From contig NC_092629.1 in the NCBI RefSeq assembly GCF_039555335.1, forward strand, positions 27,738,775-27,802,774: 64,000 nt of DNA, in the 5' to 3' direction. Source of the DNA: Amphiura filiformis (Eukaryota; Echinodermata; Ophiuroidea; Amphilepidida; Amphiuridae). The position numbers and the translations under genes were made by a program. Within the stretch, counting starts at the first letter, position 1, and every line of letters begins with the position of its first letter. This document shows, piece by piece, positions 1-64,000 of this stretch. Below the pieces are notes generated by a model. That model made no database searches and was not told the DNA's origin. It worked only from the letters and a program-made list of their open reading frames with translations.

Positions 1-422
1 GTATCTGTTCATTTTCTCTAATAGTTTCATCTGTTCTGGTTTATTTAAAGGATCATGACATTCTAGCTAGGCAGTTTTCCTTACTAATCTTCTATACTCA
101 ACTCTATGCTATGTTGCTCTCTATATGCTTTCTGACATTTCATTTAATAGGATTTTAATCAATTTTCACACAAAGTTTTTATTTTATTTATGTCGTATAC
201 AAGTCAGTAAGTACAATTGCATCTTGGATAATTCAATACATTATACATGCTCCTCTGAGTCCTCTCCAATGAATGGATGCAGATTATGAGGTGTGCATCC
301 ACCAGACACCATCATATTGAATGGTAGAAGTACAAGTCAGTGGTATAGCAATTCAGTCATAATTGTAATTGCTCAATGTATGTCTCTCCTAATAATTGTA
401 AGTCAGCGGGGGGGTGATTTCC

Positions 423-795
423 TAATGGCGTGCCATAGAATCCTTGCAACCCCTTTCGGCCTGCCAAAAATTGGCTGCCCCCTCTTGGCCTGTCAAAAGT
501 CTTTGCCACCCCCTTTGCAAATGCCAAGTTTTTGGGTTCCCAATTTGCAAACTTTTGGTCTAGATTATAATGTGAGTGCAGTGAGCAGCGAATTTTTCAT
601 TTAAATGTTCTGTATTGAAGCCTTTTTAGCATGTGTTCTGCAAAAGGTGATCGGTAAAATATGTGCCAAAATTGCCCTCCCCCCTTTCGACCTGCCAAAA
701 TTGCTTGCCCCCTGCCTTTCCACCTGCCAAACATTGCTTCCCCCTTTTAACTTGCCAAAATATTCTTGCCCCCCTAATTTTTCCCTCACCGGCAC
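423..795. repeat. C-rich dispersed repeat with CCTGCCAAA units
   Basis: Short degenerate units of the form CC(C)TTT-x-CTGCCAAAAxTTGC recur about every 33 bases here (around 425-545 and 650-770). The same block recurs at 4840-5030. Long open frames across it on both strands are by-products of the repeat period, not genes. Confidence 0.7.
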
Positions 796-1260
796 TCATA
801 AATATTGTACAGCCCCTAAGATGTATGCCTTTGGGATGTTTGGGAGACCAGTGTATGAATTATATTCATAACCTCATGAATAAATGCAATACATGCGATC
901 CAATCATTTTTATTTATTTGCCAAAACGCAAATGCTGAATGTGGTTACTAATATTCGACAGTGGACCTCTGCGCCGTCAGCATAAATATTAGTAGCCTCC
1001 GCGTGCGTGGTGTTGTGCGTCGAACAAACTGTGCACGTGCTGGCCGCCGTATTTGGATTGCGCGCTACCATATTCGCCTGTTCAATATTTGGAAAGGCAA
1101 AACGTAATTTTTTTTATTTTTAAGGAAAATTGTGAGTTATTTTAATTGACTACGGTTAATAAATTTGCTTTGGACCTCGGGATATTCCTCGGTTCCAAAG
1201 GCAAAATGTTTAGATTTTTCACAATGCCCTCCAAATAACTGATTCACAGTTATTAACCTC
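796..1260. other. No gene seen; small CpG-containing patch at 960-1080
   Basis: I see no exon with usable splice sites. The 960-1080 stretch is richer in CG dinucleotides than its surroundings but has no recognisable promoter element. Confidence 0.4.
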
Positions 1261-1261
1261 T

Positions 1262-1760
1262 AACTATCTGATGTTGCATCTTCATTTCAACTGACTACTC
1301 ACCACCAAGGAGAAGAAAGCATACATTACATGTATACATATATACATCTAGTTTCAGTCAATGTTCATTATGTTGTCTGACTCTGACATTATTTCATGTT
1401 TACTATTCTTGAGACATGTACATGTATACTTATCCCGAAATTTAATGCTGAAATTTGATTTCTTTGAAATTGGCGCTGTTTTAGCTGGCTAATCACACTC
1501 TGTACCTTTAATAACATTTCAAAAAATTAAATCTGAATTGTATAGTTTGTAATACCTGATGATGGGACCTGAATGAGAAATCAATTTCAAGACAGAGTCA
1601 TCAGTGTAATCTTCTCAAGGGTAACAGAATCATGCATTAAAAGTATCATCACTTCATTCATCTTGAAATTGAAGCATCTACCACAGAATATAGTCACCAG
1701 CTTGTATTCACAAAATAAGTAGTTAGGTTTCACAAATACATTAGAAATGACATGTCTTAC
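1262..1760. repeat. Segmental duplicate, copy a (partner 5488-6160)
   Basis: The stretch starting CTGATGTTGCATCTTCATTT and running through CTAGTTTCAGxCAATGTTCAT, ACATGTACATGTATA and the CTTCTCAAGGGTAACAGAATC block is repeated in the same order and strand at 5488-6160. It ends at the donor of the microexon at 1761-1817. The partner copy lacks that exon. Confidence 0.75.
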
Positions 1761-1817
1761 CAGTATTACGAGGGACCACCTGCTTAGGAGTCGTTCCTGG
1801 AGATGGGGTTTCTTCAC
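1761..1817 (-). CDS. Microexon 20, Lys/Pro/Thr-rich module (57 nt, phase 1-1)
   Basis: The acceptor TTTTATAG precedes GTGAAGAAAC, and the donor GTAAGACATG follows. Read in phase 1 it codes (G)EETPSPGTTPKQVVPRNT. The GxETPSPG opening matches the modules at 7166-7225 and 6754-6819 and less closely those at 2421, 10568 and 13625, so these are duplicated exons. It is the last exon of the gene in the window, and its phase-1 end requires further exons to the left of base 1. No fold is expected; a flexible basic linker is likely. Confidence 0.7.
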
Positions 1818-2420
1818 CTATAAAATAGATGAGATAATGTTTGTATTACTCCCTTAAAATACTGGTATCATACTGATTCATTGAATATTATTACAAGACA
1901 CACATACTGGTTCATTAAATAGTTAGGGTATTTATAAACCTGCTTTAATACAGAAAAAACAAGGGGACCATAATTTGAGATAATGAAGCTACAACTTATT
2001 AGATAAAAGTATGACATATCCAAAAGGTCAAGCGGACATACATAGTATGGGATGGGAACAAATGGCCTCTCAGCAAACATGTAAGAGCTAATTATATGTC
2101 TATGGAGAGAGTCAAGGTGTTGTCAATGGCCTTTGCAGACCAGTTTTTCTGGTGTGTGAATTAAGCATTGATATATTTCCGAAAATAATCGACCATGAAG
2201 TAGCTAGTGTTTCATTATGTCTTCATATAAAGAGTAACTCGGTAGGTACAATGATTGAGAAATTAAGTTCAAAGCGGAGTCAAAGGAGTGTAACCTCCTC
2301 AAGGGTAACTGTGTCATGCAATAAAAATAACATTAATTCATTCTTCTTGAAATTGAAGCATCTACCACAGAATAGAGGTTATAGGTTTTACAGATACACA
2401 TAAAAGTAACATTGTCTTAC
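1818..2420. other. Intron within duplicated exon blocks
   Basis: The 2240-2400 part is the same flanking block seen at 1560-1750, 6020-6150, 6560-6740 and 6970-7140 (TCTCAAGGxTAACxGxxTCATGCA, then a CTTCTTGAAA stretch). No other exon was seen. Confidence 0.55.
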
Positions 2421-2489
2421 CAGTGCTATGCTGCTTTCGCTTAGGGATGACTCGCTTTGGGACAGCTCCTTGAGACGGGGTTTCTTTAC
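2421..2489 (-). CDS. Microexon 19, Lys/Arg/Pro-rich module (69 nt, phase 1-1)
   Basis: The acceptor ATTTTATAG and donor GTAAGACAAT bound an exon coding (G)KETPSQGAVPKRVIPKRKQ followed by HST. It is the longest and most basic of the modules. The intron flanks (GATGAGAGACAT upstream, AAAGTAACATTGTCTTAC downstream on the plus strand) are shared with the other microexons, which supports an origin by tandem duplication. Confidence 0.75.
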
Positions 2490-2584
2490 CTATAAAATAG
2501 ATGAGAGACATGTTCGTATTACTACCTTAAAATACTGGTATCATACTGGTTCATTGAATAGTTAGGCTATAATAAATAAACCTA

Positions 2585-3735
2585 CCCTGAACCAAATAAA
2601 GCACATTAGAAATGTACTTTATCTGTACTTTAAGGGTACTTTAACTGTACTTTCTGTTAATTAGTACATATAAAGTGTACTTTAAATGTGCTTATTTTTC
2701 ATATCCTGGAAAAACTGTGTACTTTAAAGGTACTTCAAATGTGCTTTATATGACTTTAATTATACTTCATGAATATTTGGATAAATATGGGAAATTTTTT
2801 GTGCTTTAACTATACTTTATTTGGACTTAGTTTTTTCCCAGTGTCAGTGAGTATACTTTAATTGTGCTTATTTTGGACTTAACCAAATTTTGAACATCAG
2901 TGTGTACTTTAAATATACTTTATCAGTACTTTATGTATACTTTACCTGGATTGGTTTTCCCCGGTATTGTCAGCAATGTAAGAGTACTTAAAATGTGCTT
3001 TTCAGTGCACTTTAATGTACTTTAATGTGGTCATCATGGTCATGTGACGTTTACATATACAAGTCACATGACTACATTCTTCTAGATTTGAAAAATACCA
3101 ACGGCCATCTTGTGCTAAGGTTGCATATTGCAATGGATGTATAAAACTGTTCATATTTATATAAAATGAAGGACTTAATGGACTTACAAATACAGGCTTG
3201 ATTACAGGAGATAGTTACTGGTAATGTATGCTTGCATGTGACATACTTGTGTTACCAATACTTTGATAAGCTCCATATGTGGTAAGCTAGAAGCTTACTG
3301 GTATATGGTATGGAACCTCGTTAAGCACAGTACTTTAAATATGCTTTTTTCAGTATGCTTTAAATGTACTTTTCTATTCATTGTGCTTTATTTGTACTTT
3401 AAAGGTACTTTATTGTCGTTCCAAATGTTGCACATTGGAATGTTGTTTAGAAAGCATATTTAAAGCACAGTGCTTTAAATATACTTGTTTTGGTATAAAG
3501 TATAATTAAAGCACAGTACTTTAAATATGCTTGTTTGGTATTAAGTACAATTAAAGTACAGTACTTTAAATGTGCTTTTTTTCAGTGTGCTTTAAATGTA
3601 CTTTTCTGGTCATTGTGCTTTATTTGTACTTTAAAGGTACTTTATCATCGTTCCAAATGTCGCACATTGGAATGTTGTTTAGAAAGCATATTTAAAGTAC
3701 AGTGCTTTAAATATGCTTGTTTTGGTCTAGGGTTG
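2585..3735. repeat. AT-rich satellite with TACTTTAA-type units
   Basis: About 1.1 kb is built of recurring variants of GTACTTTAAA and GTGCTTTAAATGTACTTT spaced 10-25 bases apart. A larger internal unit is duplicated: about 3318-3490 and 3550-3728 match closely, sharing CGTTCCAAATGTxGCACATT and GAATGTTGTTTAGAAAGCAT. Open frames at 3263-3463 and 3535-3759 arise from this duplication. It lies in an intron of the CARD-CH gene. Confidence 0.8.
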
Positions 3736-4476
3736 GTAAATATTTACTACCATAGATGAATTTAGCATAAAAAACGATTTTACTGTGGTTCTTAAGATAT
3801 TTTTGTAAATCCCTACAAAAATAGGGGGTGGAGAGTGATCCTAAACTAAGGGTCTGTTGGTGTGAGATTTTACATCATAAACTTGTACTGGTGGCATTAT
3901 GCTGAAGTTATAAGTGAAGATGCATTGAGTTCAGTTTGTTTTCATTATATTTTGAAGCTTTTTTGAAGTTTTGAAGCCGCCCTTTGAAAGCCCAGGCACG
4001 CCACTGTTTTCTAATGTTTTTGTTTCATGAAAATCCTTACTTAACTACAATTAAGCAACCCTTTGATGACTTTGAATATTTTTTGACATATTATAACAAT
4101 GATAATTTTCAAGTTTAAGAAAATATATAACCAAATTTACTTCAGATGACTTCCATTTAAATTTTAATGCAAATTTGAAAAGAAGTGACAGATCATGGAT
4201 GGTACACAAATACCAAATTGTGACACAGTCTATTTGTTATCTATAATTCTTGGCTATTTTGAACAGAAACAAGATGTAAAATTGAACTTGCTGCTTAAAC
4301 AACAAAGTACAAAAGAAATGGAAGTTTCAACGTATCTCAAATTGAACTGACAAATGACATACTTTGTTTAATTGTGTCATAATCGTGTAAAATGAAACAT
4401 TGAGTATGAAAATTTATCAAAATCACACAGTTTTGTTTGAATAGAGAAACCCTAAATAAGAATGCCTGCAACTTAC
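3736..4476. other. Intronic, nothing recognised
   Basis: AT-rich sequence with no exon-like open frame bounded by splice sites and no clear repeat structure. Confidence 0.4.
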
Positions 4477-4506
4477 CAGCAGCAGTGAGTTTTCTTTTAG
4501 GTGAAT
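4477..4506 (-). CDS. Microexon 18, ten-residue module (30 nt, phase 1-1)
   Basis: A strong polypyrimidine tract with acceptor TTTTTGTAG precedes ATTCACCTAAAAG, and the donor GTAAGTTGCA follows. It codes (D)SPKRKLTAA and keeps phase 1 on both sides, so it fits between exons 17 and 19. Its flanks lack the duplicated block around the other microexons, so it may be an unrelated or older exon. Because it is so short, transcript evidence would be needed for certainty. Confidence 0.55.
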
Positions 4507-4599
4507 CTACAAAAACAAAGAAGCAAACACAAATTCATATTGGTTAATTGACATACTCAATTCTCAGACAATATATTTTAAAAAGGAATCATGCATGCA

Positions 4600-5040
4600 G
4601 GGACATTGCCAGGGGGAGCCCCCTCCCAATAAAATGAGGATGGCAAAGAGTAAAGTGTCCTTAAAATGACTAAAAATGGGACACAAAATTGACAAATATG
4701 GGACAAAAATTTGGCTTTGCCCCCTCACACTGAAATCATGGCTACGCTACTGGAATCAAGACATCCAAGCTCCAGATTTCTCATTACTAATCTGAGCGTA
4801 GCGAGCACCAAATTGTGCATATTTGAAGATTCTGTACTGAAGCCTTTGTAAGCATGTGTTATGTAAAAAGGTAATCGGTAAAATATGTGCCAAAAATTGC
4901 TTCCCCCCTTTCGACCTGCCAAAATTGCTTGTCCCCCATTTTGAAATGCCAAAAATTGCTTTTCCCCCTTTTCGCTTGCGAAATATTCTTTCCCCCTAAT
5001 TTTACCCTCAAAAGGGCTCATACTTAGGCCTGGGTGCTTA
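4600..5040. repeat. Dispersed repeat: TGGGACAAAAATTTG segment plus CCTGCCAAA units
   Basis: The part 4840-5030 shares the TAATCGGTAAAATATGTGCC stretch and the CTGCCAAAATTGCTTG units with 640-790. The minus-strand open frame across it (4725-5135) is not coding. Confidence 0.65.
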
Positions 5041-5487
5041 ATCTCACCGATTAACTCTGCGGCGTGCCCGCAACCCAAGCCGCAGACCCACGCCGATGCT
5101 AAGAAATAAAATACTGTTGCGATATGCACTAACAAAATGTATGTCTGCCCGATGAAAAGCCATGTTCAGTCACCCGTTCATCGGCTTGATTGGCCCAACT
5201 CCTACATTTCTCGCAACCGGCTTATAACACTTGACAACAATACCCTTACAAATTAGTGTCCTTGAGTGCATTGATTCTTTGCGGATTATATCAACTGATC
5301 CATAAATTGCTCACGGTGAGTAAACTCAAGTAAGTACTACAATAAACATTAATATAAAGGTTTTGAGTAATATGAATGGCAAACCGCAGAGCAAGAAGAT
5401 GGCAAGATGTTGCAAACTCGATACCCATAACTGCTCGCGAATTCGCAACCAGGGATATGGCCACACTATATTAATTCGTCGCCGTAC

Positions 5488-6190
5488 TTTCTGATGTTGC
5501 ATCTTCATTTCAACTGACTACTCACCACCAAAGCAAAAAAAAACAAAAACCAACAACAAATTGCATATAACAAATTTTATTCATAGTTAGACTACCTTTT
5601 GAATATTATCTAGTTTCAGGCAATGTTCATTATCTTGGCTGACTCTGATATTGTTTATGTTTTCTTGAGACATGTACATGTATAATTGTCACAAAATTTA
5701 ATCATGAGATTTGATTTCTTTGAAATTGTGTGGTGTTTATGTCAAGCTATGGAAGGCCGATGAGGAAGGGGACGTTCACCAATATCTTGGACTAATGACG
5801 TGAAGCTGGTTTCTAACCAAGGAATACAAGGTGCAATGCACTTGGCATCAGATCAAGTGAGATGGCGTACTCTTGTGAAGACCACAGCAGCGCTACAGAG
5901 CGCCACCTGACACACACAGAGAAAGAGAGAGAGATGTCAGGCTAATCACAGAGTGCACCTTCTGTAACATTTCAAAAATTTAATCTGAATTGTATAGTTT
6001 GGAATACCTGCAAAGATGGGATCTGAATGAGAAATTAATTTCAAGGCAAAGTCATGAGTGTAACCTTCTCAAGGGTAACAGAATCATGCATAAAAGTAAC
6101 ATCAATTCATTCTTCTTGAAATTGAAGATCTACCACAGATGTAGTCCTCAGCTTGTGTTCACAAAAGAAGAAGTTCATTGAATATTAATA
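5488..6190. repeat. Segmental duplicate, copy b, lacking its microexon
   Basis: This matches 1262-1760 in order and strand, with a retroelement tail inserted at about 5738-5940. At 6160-6180 the sequence jumps from the upstream flank straight to the GTTCATTGAATATTA flank that lies beyond exons in other copies, so the microexon has been lost from this copy. Confidence 0.7.
5738..5940 (+). mobile_element. Fragment of a non-LTR retrotransposon, 3' end of the ORF (dead)
   Basis: The plus strand at 5836-5910 reads MHLASDQVRWRTLVKTTAAL and then QSAT and stop, resembling the D/R-x-W-R-x-L-V tails of LINE-type reverse transcriptase ORFs. The preceding stretch (VKLWKADEEGDVHQYLGL) has an in-frame stop and fits the same class weakly. 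It interrupts the segmental duplicate and is absent from copy a. The family assignment is a guess from the tail motif. Confidence 0.4.
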
Positions 6191-6753
6191 TAAGAAATAT
6201 TATAAGAAAAAACAAAACCAGATCCATAATTTGAGATAATGGAGCTACAAGTTATTAGATAAGAGTATGACATAACCAGAAGGCCCAAGGGACATATATT
6301 TAACTCATGTTCTCTCAACATACATGCAAGAACTGTTTTATGTCTATGGCGAGAGCTCTGATGTCACCTTTGCAGACAAGTTTTTCTGCAGTGTGAAGCA
6401 TTAACTGATAATACTTATGACATATTCAACCATGAAGCAGCTATGTCGTTGCTAAATACAGACTCTGAAAATATAACTTTTTAAGCTACAAGTATATGAA
6501 GCAGCTAGTTTTTCTAATATCTTATCATATATTAGAGTACACAATTGAGACTCCAGGTACAATGATTGAAAAATTAAGTTCAAGGTGGGGTCATGAGTGT
6601 AAGCTTCTCAAGGATAACTGAGTCATGCAATAAAAATATCATCACTTCATTTTTCTTGAAAGGGAAGTGTCTAGAATACTATAGTCACCAGCTTGTATTC
6701 ACAAGATGTTAGGTTTAACAAATATATTTAAGAGTAACATGGTCTAAGCTTAC

Positions 6754-6819
6754 CATAACGTGTTCCAGCAGGTTTAGGGCCCAGTTTAGGGACTTTTCCT
6801 GGAGATGTGCTTTCTTTAC
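6754..6819 (-). CDS. Microexon 17, Lys/Pro/Gly-rich module (66 nt, phase 1-1)
   Basis: It is bounded by an acceptor ending CTATAG and the donor GTAAGCTTAG. It codes (G)KESTSPGKVPKLGPKPAG and then TRY. The V-P-K-x-x-P-K spacing recalls elastic PEVK-type linkers of titin relatives, but that comparison rests on composition only. It sits inside the 6560-6850 duplicate block. Confidence 0.7.
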
Positions 6820-7165
6820 CTATAGGTTAGATGAGAGACATATTGTTGGATCTATATATTACTATCTTAAAATACAAGTTTTTCTGCTGTGTGAAGCAGC
6901 AAATAATCAGCCATGAAGTAGCTAGCTTTTCTATTTATCTCTTCATATAAAGAGTACAAATTTGAGAAGAAATTGACTTCAAAGTGGAGTCGTAAGTGTA
7001 ACCTTCTCAAGGATAACTGAGTCATGCAATATAATTAACATCACTTCATTCTTCTTGAAAGTAAAGTGTCGACCCACAACAGAATATAGTTCTAATCTTG
7101 TATTCACAAAATATGAAGATGTTAGGTTTCGTAGATATGTTTAAAAGTAACATGCATGGTCTTAC

Positions 7166-7225
7166 CAGTACTGCCTTGGGTTGGTCTTGGCAGGACAGGT
7201 TTGGCTGGAGATGTGGTTTCTTTAC
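7166..7225 (-). CDS. Microexon 16, Lys/Pro-rich module (60 nt, phase 1-1)
   Basis: The acceptor ATTTTATAG and donor GTAAGACCAT flank (G)KETTSPAKPVLPRPTQGST. It follows directly on the FN3 exon 15, which ends in phase 1. The surrounding block 6970-7270 repeats the flanks of exons 17, 19 and 20. Confidence 0.75.
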
Positions 7226-7563
7226 CTATAAAATAAATGAGAGACATGATGTTTGTACTACTACCTTAAAATACTGGTATCATACAATAATTATAATATA
7301 CCTGATTAAAGAAGGAAAAAAACCAAGAGGAACGACAACTGAATCATGCATAAAAACAACATATATTCATTCTTAAGACGATTGGTTGAACGAACCATGC
7401 CAAAGCCCAAATACTCAAAACAACATCATAACAATGGCATCAAATCAACAATTTTGTTTGAAGAATTAAACCCGGTTATATTTAAATAATAAAACCTTAT
7501 TTTACCATGTTCATGGTTTGGTGGCAATGAAGGTTGTGAATTTTAACTCTTGTGAACTCTTAC

Positions 7564-7714
7564 CAAATAATGAATAAGGAGGTGGTTCTTTAGCTGTAAT
7601 TATATCTACTGCTGCACTTGCTTCTCCAACACCTGCGGCATTCACAGCTCGGATACGAAATTGGTACCGATTGCCTGGAGTCAGATTCTTAATGGCATAA
7701 CTGCTCTCACACAC
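7564..7714 (-). CDS. Exon 15: second half of titin-type FN3 domain
   Basis: It starts in phase 0 after an acceptor ending GTTTAG and ends in phase 1 before GTAAGAGTTC. It carries the C-terminal FN3 hallmark: a SYAIKNLTPGNRYQFRIRAV stretch followed by NAAGVGEASAAVDIITAKEPP. Tyr in YxFRIxA, the NAAGVG turn and the final strand are those of titin, twitchin and myosin-binding protein C FN3 domains. The tail PPPYSLFG leads into the Lys/Pro modules. Together with exon 14 it makes one complete FN3 (residues about 722-825). Confidence 0.9.
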
Positions 7715-8045
7715 CTAAACATTTTATTCAATTAGGAAAAAACAGAGAGTGTTATATGTATCACAATCTGATACAATCACAAGTTATAGGGTCATAGGCC
7801 AACAATTAGAGAGTTATTTATGCAGTAAAGATAGTGGCAGCATGAATGATAGGAATTTGATGTATTTTTGCCTAATTTGTAAAATAAAATGAATGAATGA
7901 AATAAATCCTTCATTCTAATTCCACTAAATCACCCAATGTGACTGAAAGACATATATATTTGCCAACATGCAGTTTGGCACAGAGAGTAATCTCCTTTTC
8001 ATAGATATGCTACACATTGAAGTTGGGATACTGAAATATATAATG

Positions 8046-8791
8046 GTGCATTTAGACGAGGAGACTTTGTGAAGCGAGTCGCTCTGGAATGTCTCCTCTG
8101 CCAGAATCGCCTCATGTAAACTCAGTGTTGAATGGGTAGTTAAGGACCAAAGAGGGTTACCAAGCGAGTTGAACCAGAATAGAACATGCTCTATTCTGAA
8201 GCGACTCGGAAGGGTCCCAAGTGGGCATATCAGTTTCACAACCAATGGGGTGCAGTGACTAGGGCAAAGGGACAATCTGGTCAGTATTAATAATAAATAA
8301 CATCGTGAAATACAATAAGTAGGCCCAAGCATTACCATGAGACAAATTCACTCAGTTTTGTATCTGAAGTAATAGGGTCAAGCATGGGATACAACACCAT
8401 TTGCAGATGATGAAATTGAGATTAATAAACAGTATGTACAGCTATAAAGAAACTGTAGGCCTATACAGATTTGACCAGTAACAATTGACCCATCTGATAT
8501 ATTTTGTTCACATTCATTTTCTCATAAAACACATAATATGCCAGCTAAATACTTATCCACTAGTGTTCTCAAAGGTCTATTTAACCCAGACCTCAGGAAC
8601 TAACAAGTTGTTTGGTTGTGAAACTTTGAAAACTTGATTTTTTGGGGACTGTCCCTTTACATCCATTGTGCTGAACTGGTAATCACTTTTTGGTAGTTGA
8701 CTCGTCTAAACTCAACTGTTGATTGTCACATAAATCTTGAAAACCCAGATGTTTATTCGTAAGCGACTCAAGTCTCCTCGTGTAAATGGAC
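8046..8791. mobile_element. Inverted-repeat element, about 745 bp, intronic
   Basis: The left end GTGCATTTAGACGAGGAGACT is matched in reverse by AGTCTCCTCGTGTAAATGGAC at the right. Internal GCGACTC/GAGTCGC words recur in both directions. A third, weaker copy of the end lies near 8565-8600, so a nested insertion is likely. No transposase-like open frame was seen. Confidence 0.55.
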
Positions 8792-8847
8792 TTTGAGAGC
8801 ACTGTTTACACATTTGCCCTCACTCAAGGGAAATGTAAAAAACTAAC

Positions 8848-9020
8848 CTTCTTGTTCACTTGAGACCAATTTCCTTTACTGATGTCACATTTCTCCACGA
8901 CATATGCTGTCACTCTAAACTTGCCACTCTCTTGGTTTCCTTCAGGAGGTGACCAGGTAAGCTTTACACTTGTCTTATCGATGTTCACAGCATTAGGGGT
9001 ACTTGGTACACCAGGAAGAT
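8848..9020 (-). CDS. Exon 14: first half of titin-type FN3 domain
   Basis: Phase 1 in, phase 0 out; the donor is GTTAGTTTTT. It reads DLPGVPSTPNAVNIDKTSVK and then LTWSPPEGNQESGKFRVTAY and VVEKCDISKGNW. The W-x-P-P, Y-V-V-E-K and following Trp are the N-terminal FN3 signature of titin-like proteins. The split between exons 14 and 15 falls between strands E and F region, a common FN3 intron position. Confidence 0.9.
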
Positions 9021-9613
9021 CTAATACATTCAAATCAAAGAAGATTATAAAGGGAATTAACTCAATTTGTCATTGAATCAAATCGTTGTAAATTTGTGTA
9101 ATTCTTGCAAATGAATTTTTAAACACCTTAAAGTAAACCCAATCTGCTAATAAATAGGTTATACAGACAACAAGGTCACTATTTTTTCTTTGACATTTCT
9201 GAAATACAACCTCAAAAATTGTTGAGAGAAATTAAAGCTTTAAGATAGGAGGGGGAAGTGTTGAGATGTTGGTTGATCATCTCAGCTAAATTACATCTTG
9301 ATCTTGATTTAAAAGGATTTATTTCATTAACTTTTGTCATGCTCTCTCCTTGTACCATTGTCTTTTTGCGTTTATTGGGGTGCCAAATCCTTATCCAATC
9401 AAATTAATCGTGCCCACACACCATAAATTAGATAAAAGGAAATTTTAATTTAATTTTAAGTTACAACTGGCAACACCAGGACATATCAGGAAGAATGAAA
9501 AGATTAATTTGGACTGAGAAAAAAGGAGAAAACACAGAAAGAGAGCGATAAAGAGGGAAGTGAACACATATCCTACAAGGATATATATAGCATTAGCTTT
9601 AAATATTTCTTAC
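9021..9613. other. Intron, nothing recognised
   Basis: No exon, repeat or regulatory signal was recognised. Confidence 0.4.
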
Positions 9614-9982
9614 CCAATTTCACAAGTTTTTCTTCAGCCTGTTTGAACTCTGCTTCATCTATCTTGGTCTTAATTTTTATACCCACTTCTTCGCCAATTA
9701 CGTCCTTTGTAAGCAATGCCCTATCTAGTTGTTTGTCCAAAGAGCTGTCTTCAGTACTTTGGAAAGTATCTTTTAGAACTATGACATCTGCACATTGGAC
9801 ACTATACTGGATAGAACCAGCAGGAATTGTAATGAACTTCACCAATGTACAGCCAAGAGGATTGAACGTATTGTTGACTAAGTTGGACAAGATTTGAGGC
9901 TTTAACATCTGTGAGAAGATTGTATCAATCATTTTGAGGTGGTCTACACTGCTTCCTTGAAGATCCATTTTTATTTTGATGT
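9614..9982 (-). CDS. Exon 13: unassigned domain, about 123 residues, single exon
   Basis: A symmetrical phase 1-1 exon of 369 nt with acceptor ATTATTCTCAG and donor GTAAGAAATA. It opens DIKIKMDLQGSSVDHLKMID, has a central LGCTLVKFITIPAGSIQYSV run followed by QCADVIVL, and ends IKIKTKIDEAEFKQAEEKLV. Alternating hydrophobic strands and amphipathic helices suggest an alpha/beta fold. The layout (hydrophobic strand-Gly, helix, L-G-C-x-L-V, A-G-S-I-x-Y-x-V-x-C, helix, then I-x-I-K-T-x-I-D-E) resembles what I recall of TRADD-N-like modules found beside death folds in invertebrates. That is a weak recollection, not a match. A whole-exon, phase 1-1 domain is typical of shuffled modules. Confidence 0.7.
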
Positions 9983-10567
9983 CTGAGAATAATAAAAAAA
10001 ATAGTAACATGTTGGAAACTAAATTGATCATTTAAAGGTGACTTATCCATAACAAGTCATAAATAACATCAACCGGAGAGTGACAACAAAGGGTTTTACA
10101 AAAGGCAGCAGTTCCATACAACGAAATAAACAGCACAAAATGAAAGTACACACTGTCTTTTTTGGAGGGTCATAATTCTTTAAAACATGATTGACTGATT
10201 AACATTGAAACTGATATGCTAAGAATGCTACCTTGCATTTGATATACCTCGTTAAACATTTTCCGGGAAAAATTTATATGATTTGAAAGTTGCAAATTAT
10301 TTAGCTAAGTAAGATTTTTTCCCCGGGATGTTTAAGTTGCCTGAAGTGAGCGAGCAGAAGTTTGCATAATTTTAGCTAAATTTGGATTGCGCATGATTAG
10401 TAATATCAAATAAGACTTATATCAAATACTGCAAGTGTATCACAGATGTGAGAGATCGAGTCATTTTGAATGATTTTAAGCAGCCTTTGTATTCTGTTGT
10501 CAGTCTTACAGGTTATGATTTACGGACAAATTTTTAATTTTGAAAGTAACATGGAACATGATCTTAC
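9983..10567. other. Intron, nothing recognised
   Basis: The final 40 bases share the AAAGTAACAT microexon flank; otherwise no feature was recognised. Confidence 0.4.
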
Positions 10568-10618
10568 CATATTGTGTTCGTTTAGGGACATCCGCTTCTG
10601 AAGCTGTACCTTTGTTAC
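10568..10618 (-). CDS. Microexon 12, basic module (51 nt, phase 1-1)
   Basis: It codes (G)NKGTASEADVPKRTQY between an acceptor ending CTATAG and the donor GTAAGATCAT. It pairs with exon 11 at 13625: both end VPKRT-x-Y and share flanks, including the retroelement fragment about 130 bp away, so the two are duplicates of one block. Confidence 0.7.
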
Positions 10619-10734
10619 CTATAGGATAGATGAGAGACATGATGTTCGATCTATTACTTTTAGCATACTGGTTCATTGAATACTATATTATAACAATTAA
10701 ACATACTGGTTATTTGAATAATTATAATAAACCT

Positions 10735-10815
10735 ACTTTGATACATATCGATATATTGAATGCTGTTGATATGCAAAATGTTGTTTACCTTGACCTATCC
10801 GCAGCATACGATATA
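10735..10815 (+). mobile_element. Reverse transcriptase fragment (motif A), copy 1
   Basis: The plus strand reads LNAVDMQNVVYLDLSAAYDI. The L-D-L-S-A-A-Y/F-D core is the RT motif A of non-LTR retrotransposons. It continues only a few codons before losing the RT pattern. It belongs to the same duplicated block as the copy at 13738. Confidence 0.6.
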
Positions 10816-10859
10816 CCCAAACACAACACAAAAAAGTCCTCACTGTGTAACTTGTCTTA

Positions 10860-11815
10860 AATTCTAAACCTGTGTAAGAATACCAGAATGTGACAGTTCA
10901 TACACAGTTCAGATTCGAAGGAAAGTGATGTGTCGACAATTATTAGCCTTAACCTCTGGACATACCCAGTAGCTAAGTCCACGTGTTCTTTGAGTATACT
11001 GCCCTCTCCTAAGAAATATGCCTTTTAAAAGTAGGATGCACAGACAGTAAGAGGTGAGTCGTCTGTTGCTATTTCAGTAGCGAGCCAGGAGTGAGCTAGC
11101 ACTGTGACCAAAAAGTGAGTTGGTAGTCGGAGTTGACAGTTAACCATGTAGGTGTTAACAAGTCTTTAAAATGGCATGATTTCCATAGGCAGAAGAAGTA
11201 ACACTGAGAACTCGTCTTATTAAACACTAAGGCTCGGGCCAAGATGATCTGCATATTGTTCTTGAGCGCCCACAGAAATAAAGTAGTGGTACATCGACAG
11301 TCTTAACTAAAATATGTTGTCTCATCGCCTTTCGATTGTGTGTTTCTCCAGATCAAGAAGAACCCGGACAGAAAAAGGGATGTAGGCCCCATTTGCATAT
11401 TTCTAAAGCTTTCTAATAAATGTACTTCTCCACGACAGGTGGATTCCTACACCTGCTTATGTTGTGACGATTTTATTGACGTAGTCATGTGCAGCATCTT
11501 GTTAGCTCTTTAACCACCTTTGCTACAAAACCTCTTAAATTGACCAAGGTACCAGTATTTGAAATTTGGTGCATTTGCATAATTGCAAATTAAAAGAGGA
11601 GCACGCAGAGTAGGTGAAATGCAGATCAGTAAAGCGTTGTAATAATACATGTATTTTGAATTAACAATTGAATAACTTGAACCAGGTACTTGGTTTGGTC
11701 GAGAGGGGCTGTTTGCGAACAATTTAACAAGCTTGGCCATACATGACAACGCTTCATGTAAAGAAAGTTTTGGTATATGAGATATCATATTTCAGTGGAT
11801 AAGTTCTTGTCTTAA
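10860..11815. other. Intron without recognised gene
   Basis: No exon with correct phases was found. The 11040-11500 part is less AT-rich and may be an old mobile element, but no ends were identified. Confidence 0.35.
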
Positions 11816-12020
11816 AGCCATGTGTCATTGCTCCACAGCGAGACACTGAATTCTTGAGTATACTTTTTGGAAGATGCCCAGTGGTGTATTGCACTGCCGC
11901 CTTCAGGCTCAGTGCTTTCTTTTTACCGCGTTCTTTCTTCTTCTTCTTTCTTTCTTCTTCTGTCAACATCATAATCATGCACCCATCGTAGCCACATGCT
12001 TTCAGCCATGCAGTGTCGAC
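11815..12020. repeat. Dispersed repeat family (partners at 27535-27665 and 50300-50430)
   Basis: The stretch with AAGAAGAAAGAAAGAAGAAG (reverse strand), GTGGCTACGATGG and ACGCGGTAAAAAGAA occurs inverted at 27535-27665. The TTGCTCCACAGCGA part recurs at 50315-50370 and, weaker, near 44180. Lysine-rich open frames through it (about 11754-11978 minus and 27533-27718 plus) come from the purine tract. Confidence 0.65.
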
Positions 12021-12363
12021 ACCCTATATTATAAATATAAACTTAAGGTTGGTCTGAACCCTGGAATTATGGAAACTTTCGGGCCTCATAACTGCTAAAT
12101 TGTTGGTGTAATGTATATAAAAGTATACATATTTAGAATGGCAAAGACTTGATAAGTTCATCTGTGAGGTCAAATTTGGGCCAAAATGCTCATTTTTGGC
12201 CCAAAATCCTAAAAAACTGGTTTTTGGCCCACTTCTTACATCGTACATCCTACCAAAAAAATTCTTGGGCCAAAAATTTTTTTTATTAATTTTTAAAAAC
12301 TAGATAAAAATATCTAGGAGCCGTTTTTTATTTTTTTGAATTTTGACCAACTTCACCAAAAAT

Positions 12364-12757
12364 AGCTGTTCGATGATTATAGCCTTCATTTAGCATGTAC
12401 TAAGCCTGCAAAATGATGAATTATGTAAATTAGGTACAGCTAGTCGACAGCCTTCACTAGCTGTTCAATAATTTGAACCTTGGGTCAACCACTGAGGAAG
12501 TGAAGGCTAGTGCAGGCTATAACTGGCTAACAGCTATAAGCCAAGTTCAAAAATCGAACAGCTGTATCTAAACTAGCTGTTCAAAAATGTGAAGGCTAAA
12601 TTATAGCTGATCAAAAATGTGAAGGTAATAATTATAGCTGTTCAAAAATGTGAAGGCTAAATTATAGCTGTTCCAAGCATGTAGCAGCTTAAGCTACTGG
12701 CTGTTCAAACTTACAACTGCTGAGTAACAGCCTAGTGAAGGCTTAATTAGCTGTTCA
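12364..12757. repeat. Short tandem and inverted repeat on AGCTGTTC/GTGAAGGCTA
   Basis: Units of about 30 bp (TAGCTGTTCAAAAATGTGAA followed by GGCTAAATTA) repeat three times at 12565-12680. Diverged and inverted forms (AGCCTTCA, GAACAGCT) flank them out to about 12364 and 12757. It looks like the core of a degenerate fold-back element. Confidence 0.7.
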
Positions 12758-13624
12758 CTTTGGTAAGGGGAGCGACGGGCGATTGGTATTTCACCGAACG
12801 CAAGAAAAGGAGTCCCATCTGATTGGCTAGAAATCGATCGCTAGATCGCTCAGTGGTGGAGTACAAACTCAAAATGGAGAGATGTATTCAATTCGATTGA
12901 AATCAATATTCTATTATTGACACAGATAAAGAATGTGGTATAGTGTGTTGATATAGTACATTGTATAGACTTGTGCTTTAATATTCTGTACACATGTTCC
13001 TTTATAAATTATAATTCTCAAACAGTTTAATATATCACAATTTTGACGAACGATTTCAAAATTGTTACGGATAAAATGCAGTAAAATATATCCACAGCAA
13101 ACAGCAATCCCAGCTAATTAGTGTATTGCATTTCCATTTAGTGTATTGGAAACAAAACCTGGGATTTACCTGACAAAAATCGACTTTTCTTGAATGGCAA
13201 TATCATATGGGGTACTTGATCATCTCATATCGTATGCATATGGTATGCTTAGCCCGAGTCGCTTGGCCTATCTCGAACAAAATCGCCATGCGTAGCTTTT
13301 GAAAAACGAGAGGATTCGCCGTACTATCACAGCAATTTTTGACACGAAGATATAGAGATGATGACGCTGTGCCATGTTGATCATGGTCACTTGGTCCATT
13401 GAGGGGTGCCACAAATGTCACATGATCATTTCTGGTCAAAGGTCATCCACTCATCAACGGCCAGTGTCTAAAAGTTATACACAGAATTGGGATCAAAGAT
13501 CAATAAGGGGTCACTTCCGGTCAAAATCTACCCCAGAATATAGTCCTCTCGATTTGTTTTCACAAACTATGAAGATCGAGGTTTGGTTTTACCGTAGAAA
13601 CATTTGAAAGTAACATTGTCTTAC
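12758..13624. other. Intron; one DR1-type motif at about 13434
   Basis: No exon was seen. GGTCAAAGGTCA (13434-13445) is a perfect direct repeat of two nuclear-receptor half sites with one base between, but it lies in sequence resembling the repeat at 26890-27530 and may be incidental. Confidence 0.3.
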
Positions 13625-13672
13625 CATAACGTGTTCGTTTAGGGACCGCTCCTGGTGCTGTATTTTCATTAC
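13625..13672 (-). CDS. Microexon 11, basic module (48 nt, phase 1-1)
   Basis: It codes (G)NENTAPGAVPKRTRY, bounded by an acceptor ending CTATAG and donor GTAAGACAAT. It is the first of the short modules in reading order after the 38-residue basic exon 10. Confidence 0.75.
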
Positions 13673-13737
13673 CTATAGGATAGATGAGAGACACAATATT
13701 TGATACTGATTTGAACAATTCAATCGGGGAATAATTA

Positions 13738-13830
13738 TAATACACCATAGCAATGTATTGGATGATATGAATAGGCAAAATGTTATTTTCCTTGTTTTGC
13801 TTGACCTATCCGCAGCATTCGACACTATCA
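13738..13830 (+). mobile_element. Reverse transcriptase fragment (motif A), copy 2
   Basis: The plus strand reads VLDDMNRQNVIFLVLLDLSA and then AFDTI, a clear non-LTR RT motif A region (D-L-S-A-A-F-D). It is better preserved than the copy at 10735 and truncated on both sides. Confidence 0.7.
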
Positions 13831-14103
13831 TTTCATTTATCCGTTCATTATTATTCTGGTAAGCTCTTTCAATTACTGATCTCCCAAGAGGTCCAGATCA
13901 AGCAATATAAATCAGACAATAAGTACAAATTAAAAATAATACTTATATAGCAATCAAATAGTCAATAGAAATACAATTATCCTAGCAGAGAACAAGAGCA
14001 TTTGTCCAATTTTAAATTTAGCATATCTACACTGTACGTAATACAAGTGGCCAACCTCAAGAGTTCAATTGTAAGTACATGATGAAAAGTCTCACCGTCT
14101 TAC

Positions 14104-14217
14104 CTTTAGGCCTAGGTCTCTTGCGTGGTTCATGCACTACATTAGCTTTTCTTGGTCCATCTCCTTTGGTCACTTCTAAAGCTTCTGGTTGGCTAAATTT
14201 AGAGTGTAGCTTTGGTT
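14104..14217 (-). CDS. Exon 10: basic, proline-containing linker (114 nt, phase 1-1)
   Basis: The acceptor ATATTTACAG and donor GTAAGACGGT bound it. It reads (E)PKLHSKFSQPEALEVTKG and then DGPRKANVVHEPRKRPRPK. The RKRPRPK end is a run of basic residues that could act as a nuclear-localisation or phospholipid/actin-contact patch; this is composition-based inference. It follows the second CARD and opens the modular linker. Confidence 0.75.
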
Positions 14218-14597
14218 CTGTAAATATCACAATAAGAATACAATTTTCATTCCCATATTTTTTTTATTTGATTTATCTTTCTTGAGGGTAAAATTGGATT
14301 CCGTGACTAGCACTGCTTTCCAAGCAGGTCCCTACACAAACTCATAGATGTTTTACCAAAAATATACAAATATAACCCTTCATACACTTATAGCAACCGA
14401 TCAGAAAAGCTGTTCGAAAAATACATGGAGTGCATCTTATTGCACTCTGCATACTACATGCACTGCTTTTAAATGCATTTGTGTCACATATATATGATTT
14501 ATTCATTTTCCTTGGAGGTGGATGTATATAATATTTGCTAGTATTTCAGGATATTTATGAAATAGGTGAAGAACTGCTTAACTTGTTTCTCAAGGAT

Positions 14598-14708
14598 TTG
14601 GATAAAATAATGCACTTGTGCTGAGATGTTGATGCGTACTCATGCACTCTCCACTTCATGACTTGTGCCATTAGATGCATTTTAGCGCAAGTGCATTATT
14701 TTATCCAA
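14598..14708. repeat. Inverted repeat, 21-bp arms
   Basis: TTGGATAAAATAATGCACTT at the left is matched in reverse by AAGTGCATTATTTTATCCAA at the right, with about 70 bp between. It is probably a small miniature element in the intron. Confidence 0.7.
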
Positions 14709-14817
14709 TTTCAATCCCATCAGTAATATCATATAGCCTATGCAGTTATTAACCTACAATTAATGCACTCTAAATTCTTAGATTTAGAAGTATAATCATA
14801 CGTTACAAGATTCTTAT

Positions 14818-15180
14818 CGTGCACAGGTATACTGTCAGCAAGGTACTCGACTGGTGCAAAGTACCTCACAAAGTACCAACAGTGCTACTGCACAGGACCC
14901 ACCAGCAGTTGCATTGCACTGGTACTATACTGGTACTCCCCTGTACTGTACACACTATGAAGTTCATTTGTCAAGATTTAGTTCATATTCTGACGTTTTC
15001 TTGACCATTTCTTGACTTTTCTTAACTATTTCTTTATAATTCAAATAAAGAAGTCAAGAGAAGTCAAGATATTGTCAAGGAAATGTCCAAATCTGAACTA
15101 ATGAATTTCCTAGTGACAATACCGCCAAGTACTTTGGCGACATTGTACCTGTACAGGCAGCCCCAATAGGAATCTTGTAG
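14818..15180. repeat. Dispersed repeat family (inverted partner 19597-19775)
   Basis: The segment with CTACTGCACAGGACCCAC and GACTGGTACTCCCCTG-type words occurs in reverse at 19597-19775. Its middle (14960-15110) holds an inverted pair of CTTGACTTTTCTT/AAGAGAAGTCAAG words. The relation suggests a fold-back element family within introns of this gene. Confidence 0.55.
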
Positions 15181-15217
15181 TGTATGACTTAACAAATTAA
15201 AACAAGGAACTTCATAC

Positions 15218-15502
15218 CTTTGGTAAATTCACATTCTATATTAACAACTTCCCTGAATAAATCATCACGTTCTTTACGCAGTGCTGACATAAAAACAAAA
15301 TATGCTTTTGCCTCTTTTAAGCCTTAATGTTTCCAGCAAAAATCAACCTTCTCTGAAAAAGCTTGTATGCTTTTTATTTTCTGCTTGTCAGCAAAGGTGA
15401 GCATGCGCCGTGCATACATGTTTTCAATGACATAATAGGGATCCAAAAAGCCGCAAAGTTTTTCTGTAGCTTCCATAAGTATAGCCCTAATGTTCCTCAA
15501 GT
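15218..15502 (-). CDS. Exon 9: second CARD-like domain with compensating frameshifts and in-frame stop
   Basis: The 285-nt exon runs phase 1-1 between acceptor TTATTACAG and donor GTATGAAGTT. It reads DLRNIRAILMEATEKLCGFL, DPYYVIENMYARRMLTFADK and QKIKSIQAFSEKVD, then after a disturbed stretch YFVFMSALRKERDDLFREVV. It aligns position by position with the exon-1 CARD (ILxExTxxLC, L-x-x-x-D-x-Q-K-I, E-K-V, F-M-x-x-L). Literal reading gives a TAA at 15326-15324. Between an A-run at 15338-15342 and a T-run at 15315-15318 (plus strand) the alternate frame resembles the helix-4 sequence of CARD1, so a one-base loss and a one-base gain seem to have occurred. Sequencing error, an allele, or decay of the domain would all explain this. 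Confidence 0.7.
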
Positions 15503-16350
15503 CTGTAATAAAAACATATCGAAATAATAAGTAATAATAACTATATGCAAACTACAGTTACGATGAAATTTCAAGTTGACAATGACAAAATCATTGAAAA
15601 GTGAAGAGGGGGGGGGGCGCTTGAATTGACCAATTCAGCATCGATTCTGCGCCCCTTCTAGTAAAAAGAAAGTCAAACTTTTGTGGGCTTCACATGCATT
15701 TCAGCACAAAATCACTTGAAAGATCAATTTAAGACCGATATTCAACTTCATTAAAAAGTAATGAGTTATAGGCCCCATTTGTGCAATTTTTCGCGCAATT
15801 TCAACCAAATTTTCTCCTAAATATAAAAGGAAATGACTATTTTAAACTGACCAACAATTAAGAAGTAAATATCTCTTGAAATAATTTTACAAGAGGGAAA
15901 TGAAAATCAAGGATTTTACTGTAGCCTATGTTGGGACTCAACCACCCCCTGGTCATCTGTGCTGGTCGGTCCTACCCCGGGGAAGGGGCTGGCCGGGGGT
16001 AAAATCTTATCACTAAAATAAGCGCAAAGGATGGATCTACGATTGGTAAAGAAACACATTTTTTTTATGACAGATGAAAAGCTTTAGTTCTCACGGTTAA
16101 CCCACTTTTGATGCACTTTGGGGAACATATTGAGAAAAATATGGACTCATTTCCACTAATACTGAAATCACAGTCTTGGCACAATAAAGTGGGGATAAGT
16201 TTGATGATTGGAACATCTTACTTTAAAGCTACAGATTGGAATTCTCTGATTCCCAGGAAAATGGTAAAAGAGTAACATGATGAGTAGGTGTAAATTTCAC
16301 CTTGAGCATATGTCTTTACACCCTAACATTAGTAGGACTACAACTGGTCA
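15503..16350. other. Intron, nothing recognised
   Basis: AT-rich with short homopolymer runs (a G run near 15607); no exon was seen. Confidence 0.4.
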
Positions 16351-16459
16351 GTTTTCATTTCCACATCTGTTTGTTCAAGTGATATGGGTTTTCATTTCCA
16401 CATCTGTTTGTTCAAGTGATATGGCTTTTCATTTCCACATCTGTTTGTTCAAGTGATGG
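16351..16459. repeat. Three tandem copies of a 35-44 bp unit
   Basis: The unit TTTTCATTTCCACATCTGTT plus TGTTCAAGTGATATGG is present three times in a row with almost no divergence, so the expansion is recent. Confidence 0.9.
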
Positions 16460-16529
16460 CTTTAAACAATTTAACTTCATAATATATAACTGCTTCAAAT
16501 GCCCAGGGGGCACTTCAATTTGAAATGGA

Positions 16530-17030
16530 TATAGGTGCAGGGCTGACACTTACAGGGGATTCGGTGAGAGCAAAATGTAAAAAATGTGGGGTCACTGGGT
16601 GAGAGCATGATTTTTGGCATTTGGTGAGAGCAAAATGAGAGGGGATTTGGTGAGACCTAAAATATAAAAAATATGGGGTCATTTGGTGAGAGCATGATTT
16701 TTGGCATTTGGTGAGAGCAAAATGTTAAAAATATGAGGTCATTGGGTGAGAACATGGCCTATATTTTTAATGGAACCTTTGGGTGAGAGCCAAAACAGTG
16801 CCACAGAAACCTGATGAAACATTGAATTTCTAGTTTTAAATGGTTTAAAATGGCTTTGTTTTTTCAAAATAAGTAACAAAATATGTGATAAATACAAGTT
16901 GCTGTTTAAATTGAAAAAATAAGGGTCTTTGGGTGACAGATCAAATGGGAAAATATAAGGTCTTCGGGTGATGTGTTCAGTAAACAAATATATGGGGTCT
17001 TTGGGTGACAGCGACGCTGAAAAGGGGAGT
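16530..17030. repeat. GGTGAGAGC repeat (inverted relative at 38440-39100)
   Basis: Words such as CATTTGGTGAGAGC, AAAATATGGGGTCATT and TTTGGGTGACAG alternate across about 500 bp. The left edge GCTGACACTTACAGGGGATT has an inverted counterpart at about 39060-39100. The minus-strand frame running on from the FN3 exon into this stretch is not coding. Confidence 0.7.
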
Positions 17031-17100
17031 CGTAACATCCCTACATGCGTGTCACCTCCAAAGTGGGAGTGCCCCCAGGTTAAAATGCATGTAAACTTAC

Positions 17101-17434
17101 CAAGGTTTGGTGTTGTTATGGCCAAATCAGAAAGAGGACTTATGGGCCCATACTTGGAACCATCATGCAGACCTCGCACACAAAAGGCATACTGTTGGTA
17201 GTGATCTAACTCCTTTACTGTACAGGTAAATATACTGTGAGGAATTTGATCAGGATGCTTTTTCCAGTGACCAGCTGGTCCACCTGCACGTCTACCTGCA
17301 CCTTCTACATACTCCACCTGGTATTCATATACAGGCTGTATTACTGGTCTTGGTCTATGGCACCAGTTTACTGTCATCTCTGTAGTTCCAATATTCAGTT
17401 CATTTACAACAGGTTTTCTTGGTCCAATTGGTAC
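17101..17434 (-). CDS. Exon 8: complete FN3 domain in one exon
   Basis: The 334-nt exon has phase 0 in and phase 1 out, acceptor TTCCATTGCAG and donor GTAAGTTTAC. It opens VPIGPRKPVVNELNIGTTEM and TVNWCHRPRPVIQPVYEYQV, and its second half has IFTCTVKELDHYQQYAFCVR and GPISPLSDLAITTP. The Trp of strand B, Y-x-V-E-Y of strand C, and V-K-x-L-x-x-x-x-x-Y-x-F of strands E-F identify FN3. An unusual Gly/Arg-rich loop (about residues 372-384: VEGAGRRAGGPAG) lies after strand C. It directly follows the CH pair. Confidence 0.9.
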
Positions 17435-17819
17435 CTGCAATGGAATAATAAAAAATATTTCTGCCCACTCTCCACATGATTGGAGAATATAATAAGGTTT
17501 TAAATATATGGGTTTGTAAAAATGAAAAGGTGCTGAAATGTTTCAAAATGTTGAAAGGGGGCCAAATAATATCAGGCACATTGGGAGGCTAGGCGATTTT
17601 TGCCAGATAATTTTGGGAATTCACCCTTTATGCATAATGAAACTAATAAAATACACAAGACGGCAAAACATTGATAAAAGTATACTGAATACAAAATGTA
17701 ACTGCACATTAAAAACAAAGCAATTTCTTAAAGACGCTAAAACTAATAAAGTTGTCAATATAGATGGAGAATTTTGTTCTATGTACATTTTGATACCTCA
17801 TTCGGCATGATTTATTCCA

Positions 17820-18148
17820 TTAAGGGGTACTACACCTGACCAATTTTATGCCTATTTTTGCATTTTTCTCAAAAGGTATAGCACATTGGTGACAAGTAAG
17901 ATATGTATATTATAGTGGCAAGGACTACAATTACTGCACTGAAAATTCAACAACTCAAGGCTAGTAGATCAAATATTGGTTTTCCCTCATTTTCAACTGT
18001 TGTCTGTGCTGAAATACAATTTCCAGTGCAGTAGTTGTAGTCCTTGCCCCTATAATATACATATCTTACTTGTCACCAATGTGCTATAATTTTGGAGAAA
18101 AATGCAAAAATAAGCACAAAATTGGGCAGGGGTGTAGTACCCCCTTAA
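17820..18148. mobile_element. TTAA-flanked palindromic miniature element, 329 bp
   Basis: TTAAGGGGTACTACACC at the left is mirrored by GGTGTAGTACCCCCTTAA at the right. Complementarity extends inward through CACATTGGTGACAAGTAAGA and GGACTACAAxTACTGCACTG, so most of the element is one long hairpin. TTAA at both ends would fit a piggyBac-type target duplication, but the terminal bases are not diagnostic. It lies in the intron between exons 7 and 8. Confidence 0.85.
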
Positions 18149-18606
18149 GCTATAATATGCATTTGTATGACAAAGTTCTAATTTGAAAAGTGAATTTGGA
18201 TATTTTCTTCAAGGAGGTTTCTGCATCCTTTTGCATTCCCATTGGCCTGTAACTTTTTGGCATGGCTGGTAACTTTTCTGACTGACATCTAGTTGCCGCC
18301 CAGCTGACCGGTAACTTTTAAGGTCATGCCCGGCTGGCCTGTAACTTTTTGAGGCTTATTTCAAACACTGCTTTTGTTACGGGTTCATAACAGCCTGACA
18401 GATGAATGCTCACTTCACTATGTTTGATATCTGCATGCTGCTGAGGAAAAGGTTGATGTAAATTTTTGTCACTTTCAAATAATTCAAATTACTATAAGTT
18501 GAGGAAATAAAGTTGTATCATGCCGATTAGGCAGAACAAAACTCTCCATCTACAATGCAATTTAGAAATACACAAACCAAGAAGGGTTGTAGAAGATCAC
18601 ACATAC
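18149..18606. other. Intron, nothing firm
   Basis: GGCCTGTAACTTTTTGG-type words recur three times at 18240-18350, suggesting a small degenerate repeat. No exon was seen. Confidence 0.4.
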
Positions 18607-18699
18607 CTCAGTTTCAGTGCATGAACAAAATTGAGCCAGATATGCCATCACACATATTTCATCTGCTTTTCCACTCTGCATATCACTTGCTGTAATGAC
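18607..18699 (-). CDS. Exon 7: C-terminal end of CH2
   Basis: A 31-codon phase 0-0 exon, acceptor TCTCAATAG and donor GTATGTGTGA. It reads VITASDMQSGKADEICVMAY and then LAQFCSCTETE. Family knowledge: filamin CH2 ends with a V-I-T-P-x-x-x-x-x-x-x-x-x-E-x-x-V-M-T-Y-L-x-Q-F pattern, which this matches closely, including V-M-x-Y-L-x-Q-F. Confidence 0.88.
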
Positions 18700-19431
18700 C
18701 TATTGAGATATAGCAATAAAAAGAAATGAAAATAAATTGTTCAAATGGTTATCTAATATTACTCAGTATACAAATATTTATTAGGACAAATGGTAAGAAT
18801 ATTGTCATGAGGTGAAATATGGACTTTTCCATTCAAATATGATGCTTTGCTGAGTTGAATGGAACAGTAGATATTACAACGAATGAAAATTTCTTTCAAT
18901 TGGACAACTAAAAACATTCAATATTTGTTGTAGTAACGCATAATCTGTTTTCACCTAATATGTATAACATCAGGAAAACAAAATAAATATCTACATTATA
19001 TCTATTTTAGAAGTAACACCCGCACCTAGTATTGGCAAGTCGAGGGGGTCATTTCGAACTCTACGCTCATGTTTAACAGTGTTGTCATGGTAGCTGCGCA
19101 TGAGTGCAATAGATAATAGACTGTTACACTCACGGAGTGCAATAGTGTTTTGCAAAAAATAACAAAACTAATCAATAGTAATTGACCAATCAAATGACAA
19201 GAATCTTTGTAAGAGTAATATAAATTGAATTATTTACCTCCGACTGACTTTCTGTTCTAGCTAAATTTATCAGACAAATTAAACACAATTAAAACAAAAT
19301 CTTAAAAAGCTTGAAAATTATAACAGTTTTTGAAAAAGCAAAAGTTGTCAGTCAAATTCAATCCAGTTCTAGATCACATGTCTTGCCCCTAATTTCAAGA
19401 TATCACTTTCAAGAATACTGCATAACCTAAC
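18700..19431. other. Intron, nothing recognised
   Basis: No exon or ordered repeat was recognised. Confidence 0.4.
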
Positions 19432-19529
19432 CTGTGCTATTTGAAGCCAGTCTTCTGCCATCTTCATTGCTTCTTCTATATTCCGTGTAGCATAATCTTC
19501 TTCCCAAGATTCCCAGTCACAACATGCTC
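19432..19529 (-). CDS. Exon 6: CH2 middle
   Basis: Phase 1 in, phase 0 out; acceptor AAAAATCAG and donor GTTAGGTTAT. It reads (G)ACCDWESWEEDYATRNIEE and then AMKMAEDWLQIAQ. The C-x-D-W-x-S-W and A-x-x-x-A-D/E-D-W-L-x-I motifs are those of the filamin family CH2, and the run-on to V-I-T in exon 7 is in frame. Confidence 0.9.
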
Positions 19530-19596
19530 CTGATTTTTTTTGAATGAAATAACAACAACAAAACACAATATTACTCAACACATTTTTTTTCTCAAA

Positions 19597-19775
19597 CATA
19601 CCACAAGATACTTGGCTGGTACTGTGCAGAACCAGGGGAGTACCAGTCTAGATACGTACAGTCTTGTGGGTCCTGTGCAGTAGCAGCATTGGTACTATGT
19701 GGGTACTTTGTGTGCACCAGATACCTAGGCGACAGTGTACCTGTGCAGGCGGCCGCAACCCGCAATAGTCATCTT
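19597..19775. repeat. Dispersed repeat, inverted relative of 14818-15180
   Basis: It shares GTGGGTCCTGTGCAGTAGCA (reverse-complement form) and GGGGAGTACCAGTCTA-type words with the 14.8-kb segment. Both sit in introns of the same gene. Confidence 0.6.
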
Positions 19776-19807
19776 ATGAGACAACTAGTTGCTTTAAGGT
19801 TACTTAC

Positions 19808-20047
19808 CAGGAGCAAATTTATTCACCAAAGCACCAATAGCCTTTCCATCAGTCCAGTCACTAGTAAAATTTGTGATATAGCAGCTTGGAATCTGCCCCT
19901 GCACCCAGGAAAGCAACTGGTCTCTTCTACTTTCCTTTGTCTGTGAAGCATCAGCTTTGCTCCCAAATGTTGTAAAACTTAAAAATAGTTGCTGCATCAC
20001 TGTTAGCATCACTGCTTTTTGGTTAACTGAATCCACCTCTTTCTTTC
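19808..20047 (-). CDS. Exon 5: end of CH1 and start of CH2
   Basis: A 240-nt phase 1-1 exon, acceptor TATGTACAG and donor GTAAGTAACC. The N-terminal part (VNQKAVMLTVMQQLFLSFTT) fits the last helix of a CH1 domain. The rest, RRDQLLSWVQGQIP and ITNFTSDWTDGKAIGALVNK followed by FAPG, is a textbook filamin CH2 start (L-L-x-W-I/V-Q, I-T-N-F, D-W-x-D/S-G-x-A-x-G-A-L-V). Between exon 4 and this last CH1 helix about 35-40 residues expected in a full CH1 are missing. Confidence 0.9.
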
Positions 20048-20116
20048 CTGTACATAAAATAATAATAAGTGTTGTGAATATATAATATAATAATAAATAT
20101 CTATACTTAGTATGCT

Positions 20117-20740
20117 TCAGAGGGCATGTGTGGTCTAGCAGTAGAGCACAGGCCTCACAATTGTGAGATTGTGGGTTCAAGCCCCGATGTGGCCATGTGT
20201 GTACTTGTGCCCCTGAGTAAGGTGCTTTACCGCAAATACTCCTCTCTATCTGACCAGGTGTATAAATAGGTACCAGCATTCTTCATTGCTGGGAAGGTAA
20301 CATGCAGACTCCAGACCTGCCAATCTACAGAAATCAGAATGAGGGACATTGAGACCAAAACCTTGTACATGTACACAAACCAGGTACCGACAAATTCAAA
20401 GACTTGAGGTGTGCAATACTTTCAGAATTCAGAGAAGGTTTTGCAGGTCTGAATTTATCACAATAGACTAAAGAGAATGCTATAGCAAATTTCAAAGTGA
20501 CATTTTCATCATTATCTGCTGTTCTTACATTTAAATTTGCCATCACTGAAATTTTCAGAAAACAGGACTGTCCCTCATTTTCACTTTGGTAAACCCCAAA
20601 TGAGGGACAGTCCCTCAAAATGAGGGACAGTTGGCAGGTCTGAGACTCGCTGTGGAAGATCCCCCACAGTAACATTACATGGAGGATCCGGAGTCTGGCA
20701 ACAATCGCCAATGAAAGAAAGATGGGCGCTCCTTCACTGT
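20117..20740 (+). mobile_element. tRNA-derived SINE, split by an inserted element
   Basis: The head carries a pol III box A-like TGGTCTAGCAGTAGAGC and a box B GGTTCAAGCCC (about 20171-20181), 45 bp apart as in tRNA genes. The body has CCTGAGTAAGGTGCTTTACC and CCAGGTGTATAAATAGGTACC-type sequence seen in many animal SINEs. The SINE is interrupted at 20312-20642 and resumes at 20643 with GCTGTGGAAGATCCCC. It lies in the intron between exons 4 and 5. Confidence 0.8.
20312..20642. mobile_element. Miniature element, 331 bp, with AGACTC target duplication
   Basis: It begins CAGACCTGCCAA and ends TTGGCAGGTCTG (perfect terminal inverted repeat). AGACTC stands at 20306-20311 and again at 20643-20648, so one six-base site was duplicated on insertion. 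Inside, TGAGGGACAGTCCCTCA words form hairpins. Removing it restores a continuous SINE. Confidence 0.88.
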
Positions 20741-20964
20741 TTATAGGCTTGCCTCCTTTTTTTTATATACTTAGCATGATAGGAATAATAATATACAAAT
20801 CAAGGAGATATGATATTAGACAACAGGATATCACCGTTACATATTTGCAACTGTTTCTACCATGTTTTAAACTCTACTCAATATATTTTAAACAACAACA
20901 TTTCCACTGAATAACACATGACTACTTCTTATACCTATATCTATACATTTTGATATCTATGTAC

Positions 20965-21122
20965 CTTTCTGCAACAAAACTTCAATTAAGGCAGTCAGTT
21001 TAGGTCCATCCCAGAAGTCTTCTTCCAAATTGTCAATCTGCTCATTGGCATCATTCAGCTGTGTGTTAGCCCATTTTGTAAATGTCCGAATCAATATATC
21101 TTCCTTTTCATTCAACTGTTGG
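20965..21122 (-). CDS. Exon 4: first half of CH1
   Basis: Phase 2 in, phase 1 out; acceptor TAATATTTCAG and donor GTACATAGAT. It reads QQLNEKEDILIRTFTKWANT and then QLNDANEQIDNLEEDFWDGP, KLTALIEVLLQK. The T-F-T-K/R-W-x-N, I-x-N-L-x-x-D-x-x-D-G-x-x-L-x-x-L-I-E-V-L pattern is the actin-binding type 1 CH domain of filamin and alpha-actinin relatives. Confidence 0.9.
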
Positions 21123-21459
21123 CTGAAATATTAAGAATAATTGACCAAAACTTTCAAACAACCTTTAACATAAGTCATTATTACATGAACTAGAGAGTAA
21201 TGTGAAAAATCATCAACATTTTGCTCTTGGAACCACAGAATATCGACAAATCAAATAGTCTACAAGAGGTTTTGAATTTAGTATACAGGAAGGTCCTTCA
21301 GCGGTGTCCACCTGCTCTTCCTAATTATCACGTCAAAAGAACTAGGTGATACGGAACTATATACAGCTTGATCGGCGAATGAGATGTGATGATGACTTGA
21401 TTCAATTAGCCAATCATAACCCAGCTTGAACTTCCGTACTTTATGTAAATTATACATAC
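21123..21459. other. Intron with dispersed repeat at 21355-21440
   Basis: GCTTGATCGGCGAATGAGAT and ATTCAATTAGCCAATCATAA recur near 60145-60210, marking a dispersed repeat. Confidence 0.5.
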
Positions 21460-21522
21460 CTGCTAGATAAGCCAGATTGGTCTAAAGTCTGATTTGTAGC
21501 TTCATCAGCAGCGGCACCATAA
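21460..21522 (-). CDS. Exon 3: Ala/Ser linker (63 nt, phase 2-2)
   Basis: Acceptor TATAATTTAG and donor GTATGTATAA. It codes (H)YGAAADEATNQTLDQSGLSS, a polar linker joining the CARD to the CH pair. It is supported mainly by phase agreement with exons 2 and 4 and by good splice sites. Confidence 0.65.
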
Positions 21523-21774
21523 CTAAATTATAGAAATTTTCAAAAAATAACAGAAATAAAATAAAATAATTATTGCAATTCTTATTTAACAGTATTACTT
21601 AACACTACCTAAAAGTTTTCAACATTGGGGGGCTATGCCTCCCACTTTAACAAACTCATAATGTGCCGTGTGTCACAGGTCTGGGTGAACATAAATAATT
21701 AATTCTAGGCTCTGAAAGAAAGTGTAAAAATAATGAACCAAATGACTTCAATTGGACCTCCATTTTGGAAAATT

Positions 21775-22025
21775 ATTCAACCCCCTGTGTATGGATGAAC
21801 AAATCGACTTTTTTCGCTTCTGCTTTGGGCACCCAACAATATATGTTTAAAGCAATCATTTATACAATAATAGTGAAAACATGTCCACAAATGGCTTAAT
21901 TCATCCTTCATTTCACCAATATTTGGGTTTTTCAAACTAAAATTGTACATATTGTACTGAAATGGTCCAACAAATGGCTTCAATTGGGCCTTCATTTTAC
22001 AAGGTTTCTCACAGGGGTGCACATT
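21775..22025. repeat. Dispersed repeat (relative at 29690-30075)
   Basis: Words such as AAATGGCTTCAATTGGGCCT, CATTTCACCAAT and TTTCAAACTAAAATTGTAC occur in the same order at 29720-30020. The minus-strand frame here is not supported as coding. Confidence 0.6.
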
Positions 22026-22507
22026 CCCCTAAACACAAACATTTTCTACACCCACCACTGACTGCACCCCCCCTTTCAAAATCATTCCACCGCCACTGAT
22101 ATCACATTTCATACTTTAAAAACGGAAATAAAAATAATATACATACATTGTAAGGTGACAAAAAATCCCTATTCAACATGCGGATGCACTTTCAAAGAAG
22201 TGTCAGTCGGTATGGATATTTTTAGTTTTTCTTAGGATAACTGATCCTATATCATAGAGAGCTTTAAAAATCTTGACAGTTTTTGCAAACATATTTGAAA
22301 AAAAAAAAACTTTCTCATATATTTGAATATGTTCTAATTTTTTCTTCAAAAACTGTCAGTCCAAATCAATCCCCTTTGGGCAAATAACAGCTGTTATTAC
22401 TTGCACACGACTAGCACCCACCAACTCCCCCTTGCAAGATCTGGATTGGTCAGGACCATAGAACAGGGGGACTTTTTGTCGCCTAATAATAACTTTGGTA
22501 AACTCAC
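22026..22507. other. Intron, nothing recognised
   Basis: AT-rich, with TTTGACAG/CTGTCA words near 22270 and 22350 forming a loose inverted pair. No exon was seen. Confidence 0.35.
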
Positions 22508-22526
22508 TGTTGGGCAGCAGGTGGAT
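22508..22526 (-). CDS. Exon 2: 19-nt microexon (phase 1-2)
   Basis: The acceptor TTTCTTCTTCAG has a strong pyrimidine tract and the donor GTGAGTTTAC is near-consensus. It codes (N)PPAAQ(H). Its odd length converts the phase 1 of exon 1 into the phase 2 required by exon 3, which is the best evidence that it is real. Confidence 0.6.
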
Positions 22527-23158
22527 CTGAAGAAGAAATTGAAGGAAAAGAGAAATTTAGATTAATGTCCTCATCACTGTGTTGAAAATATTACAAAGGA
22601 GTCTAAAGTTCATTACCCAGTGCAGTACTTTGAGTTAACGAGGTGCTCGTATAAACACTACAAAATTAGAATGTTGTAAACATCACTGTAGTAAATTGTA
22701 ATTACACATTATTTAAATATATATGTTATCATTTGAAATTTCAGCATTCAAAGAAAGTTACTTGGCATGCCATTAATAACATACTTAGATGCGCTAAAAA
22801 TAATTGTAACCAAACAAAGTTTTTAAAATATTAGATGATTCAATTAATAACAGCATGATCCTCAAGAAATATCAAATTTTAATTGTTTTTTAAATATCGG
22901 GCCTGAAATTGCCGCTAGAATTGGCAATAAATATCAAGAATACCTTGAATACCCATTAAACAAAAATATGTATATTTGAGAACAAAATTATTAAAATAAT
23001 TGACAACTTTGATCATAAGCCCAGGTCATGATGGAACATGATAGAATGATTTTGAAAATGGGTTGGACCCAAAAATTCTTATTCAGCACCCTAAGAAGTA
23101 CATATAAAAGAAACATTTTCAAAACTTTGCCCCGCGTGAGACTAATGGTATACTTAAC
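22527..23158. other. Intron 1, nothing recognised
   Basis: AT-rich, with no repeat ends or exon signals. Confidence 0.4.
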
Positions 23159-23450
23159 TGTAATTGTGCTTTCCCTCTATGACTTTCACCTTCCTATGGA
23201 GATGTTTATCTACTTGCTCCAAAGTCTCCATAAATAAAGCATACTTAGATTCAGGCTTGAAACGTAGTTGATCCAGCAACGCTATAACTTTCTCTGCATC
23301 TGTTTTTTCACTCGTTATTTTCTGGACATCGTCTTTATCTAGTACACCGTTCTGTTGTAGACAGATTAATATTTTTTCCGGCTTCAATTTATCACATAAA
23401 ACGTTTGTAGACTCTTGTAGAATAACTTGCATAAGCTTTAAATTTGCCAT
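23159..23450 (-). CDS. Exon 1 (coding): N-terminal CARD-like death-fold domain
   Basis: The start ATG at 23450-23448 has A at -3 and G at +4, and lies 7 nt inside an exon that follows the acceptor AAATTCAG, so a 5' non-coding exon is upstream. It reads MANLKLMQVILQESTNVLCD, KLKPEKILICLQQNGVLDKD, DVQKITSEKTDAEKVIALLD and ends FMETLEQVDKHLHRKV plus a short tail. L-x-P-x-x-I, N-G-V-L-D-x-D-D-x-x-K-I, K-V-x-x-L-L-D-x-L and F-x-x-x-L spacing over about 88 residues is that of a caspase-recruitment domain. The donor GTTAAGTATA gives phase 1. A second, out-of-frame ATG sits at the exon's first base and could reduce initiation. A DD or DED is a less likely alternative. Confidence 0.75.
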
Positions 23451-23459
23451 GATGCATCT

Positions 23460-25465
23460 GAATTTAATAATGATAAAATAATAATAATATTAATGATGAT
23501 TCCCAGGAATGAAAAGGCCTAAAAGATGGCAATGCCCTCAGAGCCCCAAAGTCAAGTTCGGTCAGTCGGTTTACTTTTTTTTGCCACATACAATATCAAT
23601 AAATGAAAATTCACCACAAAATACTATGGTAAAGAGTGGTTTAGAATTGTTTTTTAATACATCACAGTTGTGCAGAACGAACTACAAACAGGCAAAACAT
23701 TTTTACAACATTTTGTTAATTTTATGGTCGGTCAAAAAGGGCAATACAATCTGTCTTTTATTAAGCCTAATGATAATGATAGCGATAACAATAATAAAAA
23801 ATCATACTCTATCCATGATGAACCCAGTGTAAATAAGTTGCAATTTTGATTTTCTTGAATTATTAAACAGTGGAAATATCCATAAAAAAACCTATAAAAT
23901 GGTATATTATTTGTCACAATTGCTTGGGGAAATGCTCAAAAAGCTAATTTTGCTCTTGAAATTCTCTAAGCTTTAATTAGTCAATACTTCTGAAAACTTA
24001 GTCAATACTTCTGAAAAACTTAAAACTAGGTTCGTGGTGGATGGTCGATTGGTCAGTGGTCACATGTAGTTTCTACGTACATGTAAATTGGTGTCTGATT
24101 ATTTTTACTGACATGCTCAGAAACAACTTATTGAGTTTGGATGTTTAAAAAAATTCAATATTTTACAATGTTAAAATCAATATAATGTATATAAATATCA
24201 AATGATGGTTGAACAAATTCATCATTATTATACAATGTTTGTAGGACTCATTTTGCTAAATGCAAAATAAACGCTTTGCTATATAATTGATGGCATCCCT
24301 GATTGATCCAAATTGGACTGAAATTCAGGTTTTATTGGGTTGTTTCCTGAATGTTATATACACACCATAAAATATAATGAAGTCCCAATGGTTACCACTC
24401 TACAAGTTCACTACATGGTAGTCAAATATTTCAAAGTTTTTAATTAAATATAATCAGTGTGTACATAAATAACTAAACTCACCTGTGGTTATAAATTAGC
24501 ATACAATTTTTCTTATTCCATGTATAAATCAAGCACCTTATTCCAATGTGAGATATCTTTAAATGAAATATGCGGAACTTATTACAAATGGATATGTTAA
24601 ACTCACTAAGTAGGCGAGTAGCGTACGAACCAGGAAGCGTACCCTACAGTTGAATGATTTTCAATAACACATTGCTAGCGAAGATATCTTGCCCTTCCCA
24701 GAATCCTTTGCAACATGAAGCATCGCCTCATTACAGCAAATTACACTCCTATTACTTTGTACATGTTCACCTTGTTTTCATGTGGAGAATAGAGTGATGG
24801 CGCCAGGAATGTTTTTAGGGGGGCAAAAGGGGTGCAGAACCTCTGGCTTGGGGGGGGGGGGGGCATTTTCACCTAATTTTGGCTAAAAGTGGCTTTTCAC
24901 CCCTCTTTTCAATTTTTCAGAAAGGGCAGATCTTCTGTCTGGGAGGTATTTTCCCCCCATGCCCCCCTCCCGTATCGCCGCAACTGCTAAATATGGATTG
25001 ATAGGCAAGAAATCTGGATGTGCTCTGTTCAGGTACTTTTTGTCACTATTGACCCACGTTGCACTATAGCAAAGCAGTACAGAAATTGGAATGGAATAAA
25101 TGCATTGTGGGAAGTCAGTGAAATATATCTTCCCTGATACACAGCAATATTTATAGGTCACTGATAGCTACTGATTCAATGCCTTCAGAAAGCAGCTTGG
25201 TATGCACACTGCACACAAATGAAACAATACATTACAGGTAATACAGGTAAACCACAACTTTGTGTCTGAGTTTTACACAATACAGTGTCAAAATAAGTTT
25301 CAACAGACTTTATTTATATGACTTGGCAAAATTTATTATTTCCTTATACATTAATTTATATTTTGTCAGATTTCTATTTCATATTTTTAAACAGCCTCGT
25401 ATAATTATCCAATTTTTTCCCGACAAGTGCATCGTTTTGATATGGATGGACACAAATGATATTTA
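23460..25465. other. Upstream region of the CARD-CH gene; no gene seen
   Basis: It should contain the 5' non-coding exon(s) and promoter, which I cannot place. A G run (about 24850-24862) and a purine-rich stretch are present. Confidence 0.4.
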
Positions 25466-25590
25466 CTTAAAGTGTACGTAAAGCCGACGATCATGAAAAT
25501 TTTGACTTTTCGTATTAAAAAGTGCATATTTCTCTAAAAATGTCAAAATTGTCATATGCTCGTCGGCTTTTCCTCCCAGCTAATATAATT
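25466..25590. mobile_element. Small palindromic element (relative of 48279-48474)
   Basis: GTAAAGCCGACGATCATGAA and, mirrored, GCTCGTCGGCTTTTCCTCCC, with the GAAAATTTTGACTTTTCG core shared with the palindrome at 48.3 kb. Confidence 0.7.
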
Positions 25591-25643
25591 GATGTCAAAA
25601 CTTTTCTGTTGACCTACAAACACAACAAATTTGTTCATTTCAT

Positions 25644-25978
25644 TTAAAGGGGCATTTCGTGATCCACAGCCTCATCCCCCACTTTTCTCAAAAAAAATTG
25701 AGATTTTTATATCACTGGAAACCTCAGGCTACATAATGTTTATGTACAAAATATTTCTTGCAGATTAATTCGTTTAGCAAAGAAATTTGAATTTCGTTCT
25801 GGTGCACCAGAACAAAATTACAACGCATTGTCTATGGAGCAGTGTATGCACATAATCATGCATAACTCGCGACCGCAAAATCGGAATCAACTGAAAGTTT
25901 GGGAATAGGTTTTTTCGTGGATATCTAATGAAAAAGGACATAAATAGAGGATGCTAGGATCACGAAATACTCCTTTAA
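25644..25978. mobile_element. TTAA-ended inverted-repeat element, 335 bp
   Basis: TTAAAGGGGCATTTCGTGATCC at the left and GGATCACGAAATACTCCTTTAA at the right form the terminal repeats. End fragments of the same family occur at 60780-60822 (inverted) and 45186-45320. Confidence 0.82.
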
Positions 25979-25999
25979 GTGTAAGTTAGGTGTACCAAA

Positions 26000-26295
26000 T
26001 TCATTCCAATAAGCGCCCAGAGCGCTTAACAAATTCATTATGGGTGAGCACTTATTTTTTACATGGTTTTTCCCACATTTTTTACAAATTTACGTATGTT
26101 ACAAAAGGGTCCTGAGACATTCTAGTAGCTTTTCTGATGCAGAAAATATATTGCATGTTTACACAGGACTTCTAATCCCCCAGCTATTTCACTGTATCGA
26201 CGTCTGTCCGTCATTTCAACATTAATGGTACCCTTAGCAAATTGAAATTACCCTGGGTGGGCGCTTATTGGGGCATGGGCGCTTATTGGAATGAA
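26000..26295. mobile_element. Inverted-repeat element, 296 bp
   Basis: TTCATTCCAATAAGCGCCC at the left and GGGCGCTTATTGGAATGAA at the right are perfect inverted repeats; a second GCGCTTATTGGGGC copy sits just inside the right end. Confidence 0.85.
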
Positions 26296-26360
26296 TACGG
26301 TAATAAAAAAATATTTGAAAAATTTAATGGATTTCATATTTCGTTTTTTTATATAACCTA

Positions 26361-26616
26361 AATTGTGACCCATCACATCGAAACACGGCAGTTGTCGTCA
26401 AAAATGAACTTGTAGATTTCTTTACCAAACTAGAAGACGGCTTTTAAGCTTTAAAATGGCATCTCTTTCATTAATATCGCATGTAGAATGGCGATTTTAT
26501 GTGACAAATACAGTTCAAATTTCTTATTATTTTCTTTATTTTTCGGGGCACATTTTCATTATCTTTAAATGTGGATTTCCGACAACTGCCGTGTTTTGAT
26601 GTGATGGGTCACAATT
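26361..26616. mobile_element. Inverted-repeat element, 256 bp, about 36-bp ends
   Basis: AATTGTGACCCATCACATCG, then AAACACGGCAGTTGTCG, is mirrored at the right end with one mismatch. The interior lacks coding potential. Confidence 0.88.
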
Positions 26617-26889
26617 GTTCCCTAATCCAAAATGCACAACCCTAGTGCCTTAGCCTAATCTTAAACTGAACCCATCCTAAATTTGAAAAAAAATTCCATA
26701 TCCCAAAATGCTAATATAACTCAAATGCTAAACTCTATCCCTTAACCCAGGCATGGATACGTGTGGTGTCAGTCGCCCGCCCCACCAAAAAAAAAAAAAA
26801 AAAAGGGTGAAAGGAGAGAAAGGGAGAAAAAGAGGAGAGAAAACAAGACGTGATTGCGGTCGCCTGCGACCGCGAGCATGAACAGCCAG

Positions 26890-27530
26890 CAGTGACAAAT
26901 GAGTTATGACCCCGAATCTGTGAGAACCGGAAGTGATCCCTTAATTACCTTTGACCCCGCAAAAATATTACATAGTGCTTAGGATGTCAGAATATTCCTG
27001 GTGAATTTCAGCTTAATCGGAACTTATACATGTATTTTGATTTTTTTTTAAATTTATGATTGACCTTTTGATCCCCTTAATGACCTTTGACCTCAAAAAA
27101 AAAAAAACCTTATGTACACCGACAAAATGCATTGTTCCAATTTTAATTAAAAAATTCTACTATGTTTAGTTGTTGAGATAAAAATTCTTGAAGTTATTTA
27201 GCTAAAAACAGGAAGTGACCCCTTAATGACCTTTGACCCCCAAAATAAAAATACCATGCATACATCAGGTAACACTGATTCATGTATGATGATTATATTA
27301 CTCTGGTCTGTTTATATTTTGAGATACAAATTTTTAAAACTTTTTTGATAATTTTGGTTTTTGACCGTAAGTAACCCCTTAATGGTAACCCCTTTGACCC
27401 CAAAACTGAGGCATCCTAAAGACCCTAGCTAGTAGCGATACATGTGTGCTAATGGCGAAGTGGATGACATTTGACCGGAAGTTGATCATATGTGACATCT
27501 GTGGCACCACCAAATGGTTCTACTGACCAA
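26890..27530. repeat. Degenerate repeat with TGACCTTTGACCCC words
   Basis: GTGACCCCTTAATGACCTTT followed by GACCCCxAAA recurs about every 150 bp (near 26930, 27065, 27205, 27375 and 27465). Each copy contains a DR1-like nuclear-receptor word (reverse GGTCAAAGGTCA type). Confidence 0.7.
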
Positions 27531-27534
27531 GTAT

Positions 27535-27665
27535 GGTCAATATGCCTGAAAGCATGTGGCTACGATGGCCGATTATGATAATGTTGACAGAAGAAGAAAG
27601 AAAGAAGAAGAACGCGGTAAAAAGAATGCACAGCGCCGATAGCGGCTGTGCAAGAAGGGAAAAGA
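27535..27665. repeat. Dispersed repeat, inverted copy of 11880-12010
   Basis: GAAAGCATGTGGCTACGATG and the GAAGAAAGAAAGAAGAAGAA tract match the reverse complement of the 11.9-kb copy. Confidence 0.7.
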
Positions 27666-28470
27666 GAAGAGAAAATGTTAACCCTATTCTATTACCCCCA
27701 CAAAAGTGGGATATTTGAGTGGTGTGTGGGTATCATATGTTATCGGTTGGGTAAAAACCAATAAGTGGCATAACATTGGCAAGCTTGGACCTTAAGCTTT
27801 TAGAAAAACAAGTTTAATAATTAATTATGTAAATTTTGTGCAAATTAGCTCATGAATAATTAATGAGCTCATAGCCAAATATGATGAAAATAATATTTTG
27901 ATTTACATTTTTTAAGTGTATGAGTACATCAATGTGGCATTTTCATGTAGTTTTAAATACACTACCGTGTTTCTACATATTTTAAAAAGAAATCCGAGTT
28001 ACTTTGGACTATATTAAAAAAAATTATGGACATTTTGGGGCTATTTTTAGGACAAAATTTGACCTAAAAATGGTTAAAATATGCAAGTTTCCAACATTTT
28101 AAACCATTTTATGATGTGTAAATGGTAGTTATATTAGGAAAAAAGGTTTTTTGTTGATAGAGAAGTGATAAATTATCAAAACTGTTCAAAAGATAAGACC
28201 TTATTTGGGTAAATAATTTTTTTACATGAAATGGCACGAAATTGATGGGGGGTAATAGAATAGGGTTAAATTGCACATAATTGAACAGGCCCATGCCTAA
28301 AAAGTCAGTCGTACAGTCAGGTTGTTAGAAGGCCTGCGATTATCATGCCAGCAGTGCTTGAAGGCGGGCCCTCGACCAAAAGCATGTGAAAATCATTTTG
28401 TCACCAAAGTCATTACCAAGACTGACTCAATGGTGACTTCATGCTTTACCTGTAATTGCAAGCCCGAAGT
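27666..28470. other. Intergenic; nothing recognised
   Basis: AT-rich. The words CCTATTCTATTACCCCC (about 27685) and GGGGGTAATAGAATAGGG (about 28250) form an inverted pair that may mark the ends of another roughly 590-bp element. Confidence 0.45.
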
Positions 28471-29662
28471 CTTAGGGTTAGGATTAGGGTTAGGGTTATA
28501 ATTAGGGTGGGTTTGGATTAGTGTTAGGGTTATAATTAGGGTGGGTTTGGATTAGGGTTAGGGTTATAATTAGGGTGGGTTTGGATTAGGGTTAGGGTTA
28601 TAATAAGGGCTGGTTAGGATTAGGGTTAGAGTTATAATAAGGGTGGGTTAGGATTAGTGTTAGGGTTATAATTAGGGTGGGTTTGGATTAGGGTTATAAT
28701 AAGGGTGGGTTAGGATTAGGGTTAGGGTTATAATACGGGTTGGTTATGATTAGGGTTAGAGTTATAATAAGGGTGGGTTAGGATTAGGGTTATAATAAGG
28801 TTTGGTTAGGATTAGGGTTATAATAAGGGTGGGTTAGGATTAGGGTTATAATAAGGTTTGGTTAGGATTAGGGTTACGGTTATAATAAGGGTTGGTTAGG
28901 ATTAGGGTTATAATAAGGGTTGGTTAAGATTAGGGTTATAATAAGGGTGGGTTAGGATTAGGGTTATAATAAGGTTTGGTTAGGATTAGGGTTACAGTTA
29001 TAATAAGGGCTGGTTAGGATTTGGGTTATAATAAGGGTTGGTTAGGATTAGGGTTATAATAAGGGTTGGTTAAGATTAGGATTAGGGTTATAATAAGGGT
29101 TGGTTAGGATTAGGGTTAGGGTTATAATAAAGGTTGGTTAGGATTAGGGTTATAATAAGGGTTGGTTAAGATTAGGGTTAGGGTTATAATAAGGGTTGGT
29201 TAGGATTAGAGTTATAATAAGGGTTGGTTAGGATTAGGGTTAGGGCTATAATAAGGGTTAGTTAGGATTAGGGTTATAATAAGGGTTGGTTAGGATTAGG
29301 GTTATAATAAGGGTTGGTTAGGATTAGGGTTATAATAAGGGTTGGTTAAGATTAGGGTTATAATAAGGGGTGGGTTAGGATTAGGGTTAGGGTTATAAAT
29401 AGGGTTGGTTAGGATTAGGGTTAGGGTTATAATAAGGGTTGGTTAAGATTAGGGTTATAATAAGGGTGGGTTAGGATTAGGGTTATAATAAGGGTTGGTT
29501 AGGATTAGGGTTAGGGTTATAATAAGGGTGGGTTAGGATTAGGGTTGTAATAAGGGTTGGTTAGGATTAGGTTAGGGTTATAATAAGGGTTGATTAGGAT
29601 TAGGGTTATAATAAGGGTGGGTTAGGATTAGGGTTAGAATAAGGGTTGGTTAGGATTTAATA
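28471..29662. repeat. Telomere-like minisatellite, about 1.2 kb
   Basis: Units of about 25-33 bp of the form GGATTAGGGTTATAATAAGG plus GTTGGTTA repeat some 40 times, with frequent TTAGGGTTAGGG doublets. The left end starts with pure-looking TTAGGGTTAGG steps and the array becomes ordered higher-order units to the right. It is intergenic. Confidence 0.95.
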
Positions 29663-29689
29663 GGGCTAGGGTTGTACTTTTGCGCAGGG

Positions 29690-30075
29690 TAAATTTATTC
29701 CGAAGTCTTATGATAAAGTGTCAAATATGGCTTCAATTGGGCTTCATTTCACCAATTTTTGGCTTTTTCAATCTAACATTGTACAAAAAAATAGTGTCAA
29801 AATGGTCCACCAAATGGCTTTATTGGCATTGGGCCTTCAATCATTTTGCATTAGTTTCTCACTTCTACATCCCGTATGTGTGGACAAACAAGTTAATTCT
29901 GTTTTGGACACCTAACACTTCCCTAGGTTTAAAGAAATAATGTCTACAACAATAGTGAAACTTTTCCACAAATAGATTCAATTGGGCCTTCATTTCACCC
30001 ACAATTGTAGGCTTTTTCAAACTAAAATGAAAATATAAAAAATGGCTGTGAAGCACCATCATGTTGCATTTAAAA
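29690..30075. repeat. Dispersed repeat (relative at 21775-22025)
   Basis: It contains several copies of CTTCAATTGGGCxTTCATTT and CACCAATTTTTGGCTTTTTC-like words; both orientations of open frame here are repeat shadows. Confidence 0.6.
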
Positions 30076-30120
30076 GAAGCCACACTCTGACTGCTCTAGA
30101 TCCGACACTGCCTGAAGCTA

Positions 30121-30341
30121 AGGCCTAAAAAAGAAAATTGTTTGATTGGGGTAACCCGACCGACCCTAAAAATAGGCCCGACCCTAGACTTTTTTTCTTA
30201 TTTTCTTTTTGCAATTTTCTCTTTTTTTTAATTAAAAAAAAACAATAAAATAAACAAAAAAGTTCCAAGACCGTTATCATACGCAATTTGCCGATTAAAA
30301 TGTGTGTAAAAAAAAATCAAACAATTTTCTTTTTTAGGCCT
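30121..30341. mobile_element. Inverted-repeat element, 221 bp
   Basis: AGGCCTAAAAAAGAAAATTG plus TTTGA is mirrored perfectly at the right end. The interior is T/A-homopolymer rich and contains ACCCGACCGACCCTA. Confidence 0.85.
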
Positions 30342-30584
30342 AAACATAAACTAGACCAATCCTAAATTCTAAACTGTAACTCATACATAATATCCTACAC
30401 TTGATCCCAAGTTAAAAAAATAACCCATAATCTTGGCCCTTATAAGGTGCAATCATATAAATCCGAAATTTATTTTATTTTATTTATTTATCATAATCCC
30501 TAAAGTTGATTAAATTCAGATTTCATAATGACAAGACTAAAAAGAAACTGAGCAAGCTGGCTGTCACAGCTACAACCATGCTCA

Positions 30585-30905
30585 TATTTTTTTTTTGGGG
30601 GGGGGCTTTAGCGCCTAGCCCCGGGTAAAAGCAGGGGCGGCAAAAGCGAAGGGGCGGTGGAAGACGAAGAGGCGGCAAACGAAGGGCGGCGGAAGAAGAA
30701 GGGCGGCAAAGGCTGAATTATAAAAAAATTGTACTATACATCAAAATGTGTTGCTTTTGGCATGTTTAGGGCGCTAGCGCTTATAATCCTTTTTTTTTTT
30801 TGCTCTTCACTTTTTCAAACGACCGGATAAAAAATTGGGTCAACCTTTTCGGGCTGTTGAGGAAGGGGTGGCAAAATTGAATTTCCTTCAGCCCCCCGGG
30901 GTAGG
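30585..30905. repeat. GGGGCGGC-rich dispersed repeat (direct partner 45780-46075)
   Basis: CCGGGTAAAAGCAGG, repeated GGCGGCAAA/GGGGCGGxGGAAG words, CATCAAAATGTGTTGCTTTT and TTTTCGGGCTGTTGAGGAAG occur in the same order in both copies. Confidence 0.8.
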
Positions 30906-32164
30906 AGCGGCCACGGTACGTACGCCACTGACAACAGACTGACAGCAGAAACTAATAGAGCAAACTTACTATAATTGTCACCCATAAGTGGTACGGTATA
31001 TTCAAAGTATTGGTATATTTTAAACAAATCTAGCTATAACTTCCAAATAGGTGAGTTACACATGCATATACATGTCCGGGATACATGTACACTACACAAA
31101 GACTATAAGTAGCACAAACTTACTGACTTCCACTGGGATAGTAGAGTGAATGAGTCGGAGTGATATATTCCACATACACTTAACTATATAATAAATTATA
31201 CACACTATAAGGACAAACTGTCAGTTGGAATCAGCTAGGATGCGTTTTCTCTGGTTTTATATTATGCCTGGCCTGTCGTAGTGTCACTCATAGACCAACC
31301 AATGAACATGATGAAGGTGGCACAAACAGGTGTGTAATTTGCTTCACGTGACTTGTTTGTAAATGGGAATGCCCCTTTTGGTGCGTTTGTATTCAATCCA
31401 TTCATGCATGGATAAAGAGTCAAGTTCAATTCAACTCAGTTGCCATTGAATGGCTTACACATACATTTGGGCTACTATTGAATATTACACACTGCACTTA
31501 TTGCACAATTTTTGTCCGCTGCAGCTGCTCTGCATTGGTAACAGGAAAGCATCTGGCTGATTCTTTTCCAACTTTGCATTGTGCGAAATAAGTGGCAACA
31601 CTGAAGTGAGAGCATTCACAATGGCCTGATATTGGGCTGCTATTGAACCTGTTCTGTTAGTCCTTCTGTTACCTGCTTCAGTCTATTTCATGAGGCAACT
31701 GTTGGGGGGGTATGATGACTATGGCTATGTATAATGCTCCCCCAGAAAGATCCATGTTTTTGTACCATGCAGCTCCGAAAGACCCCTGAATTTTACCAAA
31801 ACAGAGTGCTGAAAGACCCCTGATTTTGATATATTTCAGCTCTATAAAAGACCCTTAAATGGCTCATTCCCACAATTTTGGTCTTTTTAGGCAATTTTCA
31901 ACCAGAAAGCCAAGAATTTAAAGACCCTTGATTTTGACCCACCATCTCTGAATTCTGGGGAAGCATATCTACCAAAATACTGATTGCACCCTCCCCCATC
32001 CTCGGAAACATTATAAGGTAAACTAAAACATTGGCTCTTTCGAACTTTGAGTGAACAAAGTGGCAACTCTGAATTCAAAGCAAAGGAAAGAAATGCTACG
32101 GTCAAATTTAATTCTATAAGATCCCACCCCATCAATTATTAAATCAATAACACCTTAAAGCCAT
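30906..32164. other. Intergenic; nothing recognised
   Basis: Short recurrent GAAAGACCCCTGATTTT words lie at 31775-31930. No exon-like feature was seen. Confidence 0.4.
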
Positions 32165-32545
32165 ATTTGTAACATTTGCTGAGGAGGACGCCCTCAATGT
32201 TTTTCAAAATTATATCTTTTACACAATTATTATGTACGTTATTAAACTAACATACCCAGCAAAAATCAAGACTCTAGGTGCTGTAGTTTAGTCAAAATCT
32301 GAGATTTTGAATAAAAAGTAGGAACCGGTGTTTAATTATCACAGTGGAAATATTGGTCGAACATGCATGCTCGATGTTCATAAGTGCGTACATGGCGTGC
32401 AGGGCACTCAACACACATCAAAGTATTGTGCCGCAGCACGACCAATGGAGTGATATGCAATGACAACATCTGGGCTGTTAGTAAATTCCAATTTTCTTTG
32501 CTTTACCCATGGACTGTACAGTCCATGCTTTACCTCAGTTGCTCA
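32165..32545. repeat. Dispersed repeat (inverted partner 45375-45730)
   Basis: CCCAGCAAAAATCAAGA, ACAGTGGAAATATTGGT, GATGTTCATAA and GGAGTGATATGCAATGAC occur in reverse order and strand at 45.4-45.7 kb with about 20-25 percent visible divergence. Confidence 0.75.
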
Positions 32546-33344
32546 GCTTAAGATGAAGTGAAACAAACCCCACTGACCATTTTGGTTGTTTAACATGGAA
32601 TCCTATGAAGGACTTGATGTTATAAAGGAGTGTTCATAAATACTCTGGTGGGGGTTGGAAAATATAGCAGGGATCAAAAAGATTTTGGGTCCTAAAAAGT
32701 GGGGATCAAAAAAAGTTCAGTCCTTCACAGGATTGGATCAAAAAAATTTGAGGGTAAAAGTCCAGGACGCTTGTACATTCCAAAATTGCACGCTCTGCGT
32801 GCATGCATGAATGTTAAGTATGTGTACTCTCAAGCTTCAAATCAACAAAATTTGCACAAGTTCCAACTTTTCCAATCCCCCACCAAATTGTTTATGAACA
32901 CACCTTCATTATGACTTTATGTTAAATTTGTTTCGTTGACCTACAAACACAACAAATTTGGCTGATCCATATAGGTGTATTTGTTGGGACATGTGTCAAC
33001 GTTACAAATATGCCCAAAAATCAGGTTTGAAAAAATAAATTCTTAATAAGATCGTACATAAATTCCTTATGACATCATTCATACCAAAACAGTTCATTTG
33101 AAAATAGTTTCTTAATTTAAGACCTGATCCTTAAAAACTCATTCACAGAAAGTATTTCACACCCACACAGTTAGTTTATTCCTACATGTTAAGTTCATTC
33201 CTGTATAGAATCTTTCATTCCAAAATGAAAGGTCCCTGTTACAAAATCATTTCATTAGAATCTTCATTTACTTTATTCATTATTTTAGTTTCATTATATT
33301 TATTCATTATAGCCTTTTTACCAATATAAAATGCTTACGCGCTT
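32546..33344. other. Intergenic; nothing recognised
   Basis: No supported feature; a GGGGATCAAAAA word repeats near 32665-32755. Confidence 0.35.
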
Positions 33345-33728
33345 AGGCCAAAAAAAAAAAGTCTGGTTGCCTTCTAAGACAAAAATTTGGAGGGTCGGTA
33401 GGTTGATCCTTTTTTTTTTTTTTTTTTCATGGGATCTTCCTTCATTTTTCCTCCATTTTGAAAAGGCAAGCATTGACAAATGCTTGATCATTTTATGGTA
33501 AAAAAATTGTGCGATTTTGGAGTGAATTTAAATGGAAATACTTCCTGTTTTTAATCAAATATGCATTTAATAAATAAAATGAGTGAATAACAAGTATAAA
33601 ATGTCCTTGATACTGTCCAAATTTAAGGTTTCTTCTAAAAAAGTGATTGGAAAAAAAAAAAACCAGACCCAAGATTTCTAATTTTTCGGGTCGGTCGCTG
33701 AGGGCAACCCAACATATTTTTTTGGCCT
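33345..33728. mobile_element. Inverted-repeat element, about 384 bp
   Basis: AGGCCAAAAAAAAAAAGTCT followed by GGTTGCC is mirrored by GGGCAACCCAACATATTTTT and TTGGCCT. The ends resemble those of the element at 30121-30341 (AGGCC, A-run). Confidence 0.7.
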
Positions 33729-34209
33729 TATAATTGAATAGAGCAAGGGTCAAACATTCGTATAATTTCTTTTCAATGCTTTAAAAATATTTAGATCAGT
33801 GAATTCTTCTAATAGTTATTAAGGTTCTCCATAGTTTTTGAAGGCTTCAAAGAGGTTTTAAAATTTTGCAGAACAAATTATCTTGCCAGTTTAGTAGCAA
33901 TCTGCACAATATTGAATTATTTTCTGAAAAATCATAACACGAGCGGTGGATGATAAGCATTGAGTTTAGAGGGCTTTACAAAATATATTGCACAAAACTA
34001 ATACTATAGCAGGGGTACCCACTCCCTCAAATCTGCATAATCATATAAAATCAGCCAACTTTCAGCCTCTCCACACCACCCCAGGCAATATTTCAAATCC
34101 TACATTATAATCAAGGTTAGAATTAAAAGACACGGCATGATTGGTTGCTGACCTGCGAAGTACAGCATTTTTGGTCTGGTTGACAGGACGTCATATGCCA
34201 ACTAGTCTC

Positions 34210-34215
34210 TTTAAT
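34210..34215 (-). promoter_or_regulatory. Possible polyadenylation signal ATTAAA
   Basis: ATTAAA on the minus strand lies about 40 nt after the stop codon of the HAD phosphatase gene. Confidence 0.35.
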
Positions 34216-34252
34216 TTGGTCTCAAATTTACATCGGTCTAAACAGTCAATCA

Positions 34253-34359
34253 TTAACTGGAATCTTGTAAAATTAAATTCAGAGCATGGTGGATATTGTC
34301 TACGACATATGTTGCATCCCGTTTAAGAACCTCTCTGGTCGTGATGCCAGTTAGAACTC
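34253..34359 (-). CDS. HAD phosphatase, exon 4 (last coding exon)
   Basis: Acceptor TGTATTTTTCAG; phase 1 in; ends with TAA at 34255-34253. It reads (G)VLTGITTREVLKRDATYVV and then DNIHHALNLILQDSS. G-V-x-T-G-x-x-T/S-x-x-x-L followed by D-x-V-V-D-x-I is the usual C-terminal end of phosphoglycolate-phosphatase-like HAD proteins. Confidence 0.85.
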
Positions 34360-34687
34360 CTGAAAAATACAATGAAATGTAAATTAACTTTTACTCACAT
34401 AGGGGCAATGGGGTGGGGCAAAGTGTAGTATGTTTCCCTATAAGGCTGCATAAAATTTATTTTTTGGTTCTCGTCCTATTCCGCCTCAATATCTGGGATT
34501 AGTCCAATTTTTTTTGAAAAATACCTAAATAAATTACCAATACCTAAAATTACCAACAATGCTAATTTTGTATCGAAGAAAAAACAAACAAATTAAAACA
34601 CCTCCCATATTAATTCATGAAATTCCTCCGGATAATAACCACAAAATTAATTTAATATGGCCTTAAAAATACAAGTAATGTCTTTAC
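34360..34687. other. Intron of the HAD gene
   Basis: Nothing recognised. Confidence 0.4.
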
Positions 34688-35223
34688 CTATGGAACATCG
34701 TAAACCTGCATTGCATCCCAACTTCATGTCAGAAGCAGAATCTCCTATCATTATAGTGTCACTTGGGTGGACCTCTAACTCGCTGCATATCTTCTGTGCT
34801 GTATATGGGTGTGGTTTAGCCAAATGGCCTTCATCGTCACCACACACCACCATGTCCACATGATGCGTTACATTCAGGTGGTCCAATGTCTTTTCAGTAA
34901 CCCTTCTACAATCTGATGTGTTGACGGCAATAAGGTACCCATTTGATTTGAGTACTCCGAAAAGGTGACCCACATCGCCTACGCCCTCTATGGGGCCGTT
35001 CCCGTAAGTTGTCATGTCAGCGCCCTCGTAGCAATCTTGCATAATGCGTTCAGCTTTCTCGCGGGGTAAACCAGCTTCTAACAACAACTGGGTAATGGAG
35101 TGACGGACTTGAGGGGCAGTTCCTTCTCCAAGAAGACCGGGTAGGAATTTGCCGGTTTCGTCATCAAATGCCAGCAGGTCGTAGAGCTTGTCGGCTAAGT
35201 CTAGATTAGTTGCAGTCTGTAAT
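34688..35223 (-). CDS. HAD phosphatase, exon 3: cap domain and motifs II-IV
   Basis: The 536-nt exon has phase 2 in and phase 1 out, acceptor TTGTTTTACAG and donor GTAAAGACAT. The first part (LQTATNLDLADKLYDLLAFD through the Glu-Arg-rich helices) is a helical cap. Then follow HAD motif II (LIAVNTSDCRR, Thr/Ser), motif III (Lys in HLAKPHPYTAQKIC) and motif IV (IMIGDSASDMKLGCNAG, with the acidic G-D-S-x-x-D). These four motifs give a Mg-dependent phosphomonoesterase of the phosphoglycolate-phosphatase-like group. The substrate cannot be read from sequence. Confidence 0.92.
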
Positions 35224-35323
35224 CTGTAAAACAAACAGTTGTACATAGTTTGGTGATATTGCCGATTTGTAAAATTTATTATGTTTTAAGTAAAAAACAT
35301 CCCTACATCCTTCGGGAGGAGGG

Positions 35324-36236
35324 TTAAACAGTCTCAATCTAACCGAGGGGGGGGGGGGCATTTGCTGTCAACCAATGATCCCCTTTTTAAATAGATCTAA
35401 ACATATGTTTAGATTATAAGCTCTTACCAAATGACCCCTTCACATCAATATCAATATTTACTCCTGCAAACAAATCTGTTTATTGACAGGAAACATATGC
35501 AGTTTTGCAATTATAATATTTTATTTGATTGTTGTATGAATGTTTATTTTAATTGAACAAATAAGTTGCTTGGGAAAGTCTAACACAGCCTCAGACCTGT
35601 ACTAAGTCAGAATTTATTGAGAGGGAGTGCAGGGAGATAAAAAGACAGATTTCAATGTTTTTACCAAAAGGAGCAGAACCTTTTATGAATTGGTTCTTCA
35701 CAAAAAAAACAAAAAAAATTCAAAAAACTAAAATTAATAGATAAGAAGCAGACTTTTTTTTTTTCAAATTGGATTTTTTTTGCACCCTTAACCCCCTTCC
35801 AGTGGCTCTGTTCTAACATCGCAAGTTCTAACCACACACACACACAACTTTGCTATTAAAAGAGGTGTTGATCATAGCAGCTGAAGGGAGTATCCCATCA
35901 TGCATTGCAGTGTATTTACTTGCACCCTAGCAAATTTATACAAAAAATAAGTGAGCTGTTTAAATATTGAAACCTACGAATACTTTTGCAAGTGAAAGAG
36001 AGGAAAATCCAGTGGCATGTACATTTCTTTTGACATTGGGGGATGGTGTTGGAAACCATATCTTAGTGAATCCGACACCTTCTGGCAAGTGGCAACAGAT
36101 AAGTATATGGTACAAATGCGTGATAAATTTTGCCATGTTTGATCTTGAAGCTAAAATGGTGAATTATGGTGCAAAGTGGAACAAATTTGCACAAAGAGCG
36201 CAAAAATGTGTACTTTTTTCACATCCTTGGGTTTAA
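35324..36236. repeat. Tandem duplication, copy 1 (intronic)
   Basis: It starts AACAGTCTCAATCTAACCGA and ends near AAAAATGTGTACTTTTT; the same sequence restarts at 36487. The last about 250 bp are nearly identical between copies. Confidence 0.92.
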
Positions 36237-36486
36237 ACAGGACAATAGGTACCTCTCAGTCAAGTGGGCACTTTCACATGACATTCTTTTGATCACTTAT
36301 TGACAGTAGCCTGCATGGTAAAGCGTTAATACGCTGTCAGGTTAGTTACCGATTTAATGGCAGAACTCTTTTGTCTTGAACAAAAGGTACCTCTCGATGA
36401 ATAGCTTGGCGGATTTTCAAACTGGCACAAAGTTACAATGCGTTATGTAATCCATTGCGCCTCCACGAATATGATACCTCCGTGGG
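36237..36486. other. Spacer between tandem copies
   Basis: Unrelated intronic sequence of about 250 bp with ACAxxAGGTACCTCTC words at 36241 and 36382. Confidence 0.5.
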
Positions 36487-37320
36487 TTTAACAGTCTCAA
36501 TCTAACCGAGGGGGGGGGGACCATTTTCTGTCACCCAATGACCCCCTTTTAAATAGTTCTAAACATATGTTTGGATTATAAGCTCTTACCAAATGACCCC
36601 TTCACATCAATATCAATTATTTACTCCTGCAAACAAATCTGTTTAATGACAGGAAACAGTTTTGCTGTGCAATTGTAATAATTTTATTTGATTGTTGTAT
36701 GAATGTTTATTTTAATTGAACAAATAAGTTGCTTGGGAAAGTCTAACACAGCCTCAGACCTGTACTAAGTCAGAATTTATTGAGAGGGAGTGCAGGGAGA
36801 TAAAAAGACAGATTTCAATGTTTTTACCAAAAGGAGCAGAATCTTTTGTGAATTGGTCCTTTGGGGGGGGGGTATACCCCCCTTCCAGTGGCTATAGCTC
36901 TGTTTAGACATCACAAGTTCTAACCACACACAAAAAACTTTGGTATTAAAAGAGGTGTTGATCATGGCAGCTGAAGAAGAAGTATCCCATCATGCATTGC
37001 AGTGTATTTACTTGCACCATAGCAAATTTATACAAAAAATAAGTGAGAGCTGCTTAAATATTGACACCTATGTATGGATACTTTTGCATTTGAAAGAGAG
37101 GAAAATCCAGTGGCATATAGATTTCTTTTGACATTGGGGGATGGTGTTGGAAACCATATCTTAGTGAATCCGACACCTTCTGGCAAGTGGCAACAGATAA
37201 GTATATGGTACAAATGCGTGATAAATTTTGCCATGTTTGATCTTGAAGCTAAAATGGTGAATTATGGTGCAAAGTGGAACAAATTTGCACAAAGAGCGCA
37301 AAAATGTGTACTTTTTAGGC
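36487..37320. repeat. Tandem duplication, copy 2 (intronic)
   Basis: It matches copy 1 with small indels (for example a shortened A/T tract near 36865). Both copies retain the same plus-strand open stretch with LLTLGDGVGNHILVNPTPSG; see findings. Confidence 0.92.
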
Positions 37321-38023
37321 TAAAATGGCCAATATTGTGGGTGGGGGATGATTGTAATGACCATTGACCATTCAACTTTTTATATCAAAATATTGGGGGA
37401 ATTTACCCCCCCCCCCCCCCATATTTACACCTATCGAGAAATCTTAACGCCAGGTCTCAAAGATGGGTGTAACCTTTCAGTTTCTTCATATTTCTTCACG
37501 AAAGCGACTCCACAAAATGTTACACTTTGTCTGATCTCTTGAAGTCCTAGTGTATGATAATACTTAAAGATTACCAAAATCTGTAAATAAATTACAATTT
37601 TTTCCCATGCTTACCAGGTGGGGGATCTCAACTTTGGTTTGGATGGGGAAGTGTGCCTTGGACTCCGAAAAACTACCTGACTTTAAACCAAATTCTATAG
37701 GCCTGAAATTATCTGATGAAAAATTTGCACCTTTTTGAGAAAATTAAACAAAATTTTTATGAAATCTAGGGTCATCAATAAACCAAAATGGCTAAGAATG
37801 CACCCAAGTATAAACTAAATGGCTGAAAATATACTCTGAAACTGCCGCACATCCCCATACCCTCATTTCCACTTTGCACACATTTTTGCAGTCAAAATAA
37901 ATTTACTTTAGGCTGATTTTACATGCATCAAATAAAAAAATATATGTCAAAATTGGAAAATCTGGGTTGGGCCTGTAAAACAAGTTTTTTTAACAACTTT
38001 CGTGAAAAATAATTTCTTCCTAC
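37321..38023. other. Intron remainder of the HAD gene
   Basis: It contains a C run at about 37406-37420; otherwise nothing was recognised. Confidence 0.4.
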
Positions 38024-38275
38024 CTGATTGCTAATGCTCGTATCCAAGGTGCATACATAGCATGAACACACGCAATTGTACCATCTTTGTCAAATATGAC
38101 CAACTGTCGTTTTCTATCGGACTCAACTTTCTGTTGACAGGATCCTGCTTGTGATTGGTGCGTGTCTGCGGTTAATGGTCCTTTTGCTTGTGATTGGTCC
38201 ATATCAGCCGTTACTGGTCCACTTGCGTCAGGCTCAAAATGTTGTGTAGAATTAATACGGTTTACTGAAAATGTC
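38024..38275 (-). CDS. HAD phosphatase, exon 2: motif I
   Basis: Phase 2 in and out; acceptor TTCTTCTCTACAG and donor GTAGGAAGAA. After a low-complexity N-terminal part with two copies of a GPxTADxxQSQA unit, it reads KRQLVIFDKDGTIACVHAMY and APWIRALAI. The D-K-D-G-T is HAD motif I with the nucleophilic first Asp and the acid/base second Asp. Confidence 0.88.
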
Positions 38276-38439
38276 CTGTAGAGAAGAAACACAATTATTT
38301 GTGATTGTTGTTGTGAGCTATGTCCAGCTGTGTCAGTGTGGCAAACTGCCTGAGGGCAGCTCCCACCTTGGAGGTGATACGTAGGGGGCTGTTAAGACAC
38401 CTACTTCAGCATCGCTATCACCTTTGATTTTTGTGTGCT

Positions 38440-39110
38440 CTGTAACCTAAAGATCGGGTCCCTTATTTTCCCTTTCAATCTGTCACCCAAACGATTTAAT
38501 TTTTTAATTTGGAAAAAAAATGCCATTAGACTACAGTATATCAAAAAGGCCATGTTCTCACCCAATGCCTTCCTAATTTAGTTCCAAATGGTCTGCCTCT
38601 CACCATATCTTTTCAACATTTTGCTCTTAGACCCGCGTTTACATTAGAGCCTGAAGTCGACTTTGGCCGACTTTTGAACTCGACTTCATTTTTGTGTAAA
38701 CAGGGTCGTCGATTTGAACTCGACTTCAGAAGTCGACTTGAATGATGACCGGAGCAACATTTGTCGAATTCAAAGTCGACTTCAAACTCGACTTTTGCAG
38801 TGTAAACGAACACGTAATTAGAAGTCGACTTCATAATAGTAATTTGAAACATGAGCAAGTGATGGCATATAATTTGAATTCATAATTTGTTTTGAAGTCG
38901 ACTACCGTGTAAACACCCCGTCAAGAAATGATTTATGCTAATCCTTAGTCGCAATCTGAATTCGATGTCGCAATTGAAGTCGACTTCTCTCTGTGTAAAC
39001 GGGGTCTTAATGAATGCAAAAATTGTGGTTTCACCAAATGACCATATTGTTTACATTTTGCTTTTACCGAATGTCCCTTACAGTGAAAGTGTCAGCCCTA
39101 ATGTAACACC
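38440..39110. repeat. Diverged inverted relative of the 16.5-17.0 kb repeat
   Basis: TCTCACCCAATG, TTTCACCAAATGACC and CTTACAGTGAAAGTGTCAGCCCT are reverse counterparts of the GGTGAGAGC repeat. The copy is split by the element at 38630-39006. Confidence 0.55.
38630..39006. mobile_element. Inverted-repeat element, 377 bp, TTA target duplication, GAAGTCGACTTC-rich
   Basis: The left end GACCCGCGTTTACA pairs with TGTAAACGGGGTC at the right. TTA precedes (38627-38629) and follows (39007-39009). Inside are about ten GAAGTCGACTT/AAGTCGAC words in both orientations. A TTA duplication suggests a PIF/Harbinger-type origin (inference). Confidence 0.8.
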
Positions 39111-40040
39111 TATCCAATTCATATTGATTTGAAGTGCCCTCCCAGCATAGATCTCGGGGTGCCCCTGCGACGGAAAATGGCTTGGGTACTGGCCCCTCCA
39201 TGCAGTTTTAGAGTTGTTAACTTGTTTCTTTGTAACTTTTTGCATTTTAACAAAGCAGAACTAAATACAGTAGGTATTTAAAGATGGGTAACCTGATTGA
39301 CAACCTCAGCCCCCCACTTTACCTCATCAAATTGCAGATTTTGGTATCAGGTGAAAGCTCATATGTTTCTCATTAACATAATGAAATCAGGCATTCCAAA
39401 AAAGCACATTTCCTGAGAAATTATCAAAAAACTGTCGAAATAGTCTTAACTGTGGTATATCACGTTTGAGATTTTAATTAAAATTCAACAGTTTTTTGAT
39501 GATATCTTCGGAAATACACCGATTTGGAACTCCTAATTTCAATATGTTAATGAGAAAAATATGATCTCTCATTTGATATCAATTTATACCATGATCATGA
39601 TAATTCGTCGTCCGTATTCTATAGTGGCGTATAGGGGGGCGCCGCGAATAAACAACTTTTCGAGAAAATCGGGTTTGAAGAAATGCCAATTTAAAATCGA
39701 GTTTGTAAATCAGACATTCATTATATTTTGTAAATGATGTAAAATTTCTGCAGTAAACTAAATAGATTTTATCAGTAGACTTCGGTTGTATATATATATG
39801 CGCATATATAAATTCGCACGTGACCAGATGGCTAGCGCCATATTTGCATTACATCACTGTCAATCACTAAAATGGCGATCATTGAAGGAGTGGCTACAGT
39901 TGTGACCTTGTTTCGTGGCTAGCACTGGCAAGGAACATTGGCTGGAGGTTCGATGCTATAAATTTGCAAGGATAAATCATGGATATCAAAGGATCATGAT
40001 TATTGCACAGCACCCCCCATGTACAAACATAACTAATGTA

Positions 40041-40184
<144 letters not shown>

Positions 40185-40195
40185 ACGAAAAACGA

Positions 40196-40406
40196 AAACC
40201 CTGTTCTATTTTGGGAAACAAATTTTTCCTGTACAAATGAATGCCGACCCCAAATTTCGGAAATTTCAGGATTTTTTTTTTGTATTTTCTCAAATTGAAA
40301 TTTATTTACAGATTTTTGTGATTTTTGGGTTATTTAAATTTTTTTTTAATACCAACCGACCGACCGACCCTACTTGAAAGGTCCGTTCGCCCGTAGAACA
40401 GGGTTT
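40196..40406. mobile_element. Small inverted-repeat element, about 211 bp
   Basis: AAACCCTGTTCTA at the left and TAGAACAGGGTTT at the right, with ACCGACCGACCGACCCTA inside; it is immediately adjacent to the TTTA run. Confidence 0.6.
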
Positions 40407-42062
40407 CTCTCTTTCTCGCCTTACTTATAATTTTATAAATATTATTTGTCCCCCCCCTTCCCCCAAAACCAACCCTCCCCCCTTTTACACTCATAAATTA
40501 ATTGTTTTTTTGCTAACTTTCCCCTTCCGTGTAAAGTAAAACTTTATAAGCCGGTTGAATCAAACTGAACAAAATTGACGTACAATGTATACAATTACAA
40601 TATACCATGACAATAATGTGTATGATCTAGATCTAACTTACTAGCTGAATAAATCTCCAACCATGCATCACATACGTGATTGTACGTCATATTGTCATAT
40701 AACGTATGAGCGTGATGTATAGTATACGACTTCCTCAACATCTTCCAGCCGGGATGATTAGATCATGTACAGTCATCTACGTGTTTATACTCTAAATTGT
40801 ACGTCAAAGGGTGACAAAGGGCGTACAGATTACCGATTTAGCATGGGGACACAAAAAGGTGCTTAAAAACACATTTTGAATTTGTTTTTTGTCAATTTGC
40901 GAGCGAATGAGTAAGTTAGAATTGAGGAGGTCGGGCGAGGACATCTAGCCTATTTAGTTTGAGCGGGTCATTATACCGAAAAGGGCTAAATTTATAGTTC
41001 CCTAATTTACGTTATAATTAGAGTTAAAATTAGGGTCAGAGTTATGTTCATTGGCGGCACTACGGGGGGGGGGGATACTTATCTTGACTCCCAAATAAAT
41101 AAATCCATGACCCCTTCCTTCCGAAGAAAATGACAGCCCCTAAGTTCCCTACGTGCAAACATTATCAAATAACATCATCGGCAGGTACCCAGTTCTGACC
41201 TTAATGCCAGTAAGAATCACATTTCGTCATCAATATGGCCAATTGCCATGCCCATTTAGCACGGAAATAATGAAATATAACTTTTTAAATCAGCTATATC
41301 TAGCTTTTCCGTCATATTTTTTTTTTCCGTAATGGAAAATCCAAATAAAGAGTTTATGTTTCGGGTCAAATTATTTTGCCCTTTGCAATCAATGCCACTA
41401 TTTTGCAAAGCCAATTTTCCTTGTAACCTGTCATTTTCACCTATACTTTTGCGTGTGGAATTTGTGCACATCCGGGTACCTTACATCGTTGAACACGGTA
41501 TGGCGACTTGTAGATGTCACGTGCACATTTATATATGCGCATTTATATATATACCCGAAGTCCACTGTTTATTGTTATATATTTTTCAAAAGAAATAAAT
41601 ACATACTATTGCTGGCAAACTGAAAATAAAACTATACGTCACTATGGAAAACAAACAAAACGCAATACCCTAACCTAACGTTAACCGTGACGCCACCTCG
41701 GTCACCATGTAATCCCTATGGCGTTACTTTTTCGTCGTTTCAGTATTCCATAGTGGCGTGATAGGTCCGATACGTGTACGCCACTATGACATACGATGTT
41801 TTTCATTTTTGCCGATATTTCATAATTATAAAATGTGTATAAAAAGTGGCGTATGGTCGATACGCCACTATGGAATACAAAAAATGTCACTTTGTAACTA
41901 TACGCCACATTTAATTAATTAATTACTAATTAATTAGCTAATTATGACTGATGAGACTTAAAAAAAATGAAAGAGAACATCATAAAACATATGTACCAAT
42001 TTTCAAAAAAATGACCAAAAATCACTATACGCCACTATGGAATACAGCCGACGAATTATCAT

Positions 42063-45000
42063 TAAAAAATGCACTGCAGACTACCAGTATCACACTGTAT
42101 AAATGTCAGTAATTCAATAAGGAATAGTCACATTTACAAGGAACATTTACATGTTCTTTTTGCATGAATGTTTAAAAAGGGACAACATTTTATGTTAAAT
42201 ACGTAAGTTTTAAAGAATTTGATTTTCCAAATATATCAGGTCACCTTCCTTTAATAATTATGCAATATTGTATTATAAAATGAACCATGGCCTTGTCCCC
42301 ACCCCATCCTTAAAAAAATCGTCGCTATACCACTGGGCTGTGTTGTGCATGCACATCATGCTTGATTGGCATAGGGTAAAGGAATCCCCTCCCAGATAAG
42401 TGGTCTTGTATTCCAAGCACTGTAAATGTGCCCTTTGAGCCCCCTTTGCAACCATTTGCCCCAATTATAAAGCCATTCTCAGTATAATTAGCTTCTTATA
42501 GCAGGACAACTTACCCCCTTGGAAATTAACTTTGTCCGGTATGACACTGCTTGGAGCATTTATTTACCATGTTTTTGATTGCAGCATGTATATCCAATAT
42601 TTGCTTCTGTACATGACAAGCTGACACTGTGTGGATCATTATGACTGGGCACAATTTTGATACTTTGGACTCTATTAAATGATACTAAGTGCCATAGGTA
42701 TGTTCAGATTATTCAGATCTCATACATGTATTCAAAAAGGGCTCAGGACCTTAAAGCCAAATAAAAAAATTAATTTGTTTCACATCCACTTCCGGTTCCC
42801 ACCTCACTTTCTGGGATCAGTCCATATAGTTGTTTTTTCATTTTTCAATTTTGATACTGCATTGTAAGTTTATTAGTCAGTATGAATCACTTGCAGGTGT
42901 TGTGGAAATCTAAGGGATCTCTAACCTCTCATAATCTTAAATATAAAAGGACCTCATCATTTGCCTGGCAGATGATGAAAACTAAATAGCAATGTCAATT
43001 TTATGTGAAAACGACTGCATTTTGTCAATTTAGCAATAACAACAACAACAAAACACCTCTCTTCCTCCTCACTTTTCCAAAAAGGTGATAACATGAAACA
43101 AAATTTTTATTTTATGTGGCCTAATCAGGATTCAGGAATGACACAGACGTTATCTAAGTTTTTGATGTGTAACTTTACTATTTCTGATCCTAGAAAGCAG
43201 GGACAATGCCCAGGGACAATGTGGGAAAACTTTTGTATTTTACACTATTTTGGCCCATGATCAGGATTCAGGATGAATTTTGTTGGAAAACGGTTCCATT
43301 GCCCCATTTCTTTTGCCTTCCCGATTTTCTCTTTCATTTTTGGATGGACGGGCACCTTTCTCTTTCATTTTTAGTCAGGTGGAACTCTGCCCCCCATCCC
43401 CTACTGACTATACTTTTGCTAGAAAGTAGATCATTGATCACACTATTTTTACATTTTCAATTTTCTTACCTAAAGACATAAATTTATTAACCAAAGATAC
43501 CACGATGAAAACCACTGTGCATTTGTGAATCCCAGGGTCTGCGATGACGCAATCACCCTAAGTGCTATATGCTCATCCTGTGATCCTGATCCTGTGATCC
43601 TGTGCTTGGCATGAGGGGGGGTCTAAGGAGGTTCAAATCCTGGGGTGCCAAATGACTTCTTTGTTCATCTTCTCTCATTTATTTTTCGTTTCTTCTTTAA
43701 CTCAAGGTTTTTAATCAAGATCAAGGTTTTTAATTTTCTGCCTCGCTTTGCTCGCCTAACTAATGTATATAACTCTCACTGGATCAATTGGTAATTTGGG
43801 GGTTAAAATCGCCAAACATTTATAAAATTCCCCCTTTTTTCATAGAAGGGAAGTGCCACTTCTTCCCTGCAATGTGATAATGATATATGCACTACTCATC
43901 AATATCATCAAATCAATGCTCAGTAGTGTAGCCGGTACTTTTTCCAAGGGTGAATTGAATGGGGTAAATCTCACTGGGGGGCAAGAGCGGTCAAGACTAC
44001 AGGGGGACAATGCTTGGCTAACTGATGCTGCTGGCACTCAGCCAAAAATTTGTTTATAATTCTAGCAAACTTAACATTCAACCATAATTATGGAAGGCTA
44101 ATAAATGAGGGGTACATGCTATCAAATACCTCCCCCCACACACATTTTGGCAACTAAATAAGCCATAATGTGTGATTTGCTTCACAACGACACCCTCAAT
44201 TTTTCTTGAATTTCTACTTTTGCATGATTGGAATAGCGATTTTCTTTCTTTTACCTCAGTTGTTCGGCTCAAAAAAACAAACTTCTGAGACAACACCGTC
44301 TGTCAACATGTGGCCCTATGTGCCAAACGCTAATTAGAAAAATATGCCCCCAACTTTGTAGAATGGATAGATTTGGCCATAATCAACTCATGCATTAAAC
44401 AAGTTGAAGTGCAATTTTAACAACAATTTTATGCCATTGCCTGTTGTGATGGGCTGTTTTCACTTCTGATATTAACTGGCATTGCTTTACACTGTTTCAT
44501 GCTTCATTGATTTCTATTAGATTTCATAGCAATCGAGTCTAGCCTCGTATGTGAAGTTATCGGTGTCAGTGAGCAAACCAGTCCGTTAATAGACTCCTCG
44601 AGTAAACAGGGCCGGGCCAAGTGTATTGGCGGATACTCATGCTTGTCGGTGAACTTTCAAAACACCCCCTTTTCCGAAGTTTTCAAAATAAAAACACCAC
44701 TATTTTTGCGATTTTGTGAACTTTAACAATGCCCCTTTGCTAAAACACACACAATATTTCTAATATACCCCTTTCTAGCTCTTTCTGTCAGAGACGTGTA
44801 TCTGTGCTCTGCAATTGTCTTTGTATACTAGCAAGTTAATGTTTACTATATATCTAAATGGGAATGGCTATGATGGCAGTAATATAATGCTCCAGATGAA
44901 GCCAGACAGAATCATATTTTTAACTTTGGGACTTTACTGACGCTGCGCCCTGCTCCCGGTTCCGGCACTCCGTTTATCCGCAGCTACTCATGCTCAACAC

Positions 45001-45374
45001 AAAAAAGGGGTAATTTTTCATACCACTTGTTTTCGCAAAATTGGAAAAAGTTCTGTGCTTTTCATTTACGAATCACATGTCACATTGTAGTTCCATTTAC
45101 AAATCATATCAGTTTCGTTATTCCATTCGGTGCGCATTACATCACATCACATGCAATTATACGATGCATACTTAACCGAATATTTCGTGATCCTAGCATC
45201 CTAGCTCCTTTTATGAAATTTTTCAGTATAGACATCCACGAAAAAAAACTTATTCCTAAATTTAAAGCAATATTATAACATTTTCATACAAAATAGATTA
45301 TTATTTCTTTGCCATAAATTAGCTTTTACTGTCAGATATATCCCCTTTTAATTTTGAGTCAAACAACTAAGGCA
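42063..45374. other. Intron of the HAD gene; no gene recognised
   Basis: Several open frames exist, but none has splice sites or family resemblance. The 44160-44290 part (TGTGATTTGCTTCACAACGA, TTTTTCTTGAATTTCTACTT) is a member of the family at 50315-50370. Confidence 0.4.
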
Positions 45375-45730
45375 AAGCAAAGCAAATTGGAAATTACTAC
45401 CTGCGCCGATGTCGCCAATTACATATCACTCCTTCGGCCGTGTTACGGTACGATCCTTTGTTGTGTAAATCACCGTCCAGCACCCCATGTATGAATGTGT
45501 TATGAACATCGCGTATGCGTTCCACTAATAGTAATATTTCCATCGTAATAATAAAAACGATGGTTCCTGCATTTTATTCAAAATCTTGGATTTTGACAAA
45601 ACTACAGCACCTAGGATCTTGATTTTGCAGGGTATGTTGGTTTAATAACGTACAATATAATCGTGTAAAAAAAAGAATTTTGAAAAATATTGGGAGCGTC
45701 CTACTCAGCAAATGTTATACAGGGATGTTT
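45375..45730. repeat. Dispersed repeat, inverted partner of 32165-32545
   Basis: TCTTGATTTTGCAGGGTATG, TTGGATTTTGACAAAACTAC and TTCCAATTxGCTTTGC-type words are in reverse arrangement relative to the 32.2-kb copy. Its first 60 bp abut an end fragment of the 25644 element family (45186-45320). Confidence 0.72.
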
Positions 45731-45779
45731 ATATATGAGTTTAAGTTGAATCCAAAAACTACTGCAGTACCATGCGCAT

Positions 45780-46075
45780 ATTTTGGGGGGGCTTTGGGGC
45801 GCGAGCCCCCCGGGGTAAAAGCAGGTGGCGGCCAAAACGAAGGGGCGGCGGAAGAAAAACGGGGCGGCAAAAAGAATTAGTAAGTAAAAAGGGTGGACAA
45901 ATTTGAAAAAGTATAAAATTTGTGAAAATATGGTACTTTACATCAAAATGTGTTGCTTTTAGGGTGCTAGCACCTAAAATCCATTTTTTTTTGCTTTTCA
46001 CTTTTTCAAACCACCGAAAAAAATATTTTGGGCCAACCTTTTCGGGCTGTTGAGGAAGGGGTGGCAAAATTGGAG
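45780..46075. repeat. GGGGCGGC-rich dispersed repeat (direct partner 30585-30905)
   Basis: See 30585-30905; the order of shared words is the same. Confidence 0.8.
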
Positions 46076-46462
46076 TACCAGAATGCAATTCAAATTTGAC
46101 GATATTTTTACTAAATGAATTAATCTGCAAGAAATTTTTGTACATATCAACATTATGTAGCCCGACCCCCCGGGAGCCCGACTCGACTGGTTTCAAGACC
46201 AACACCAAGTGGTGTAAAAATCTCAACTTTTTTTCGAGAGAGAAGTGGAGGGGGGAAGTAGATCATGAAATGCCCATTTAATGAAAAGAGAAAACACACC
46301 ATGATTCATTACAGGGCCTCCAACACAAAATTACACTTTTTTTTTTCTGTATCATGAACAAAACGTATTTAAAGTAAGCTTATTCTGCAACTTTGCACTA
46401 GTTGTCGAATTCGGCACCCCATATCACAATCCCAATGTGTTAAAGTTTAAAACTTTAATTAC

Positions 46463-46710
46463 CTTGCTAATCCAGTGAATTGCGATGCTAGATTATGTCT
46501 TCCACAACTTGTCTGTAAATGTTGGAACCCCGATCTTGAATTGATTTGCGTAAGTTTGGGTAATAACCTCCAAAGTTTATGGGACTGAAGTATAGAAGCC
46601 ATGCATGCATTCATGGTTGTGATGCAGCCGGAATCTGGTTGCACACCCGGACGAACATGACGGGATTTTCCCATTAACGGTAGGCTAAGTCCATGGATAT
46701 TGTCTTTCAT
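46463..46710 (-). CDS. HAD phosphatase, exon 1: probable mitochondrial targeting region
   Basis: An open frame from ATG at 46710 ends with GCAAG before donor GTAATTAAAG, in phase 2, exactly the phase exon 2 needs. Downstream of an internal Met (residue 38) it reads MASILQSHKLWRLLPKLTQI and then NSRSGFQHLQTSCGRHNLAS. It is rich in Arg/Lys/Ser/Leu and free of acidic residues, as expected of a mitochondrial presequence. Starting at the first Met gives about 380 residues in total; at Met38, about 343, which is nearer to the usual size of the family plus a presequence. The link over an 8.2-kb intron is by phase and composition only. Confidence 0.62.
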
Positions 46711-46758
46711 AAAACTTTACGCACGCATCATGTCTCCTGGCCTGATTTTTTGCTTAGG

Positions 46759-47150
46759 TAAGGGGCTGGCATTTTCTTTGGAAGGTGGGGGGGGTCCCAA
46801 AAATACAGGGGGGTCATAGAATTTTCAGACCAAAAATAGGGGGTCAAAATTTTTGCGCCCTGCGCGCGCATTCTTTAACAAAATGTGCAAAATCTATGCA
46901 CAATTTTTACACGCTCCATGCGCCTTCTTTACACTTACAATAAAAAATTTTAACGCGCTCCACACACTTTCTTCACTTTTAAGTTTTGACGCGCTCCGCG
47001 CCTTATAGTTCCGGCAATGAATAATTTTTCTTGAGTCTGTGTAGTTGAAAGGGGGGTCATCAAATTTTTCGACCCGTGATAGGGGGTCGTAAAAATTGAC
47101 TCGTCACGACATATTTGGGACCCCCTTCCGAAGAAAATGCCAGCCCCTAA
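46759..47150. mobile_element. Inverted-repeat element, about 392 bp
   Basis: AGGGGCTGGCATTTTCTTT and GGGTCCCA near the left are mirrored by TGGGACCCCCTTCCGAAG and AAAATGCCAGCCCCT at the right. A solo end resembling the right side (CCGAAGAAAATGACAGCCCC) lies at about 41119-41140. Confidence 0.72.
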
Positions 47151-47535
47151 GTATAAGCCTATGGTGCAATCTAGGGGGTGCAATAATCAGGTGTACCACA
47201 CGGGGGGGGCAATTATAGGGGGGGCAAGGGGGCAAAGATTTTTTTAGGAATGGTACATACAGCGGGGTGTCACCCGCTTTTTTCCAAGGTTCCTTTTCAG
47301 CGTTAACCATCACGATCATCGGCGCGCACGACGTCATGCGTGTGCATTGGACCTTGTGCAAAATAATATGCACGGGGCCGGGATGGCTAGCACTAGGACT
47401 ACGCTTAATTTGTAAAAGGAAATCGGAATAACAGTAGTTTCACTTTGATACCATATCGGTATTCAGTGGAGACCAAGTATGCGCCCAAAAGTAGGGCAAG
47501 CGCCCAAGATTTATATAGCAACATCTTTGTTCAAA
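47151..47535. other. Intergenic; left flank of the 53-bp minisatellite
   Basis: The last 20 bp (TAGCAACATCTTTGTTCAAA) are a partial unit of the minisatellite that resumes at 48909. Confidence 0.6.
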
Positions 47536-48050
47536 TAGGGGAGACCGTGGGAAAGTGGACCAAAAAATTTTTTGTCCAGCCCAAACAGGATTACGAAGCA
47601 AGGCAAGGCAAAACTTAAGGTTTATAATCTTACCTAAGAGGACTGCAACTAACAAATGACATTAATAAAGTTGATCAAAAATGCAGTTGTTGAACTTGAA
47701 AAAATTCGTTCCGCTTTGCCCCAGGTTCATTTGGGCCAAGGTAGAGTGAAACGTGGAGGGGGTATTACAGAAATGTATCCCCGTCTTCATTGTCAACACC
47801 ACTTAGGGCCTACCTCCTGGTAAATATACTATGGCCGCCCCATTGGCCGGATACAATTCTATTGCATAGTTCTGAGTGGGGTCTGTTTCCGGTATTCCAC
47901 TTTGCCCCATCCACGTTGGACACGTTCCACTTTGCCCCGACCAAGTGAGATTTCTCCCAACATGCATCACTATCATGTACGCTCATATGCTACTCCTGTT
48001 ACCATGCATAGAGAGACTTAAGCCCATATCTATCAATAATATTGACGAAG

Positions 48051-48717
48051 TTAAGGGCTGGGGTATGAACGTTTGGACAGTATTTATTGTGGGACATTAG
48101 AGCACATCAGACCTATCGAATTGCATTCTGAATACGAAGAATGTCATTCTGATATCAAATAATTTTGATATTTTGAAATTCGCAATAAATACACATTTTA
48201 TGGCAAATCATTAAAAATTGATATTTTTGATATTTAACAGTACTTATAGTAAACTTTATAAATCTGATGATTTATACTTAAAGCGTATGTAGGTGGGATG
48301 AAAAGCCGACGATCAATTGAAAATTTTGACCTTTCGTATTGAAGATATGGATTTTTTTTCACAAAACACCAAAAAAAATTAGGTCTTTTTGAGAAAAAAT
48401 CCATATCTTCAATATGAAAGGTCAAAATTTTCAATTGACCGTCGGCTTTTCCTCCCTGCTACATACACTTTAAGAATAATGTCATTAGATTTATATAATT
48501 TACTTCGAGGACTGTTATATATCAAAATTTGAAAAATATCAAATTTTTATAATTTGTCATAAAATTTGTATTATATTGTGATTTTCAAAAATGAAAATTA
48601 TTTGATATCAGAAAGACATGCTTCGTATTCAGAATGCAATTGATAGGTCTGAGGTACTCTCATGTCCCACAAAAAATACTGTCGAAACGCAATAAACGCT
48701 CATTTTAGATCCCTTAA
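48051..48717. mobile_element. Nested palindromic element, about 667 bp
   Basis: It runs from TTAAGGG to CCCTTAA. Long arms pair: CGTTTxGACAGTATT, TGTGGGACAT, CAGACCTATC, TTGCATTCTGAATACGAAG and TCTGATATCAAATAATTTT appear on the left and inverted on the right. It sits inside the TA-flanked element. Confidence 0.82.
48279..48474. mobile_element. Innermost palindromic element, about 196 bp
   Basis: CTTAAAGCGTATGTAGGTGG and GAAAAGCCGACG pair with CGTCGGCTTTTCCTCCCTGC and TACATACACTTTAAG; the arms continue through TTGACCTTTCGTATTGAAGA. It is related to 25466-25590 and placed in the loop of the 48051-48717 palindrome. Confidence 0.82.
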
Positions 48718-48908
48718 ACATAATGAAAAACAGACATTTTCTGTAAAAAGCACACATACCTGAATCACTCGAACGCCCCCATCACAAACAATGCTGGATC
48801 CTAGCCATGTTCTAAATACATGAGCTTGGAGATTGAAGGCAGCATATGCATAAGTTAATGGGGGTGTTTCGTTTTGCCCTGTGGTCCACTTTGCCCCGGT
48901 CTCCCCTA

Positions 48909-49230
48909 CTAGCTATCTAGCATTGCTGTCTACTGTAGAAAGTAACATCTTTGTTCAATTACTAGCTATCTAGCATTGCTATCTACTGTAGAAAGCAGCA
49001 TCTTTGTTCAAATCCCAGGGGTTCAAACACTAGCTATCTAGCATTGCTATCTACTGTAGATAGCAACAGCTTTGTTCAAATACTAGCTATCTAGCATTGC
49101 TATCTACTGTAGATAGTAACATCTTTGTTCTTATATCAGCTATCTGACATTGCTATCTACTGTAGATAGCAACATCTTTGTTCCAATATTAGCTATCTAG
49201 CATTGCTATCTACTGTAGATAGCAGCACAT
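48909..49230. repeat. 53-bp minisatellite, six units, each with a hairpin
   Basis: The unit ACTAGCTATCTAGCATTGCT then ATCTACTGTAGATAGCAACA and TCTTTGTTCAAAT occurs six times, one unit with a 15-bp insertion. Each unit includes GCTATCTAC-TGTA-GATAGC, able to form a stem. A fragment of a further unit lies left of 47536. Confidence 0.93.
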
Positions 49231-49559
49231 TTAATTTGTTCAAAAAAGGGGAAAAGAACATGGACCTTTTCCAACTTCATTATTTCTGAAGTTTATAATA
49301 CGAGAACTATATATTTTTGGAAATGAAATGAGTCGAGAAACTTTTTGTAACAGATTTATTTTTTAAACATATAAAAAGTTCTTGAAAAAATACCAAAAAT
49401 ACAAATAACAAAAAAAGTTTGGAATAGATTTCTTTCAGTTATTTTTTCATAATGTAGAGACATTTGTCAGTCATCCAGGTATATGGCTGTATACAAATAT
49501 CAAAGGTTGATAATTAAAATCTGTTCAACTGGACTTACTATTTTAACTGGTGATGTTTG

Positions 49560-49756
49560 ACATCCTATCCTGGATGTTTCTTCAAGCCAACTGATTTCTC
49601 GGCGGCAATTGGTGAACTGAACAGAACAGAGATCTGCGCCACAACTTGGCGGGGCCCTACAGTTCTGCTATCCAAAAGATCCCTCGACGACTGAGTTCAG
49701 TGACCCCGTCATGGTCACTAAACCAATCGCTTGAAGAAACATCCAGGATAGGATGT
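49560..49756. mobile_element. Inverted-repeat element, 197 bp, 28-bp perfect ends
   Basis: ACATCCTATCCTGGATGTTT then CTTCAAGC pairs perfectly with the right end. The middle is markedly GC-rich (GGCGGCAATTGG, CTTGGCGGGGCCCTAC) compared with the AT-rich surroundings, and TGACCCCGTCATGGTCA there is itself an inverted repeat. Confidence 0.9.
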
Positions 49757-52189
49757 GAAAGTTAAAATAGTTAAAATAGGAATGCACTTCATAACTTTAA
49801 AGCCAAGTATGCTAGACCTTTGGTGTTTTCAGTATAATAGCCTAATGTTTGTTTAAAATAATTATATATAAATTAATTATATTTTCAAAATTGCCTCCTT
49901 TGATCCCCATGAACCAGATCGTGTCACATTTATACCTCATATCCCTGGCTAGAGAAACCATCCCTCAGTATTTATACCACTGATACCAAATGTATTCTAT
50001 GACAGAGACAACAAAGATTATCATAAAACAAGCAACAATTTCTAATATTTTGTGATTTTTTTATTCACTTTATACCTTGAAAAAGTTCACATTTACACAT
50101 TTTAAGTATGCCATTTCAGGAATGCACTTGAACATTATCCTGACAGCCAATGGCTGACAATCTTGCTGCCAGGCTGTCAAAATTGAAGCCAACTGGCTGA
50201 TAGCCATTTAATGCTCAATTAAAACCTACTCAAACCTTCCCATCATGCCACAGTAATGAGTCGTTATCACTAGCACATAATTTTGCCACATTTTGTTTAT
50301 ATTTCATGTGTGATTTGCTCCACAGCGATGCCTTCAATTTTTCTTGAATTTCTACTGTTTGCATGATTGTAATGCCCAATGGTGTACTAAAACACCACGT
50401 GAGAGACTAAGCCTGAAGTGCTCTAATTTCCAGTAAAATTAAGTTTTATAATAAACATGGGGCCGATCTCGGTTTTATTCACCACGTTCACCAATGGAGT
50501 GATGACTAGGCTGACACATCTTATGCATTGTGCATCATTGAATCATTGACGTATAAACTGTGTGTATCGCTATTCGTCTTTAGTTATATGACTTATTTAA
50601 ACGTTTCAGCTGTATGTAGCGCCGCTCAATAACGATCGGCGAGCTAATACATGAATTGATGTGCACCAAACAAAGAACATCAAACTCAGCAGCCAGGTCT
50701 CGAAACTAACAATTTGCAACTTTACGTTCATTTTGTGGGAATAACACCCTTTCCCAACCTGGTTCCTAGTCATTTGCAGAGTTACCTGTCAATCAAACTC
50801 GGAAATGTTTTGTTTATGATTTGTTGTGATGATTAAAATGAAAAACAGCTGCCCTATGGTTAGTTTTTCACCTTCAAACATACAAATCACCTCAAAAGTT
50901 ACATCAAATGCAAAATTCCGAGTTTATTTCTATCGATGACTAGTAATATACCACCAACTTGACATCCACTTACATGTACCAATTCTACTCCATTTACATA
51001 CACCCCTAAATACAATCATGTATGTATTCATCAACTTTTTATGGTATAGGTCTATTTTATCAAACTCACACCCACACCCCTTTACCCACACCCACACACA
51101 AACTATTCTTACTTTACTATCTATTTACAAGTTACACTATAAATTTTTTATAATATAAAACTTTAGTAAATGTTTTTTGCCGTATTCTAGTTTAACTGGA
51201 CAATCAGTGATTCACCCTATGAATTAAAGGTGTGACCCGATCGACAACATCATCACCCATTTTGCTTCCATCAAAACTAGACTCGCTTGCCAGTCCTATA
51301 TATGCCGTGCCTATGTATATTATGGACTGGCTCTCGCCATTTTGTCTATCTATAGGAAATGCACACTTAAAGATGTGCAAAGATCAGATATTTGAAAAAT
51401 TAAAGATATGCAAAGATCAGATATTTGAAAAATTTCCAAAATTTGGTCAATGGTATAAAAAATTGGTACCCATGCACCTTATTGTGCTTGCTAATTTAAG
51501 CCTCGGTTGAAACAAAATTATGGATCAAATGCATTTAAGTGTCCAAAAAGGCAAAATACGTCAAAGTTCTGCACCCTTGTGAAGGGTGCATAATTTGAAT
51601 AGAGAATAAAAATATCCGATCTTTGCGATCAAAAACACAAAATTACAACTTTGGATGTACTATTGGCAAAAGACAATGTTGCCAAACAATATAGAATAGA
51701 ATATTCAACATCAACTGGTCAAAATATTGAAGAAATGTGCTCCCCAAACATGTGGCAAGTACGCAATACAATTCCCATTCAAACGCATGAGAAACTGAAA
51801 GTGCATAATCCAGGCCAATCAAAACTGACATTTTGGTATCAAAAGAAAGCTCATATTTTTCTTATTATCCCAGTAAAATTTAACCCCGGGCTTCTAATAC
51901 AATGATTATGTGCCTTTTCACCGTTTTGTACCACACATTTCTTACAAAATGAGTGCTTTCACATTACCCCTGTAAATGTACAATGCCACCTTTTTAAACA
52001 AGATGCGAACAACATATTTGATTGAGATGCACATAGCTTCAGCATGAGACATTTTCTATAGAATTACAATACAGTTGACCATCCATGTCTTTATGGTCTA
52101 TACTTTGAAATAATAGGACCAAGCATGCAAATATGCTAATAAATCATGTAAATGGCAAGAAAGACAACAATCTATCAAAACAAAATCTG
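49757..52189. other. Intergenic; no gene recognised
   Basis: 50315-50430 is a dispersed repeat (see 11815-12020). 50660-50770 shares AAACAAAGAACATCAA and TTTACGTTCATTTTGTGGGA with the fold-back at 54869-55117. The rest is featureless. Confidence 0.45.
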
Positions 52190-52530
52190 TCATAACGGGT
52201 CCCCGCAAACATTTACTTAACTGGGCCAATACTGGACCCCGTGATTGGGCCAATTCATGTTAGCACACCGGCGTTGGTCTGGACAAATAAAAATTACCAT
52301 TTTAAGCTTGCTCGCTCTTTTTCCCCTTTCTCTCTTACTCTATCATGACTCCAACTCTCTTACCCAAAAACTGGCATGTTCAGCCAGAAAATATAAATTA
52401 ATTTGTCCAGCTTAGCACCAGAACTGGCCCAATTTAATGCAGATGTGCAAACATTTATTGGCCCAATAGCAGTGCCCAGTATTGAACTTTATTGGCCCAG
52501 TACTACAATGTTTGTTGGGGTTAGACCTAG
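52190..52530. repeat. Fold-back repeat with TGGGCCAATA words
   Basis: AACTGGGCCAATACTGG and ATTGGGCCAATTCATG at the left face inverted TATTGGCCCAATAGCAGT and TATTGGCCCAGTACTAC at the right, with AATTTGTCCAG/CTGGACAAATA between. Confidence 0.65.
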
Positions 52531-53314
52531 ACCTCTGCCCATGGTAACCGTTTTTACTTTTACTAGGGCCAGAGGCATTATGTTTAAAAAGTGTAGGAAA
52601 TGGTTTAACGAACTAGTACAAAAGTTAGAAGCACTTCAATGCTTGAACGGACCAATACAAATGTGTGTCAGGTTGCTAAAAATACCCACTTGAGAAGCTA
52701 ATTAGAACACACCATCGTTAGTCATTCATAAAGCTGAATTTAAACTTCATCACTTTTGCAGAAAAATGATAACAAAATCGAAGTCTTAATTTGTATAGAC
52801 CACTTGGCATCTGACGTCATTGCCCGGCAGTATGCGCGCGCATTATGGCAATTTCAATTGTTCTTTGCCCTGCAGTGTGCGTACGCATCGTAGTCTGCTA
52901 AGGGCACGTGCATTTTAAATCGCCCGCCACATTTCATATAGTACAGGAAAGCCATTGAACAGTGTAGCGGCTCTTTCGAGCATATCGATAGACGAGTCCC
53001 TCGCCTTTGTTGATAAACAGTGATGTCAAGTGGTCTATACTGAGGATGCATGCAATTACCTTTTTTTGCAAAAGCGACAAAGTATAGACTGACACCCTCA
53101 GTTGGTCAACGTTCACTAATAATAAGTATTACACATAATTTGTGCAGTTAGTGACAACAAAGATTCAGTCTAGCATAGCTTTACACAATGACTAATTTAC
53201 ATCAGCACAAAAGCCGTGTTGTCTAGCGTTACTTTGGCAAACAGGACAAAAAGTGGCATGGATGTTCCATTCACCACTTTCCTACAAGCAAACAGATACG
53301 AAGAGCAAGCAACT

Positions 53315-53505
53315 AATGGGCTATTTCAGTTGAAATCCATACACACCCTATGGAAAACATGATCTTCATCTCCCACTCAGGGGGTGTAGATTTCAAATGG
53401 AGTCATCTATTCAAGAAACCCAATTTAAAAATTCACACTCCCCACGATTGAGGTCATGTCTATCATAAGGGTTGTATGGATTTCAACTGGAATTGCCCAC
53501 TATGA
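53315..53505. repeat. Inverted-repeat family member (array at 63240-63985)
   Basis: TTTCAGTTGAAATCCATACA and, mirrored, TGTATGGATTTCAACTGGAA enclose CCCACTCAGGGGGTGTAGAT-type sequence that also appears repeatedly at 63.2-64 kb. Confidence 0.8.
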
Positions 53506-54478
53506 TAATCGTATGTACATGCTTATACTTGTGCAAGCGAGGCTGCTGAATTCGGAAACCATGGTTAACAAACTTGGACTTTGCTTTGCTACTTATGTAA
53601 TACTTTTCGCAAGTAGAATAAGAGCAGAGAAGATACCTTATGCTTCCCACAATGCATTTCTTCCGTTTCAATTTTCTAGTGCAACATGGGTCAATAGTGA
53701 CAAAATGTACCTGAATGAACAGAGCAGACCTTGCAAAATATATTTATTTCTTGACTATCAGCCCATGTTTAGCCAGTCTATTCTCAATTTAGGATTTAGG
53801 ATATAAATGTTTACAGTTATGCAACCATACGTTACATAATTTATTTAGGGTTAGTTTTGAGGGACGATTATTGAGCATGAGTAGCACTTTTTAAATTCGA
53901 ATGAGCCCACCCCGATAACAAAAGACGTGTTTGACACTCTCACTGCATGCCTGCGGCACCTCATGTAAGGAATTTAAGAGGTTATGCAAGGGCAGGTTAT
54001 AACAATCTGCAATTGGTCCCTTTGAAAAAACAAAACTCATCTTACAGGACACAGTTCATCAACCTCTCTTTGTTTGTACAGGCACAGAATGACCTCTGAA
54101 TGTGGTGGGTACAAAAACTAATAGTTCATTGCATCAATTTCAAAGCTATAACTGTTTAACTGGAAGTTAAAGCTCTGCATGCTAGCAATAGGCTTTAAAA
54201 AGTCCAAGTTTTGCGATATTTTCTCAAAATATCAAGAGCTATCACAAGAACCACTGACCTGATACTGGGCGTGTTTGTACTAATTTTAATGTATTTTTCA
54301 TGCGGATTCCAAATATGGTCATGAAAATTACAATTCTGAAATCTTTGAATTTTGTTGAAAACTTGTCGTCTGCAGTGAGTGGCAGTCAACACATGCCTTG
54401 AGAGAGTTAATGGGCTGTGCCATTGGTAATGCGAGTATGGTGGCTCATAGTATCAACAAAGTAAAGAAAGGAAAATGA

Positions 54479-54644
54479 TCAACTAAGTGCTTCTACAGCG
54501 GTCTTAAAGGCTGCTTTGTTCTCTTCATCTTCTTTTGAGACAACTTTCTCTTTCTTTGCGATTGGTTTGCTCAGTATTTCATAATCGTAGTCTTCTGGGT
54601 TCATGGGGTCATACTCGCTTGGTGATGTCTCGTCTATGACGTAC
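54479..54644 (-). CDS. Probable last exon of an unidentified protein with a YDPMNPEDYDYE motif
   Basis: Acceptor TATTTACTTAACAG, then the only open frame (phase 2) runs 54 codons to TGA at 54481-54479. It reads YVIDETSPSEYDPMNPEDYD, then YEILSKPIAKKEKVVSKEDE and ENKAAFKTAVEALS. It is acidic then Lys-rich and probably disordered, with a short helix at the end. E-Y-D-P-M-x-P-x-D-Y recalls the motif in splicing factor SPF45/RBM17, but there it is internal and the sequence after it differs, so I do not assign it. Codon regularity and a good acceptor distinguish it from the surrounding repeats. Upstream exons were not found between here and the window end. Confidence 0.55.
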
Positions 54645-54737
54645 CTGTTAAGTAAATAAGAATATGCGATATCATCATTACTAATTCCTATTGCATTTGG
54701 TACTGCTGAACTCTATAGGAAAATTGCTTTTAGGTGC

Positions 54738-54852
54738 TTACAAAATATTGTTTCAAATGTTTTACTAAAATTAATAAAAACAAATATTATAATCAAGATT
54801 ATAACCTTTTTGTGTTTAAAATTTAGTAAAACATTAGAAACAATATTTTCAC
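54738..54852. repeat. Small fold-back
   Basis: CAAAATATTGTTTCAAATGT then TTTACTAAAATT pairs with AATTTAGTAAAACATTAGAA then ACAATATTTT. Confidence 0.75.
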
Positions 54853-54868
54853 ACAAACTGTAATCTGT

Positions 54869-55117
54869 GATTTGCTCCCACGAATTGAGTGCCAAGGTTG
54901 TACGTTTGTGGTTTCGAGACCTTCCAATTATTGTTGAGTTGCTGTTCTTTGTTTGAAGACACCTGTACAGTCTGTAGCGTGTCCTTTGTGAATGGGAAAT
55001 AATATATACCACTGCCAATACATGTGTCTTCTAGCAAACAAAGAACATCAACCCAACAGTTGGAACGTCTCGCAACTCCAAACTTGCGACTTTACGCTCA
55101 TTTCGTGGGATCAGGTC
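54869..55117. mobile_element. Fold-back element, about 250 bp
   Basis: TCCCACGAATTGAGTG and TTGCTGTTCTTTGTTTG face inverted CAAACAAAGAACATCAA and CGCTCATTTCGTGGGA, with GGTxTCGAGACCTTCCAA/TTGGAACGTCTCGCAACT between. A diverged single arm is at about 50660-50770. Confidence 0.72.
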
Positions 55118-57739
55118 ACAAACAGCAATTTTCCTGAGGATCCAATTTCAGAAATATCACTAATAAGTATAATAAGTATGACACCAATACTGAAACACTG
55201 AAAATTCTTGACAAATTTTCACTGAAGCAGACCTACCCAATCTTTTTGCTTGGTACCACTCAAAGACTGCTTAATTTTGGTCCAAAAAGATTTCATTCAA
55301 AGAGGACTAAATATAAAGATTTTGGAAACTCTGTAACTGTTTCAACTGGTTATCCAATTGCAATGGGGTTTTCTGCAAAATGTAGCTTTGCAACTCCTTG
55401 CAAATGGAATAAGACCAACTTCAAACTGATTTTGCTTAATCACACCACAAATGTATATAGTATGAAGTTGAAGCATTTTTGAGCAAGAGTTTGCACCCAA
55501 TTTGTGAAAGATGATTTTAAATTTGCAGATTCTCAAAATATATTTTGTGACCGTTAGAATAAGGATCTCAGATTTTAACTAACACACTCTAATGTCAAAA
55601 GTACTGATTTGCATTCCTTCTTTTCTCATTGGCTCAATATGTCCCTCTTTTTAACGCGGCTGTGTACTCAAGACATTGTTTCTTTCGCGAAATTGAGCTT
55701 TTTTGAAATGTATTTACTTTGTTATGTTTTTTATAAATACAAGGAAAGAAAATCCAGATTTGTTAACTCCAACTGCTCTATTTTATGGATTTTATTTCAC
55801 TATTTCACTCGTTTCCGCAATTTAAAAGGAAAGAAAATCTTTGTTGTACCATCGGGGTATACGCGCGCAACAACGCATCACGTTTTGTAGACGCGCAATT
55901 TGTTAACGCACAAATACGCTACGCATACGCAACGCTTAGCTGCATGCGCTGCGCATCTTATGGAAGCACCGCGGAAGCACTGATTTCATAAAAACCTAGC
56001 GGTCAAATGGCTCCGTTTTAGATTTCGCCCAAACTTCTCAAAGGGCTGTGGATTTACCTGATGTTCACGTAATGTAACTTATGTAAGGTAGAAAAACGAG
56101 AACTGCCGCATTCTCCTGTGAGCTTCAATCAAAGTGCAAAATATGACCACTTTAAACTTCAACGGCCTTTATTTCAATGTTCATATTCTCGGTAAAATGA
56201 CGATTTAGGTACACGATAACTCAATGAATATAGCATCTATAGGTAAGCAATTATGCTCATCATAAAAAGCATGATCGACTTAAGAAACGGTTTTCTCATT
56301 TTTTTATATTTTGGTCTATTTCCGATTTTGTGCAAATAGGCGTTTGTGAATTTTTAAAAATTCAATTTGATGCCTTATATGGTCAAAAAAAAAAAAAATA
56401 AGGCCAATATCAAAAAACTAAAACGTTTTTGGAATGGTGTCTCAAGATTAAGAAAAAAACAAAACAACAATTTTTGGAAAGAGTTTTTTTGTTATGATGT
56501 ACCGAACAAAAATTGCCAAAAACTCACTTTTTTGTGATTTTCTTCATAATTGTTGTTTTTACACCAAATCTGTATTTATATTAAGATTCATTGATGTCTT
56601 GCCTTTATAAAAATGTATACTTTTATATGTCTTGCGTTAATAATTACAAAGTTATGGCACTTTTACTACATGAATGTCTGAGAGTACACAGCTGCCTTAA
56701 CCAATCAAAATAGTTCTTAGAGGCCGATGCTCATGAGGTTATCAATGCAGATTGAGATTGAGATTAAGTCAATTTTGGTGGTGCATCACTGGCCATTTTG
56801 ATCGCTGGATACATACCAGTGTGTTGGACAATACTAGTACTCGCATGCCATGTATCATCATTTAAAGTTTGTTTGGCTTATAATTAGTGAAAAAATAAAG
56901 ACACATAACACAGTGTATTAATATAGAATGGCTTACACACAGTTGGGCGCAGGCACTTATGCTAGTTACTCGTTGCGTAATGTGACTGATGCATGCTTAT
57001 GTGAATTTACGCGAGTGCAAGTTGGGACTTTATTGAAGTGCACAGTAACAAAAACCAAATAATTTTCACCAATTATATGCCAAACAAACTTCAGAAACTA
57101 CATTATTTGCACATAATATCACTTGAGGTTTTTGGTGAAGAATGCTGTAGCTGTTTTGTTGTTCTGGAACACTGTACACATGACTTTTTTCATTTGAGTC
57201 CTAATGAGGCAAAATAGATCGACATACTGAGTGTTAGAACTTTCAATTTAAAAGTTTTATCTATTAAAGGTATGTGACTAGATTATGGTCCGATTGTAAG
57301 ACCATGTCTTCTCTACCTCACATTGAGGCCCATCCCAAAACATTCTTATTCCAAGTTCGGAGTTAAATTGTTCCAGCAATCTGGGATTCTAGCAAAAATG
57401 TGTATCATGTGGCCCATAGAACAGTACACAACTTCCGGGGTGGTAACAACAAAGCTGCTGTGTTTTTGTCCATACCATCTAAATGAAATATATTCCAGGC
57501 CTAAACTTTCACTGCAGTACAAGCTTTCCTCTGATTCCAAAATATGCATTGTGATGGGGTCAAGTGGGGTGGGGATAAGGTTGTCAATCTGTCCAAGCAC
57601 CTGTAAACTGCAGTTTTAAGTTCTAATAGATTTTCCAGGGTTCGCAGGTTTTTGCCGCAGGTGAAAAAAACACGGTTTTAACCACTTGGCAAACAGTTTT
57701 TGCCGGCAAAAATGGCAAAAACTAAAAGTGATGAATAGT
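55118..57739. other. No gene recognised
   Basis: AT-rich with a local CG-rich stretch at 55850-55990 (ACGCGCGCAACAACGCATCA). If RAD23 has exons here I could not recognise them. Confidence 0.4.
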
Positions 57740-58850
57740 AGTCCAAAACAGAAATGTTTTGTAGACTCATAACCGGAGCGATCTTACCTTTCCGATGTTG
57801 ATTAAGATACTTCTTGCATCGATCCCGAGATGCGGAAAAAACCAATAGTCATTTTGTCCCACATAAATGAATAAATAACAAAAATCCCCCGATCCCCCGG
57901 TGGACTCACCCAAAAGGTGACGTCGCACCATATGATCGTCCCTTATCCGACTTGGGAACCCCTACTCGGACCAAACTTGTAGGGGGTGGCCGGGGTCCGG
58001 GAATAATCAACATCGGAAAGGTAAGATCGCTCCGGTTATGAGTCTACAAAACATTTCTGTTTTGGACTAGACTCAGTACACCGGACGATCTTACCGTTTC
58101 CGATGTTGATTAAGATACTTCTTGCATCAACATCTGAAAGATCGATCTAGCAAGTAATCGACGGATGGAGGTACAAGATTGGTCAGCATCTGATCAGGGA
58201 TCGGGATCGGGTAACGATGGTTTTCGCGAGGTCAGAAAATATTTTCCCCCAACGGTCGGGAAACAAAAAAGACCACGCGATCACAGATATAAACCTCCTT
58301 ACTTATTAAGTTCGGTGGTTAAGAATAGAGACACTGGTTCTTACCGTGCTGAGTATTCTGTATAGTCTGAAAACCTGGTACCCGTACACCACCGTATTAT
58401 GATCGCCCGAACAATGTCTCTGATTACTAACGTAAACGGAAGTATATCGTAGAGAAGGGCGAAGGTGGCTTCCGGGACACCGCCTGCAAGATCTCCTCAA
58501 GGGACAACCGAACGGCATAGGCTACCCAAGATGATGAGATTGCTCGTGTCGAGTGGGTCGTGGGACGCGAAACCTTCGCGATCGCCCGGACTCCACCAAC
58601 ACCTGGACCAGCCATAGCGACAGCGGCTGGACCGAAATGTGGTCGTGAGTCCCTCGCAAGGCTTGTGTTCGGAAGAAATAGTGCTGCAGCGCCCTATCGG
58701 ACACCCCAGCCTATCTTTGGCTTCAGCCGAACCTTGCACAACCCTGGGGATTGGAGAGGGACGAATGTCGGTATGCACCGCGTCCGTTCGTAGCAGTTGA
58801 GTTGCAGCACCTACACAACAACTAATAATTTTCGCCAATTACGAGCTGAA
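57740..58850. mobile_element. GC-rich mobile element with 65-bp inverted repeats and decayed ORFs
   Basis: AGTCCAAAACAGAAATGTTT and, further in, GGAGCGATCTTACCTTTCCG at the left are perfectly mirrored, ending at 58068. A third, direct copy (CGATCTTACCGTTTCCGATG, then TTGATTAAGATACTTCTTGC) begins at about 58088, followed by GC-rich sequence with a plus-strand frame 58165-58365 (MEVQDWSASDQGSGSGNDGF onward) and other broken frames to 58838. Base composition is unlike the surroundings. The family is not recognised; a DIRS-like or similar element with inverted ends is one possibility, unproven. Confidence 0.65.
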
Positions 58851-59141
58851 CAATGTATAGCCCAAAAAATATAAAAACACTCGCAGAGCTTAGGGTTTTT
58901 GACTGAAGGAAGCTGGGACTTGGGTACAGATGACTTTTTCTATCCCATCTTGAGATGTAATCAATTGTATCAAGCATTAACATTTGCAGTGTTATCGTTT
59001 TTCATTTGTATTTAATGAAAGTACTGGGCATTAATATTCAGGGTACAATAGAAAACTATTGGTACCTATTGGGGGCACTGATAGCGCTATTGGACCAAGT
59101 TAAGACATTGTACATGTTGAGGATAAATCATTGGAAATTGA
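58851..59141. other. No gene recognised
   Basis: AT-rich spacer of about 290 bp; nothing supported. Confidence 0.4.
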
Positions 59142-59563
59142 TACATGTAAAGCTGAATTTATACTCGATCGCTGATCGATTGCGATGAAACACTTCTGGA
59201 AAGTGATGGGCAATCGCCGAATTTTGTGATGCATCGCTCGTCGTTTTGCATTTATACTTATCACAGCGATAGCGATTGCAGAAGACAATTAAAATATTCT
59301 AAATGCCACAAAATACATTTTTAAAACATCAGTTGCTGTCAATAATTATTGCTTTGAATTAATTAGCAAAATAATAAATCCAGTTGCTTGTATATGATTG
59401 GTTGATGCATTCACGTGTCAAGCGATATCGCTGGGAAGTTGAGATTTCTTCAACTTGCAAAAGCGACGTCATTTTTGCCTCAGCGATTTGAATCGATTGA
59501 TCGGCTTGATGCTCTGGAAATGTAAGTAAACACTGAGCATGCGTAAATTCAGCTTTACATGTA
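59142..59563. mobile_element. Inverted-repeat element, 422 bp
   Basis: TACATGTAAAGCTGAATTTA at the left and TAAATTCAGCTTTACATGTA at the right. GCGATxxCGAT-type words (CGATCGCTGATCGATTGCGA, AGCGATAGCGATTGC) fill the interior. Confidence 0.85.
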
Positions 59564-59870
59564 ACATCTGAACTTGTTATTTTATATTTCAGCATACTAC
59601 TTTCTTTGAATGGACATGAGATTGTAATATCGTGTTTTTTTTTCTCAAAATTAATATTCCAAGTTAATTTTACAGTGTATCTCCACACAATTAGATGACA
59701 ATTAATTAAAAGAATCACAAAAGGCAGCCTTTTGAGATATGTGATACGGCCGACGACGTGTTTGACATATGTATCTATATCCATTGATTGGTCCAGCCAA
59801 TAACAGTTTAAACTTGTCAGTTGGATTTTGAACTTACATTTTTCATGTTCTTATATCTTTTCTCTTTCAG

Positions 59871-59984
59871 CTCAAAGCTCTAGGCTATCCAGAAGAGTTA
59901 GTAATACAAGCATATTTCGCATGTGAAAAGAATGAGAATCTGGCAGCTAATTTTCTGTTAACACAAGACCCAGACGACCAGTAG
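59871..59984 (+). CDS. RAD23: RAD23 last coding exon: C-terminal UBA domain
   Basis: Acceptor TTTTCTCTTTCAG precedes CTCAAAGCTC; phase 0; 37 codons and TAG. It reads [20 protein letters not shown] and then [17 protein letters not shown]. Family knowledge: RAD23A/B end with L-K-A-L-G-F-P-E[22 protein letters not shown], the UBA2 domain that binds ubiquitin and stabilises RAD23, a shuttle to the proteasome and partner of XPC in nucleotide excision repair. The G-Y-P loop and the L-A-A-N-F-L-L helix are intact. The preceding exon (ending in phase 0) was not found in the window, so its intron is long or this is a duplicated terminal exon. Confidence 0.88.
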
Positions 59985-60938
59985 CATTAGAACAACATGA
60001 TAGTATTTGAACCAATCCTGTACTACAGCGAGCAAGAAACCTCTCCTATCCTTATATGTATGCTATAGGCATCTACACTATTTTGCAAAGACCTATCGCA
60101 CTGGCCGACCGATCTTATAGAAGCACGCCTGCGATGCTACGCAGATTGATCGGCGAATGAGGTGCCGATGTGATGATGATGTGATTCAATTAGCTAATCA
60201 GAACCCGACTTTGTGTTAACGCCATAAACCGCGCCAAATCGGGCAGTGCGAAAGATCTTTGTAAAATCATGGTAAAATGCTGTTACCACAGGGACTCCCA
60301 TTTGCAGGAGAGCATTAATATAAATAGCTCTTCTGGAGCCTTCAAAGAGAGCTGTTTAGAGCATTTATAATAGAATGTAAGGAGAGTGGTTAACCAAGGA
60401 GAGCTAAAAATCACTCTCCTATATCAGATTTATGGAGAGCAGTAGTGGAGAGCAATTGCTCTCGCTCTTCTCAAAAGGCAGTCCCTGTAACCTGCAGCTC
60501 TTGGGCCACTTTGGACATCTGCTTAGAGTTTGTAAGTGGCAAAGTCCTTGTAAAAAGTAGAACATGTACAACATTTCAGTTGATTCAAAAATGGAATTTG
60601 CGAGTTGTGCATAATTCCAGTTATTATATTGCCCCCATAGGTTACATTTCTGTCTGTACACAGACAAAAAATACAAATTGGACAATGTCTTTGTTAAACG
60701 ACCGAATCTGCTAGAACATTATGCACATGAACATTATGTAGTCCTAGGTTTCTGATGGTTAAAAAATCTTTTTTTGATTAAGTGGGGGGGATGAGGCTGT
60801 GGATCACGAAGTTTTCCTTTAAGGTGAAAACAATTTGCTCCTTATTCCAGAATAATACAGAAATAATGTTTTGAATGAAAAAAAATATGATCTTGTTTTC
60901 ATTTTAAAGGTTCATGATATCAAATCCAGTAGTAAAAG
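59985..60938. other. Presumed RAD23 3' UTR and downstream repeats
   Basis: 60110-60215 is a dispersed repeat shared with 21355-21440. 60295-60470 contains repeated GGAGAGC words. 60780-60822 is a solo end of the 25644-type element, inverted. No clear AATAAA was found close to the stop. Confidence 0.45.
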
Positions 60939-61185
60939 CAGGGTTGCCAAACCCGCGATTTGGTAGCCCAATTGGGCGACTTTTGAAGATTTTCCCCGCG
61001 ACTTTTGACAATTTCCTGTCCCATAGAAACCAATGGTTAAGAAAAAATTTGGGCGACTTTTCAACATTGGCTCCCGCAACTTCCGATAGTTTCCTGCCCC
61101 ATAGAAACCAATGGTAAAGAGAAAAATTGGCTGACTTTTCGATTATTTGACCCACGATTCGGGCTGAAATCTTTTGGCAACCCTG
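60939..61185. mobile_element. Inverted-repeat element, 247 bp, with internal direct repeat
   Basis: The ends CAGGGTTGCCAAA and TTTTGGCAACCCTG pair. Inside, CCATAGAAACCAATGGT is present twice (about 61020 and 61102), each with TTTCCTGxCC before it. Confidence 0.78.
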
Positions 61186-61646
61186 AGTAAAAGATGGTAT
61201 ATTTACTCAAGTTTTCATTGACGTTTCTATGATTATCTTGATAATGATCTTGCTAAACACAATATACTTCTATTGTGCTTGTACTACATATAATGCTACA
61301 TATGTACCAGTCTCAGCTGGATAGTCCTTATAGTTACTTGGCAAATTAACTTTGCATAATTGGGCGTATGTAATTTACATCCTTGCTAACTCCGGCCTTG
61401 GAGTTCGCAGATCCAAACGCTGCCAATTGCAACAAAGTGGTCAATTACGAAAAATGTGATAATTGTGGAAAAAAAAAAAAATCTTTGAAGACACAGTCAG
61501 GTTTCTTGCACTTTTAAATGGTCTATGCTTGCACCCTGAGGTAGCCATGGCAAACCACAATTATAACAAGAGCACCAATGGCGCTGTGGCTCTGTGCTTT
61601 TTGGTGACAGCGAATGTCGAATTATAAAAATTCCTTGACCTGTGGC

Positions 61647-62081
61647 AATATGTGACGTGTCATGTCAAAAGGAGACACTTTCGGGCAGGTTATCAATTTA
61701 GAGGTTTTACATATCTGAAATAAAGAGATATTTTGCTGCACAATGCCGTTTTCCCCAATGAAATCGGACATTCCTAAGCGAAGATATTGAGTTCGTAAGT
61801 TATGGTATTATAAAATTGGTAATTGAGATATCAGCCTTTAAAAGTATTATTGACAATGTTGAGAGTAGTAATTACTTTGGAAAATGTCTCAAAAAATACA
61901 AGATACAACGGAAGTTATATTCCGGTCTGAAACTATCAGACAATATTTTTAACATTAATAACATCATAAATTCGCAACAAACCCAAATTGTGAAAAAATG
62001 ACCCCGGGCAGATTTTTGGCTATTTCTCCATTTATGATCCTGCCCAAAAGTGTCTCCTTTTGACATGACACGTCACATATT
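61647..62081. mobile_element. Inverted-repeat element, 435 bp, about 40-bp ends
   Basis: AATATGTGACGTGTCATGTC then AAAAGGAGACACTTTCGGGC at the left is mirrored at the right with one or two mismatches. The interior open frame on the plus strand (61816-62001) has no recognisable product. Confidence 0.87.
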
Positions 62082-63239
62082 TGACAGTAGTAGATTAGAG
62101 TAATATTGGCAATGTTTAGGCTCACAGCAGCTGACAGGCGTATCCCATCATGCTTTGTGGTACCATAATCAGGGGTAAATGATTTGCGCGAAAAAATTAG
62201 CCAATTGCGCTGAAAAACGTAGCAAATTGAACAGAAATGCGTGAAAAAAACGGCCAATTGCTGCAGAACTTTTGCACATAAAAGACACATGAAGAAAAAA
62301 AAACATGTCAAAATATGAAATTATATACCGTGTCATGCAGATTATATTGTTTAGCATGATATCTAAATCACACAATTTGTGGCAAGTTTTGATCATTGTA
62401 GGCATTTTGGTGGCCATTTTGAAAAGTGCCCTCTATCTGGAGTTTCCTACCATTTGAGCATTTAACACTTTTTACATGCTTCAAAGTATAAAAAAACACT
62501 TTCAAATCATATTCCCAGTGATTTGGTCACAGAATGCATGATCGGATACTCTTCAGCTGCTGTGGGTTAGGACGTGGAAAACAAATTGATTGTTTGGTTA
62601 GGGTTCGTTGACTGTCCGCAGCTCAGACCCCCCTTTGTGAGGCTTTTTGAGGTCAAAACAAGGCTCTTACATTTAAATTGGAGATATTTTTAATGTGAAA
62701 CGTGAAATATCTGTATCCCTGTAAAACCCTTAAAGAGATTTTAACCTCCATGACAAGGCAAAAGTTCACAAGTCTGCATTAAACTAGCTTGACATGTGAT
62801 TTCTAATAATTTGTGTGGAATGGGTGTGTTCTTAATACCCAGGGTCTAAAAGACCATGCTCCATATTTATACACAGGCTTAGTTGAACTTTGTATGTGGT
62901 CATTGTAATGCGAGAGGTCAGAGTTCAAAATGTTCCCATTTGGGTTTTTTTTATTATAATACTAAAATGAGCTCAGTGTTTTGTTTGCATCATAAAATGA
63001 TACATTAAATGTGTAAATTCATTTGCTGTTAAGATATAGGGTGAAATTTTTGCAGGGGTTAATTTTTGCACTTTTCTTGGTTGAACAGGCAGCAGCAAAT
63101 TTTTAACACCGCAAAAATATTTATTACACACTGGTACTGAATGTGAATAAATTTGGAAATCGCGAAAAATCAATCCAGCGAAAATATCCCACTTTACACA
63201 CAAGACAAATTTTTAACACCGCAAAAATATCTGTTTAGC
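62082..63239. other. No gene recognised; one degenerate repeat near 63035-63235
   Basis: TTTTTAACACCGCAAAAATAT occurs at about 63099 and 63208, suggesting a small repeat. Otherwise featureless. Confidence 0.4.
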
Positions 63240-63985
63240 TAGAAGAGATTAGACCGAAACAGGGAGTGTGAATTTCAAATGGAATCACCCATTCAGTGTC
63301 GTCTGCTCCAAATTGGGCTAGTCCAGTTGAAATCCATACACCCCCTATGGAAGACATAACCTTAATCTTCCACACAGGGGTTGTAGACTGCAAATGGAGT
63401 AACCCATTCAGGTTACCCCAAATGAAATTCACACCCGCTGTGTGGAAGATTAAGGTCATGTCTTGGAGGGGTCCATCTTTTGGTCTAATCTGTTTGGTTT
63501 TATAACCACACATTGAGCTATTCCAGTTGAAATCCACACATCGTATGGAAGACGTGTCCTTAATCTCCCACACATGGGGTTTTGAATTTCAAATGGGGTT
63601 GCCCAAATTGGGTGACTCTATTTGAAATCTACAGTACACCCCTTGTGTAGGAGCTGGCTTCCCTAGTAAAAAATGCAGTATCCGTAAATTAAAAACATTT
63701 TTCAATCTCTTGGCTCTCAAAATCAAGTTGAACTGCCTTTTCACTTGCAAATTAGTTTTTGTAATCCAAAGTACATGTACCCACTGGTAATCAATATAAG
63801 CAGATACAGTAATTTTAGGTAGAAAGGCAGAGGGAAGCTTGCAGCATGTTTAAAGTCCATGCCATTCCAGTTGAAATCTATGCACCCCCTGTGGAAGACA
63901 TGACCTTAATCTTCCACACATGTGAATTTCAAAAAAGGTTACTTAAATGAGTGACTCCGTTTTGGATTCACACTTCCTGTGTAGG
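63240..63985. repeat. Array of inverted GTTGAAATCCA/TTCAAATGG modules
   Basis: CCAGTTGAAATCCATACACC, CTATGGAAGACATxACCTTA, ATCTTCCACACAGGGG and GTGAATTTCAAATGGAATCA occur repeatedly in both orientations over about 750 bp. Successive fold-backs produce overlapping open frames on both strands that are not genes. The array continues past the window's right edge. Confidence 0.88.
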
Positions 63986-64000
63986 AGATTAGGTTCATAT

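Follow-up and report, generated by a model that had tools for sequence, protein, structure and literature searches.

A seemingly undescribed CARD-CH-FN3 protein design in a putative duplicated gene family of the brittle star Amphiura filiformis, with one copy interrupted within its second CARD

Does the minus strand of a 64,000-nucleotide stretch of Amphiura filiformis DNA (hereafter the window) encode a single protein that combines CARDs with filamin-type CH and titin-type FN3 domains, and what might such a protein do? A preliminary description had proposed this design from 20 minus-strand exons with agreeing phases. We found that 20 exons, from 23450 to 1761, can be joined with AG/GT borders and one phase series (Table 1). 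In order, they encode a CARD (residues 1-98 of the joined frame), a CH region made up of a shortened CH1 and a filamin-type CH2 (about 125-321), FN3 (322-433), a second CARD (433-528), Lys/Pro sequence, an orphan domain (599-722), a titin-type FN3 (722-830), and Lys/Pro modules. The proposed chain is real, with residue numbers agreeing within one. Its order and phases held, whereas a TAA inside the CARD-2 exon and the incompleteness of CH1 had been missed. The start, given as 23457, also had to be moved: the in-frame ATG lies at 23450, and 23457 sits after a possible acceptor. Fifteen of the 20 exons are present in A. filiformis predicted proteins. On the joined model, CARD (2.9e-10), CH (3.6e-22), and fn3 (4e-22) were all detected above Pfam cut-offs, and the raw frames matched too; the query for this search, as for the filamin PDB and relative searches, was an earlier join that contained one wrong exon (20545-20420). 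This combination of CARD, CH, and FN3 in one protein is genuine and has seemingly not been described.

Table 1. Exons joined on the minus strand of the window, with their content and the residues shared with predicted proteins of A. filiformis
Feature	Position	Strand	Content and basis
Exon 1	23159..23450	-	ATG and CARD 1, residues 1-98; raw-frame Pfam CARD 1.2e-8; 89-92/98 residues match P0001/P0004/P0006/P0007, 72/98 P0002
Exon 2	22508..22526	-	19-nt micro-exon, linker; AG/GT borders; encodes NPPAAQH stretch of relatives; 7/7 residues match in four relatives, 4/7 in P0002
Exon 3	21460..21522	-	Linker; 16-17/22 residues match P0001, P0004, P0006, P0007
Exon 4	20965..21122	-	CH1 first half; tblastn to filamin A CH pair 8.6e-8; 45-51/54 residues match in the five relatives spanning it
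Exon 5	19808..20047	-	CH1 last helix and CH2 first part; tblastn to filamin A 1.2e-12; phase 1-1; 60-72/81 residues match in the five relatives spanning it
Exon 6	19432..19529	-	CH2 middle; tblastn 8.6e-8; 33/33 residues identical to P0006
Exon 7	18607..18699	-	CH2 end; 31/31 residues identical to P0003 and P0006
Exon 8	17101..17434	-	First FN3; raw-frame Pfam fn3 1.4e-4; 112/112 residues identical to P0006
Exon 9	15218..15502	-	CARD 2, broken by in-frame TAA (residue 492)
Exon 10	14104..14217	-	Lys/Pro-rich linker; 36-37/39 residues match P0001/P0003
Exon 11	13625..13672	-	Lys/Pro module m13; 15/17 residues match P0001 and P0003
Exon 12	10568..10618	-	Lys/Pro module m10; 18/18 residues match P0003, 16/18 P0001
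Exon 13	9614..9982	-	Orphan domain, about 122 aa; 120-121/124 residues match P0001/P0003, 89/124 P0002
Exon 14	8848..9020	-	Second FN3, first half; 58/58 residues match P0001; titin FN3 match jointly with exon 15
Exon 15	7564..7714	-	Second FN3, second half; raw-frame Pfam fn3 4.9e-6; 46/51 residues match P0003
Lys/Pro module m7	7166..7225	-	Duplicated exon; conserved AG/GTAAG borders, in-frame gap pattern; absent from relatives
Lys/Pro module m6	6754..6819	-	Basis as m7 (borders, in-frame gaps); absent from relatives
Possible small Lys/Pro exon (weak)	4477..4506	-	Only open, phase-matched AG/GTAAGT stretch; no relative
Lys/Pro module m2	2421..2489	-	Basis as m7 (borders, in-frame gaps); absent from relatives
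Lys/Pro module m1	1761..1817	-	Basis as m7 (borders, in-frame gaps); absent from relatives

Two candidate features were discarded. The CARD-1 donor at 23190 was abandoned in favour of 23159 after the micro-exon had been discovered, and a candidate exon of 42 aa that would have supplied the missing CH1 middle (20545-20420, phase 1-1) was dropped because the five relatives spanning this junction fuse exons 4 and 5 directly. The stretch 4506-4477 is our guess for the twentieth exon of the preliminary description, and the gene may continue past the left edge of the window, beyond m1. The frame-by-frame domain scan covered the minus strand to 33.4 kb and otherwise eight single open frames of the window; on the minus strand, no Pfam domain matched at 1-7500 or 23458-33400. 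Rfam and tRNA scans returned nothing. Furthermore, no 19-residue stretch exceeded KD 1.41 in the window model or the four relatives checked, and thus there is no sign of a membrane segment.

Six relatives, all of the same family as the window copy, were found among the A. filiformis predicted proteins (P0001-P0004, P0006, and P0007). Five lie on one 97.7-Mb record and are 85-95% identical to the window model; P0002, a diverged and longer relative (1490 aa, 65% identity), lies on another. CARD was listed in none of the other 11 matches of the profile search. As had been predicted, CARD, CH, FN3, and a second CARD occur within one protein among these sequences, P0002 included, and P0001 and P0002 share the module order of the window, with CARD 2, the orphan domain, and FN3 together. 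The C-terminus of P0003 carries a TRIM2-type NHL propeller (PDB TRIM2, 1.5e-16; Pfam NHL 17.5 bits, under the cut-off of 20), a likeness to TRIM2/TRIM3; no propeller is present in the window, and in contrast to TRIM-NHL proteins, P0001-P0004 have no RING or B-box among their Pfam matches. The architecture is hidden behind automatic names, namely uncharacterized (four relatives), dystrophin-like (one), and filamin-A-like (one). These comparisons of sequence point to a duplicated gene family, so far seen only in this brittle star. The window locus is one copy of this unnamed family, and its reading frame is broken by either a stop signal or an error in the assembly.

The assignment of exon 1 to the CARDs appears to be borne out, as CARD 1 scored 40.5 bits against Pfam PF00619 (cut-off 23.9). 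The two CARD-like exons had been described as homologous, and the alignment of window CARD 1 with the intact CARD 2 of P0004 agrees with this (score 103, compared with at most 50 in 500 shuffles). The window CARD-2 exon itself, with the stop read as X, matched 0 Pfam families and was not above the CARD cut-off. Two CARD stretches pass E 0.1 in each of P0001, P0002, and P0004 (Pfam), and CARD 2 of P0003 alone scored 21.1 bits, under the cut-off. The predicted model of CARD 2 from an intact relative is CARD-like, with a putative six-helix death fold, and 48 of the 50 structure matches shown, which had been preselected by Foldseek, were CARDs or CARD-bearing chains; of the remaining two, one was a FAS/FADD death domain and the other a designed protein. 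Residues 3-95 of P0004, the CARD 1 part of its model, were predicted as helices (block pLDDT 40-85). With the full model, Foldseek ranked filamin A/B actin-binding domains first at a query TM of only 0.12, and also returned CARDs at a probability close to 1, of which none reached E 0.001. The net charges of CARD 1 and CARD 2 (0 to +1 and -3 to +2) gave no clear pairing of an acidic with a basic partner. The presence of two CARDs recalls the CARD9/CARD11/BCL10, RAIDD, and APAF1 groups; CARD 1 is weakly like RAIDD/CARD9 (0.012-0.04), and CARD 2 of P0002 shows likeness to those of CARD9 (3e-5) and APAF1 (9e-4). Unlike in these groups, CH and FN3 stand between the two CARDs. In death-fold proteins, the usual partners of CARDs are ATPase, kinase, caspase, or coiled-coil modules. 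The Pfam matches of the window model and P0001-P0004 included no NB-ARC, NACHT, caspase, kinase, or MAGUK family, and no NLR/APAF1-type ATPase (NACHT, NB-ARC) was detected up to E 1 in the former, whose sequence is confined to the window, and up to 0.1 in the latter.

Only part of the proposed filamin-type CH pair stood: CH2 is complete and filamin-type, but CH1 is not a full domain. Filamin actin-binding domains were matched in the PDB at 2e-40, with filamin A/B occupying all of the top nine rows. For both CH2 and the first half of CH1, filamins gave the best alignment. CH1 aligns to filamin B residues 22-64 and resumes at 118 with only 13 query residues between, so that, compared with filamin A/B, about 40 residues are missing from its middle, in the window and in all five relatives spanning CH1. 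Because it is CH1, the actin-binding half of such pairs, that is shortened, actin binding is at most putative and the proposed F-actin anchoring is doubtful; anchoring of the protein to the cytoskeleton is plausible. The module also differs from filamins in sitting between CARD and FN3, and filamin/ABP280 Ig repeats (PF00630) were absent from the Pfam matches of the window model and P0001-P0004.

The titin-type label given to FN3 was upheld by the second FN3, whose best PDB rows were titin; the titin match reached 9.5e-88 when eight FN3 from one titin chain were taken together and 9.6e-14 for a single titin FN3. Titin, myomesin, and myosin-binding protein C have the same FN3 sequence type, a likeness that includes the splitting of the second FN3 across two exons (phases 1-0-1); in contrast to these proteins, the window copy has no kinase and few FN3. 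P0002 has nine fn3 stretches, which its Ig-named Pfam matches overlap. For the orphan domain, Pfam gave nothing above cut-off (only CdiI at 0.079), the PDB sequence search gave no match, and Foldseek gave no usable relative (best E 0.24 with a low-confidence model, pLDDT 51). Among 205 candidate proteins within a limited range of lengths, three were homologous over this region, all of them family members. The family adds a domain for which no relative was found outside it. Among the Lys/Pro modules, gap runs were a multiple of three in 21/25 cases within exons, compared with 21/62 and 16/49 in the flanks, over 15 pairs that are not independent of each other. The last five exons (m7, m6, 4506-4477, m2, and m1) occur in no relative's model.

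The claim that the design has no named match agrees with our searches, in which neither databases nor literature yielded a named family for the CARD-CH-FN3 architecture. The host belongs to the invertebrate deuterostomes, the group in which such a protein had been expected. No CARD + CH protein is described in the titles and abstract openings of the literature matches listed. In the main text, "calponin" has 0 occurrences in PMC2575513 and PMC2246300, as do "CARD", "filamin", "death domain", and "fibronectin" in PMC11310086. Two CARDs joined to filamin-type CH and titin-type FN3 in a duplicated family would tie CARD signalling directly to the cytoskeleton.

The best reading is a lineage-specific cytosolic CARD scaffold. 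The family would consist of proteins with CARD, CH with shortened CH1, FN3, CARD, a basic Lys/Pro linker, the orphan domain, and titin-type FN3, to which relatives add FN3 or an NHL propeller, and we put the probability that they work as follows at roughly 40%. The variable C-terminal modules would bind a ligand or cytoskeletal partner, and the CH module would either position the protein on actin structures or, should CH1 have lost its actin binding, provide a protein contact. Kept apart by the stiff FN3, the two CARDs might be mutually paired at rest; once freed or clustered, they would nucleate CARD polymers, which in turn could recruit CARD-bearing caspases or adaptors. An immune role of the family is plausible. 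It is unlikely that the protein is instead a structural component of the cytoskeleton in muscle or coelomocytes, that is, a cross-linker built of titin-like FN3 spacers, elastic Lys/Pro modules, and CH, in which the CARDs merely oligomerise without immune signalling. The titin FN3 as best PDB match, the filamin-type CH2, and the duplicated phase 1-1 Lys/Pro exons, which we take to resemble a PEVK-type expansion, speak for such a protein, whereas the shortened CH1 and the several copies at 80-95% identity speak against it; such copies are unusual for sarcomere proteins, and CARDs seldom occur in proteins other than those of apoptosis and innate immunity. A bolder form of the scaffold reading, which we regard as decidedly unlikely, is that a cytoskeleton-mounted CARD platform evolved in brittle stars, in which actin attachment or tension, acting through the reduced CH and FN3/Lys-Pro springs, gates polymerisation, and in which the C-terminal readers (FN3 arrays, NHL propeller, and orphan domain) can be exchanged for one another. 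If true, such a platform would amount to a class of sensors that lacks the NACHT/NB-ARC ATPase switch. The host animal is studied for arm regeneration, and the family offers a defined test of cytoskeletal gating of CARD assembly.

At the site of the in-frame TAA in the window copy, P0001-P0004 are open. As assembled, this copy would end within CARD 2. A truncated or dying copy, whose product would be at most CARD-CH-FN3 with half a second CARD and either inert or blocking intact relatives, is a real possibility that nevertheless falls short of probable. P0006, a database model that does not differ from the window in exons 6-8 or in CARD 2 as far as the stop, ends at exactly the same TAA, and several relatives have broken or partial models; however, P0006 may derive from the same assembly and would then not be independent. 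The remaining exons all have open, phase-matched frames, and the six that lie downstream of the TAA and occur in relatives retain between 15/17 and 58/58 residues of the best-matching relative. Moreover, the frame shift at the TAA reverts within about 30 nt, leaving the exon length a multiple of three. For the published A. filiformis nanopore assembly, about 6.8e-4 errors per base are reported (PMC11310086), which corresponds to about 1.9 expected errors over the 2,770 exonic nt. The TAA may therefore either reflect a miscalled base or genuinely break the frame, and an error in the assembly has to be reckoned with as an alternative despite the short-read polishing also reported for that assembly (PMC11310086). 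We consider it very unlikely that two genes or a short isoform are involved, with CARD-CH-FN3-CARD stopping near 15.2 kb and the orphan domain and FN3 on another transcript. At the level of gene models, an end near 15 kb does occur in two of six relatives, P0004 running into the intron after CARD 2 and P0006 ending inside it, but P0001 and P0002 continue through the orphan domain and FN3, P0003 joins CH2 to FN3 in one protein, and the phases agree throughout the exon chain.

P0006 is also chimeric in its likeness to the window: its 3' exons and the micro-exon are identical, and its CARD 1, linker, CH1a, and CH2a exons are 77-94% identical.

The 20-exon chain on the minus strand put forward in the preliminary description could be rebuilt, with residue positions within one of those first proposed. 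The exons run from 23450 to 1761 and total 2,770 nt, their phases form one continuous series, and AG/GT borders are present at all except the start exon. In the joined model, CARD 2 occupies residues 433-528 and the orphan domain residues 599-722. Two short exons (see table) were detected because the relatives, six predicted Amphiura filiformis proteins (P0001-P0004, P0006, and P0007), carry corresponding residues. Domain searches were performed with an earlier join that lacked both and included 20545-20420, since rejected as a wrong exon. The domain calls are independent of this join, as the same domains were seen in raw frames and in relatives.

Selected exons of the window gene
Feature	Position	Strand	Remark
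CARD 1 exon	23450-23159	-	exon 1
Micro-exon	22526-22508	-	19 nt; between CARD 1 and CH1
Linker exon	21522-21460	-	between CARD 1 and CH1
CARD 2 exon	15502-15218	-	exon 9
Orphan-domain exon	9982-9614	-	exon 13

In the earlier join, Pfam recognized CARD (2.9e-10; 40.5 bits against a cut-off of 23.9), CH (3.6e-22), and fn3 (4e-22) domains; the window CARD-2 exon, with its stop read as X, gave no Pfam match. Among solved structures, the CH region first matched filamin A/B (2e-40). For the second FN3 the first match was titin, at 9.6e-14 with one titin FN3 and at 9.5e-88 when eight FN3 of the same chain are summed. CARD 1 alone bore a weak likeness to RAIDD (0.012) and CARD9 (0.04) in the PDB. Its alignment with the intact CARD 2 of P0004 scored 103; none of 500 shuffles exceeded 50.

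All six family members found in a large protein set were from Amphiura filiformis. Among 7,993 scored candidates, 17 proteins reached E 0.001 or better, namely these six and 11 others, the latter with no listed CARD. The named ones among the 11 were titin, filamin, spectrin, or CH/FN3 proteins, and five were nameless. A separate search of the set also brought up P0005, a filamin-like transcript protein (30% over 24% of the query). As the search covered a limited length range and proteins sharing short words with the query, the family may exist in other species. The record that carries five of the members is 97,728,240 bases long; P0002, the diverged member (1490 aa, nine fn3 and two CARD stretches), is on another, of 65,321,293 bases. 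Shuffled death-fold genes are described from amphioxus, sea urchin, and other invertebrates (PMC2575513, PMC2246300), so this kind of protein is already known; no CARD plus CH protein was among the literature matches listed for such domain combinations.

The middle of the first CH domain is missing from the window and, by alignment and inspection, from the five relatives spanning this point (P0001, P0002, P0004, P0006, and P0007; P0003 starts later). In the window, the domain aligns with filamin B 22-64 and resumes at 118, with only 13 residues between; in CH helix naming, the loss takes out helices D to F. F-actin binding of utrophin and filamin A is located in CH1 according to PMC7360965, and the earlier step from a CH pair to actin binding is therefore unsafe.

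An in-frame TAA interrupts the window CARD-2 exon at residue 492, where P0001-P0004 are open. Compared with these, the exon shifts frame and returns within ~30 nt, its length still being a multiple of three. Nanopore R9.4.1 reads underlie the published A. filiformis assembly, with polishing by both nanopore and short reads; for the flye assembly, 0.000683556 errors per base are reported (PMC11310086). On that figure, ~1.9 errors are expected in the 2,770 nt of exons, which makes an assembly error quite plausible, and a real break is no less so. P0006 terminates at the same stop and may come from the same assembly. Compared with 23450-15327 of the window, it is identical in exons 6-8 and CARD 2 up to the stop, which makes A. 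filiformis very probably the source of the window, and 77-94% identical in the exons for CARD 1, the linker, CH1a, and CH2a; tblastn found no further copy of CARD 1 in the window. The second FN3 of P0001 goes out of frame, and the end of this protein resembles another frame of the window; P0003, P0004, and P0007 are partial models; the copies are thus either error-rich or partly decaying.

The orphan domain (~122 residues, single exon) shares 97-98% identity with P0001/P0003 and 71% with P0002. It had no Pfam family above cut-off (CdiI at 0.079) and no PDB sequence match. A low-confidence model (pLDDT 51) predicts two helices followed by three strands and two more helices and had no significant fold match; this evidence does not justify calling the domain a new fold. 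After the second FN3, P0002 has more FN3 domains, and P0003 has a third FN3 followed by a TRIM2-type NHL propeller (1.5e-16; residues ~702-895). Pfam detected neither a further FN3 nor an NHL propeller in the last 7.5 kb before the window's left edge.

Six copies of the Lys/Pro exon with flanks were found only at 13.7-1.7 kb, all on the minus strand. Coding use of these modules is supported by exon lengths (48-69 nt, all multiples of three) and by pairwise gap runs divisible by three in 21/25 cases within exons (upstream 21/62, downstream 16/49), the pairs not being independent. Two modules (m13 and m10) are present in P0001 and P0003; m7, m6, m2, m1, and a weak exon (4506-4477) are in no relative's model.

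Elsewhere in the window, degenerate telomere-like repeats of the TTAGGG type form a 1.2-kb array (28475-29657, G-rich on the plus strand), which accounts for the GC skew at 28-30 kb (0.61). A HAD-family hydrolase exon (HAD_2, 5.5e-18) lies on the minus strand at 34650-35285; 38023-38391, same strand, reads LVIFDKDGT, has no Pfam match, and could represent the N-terminal exon of this gene. Long imperfect palindromes (48070-48689, 17820-18148, 39341-39582, and 54866-55120), each matching itself in reverse orientation, are perhaps fold-back transposons, and 35321-36218 and 36484-37316 form a direct local duplication (92-94% identity).
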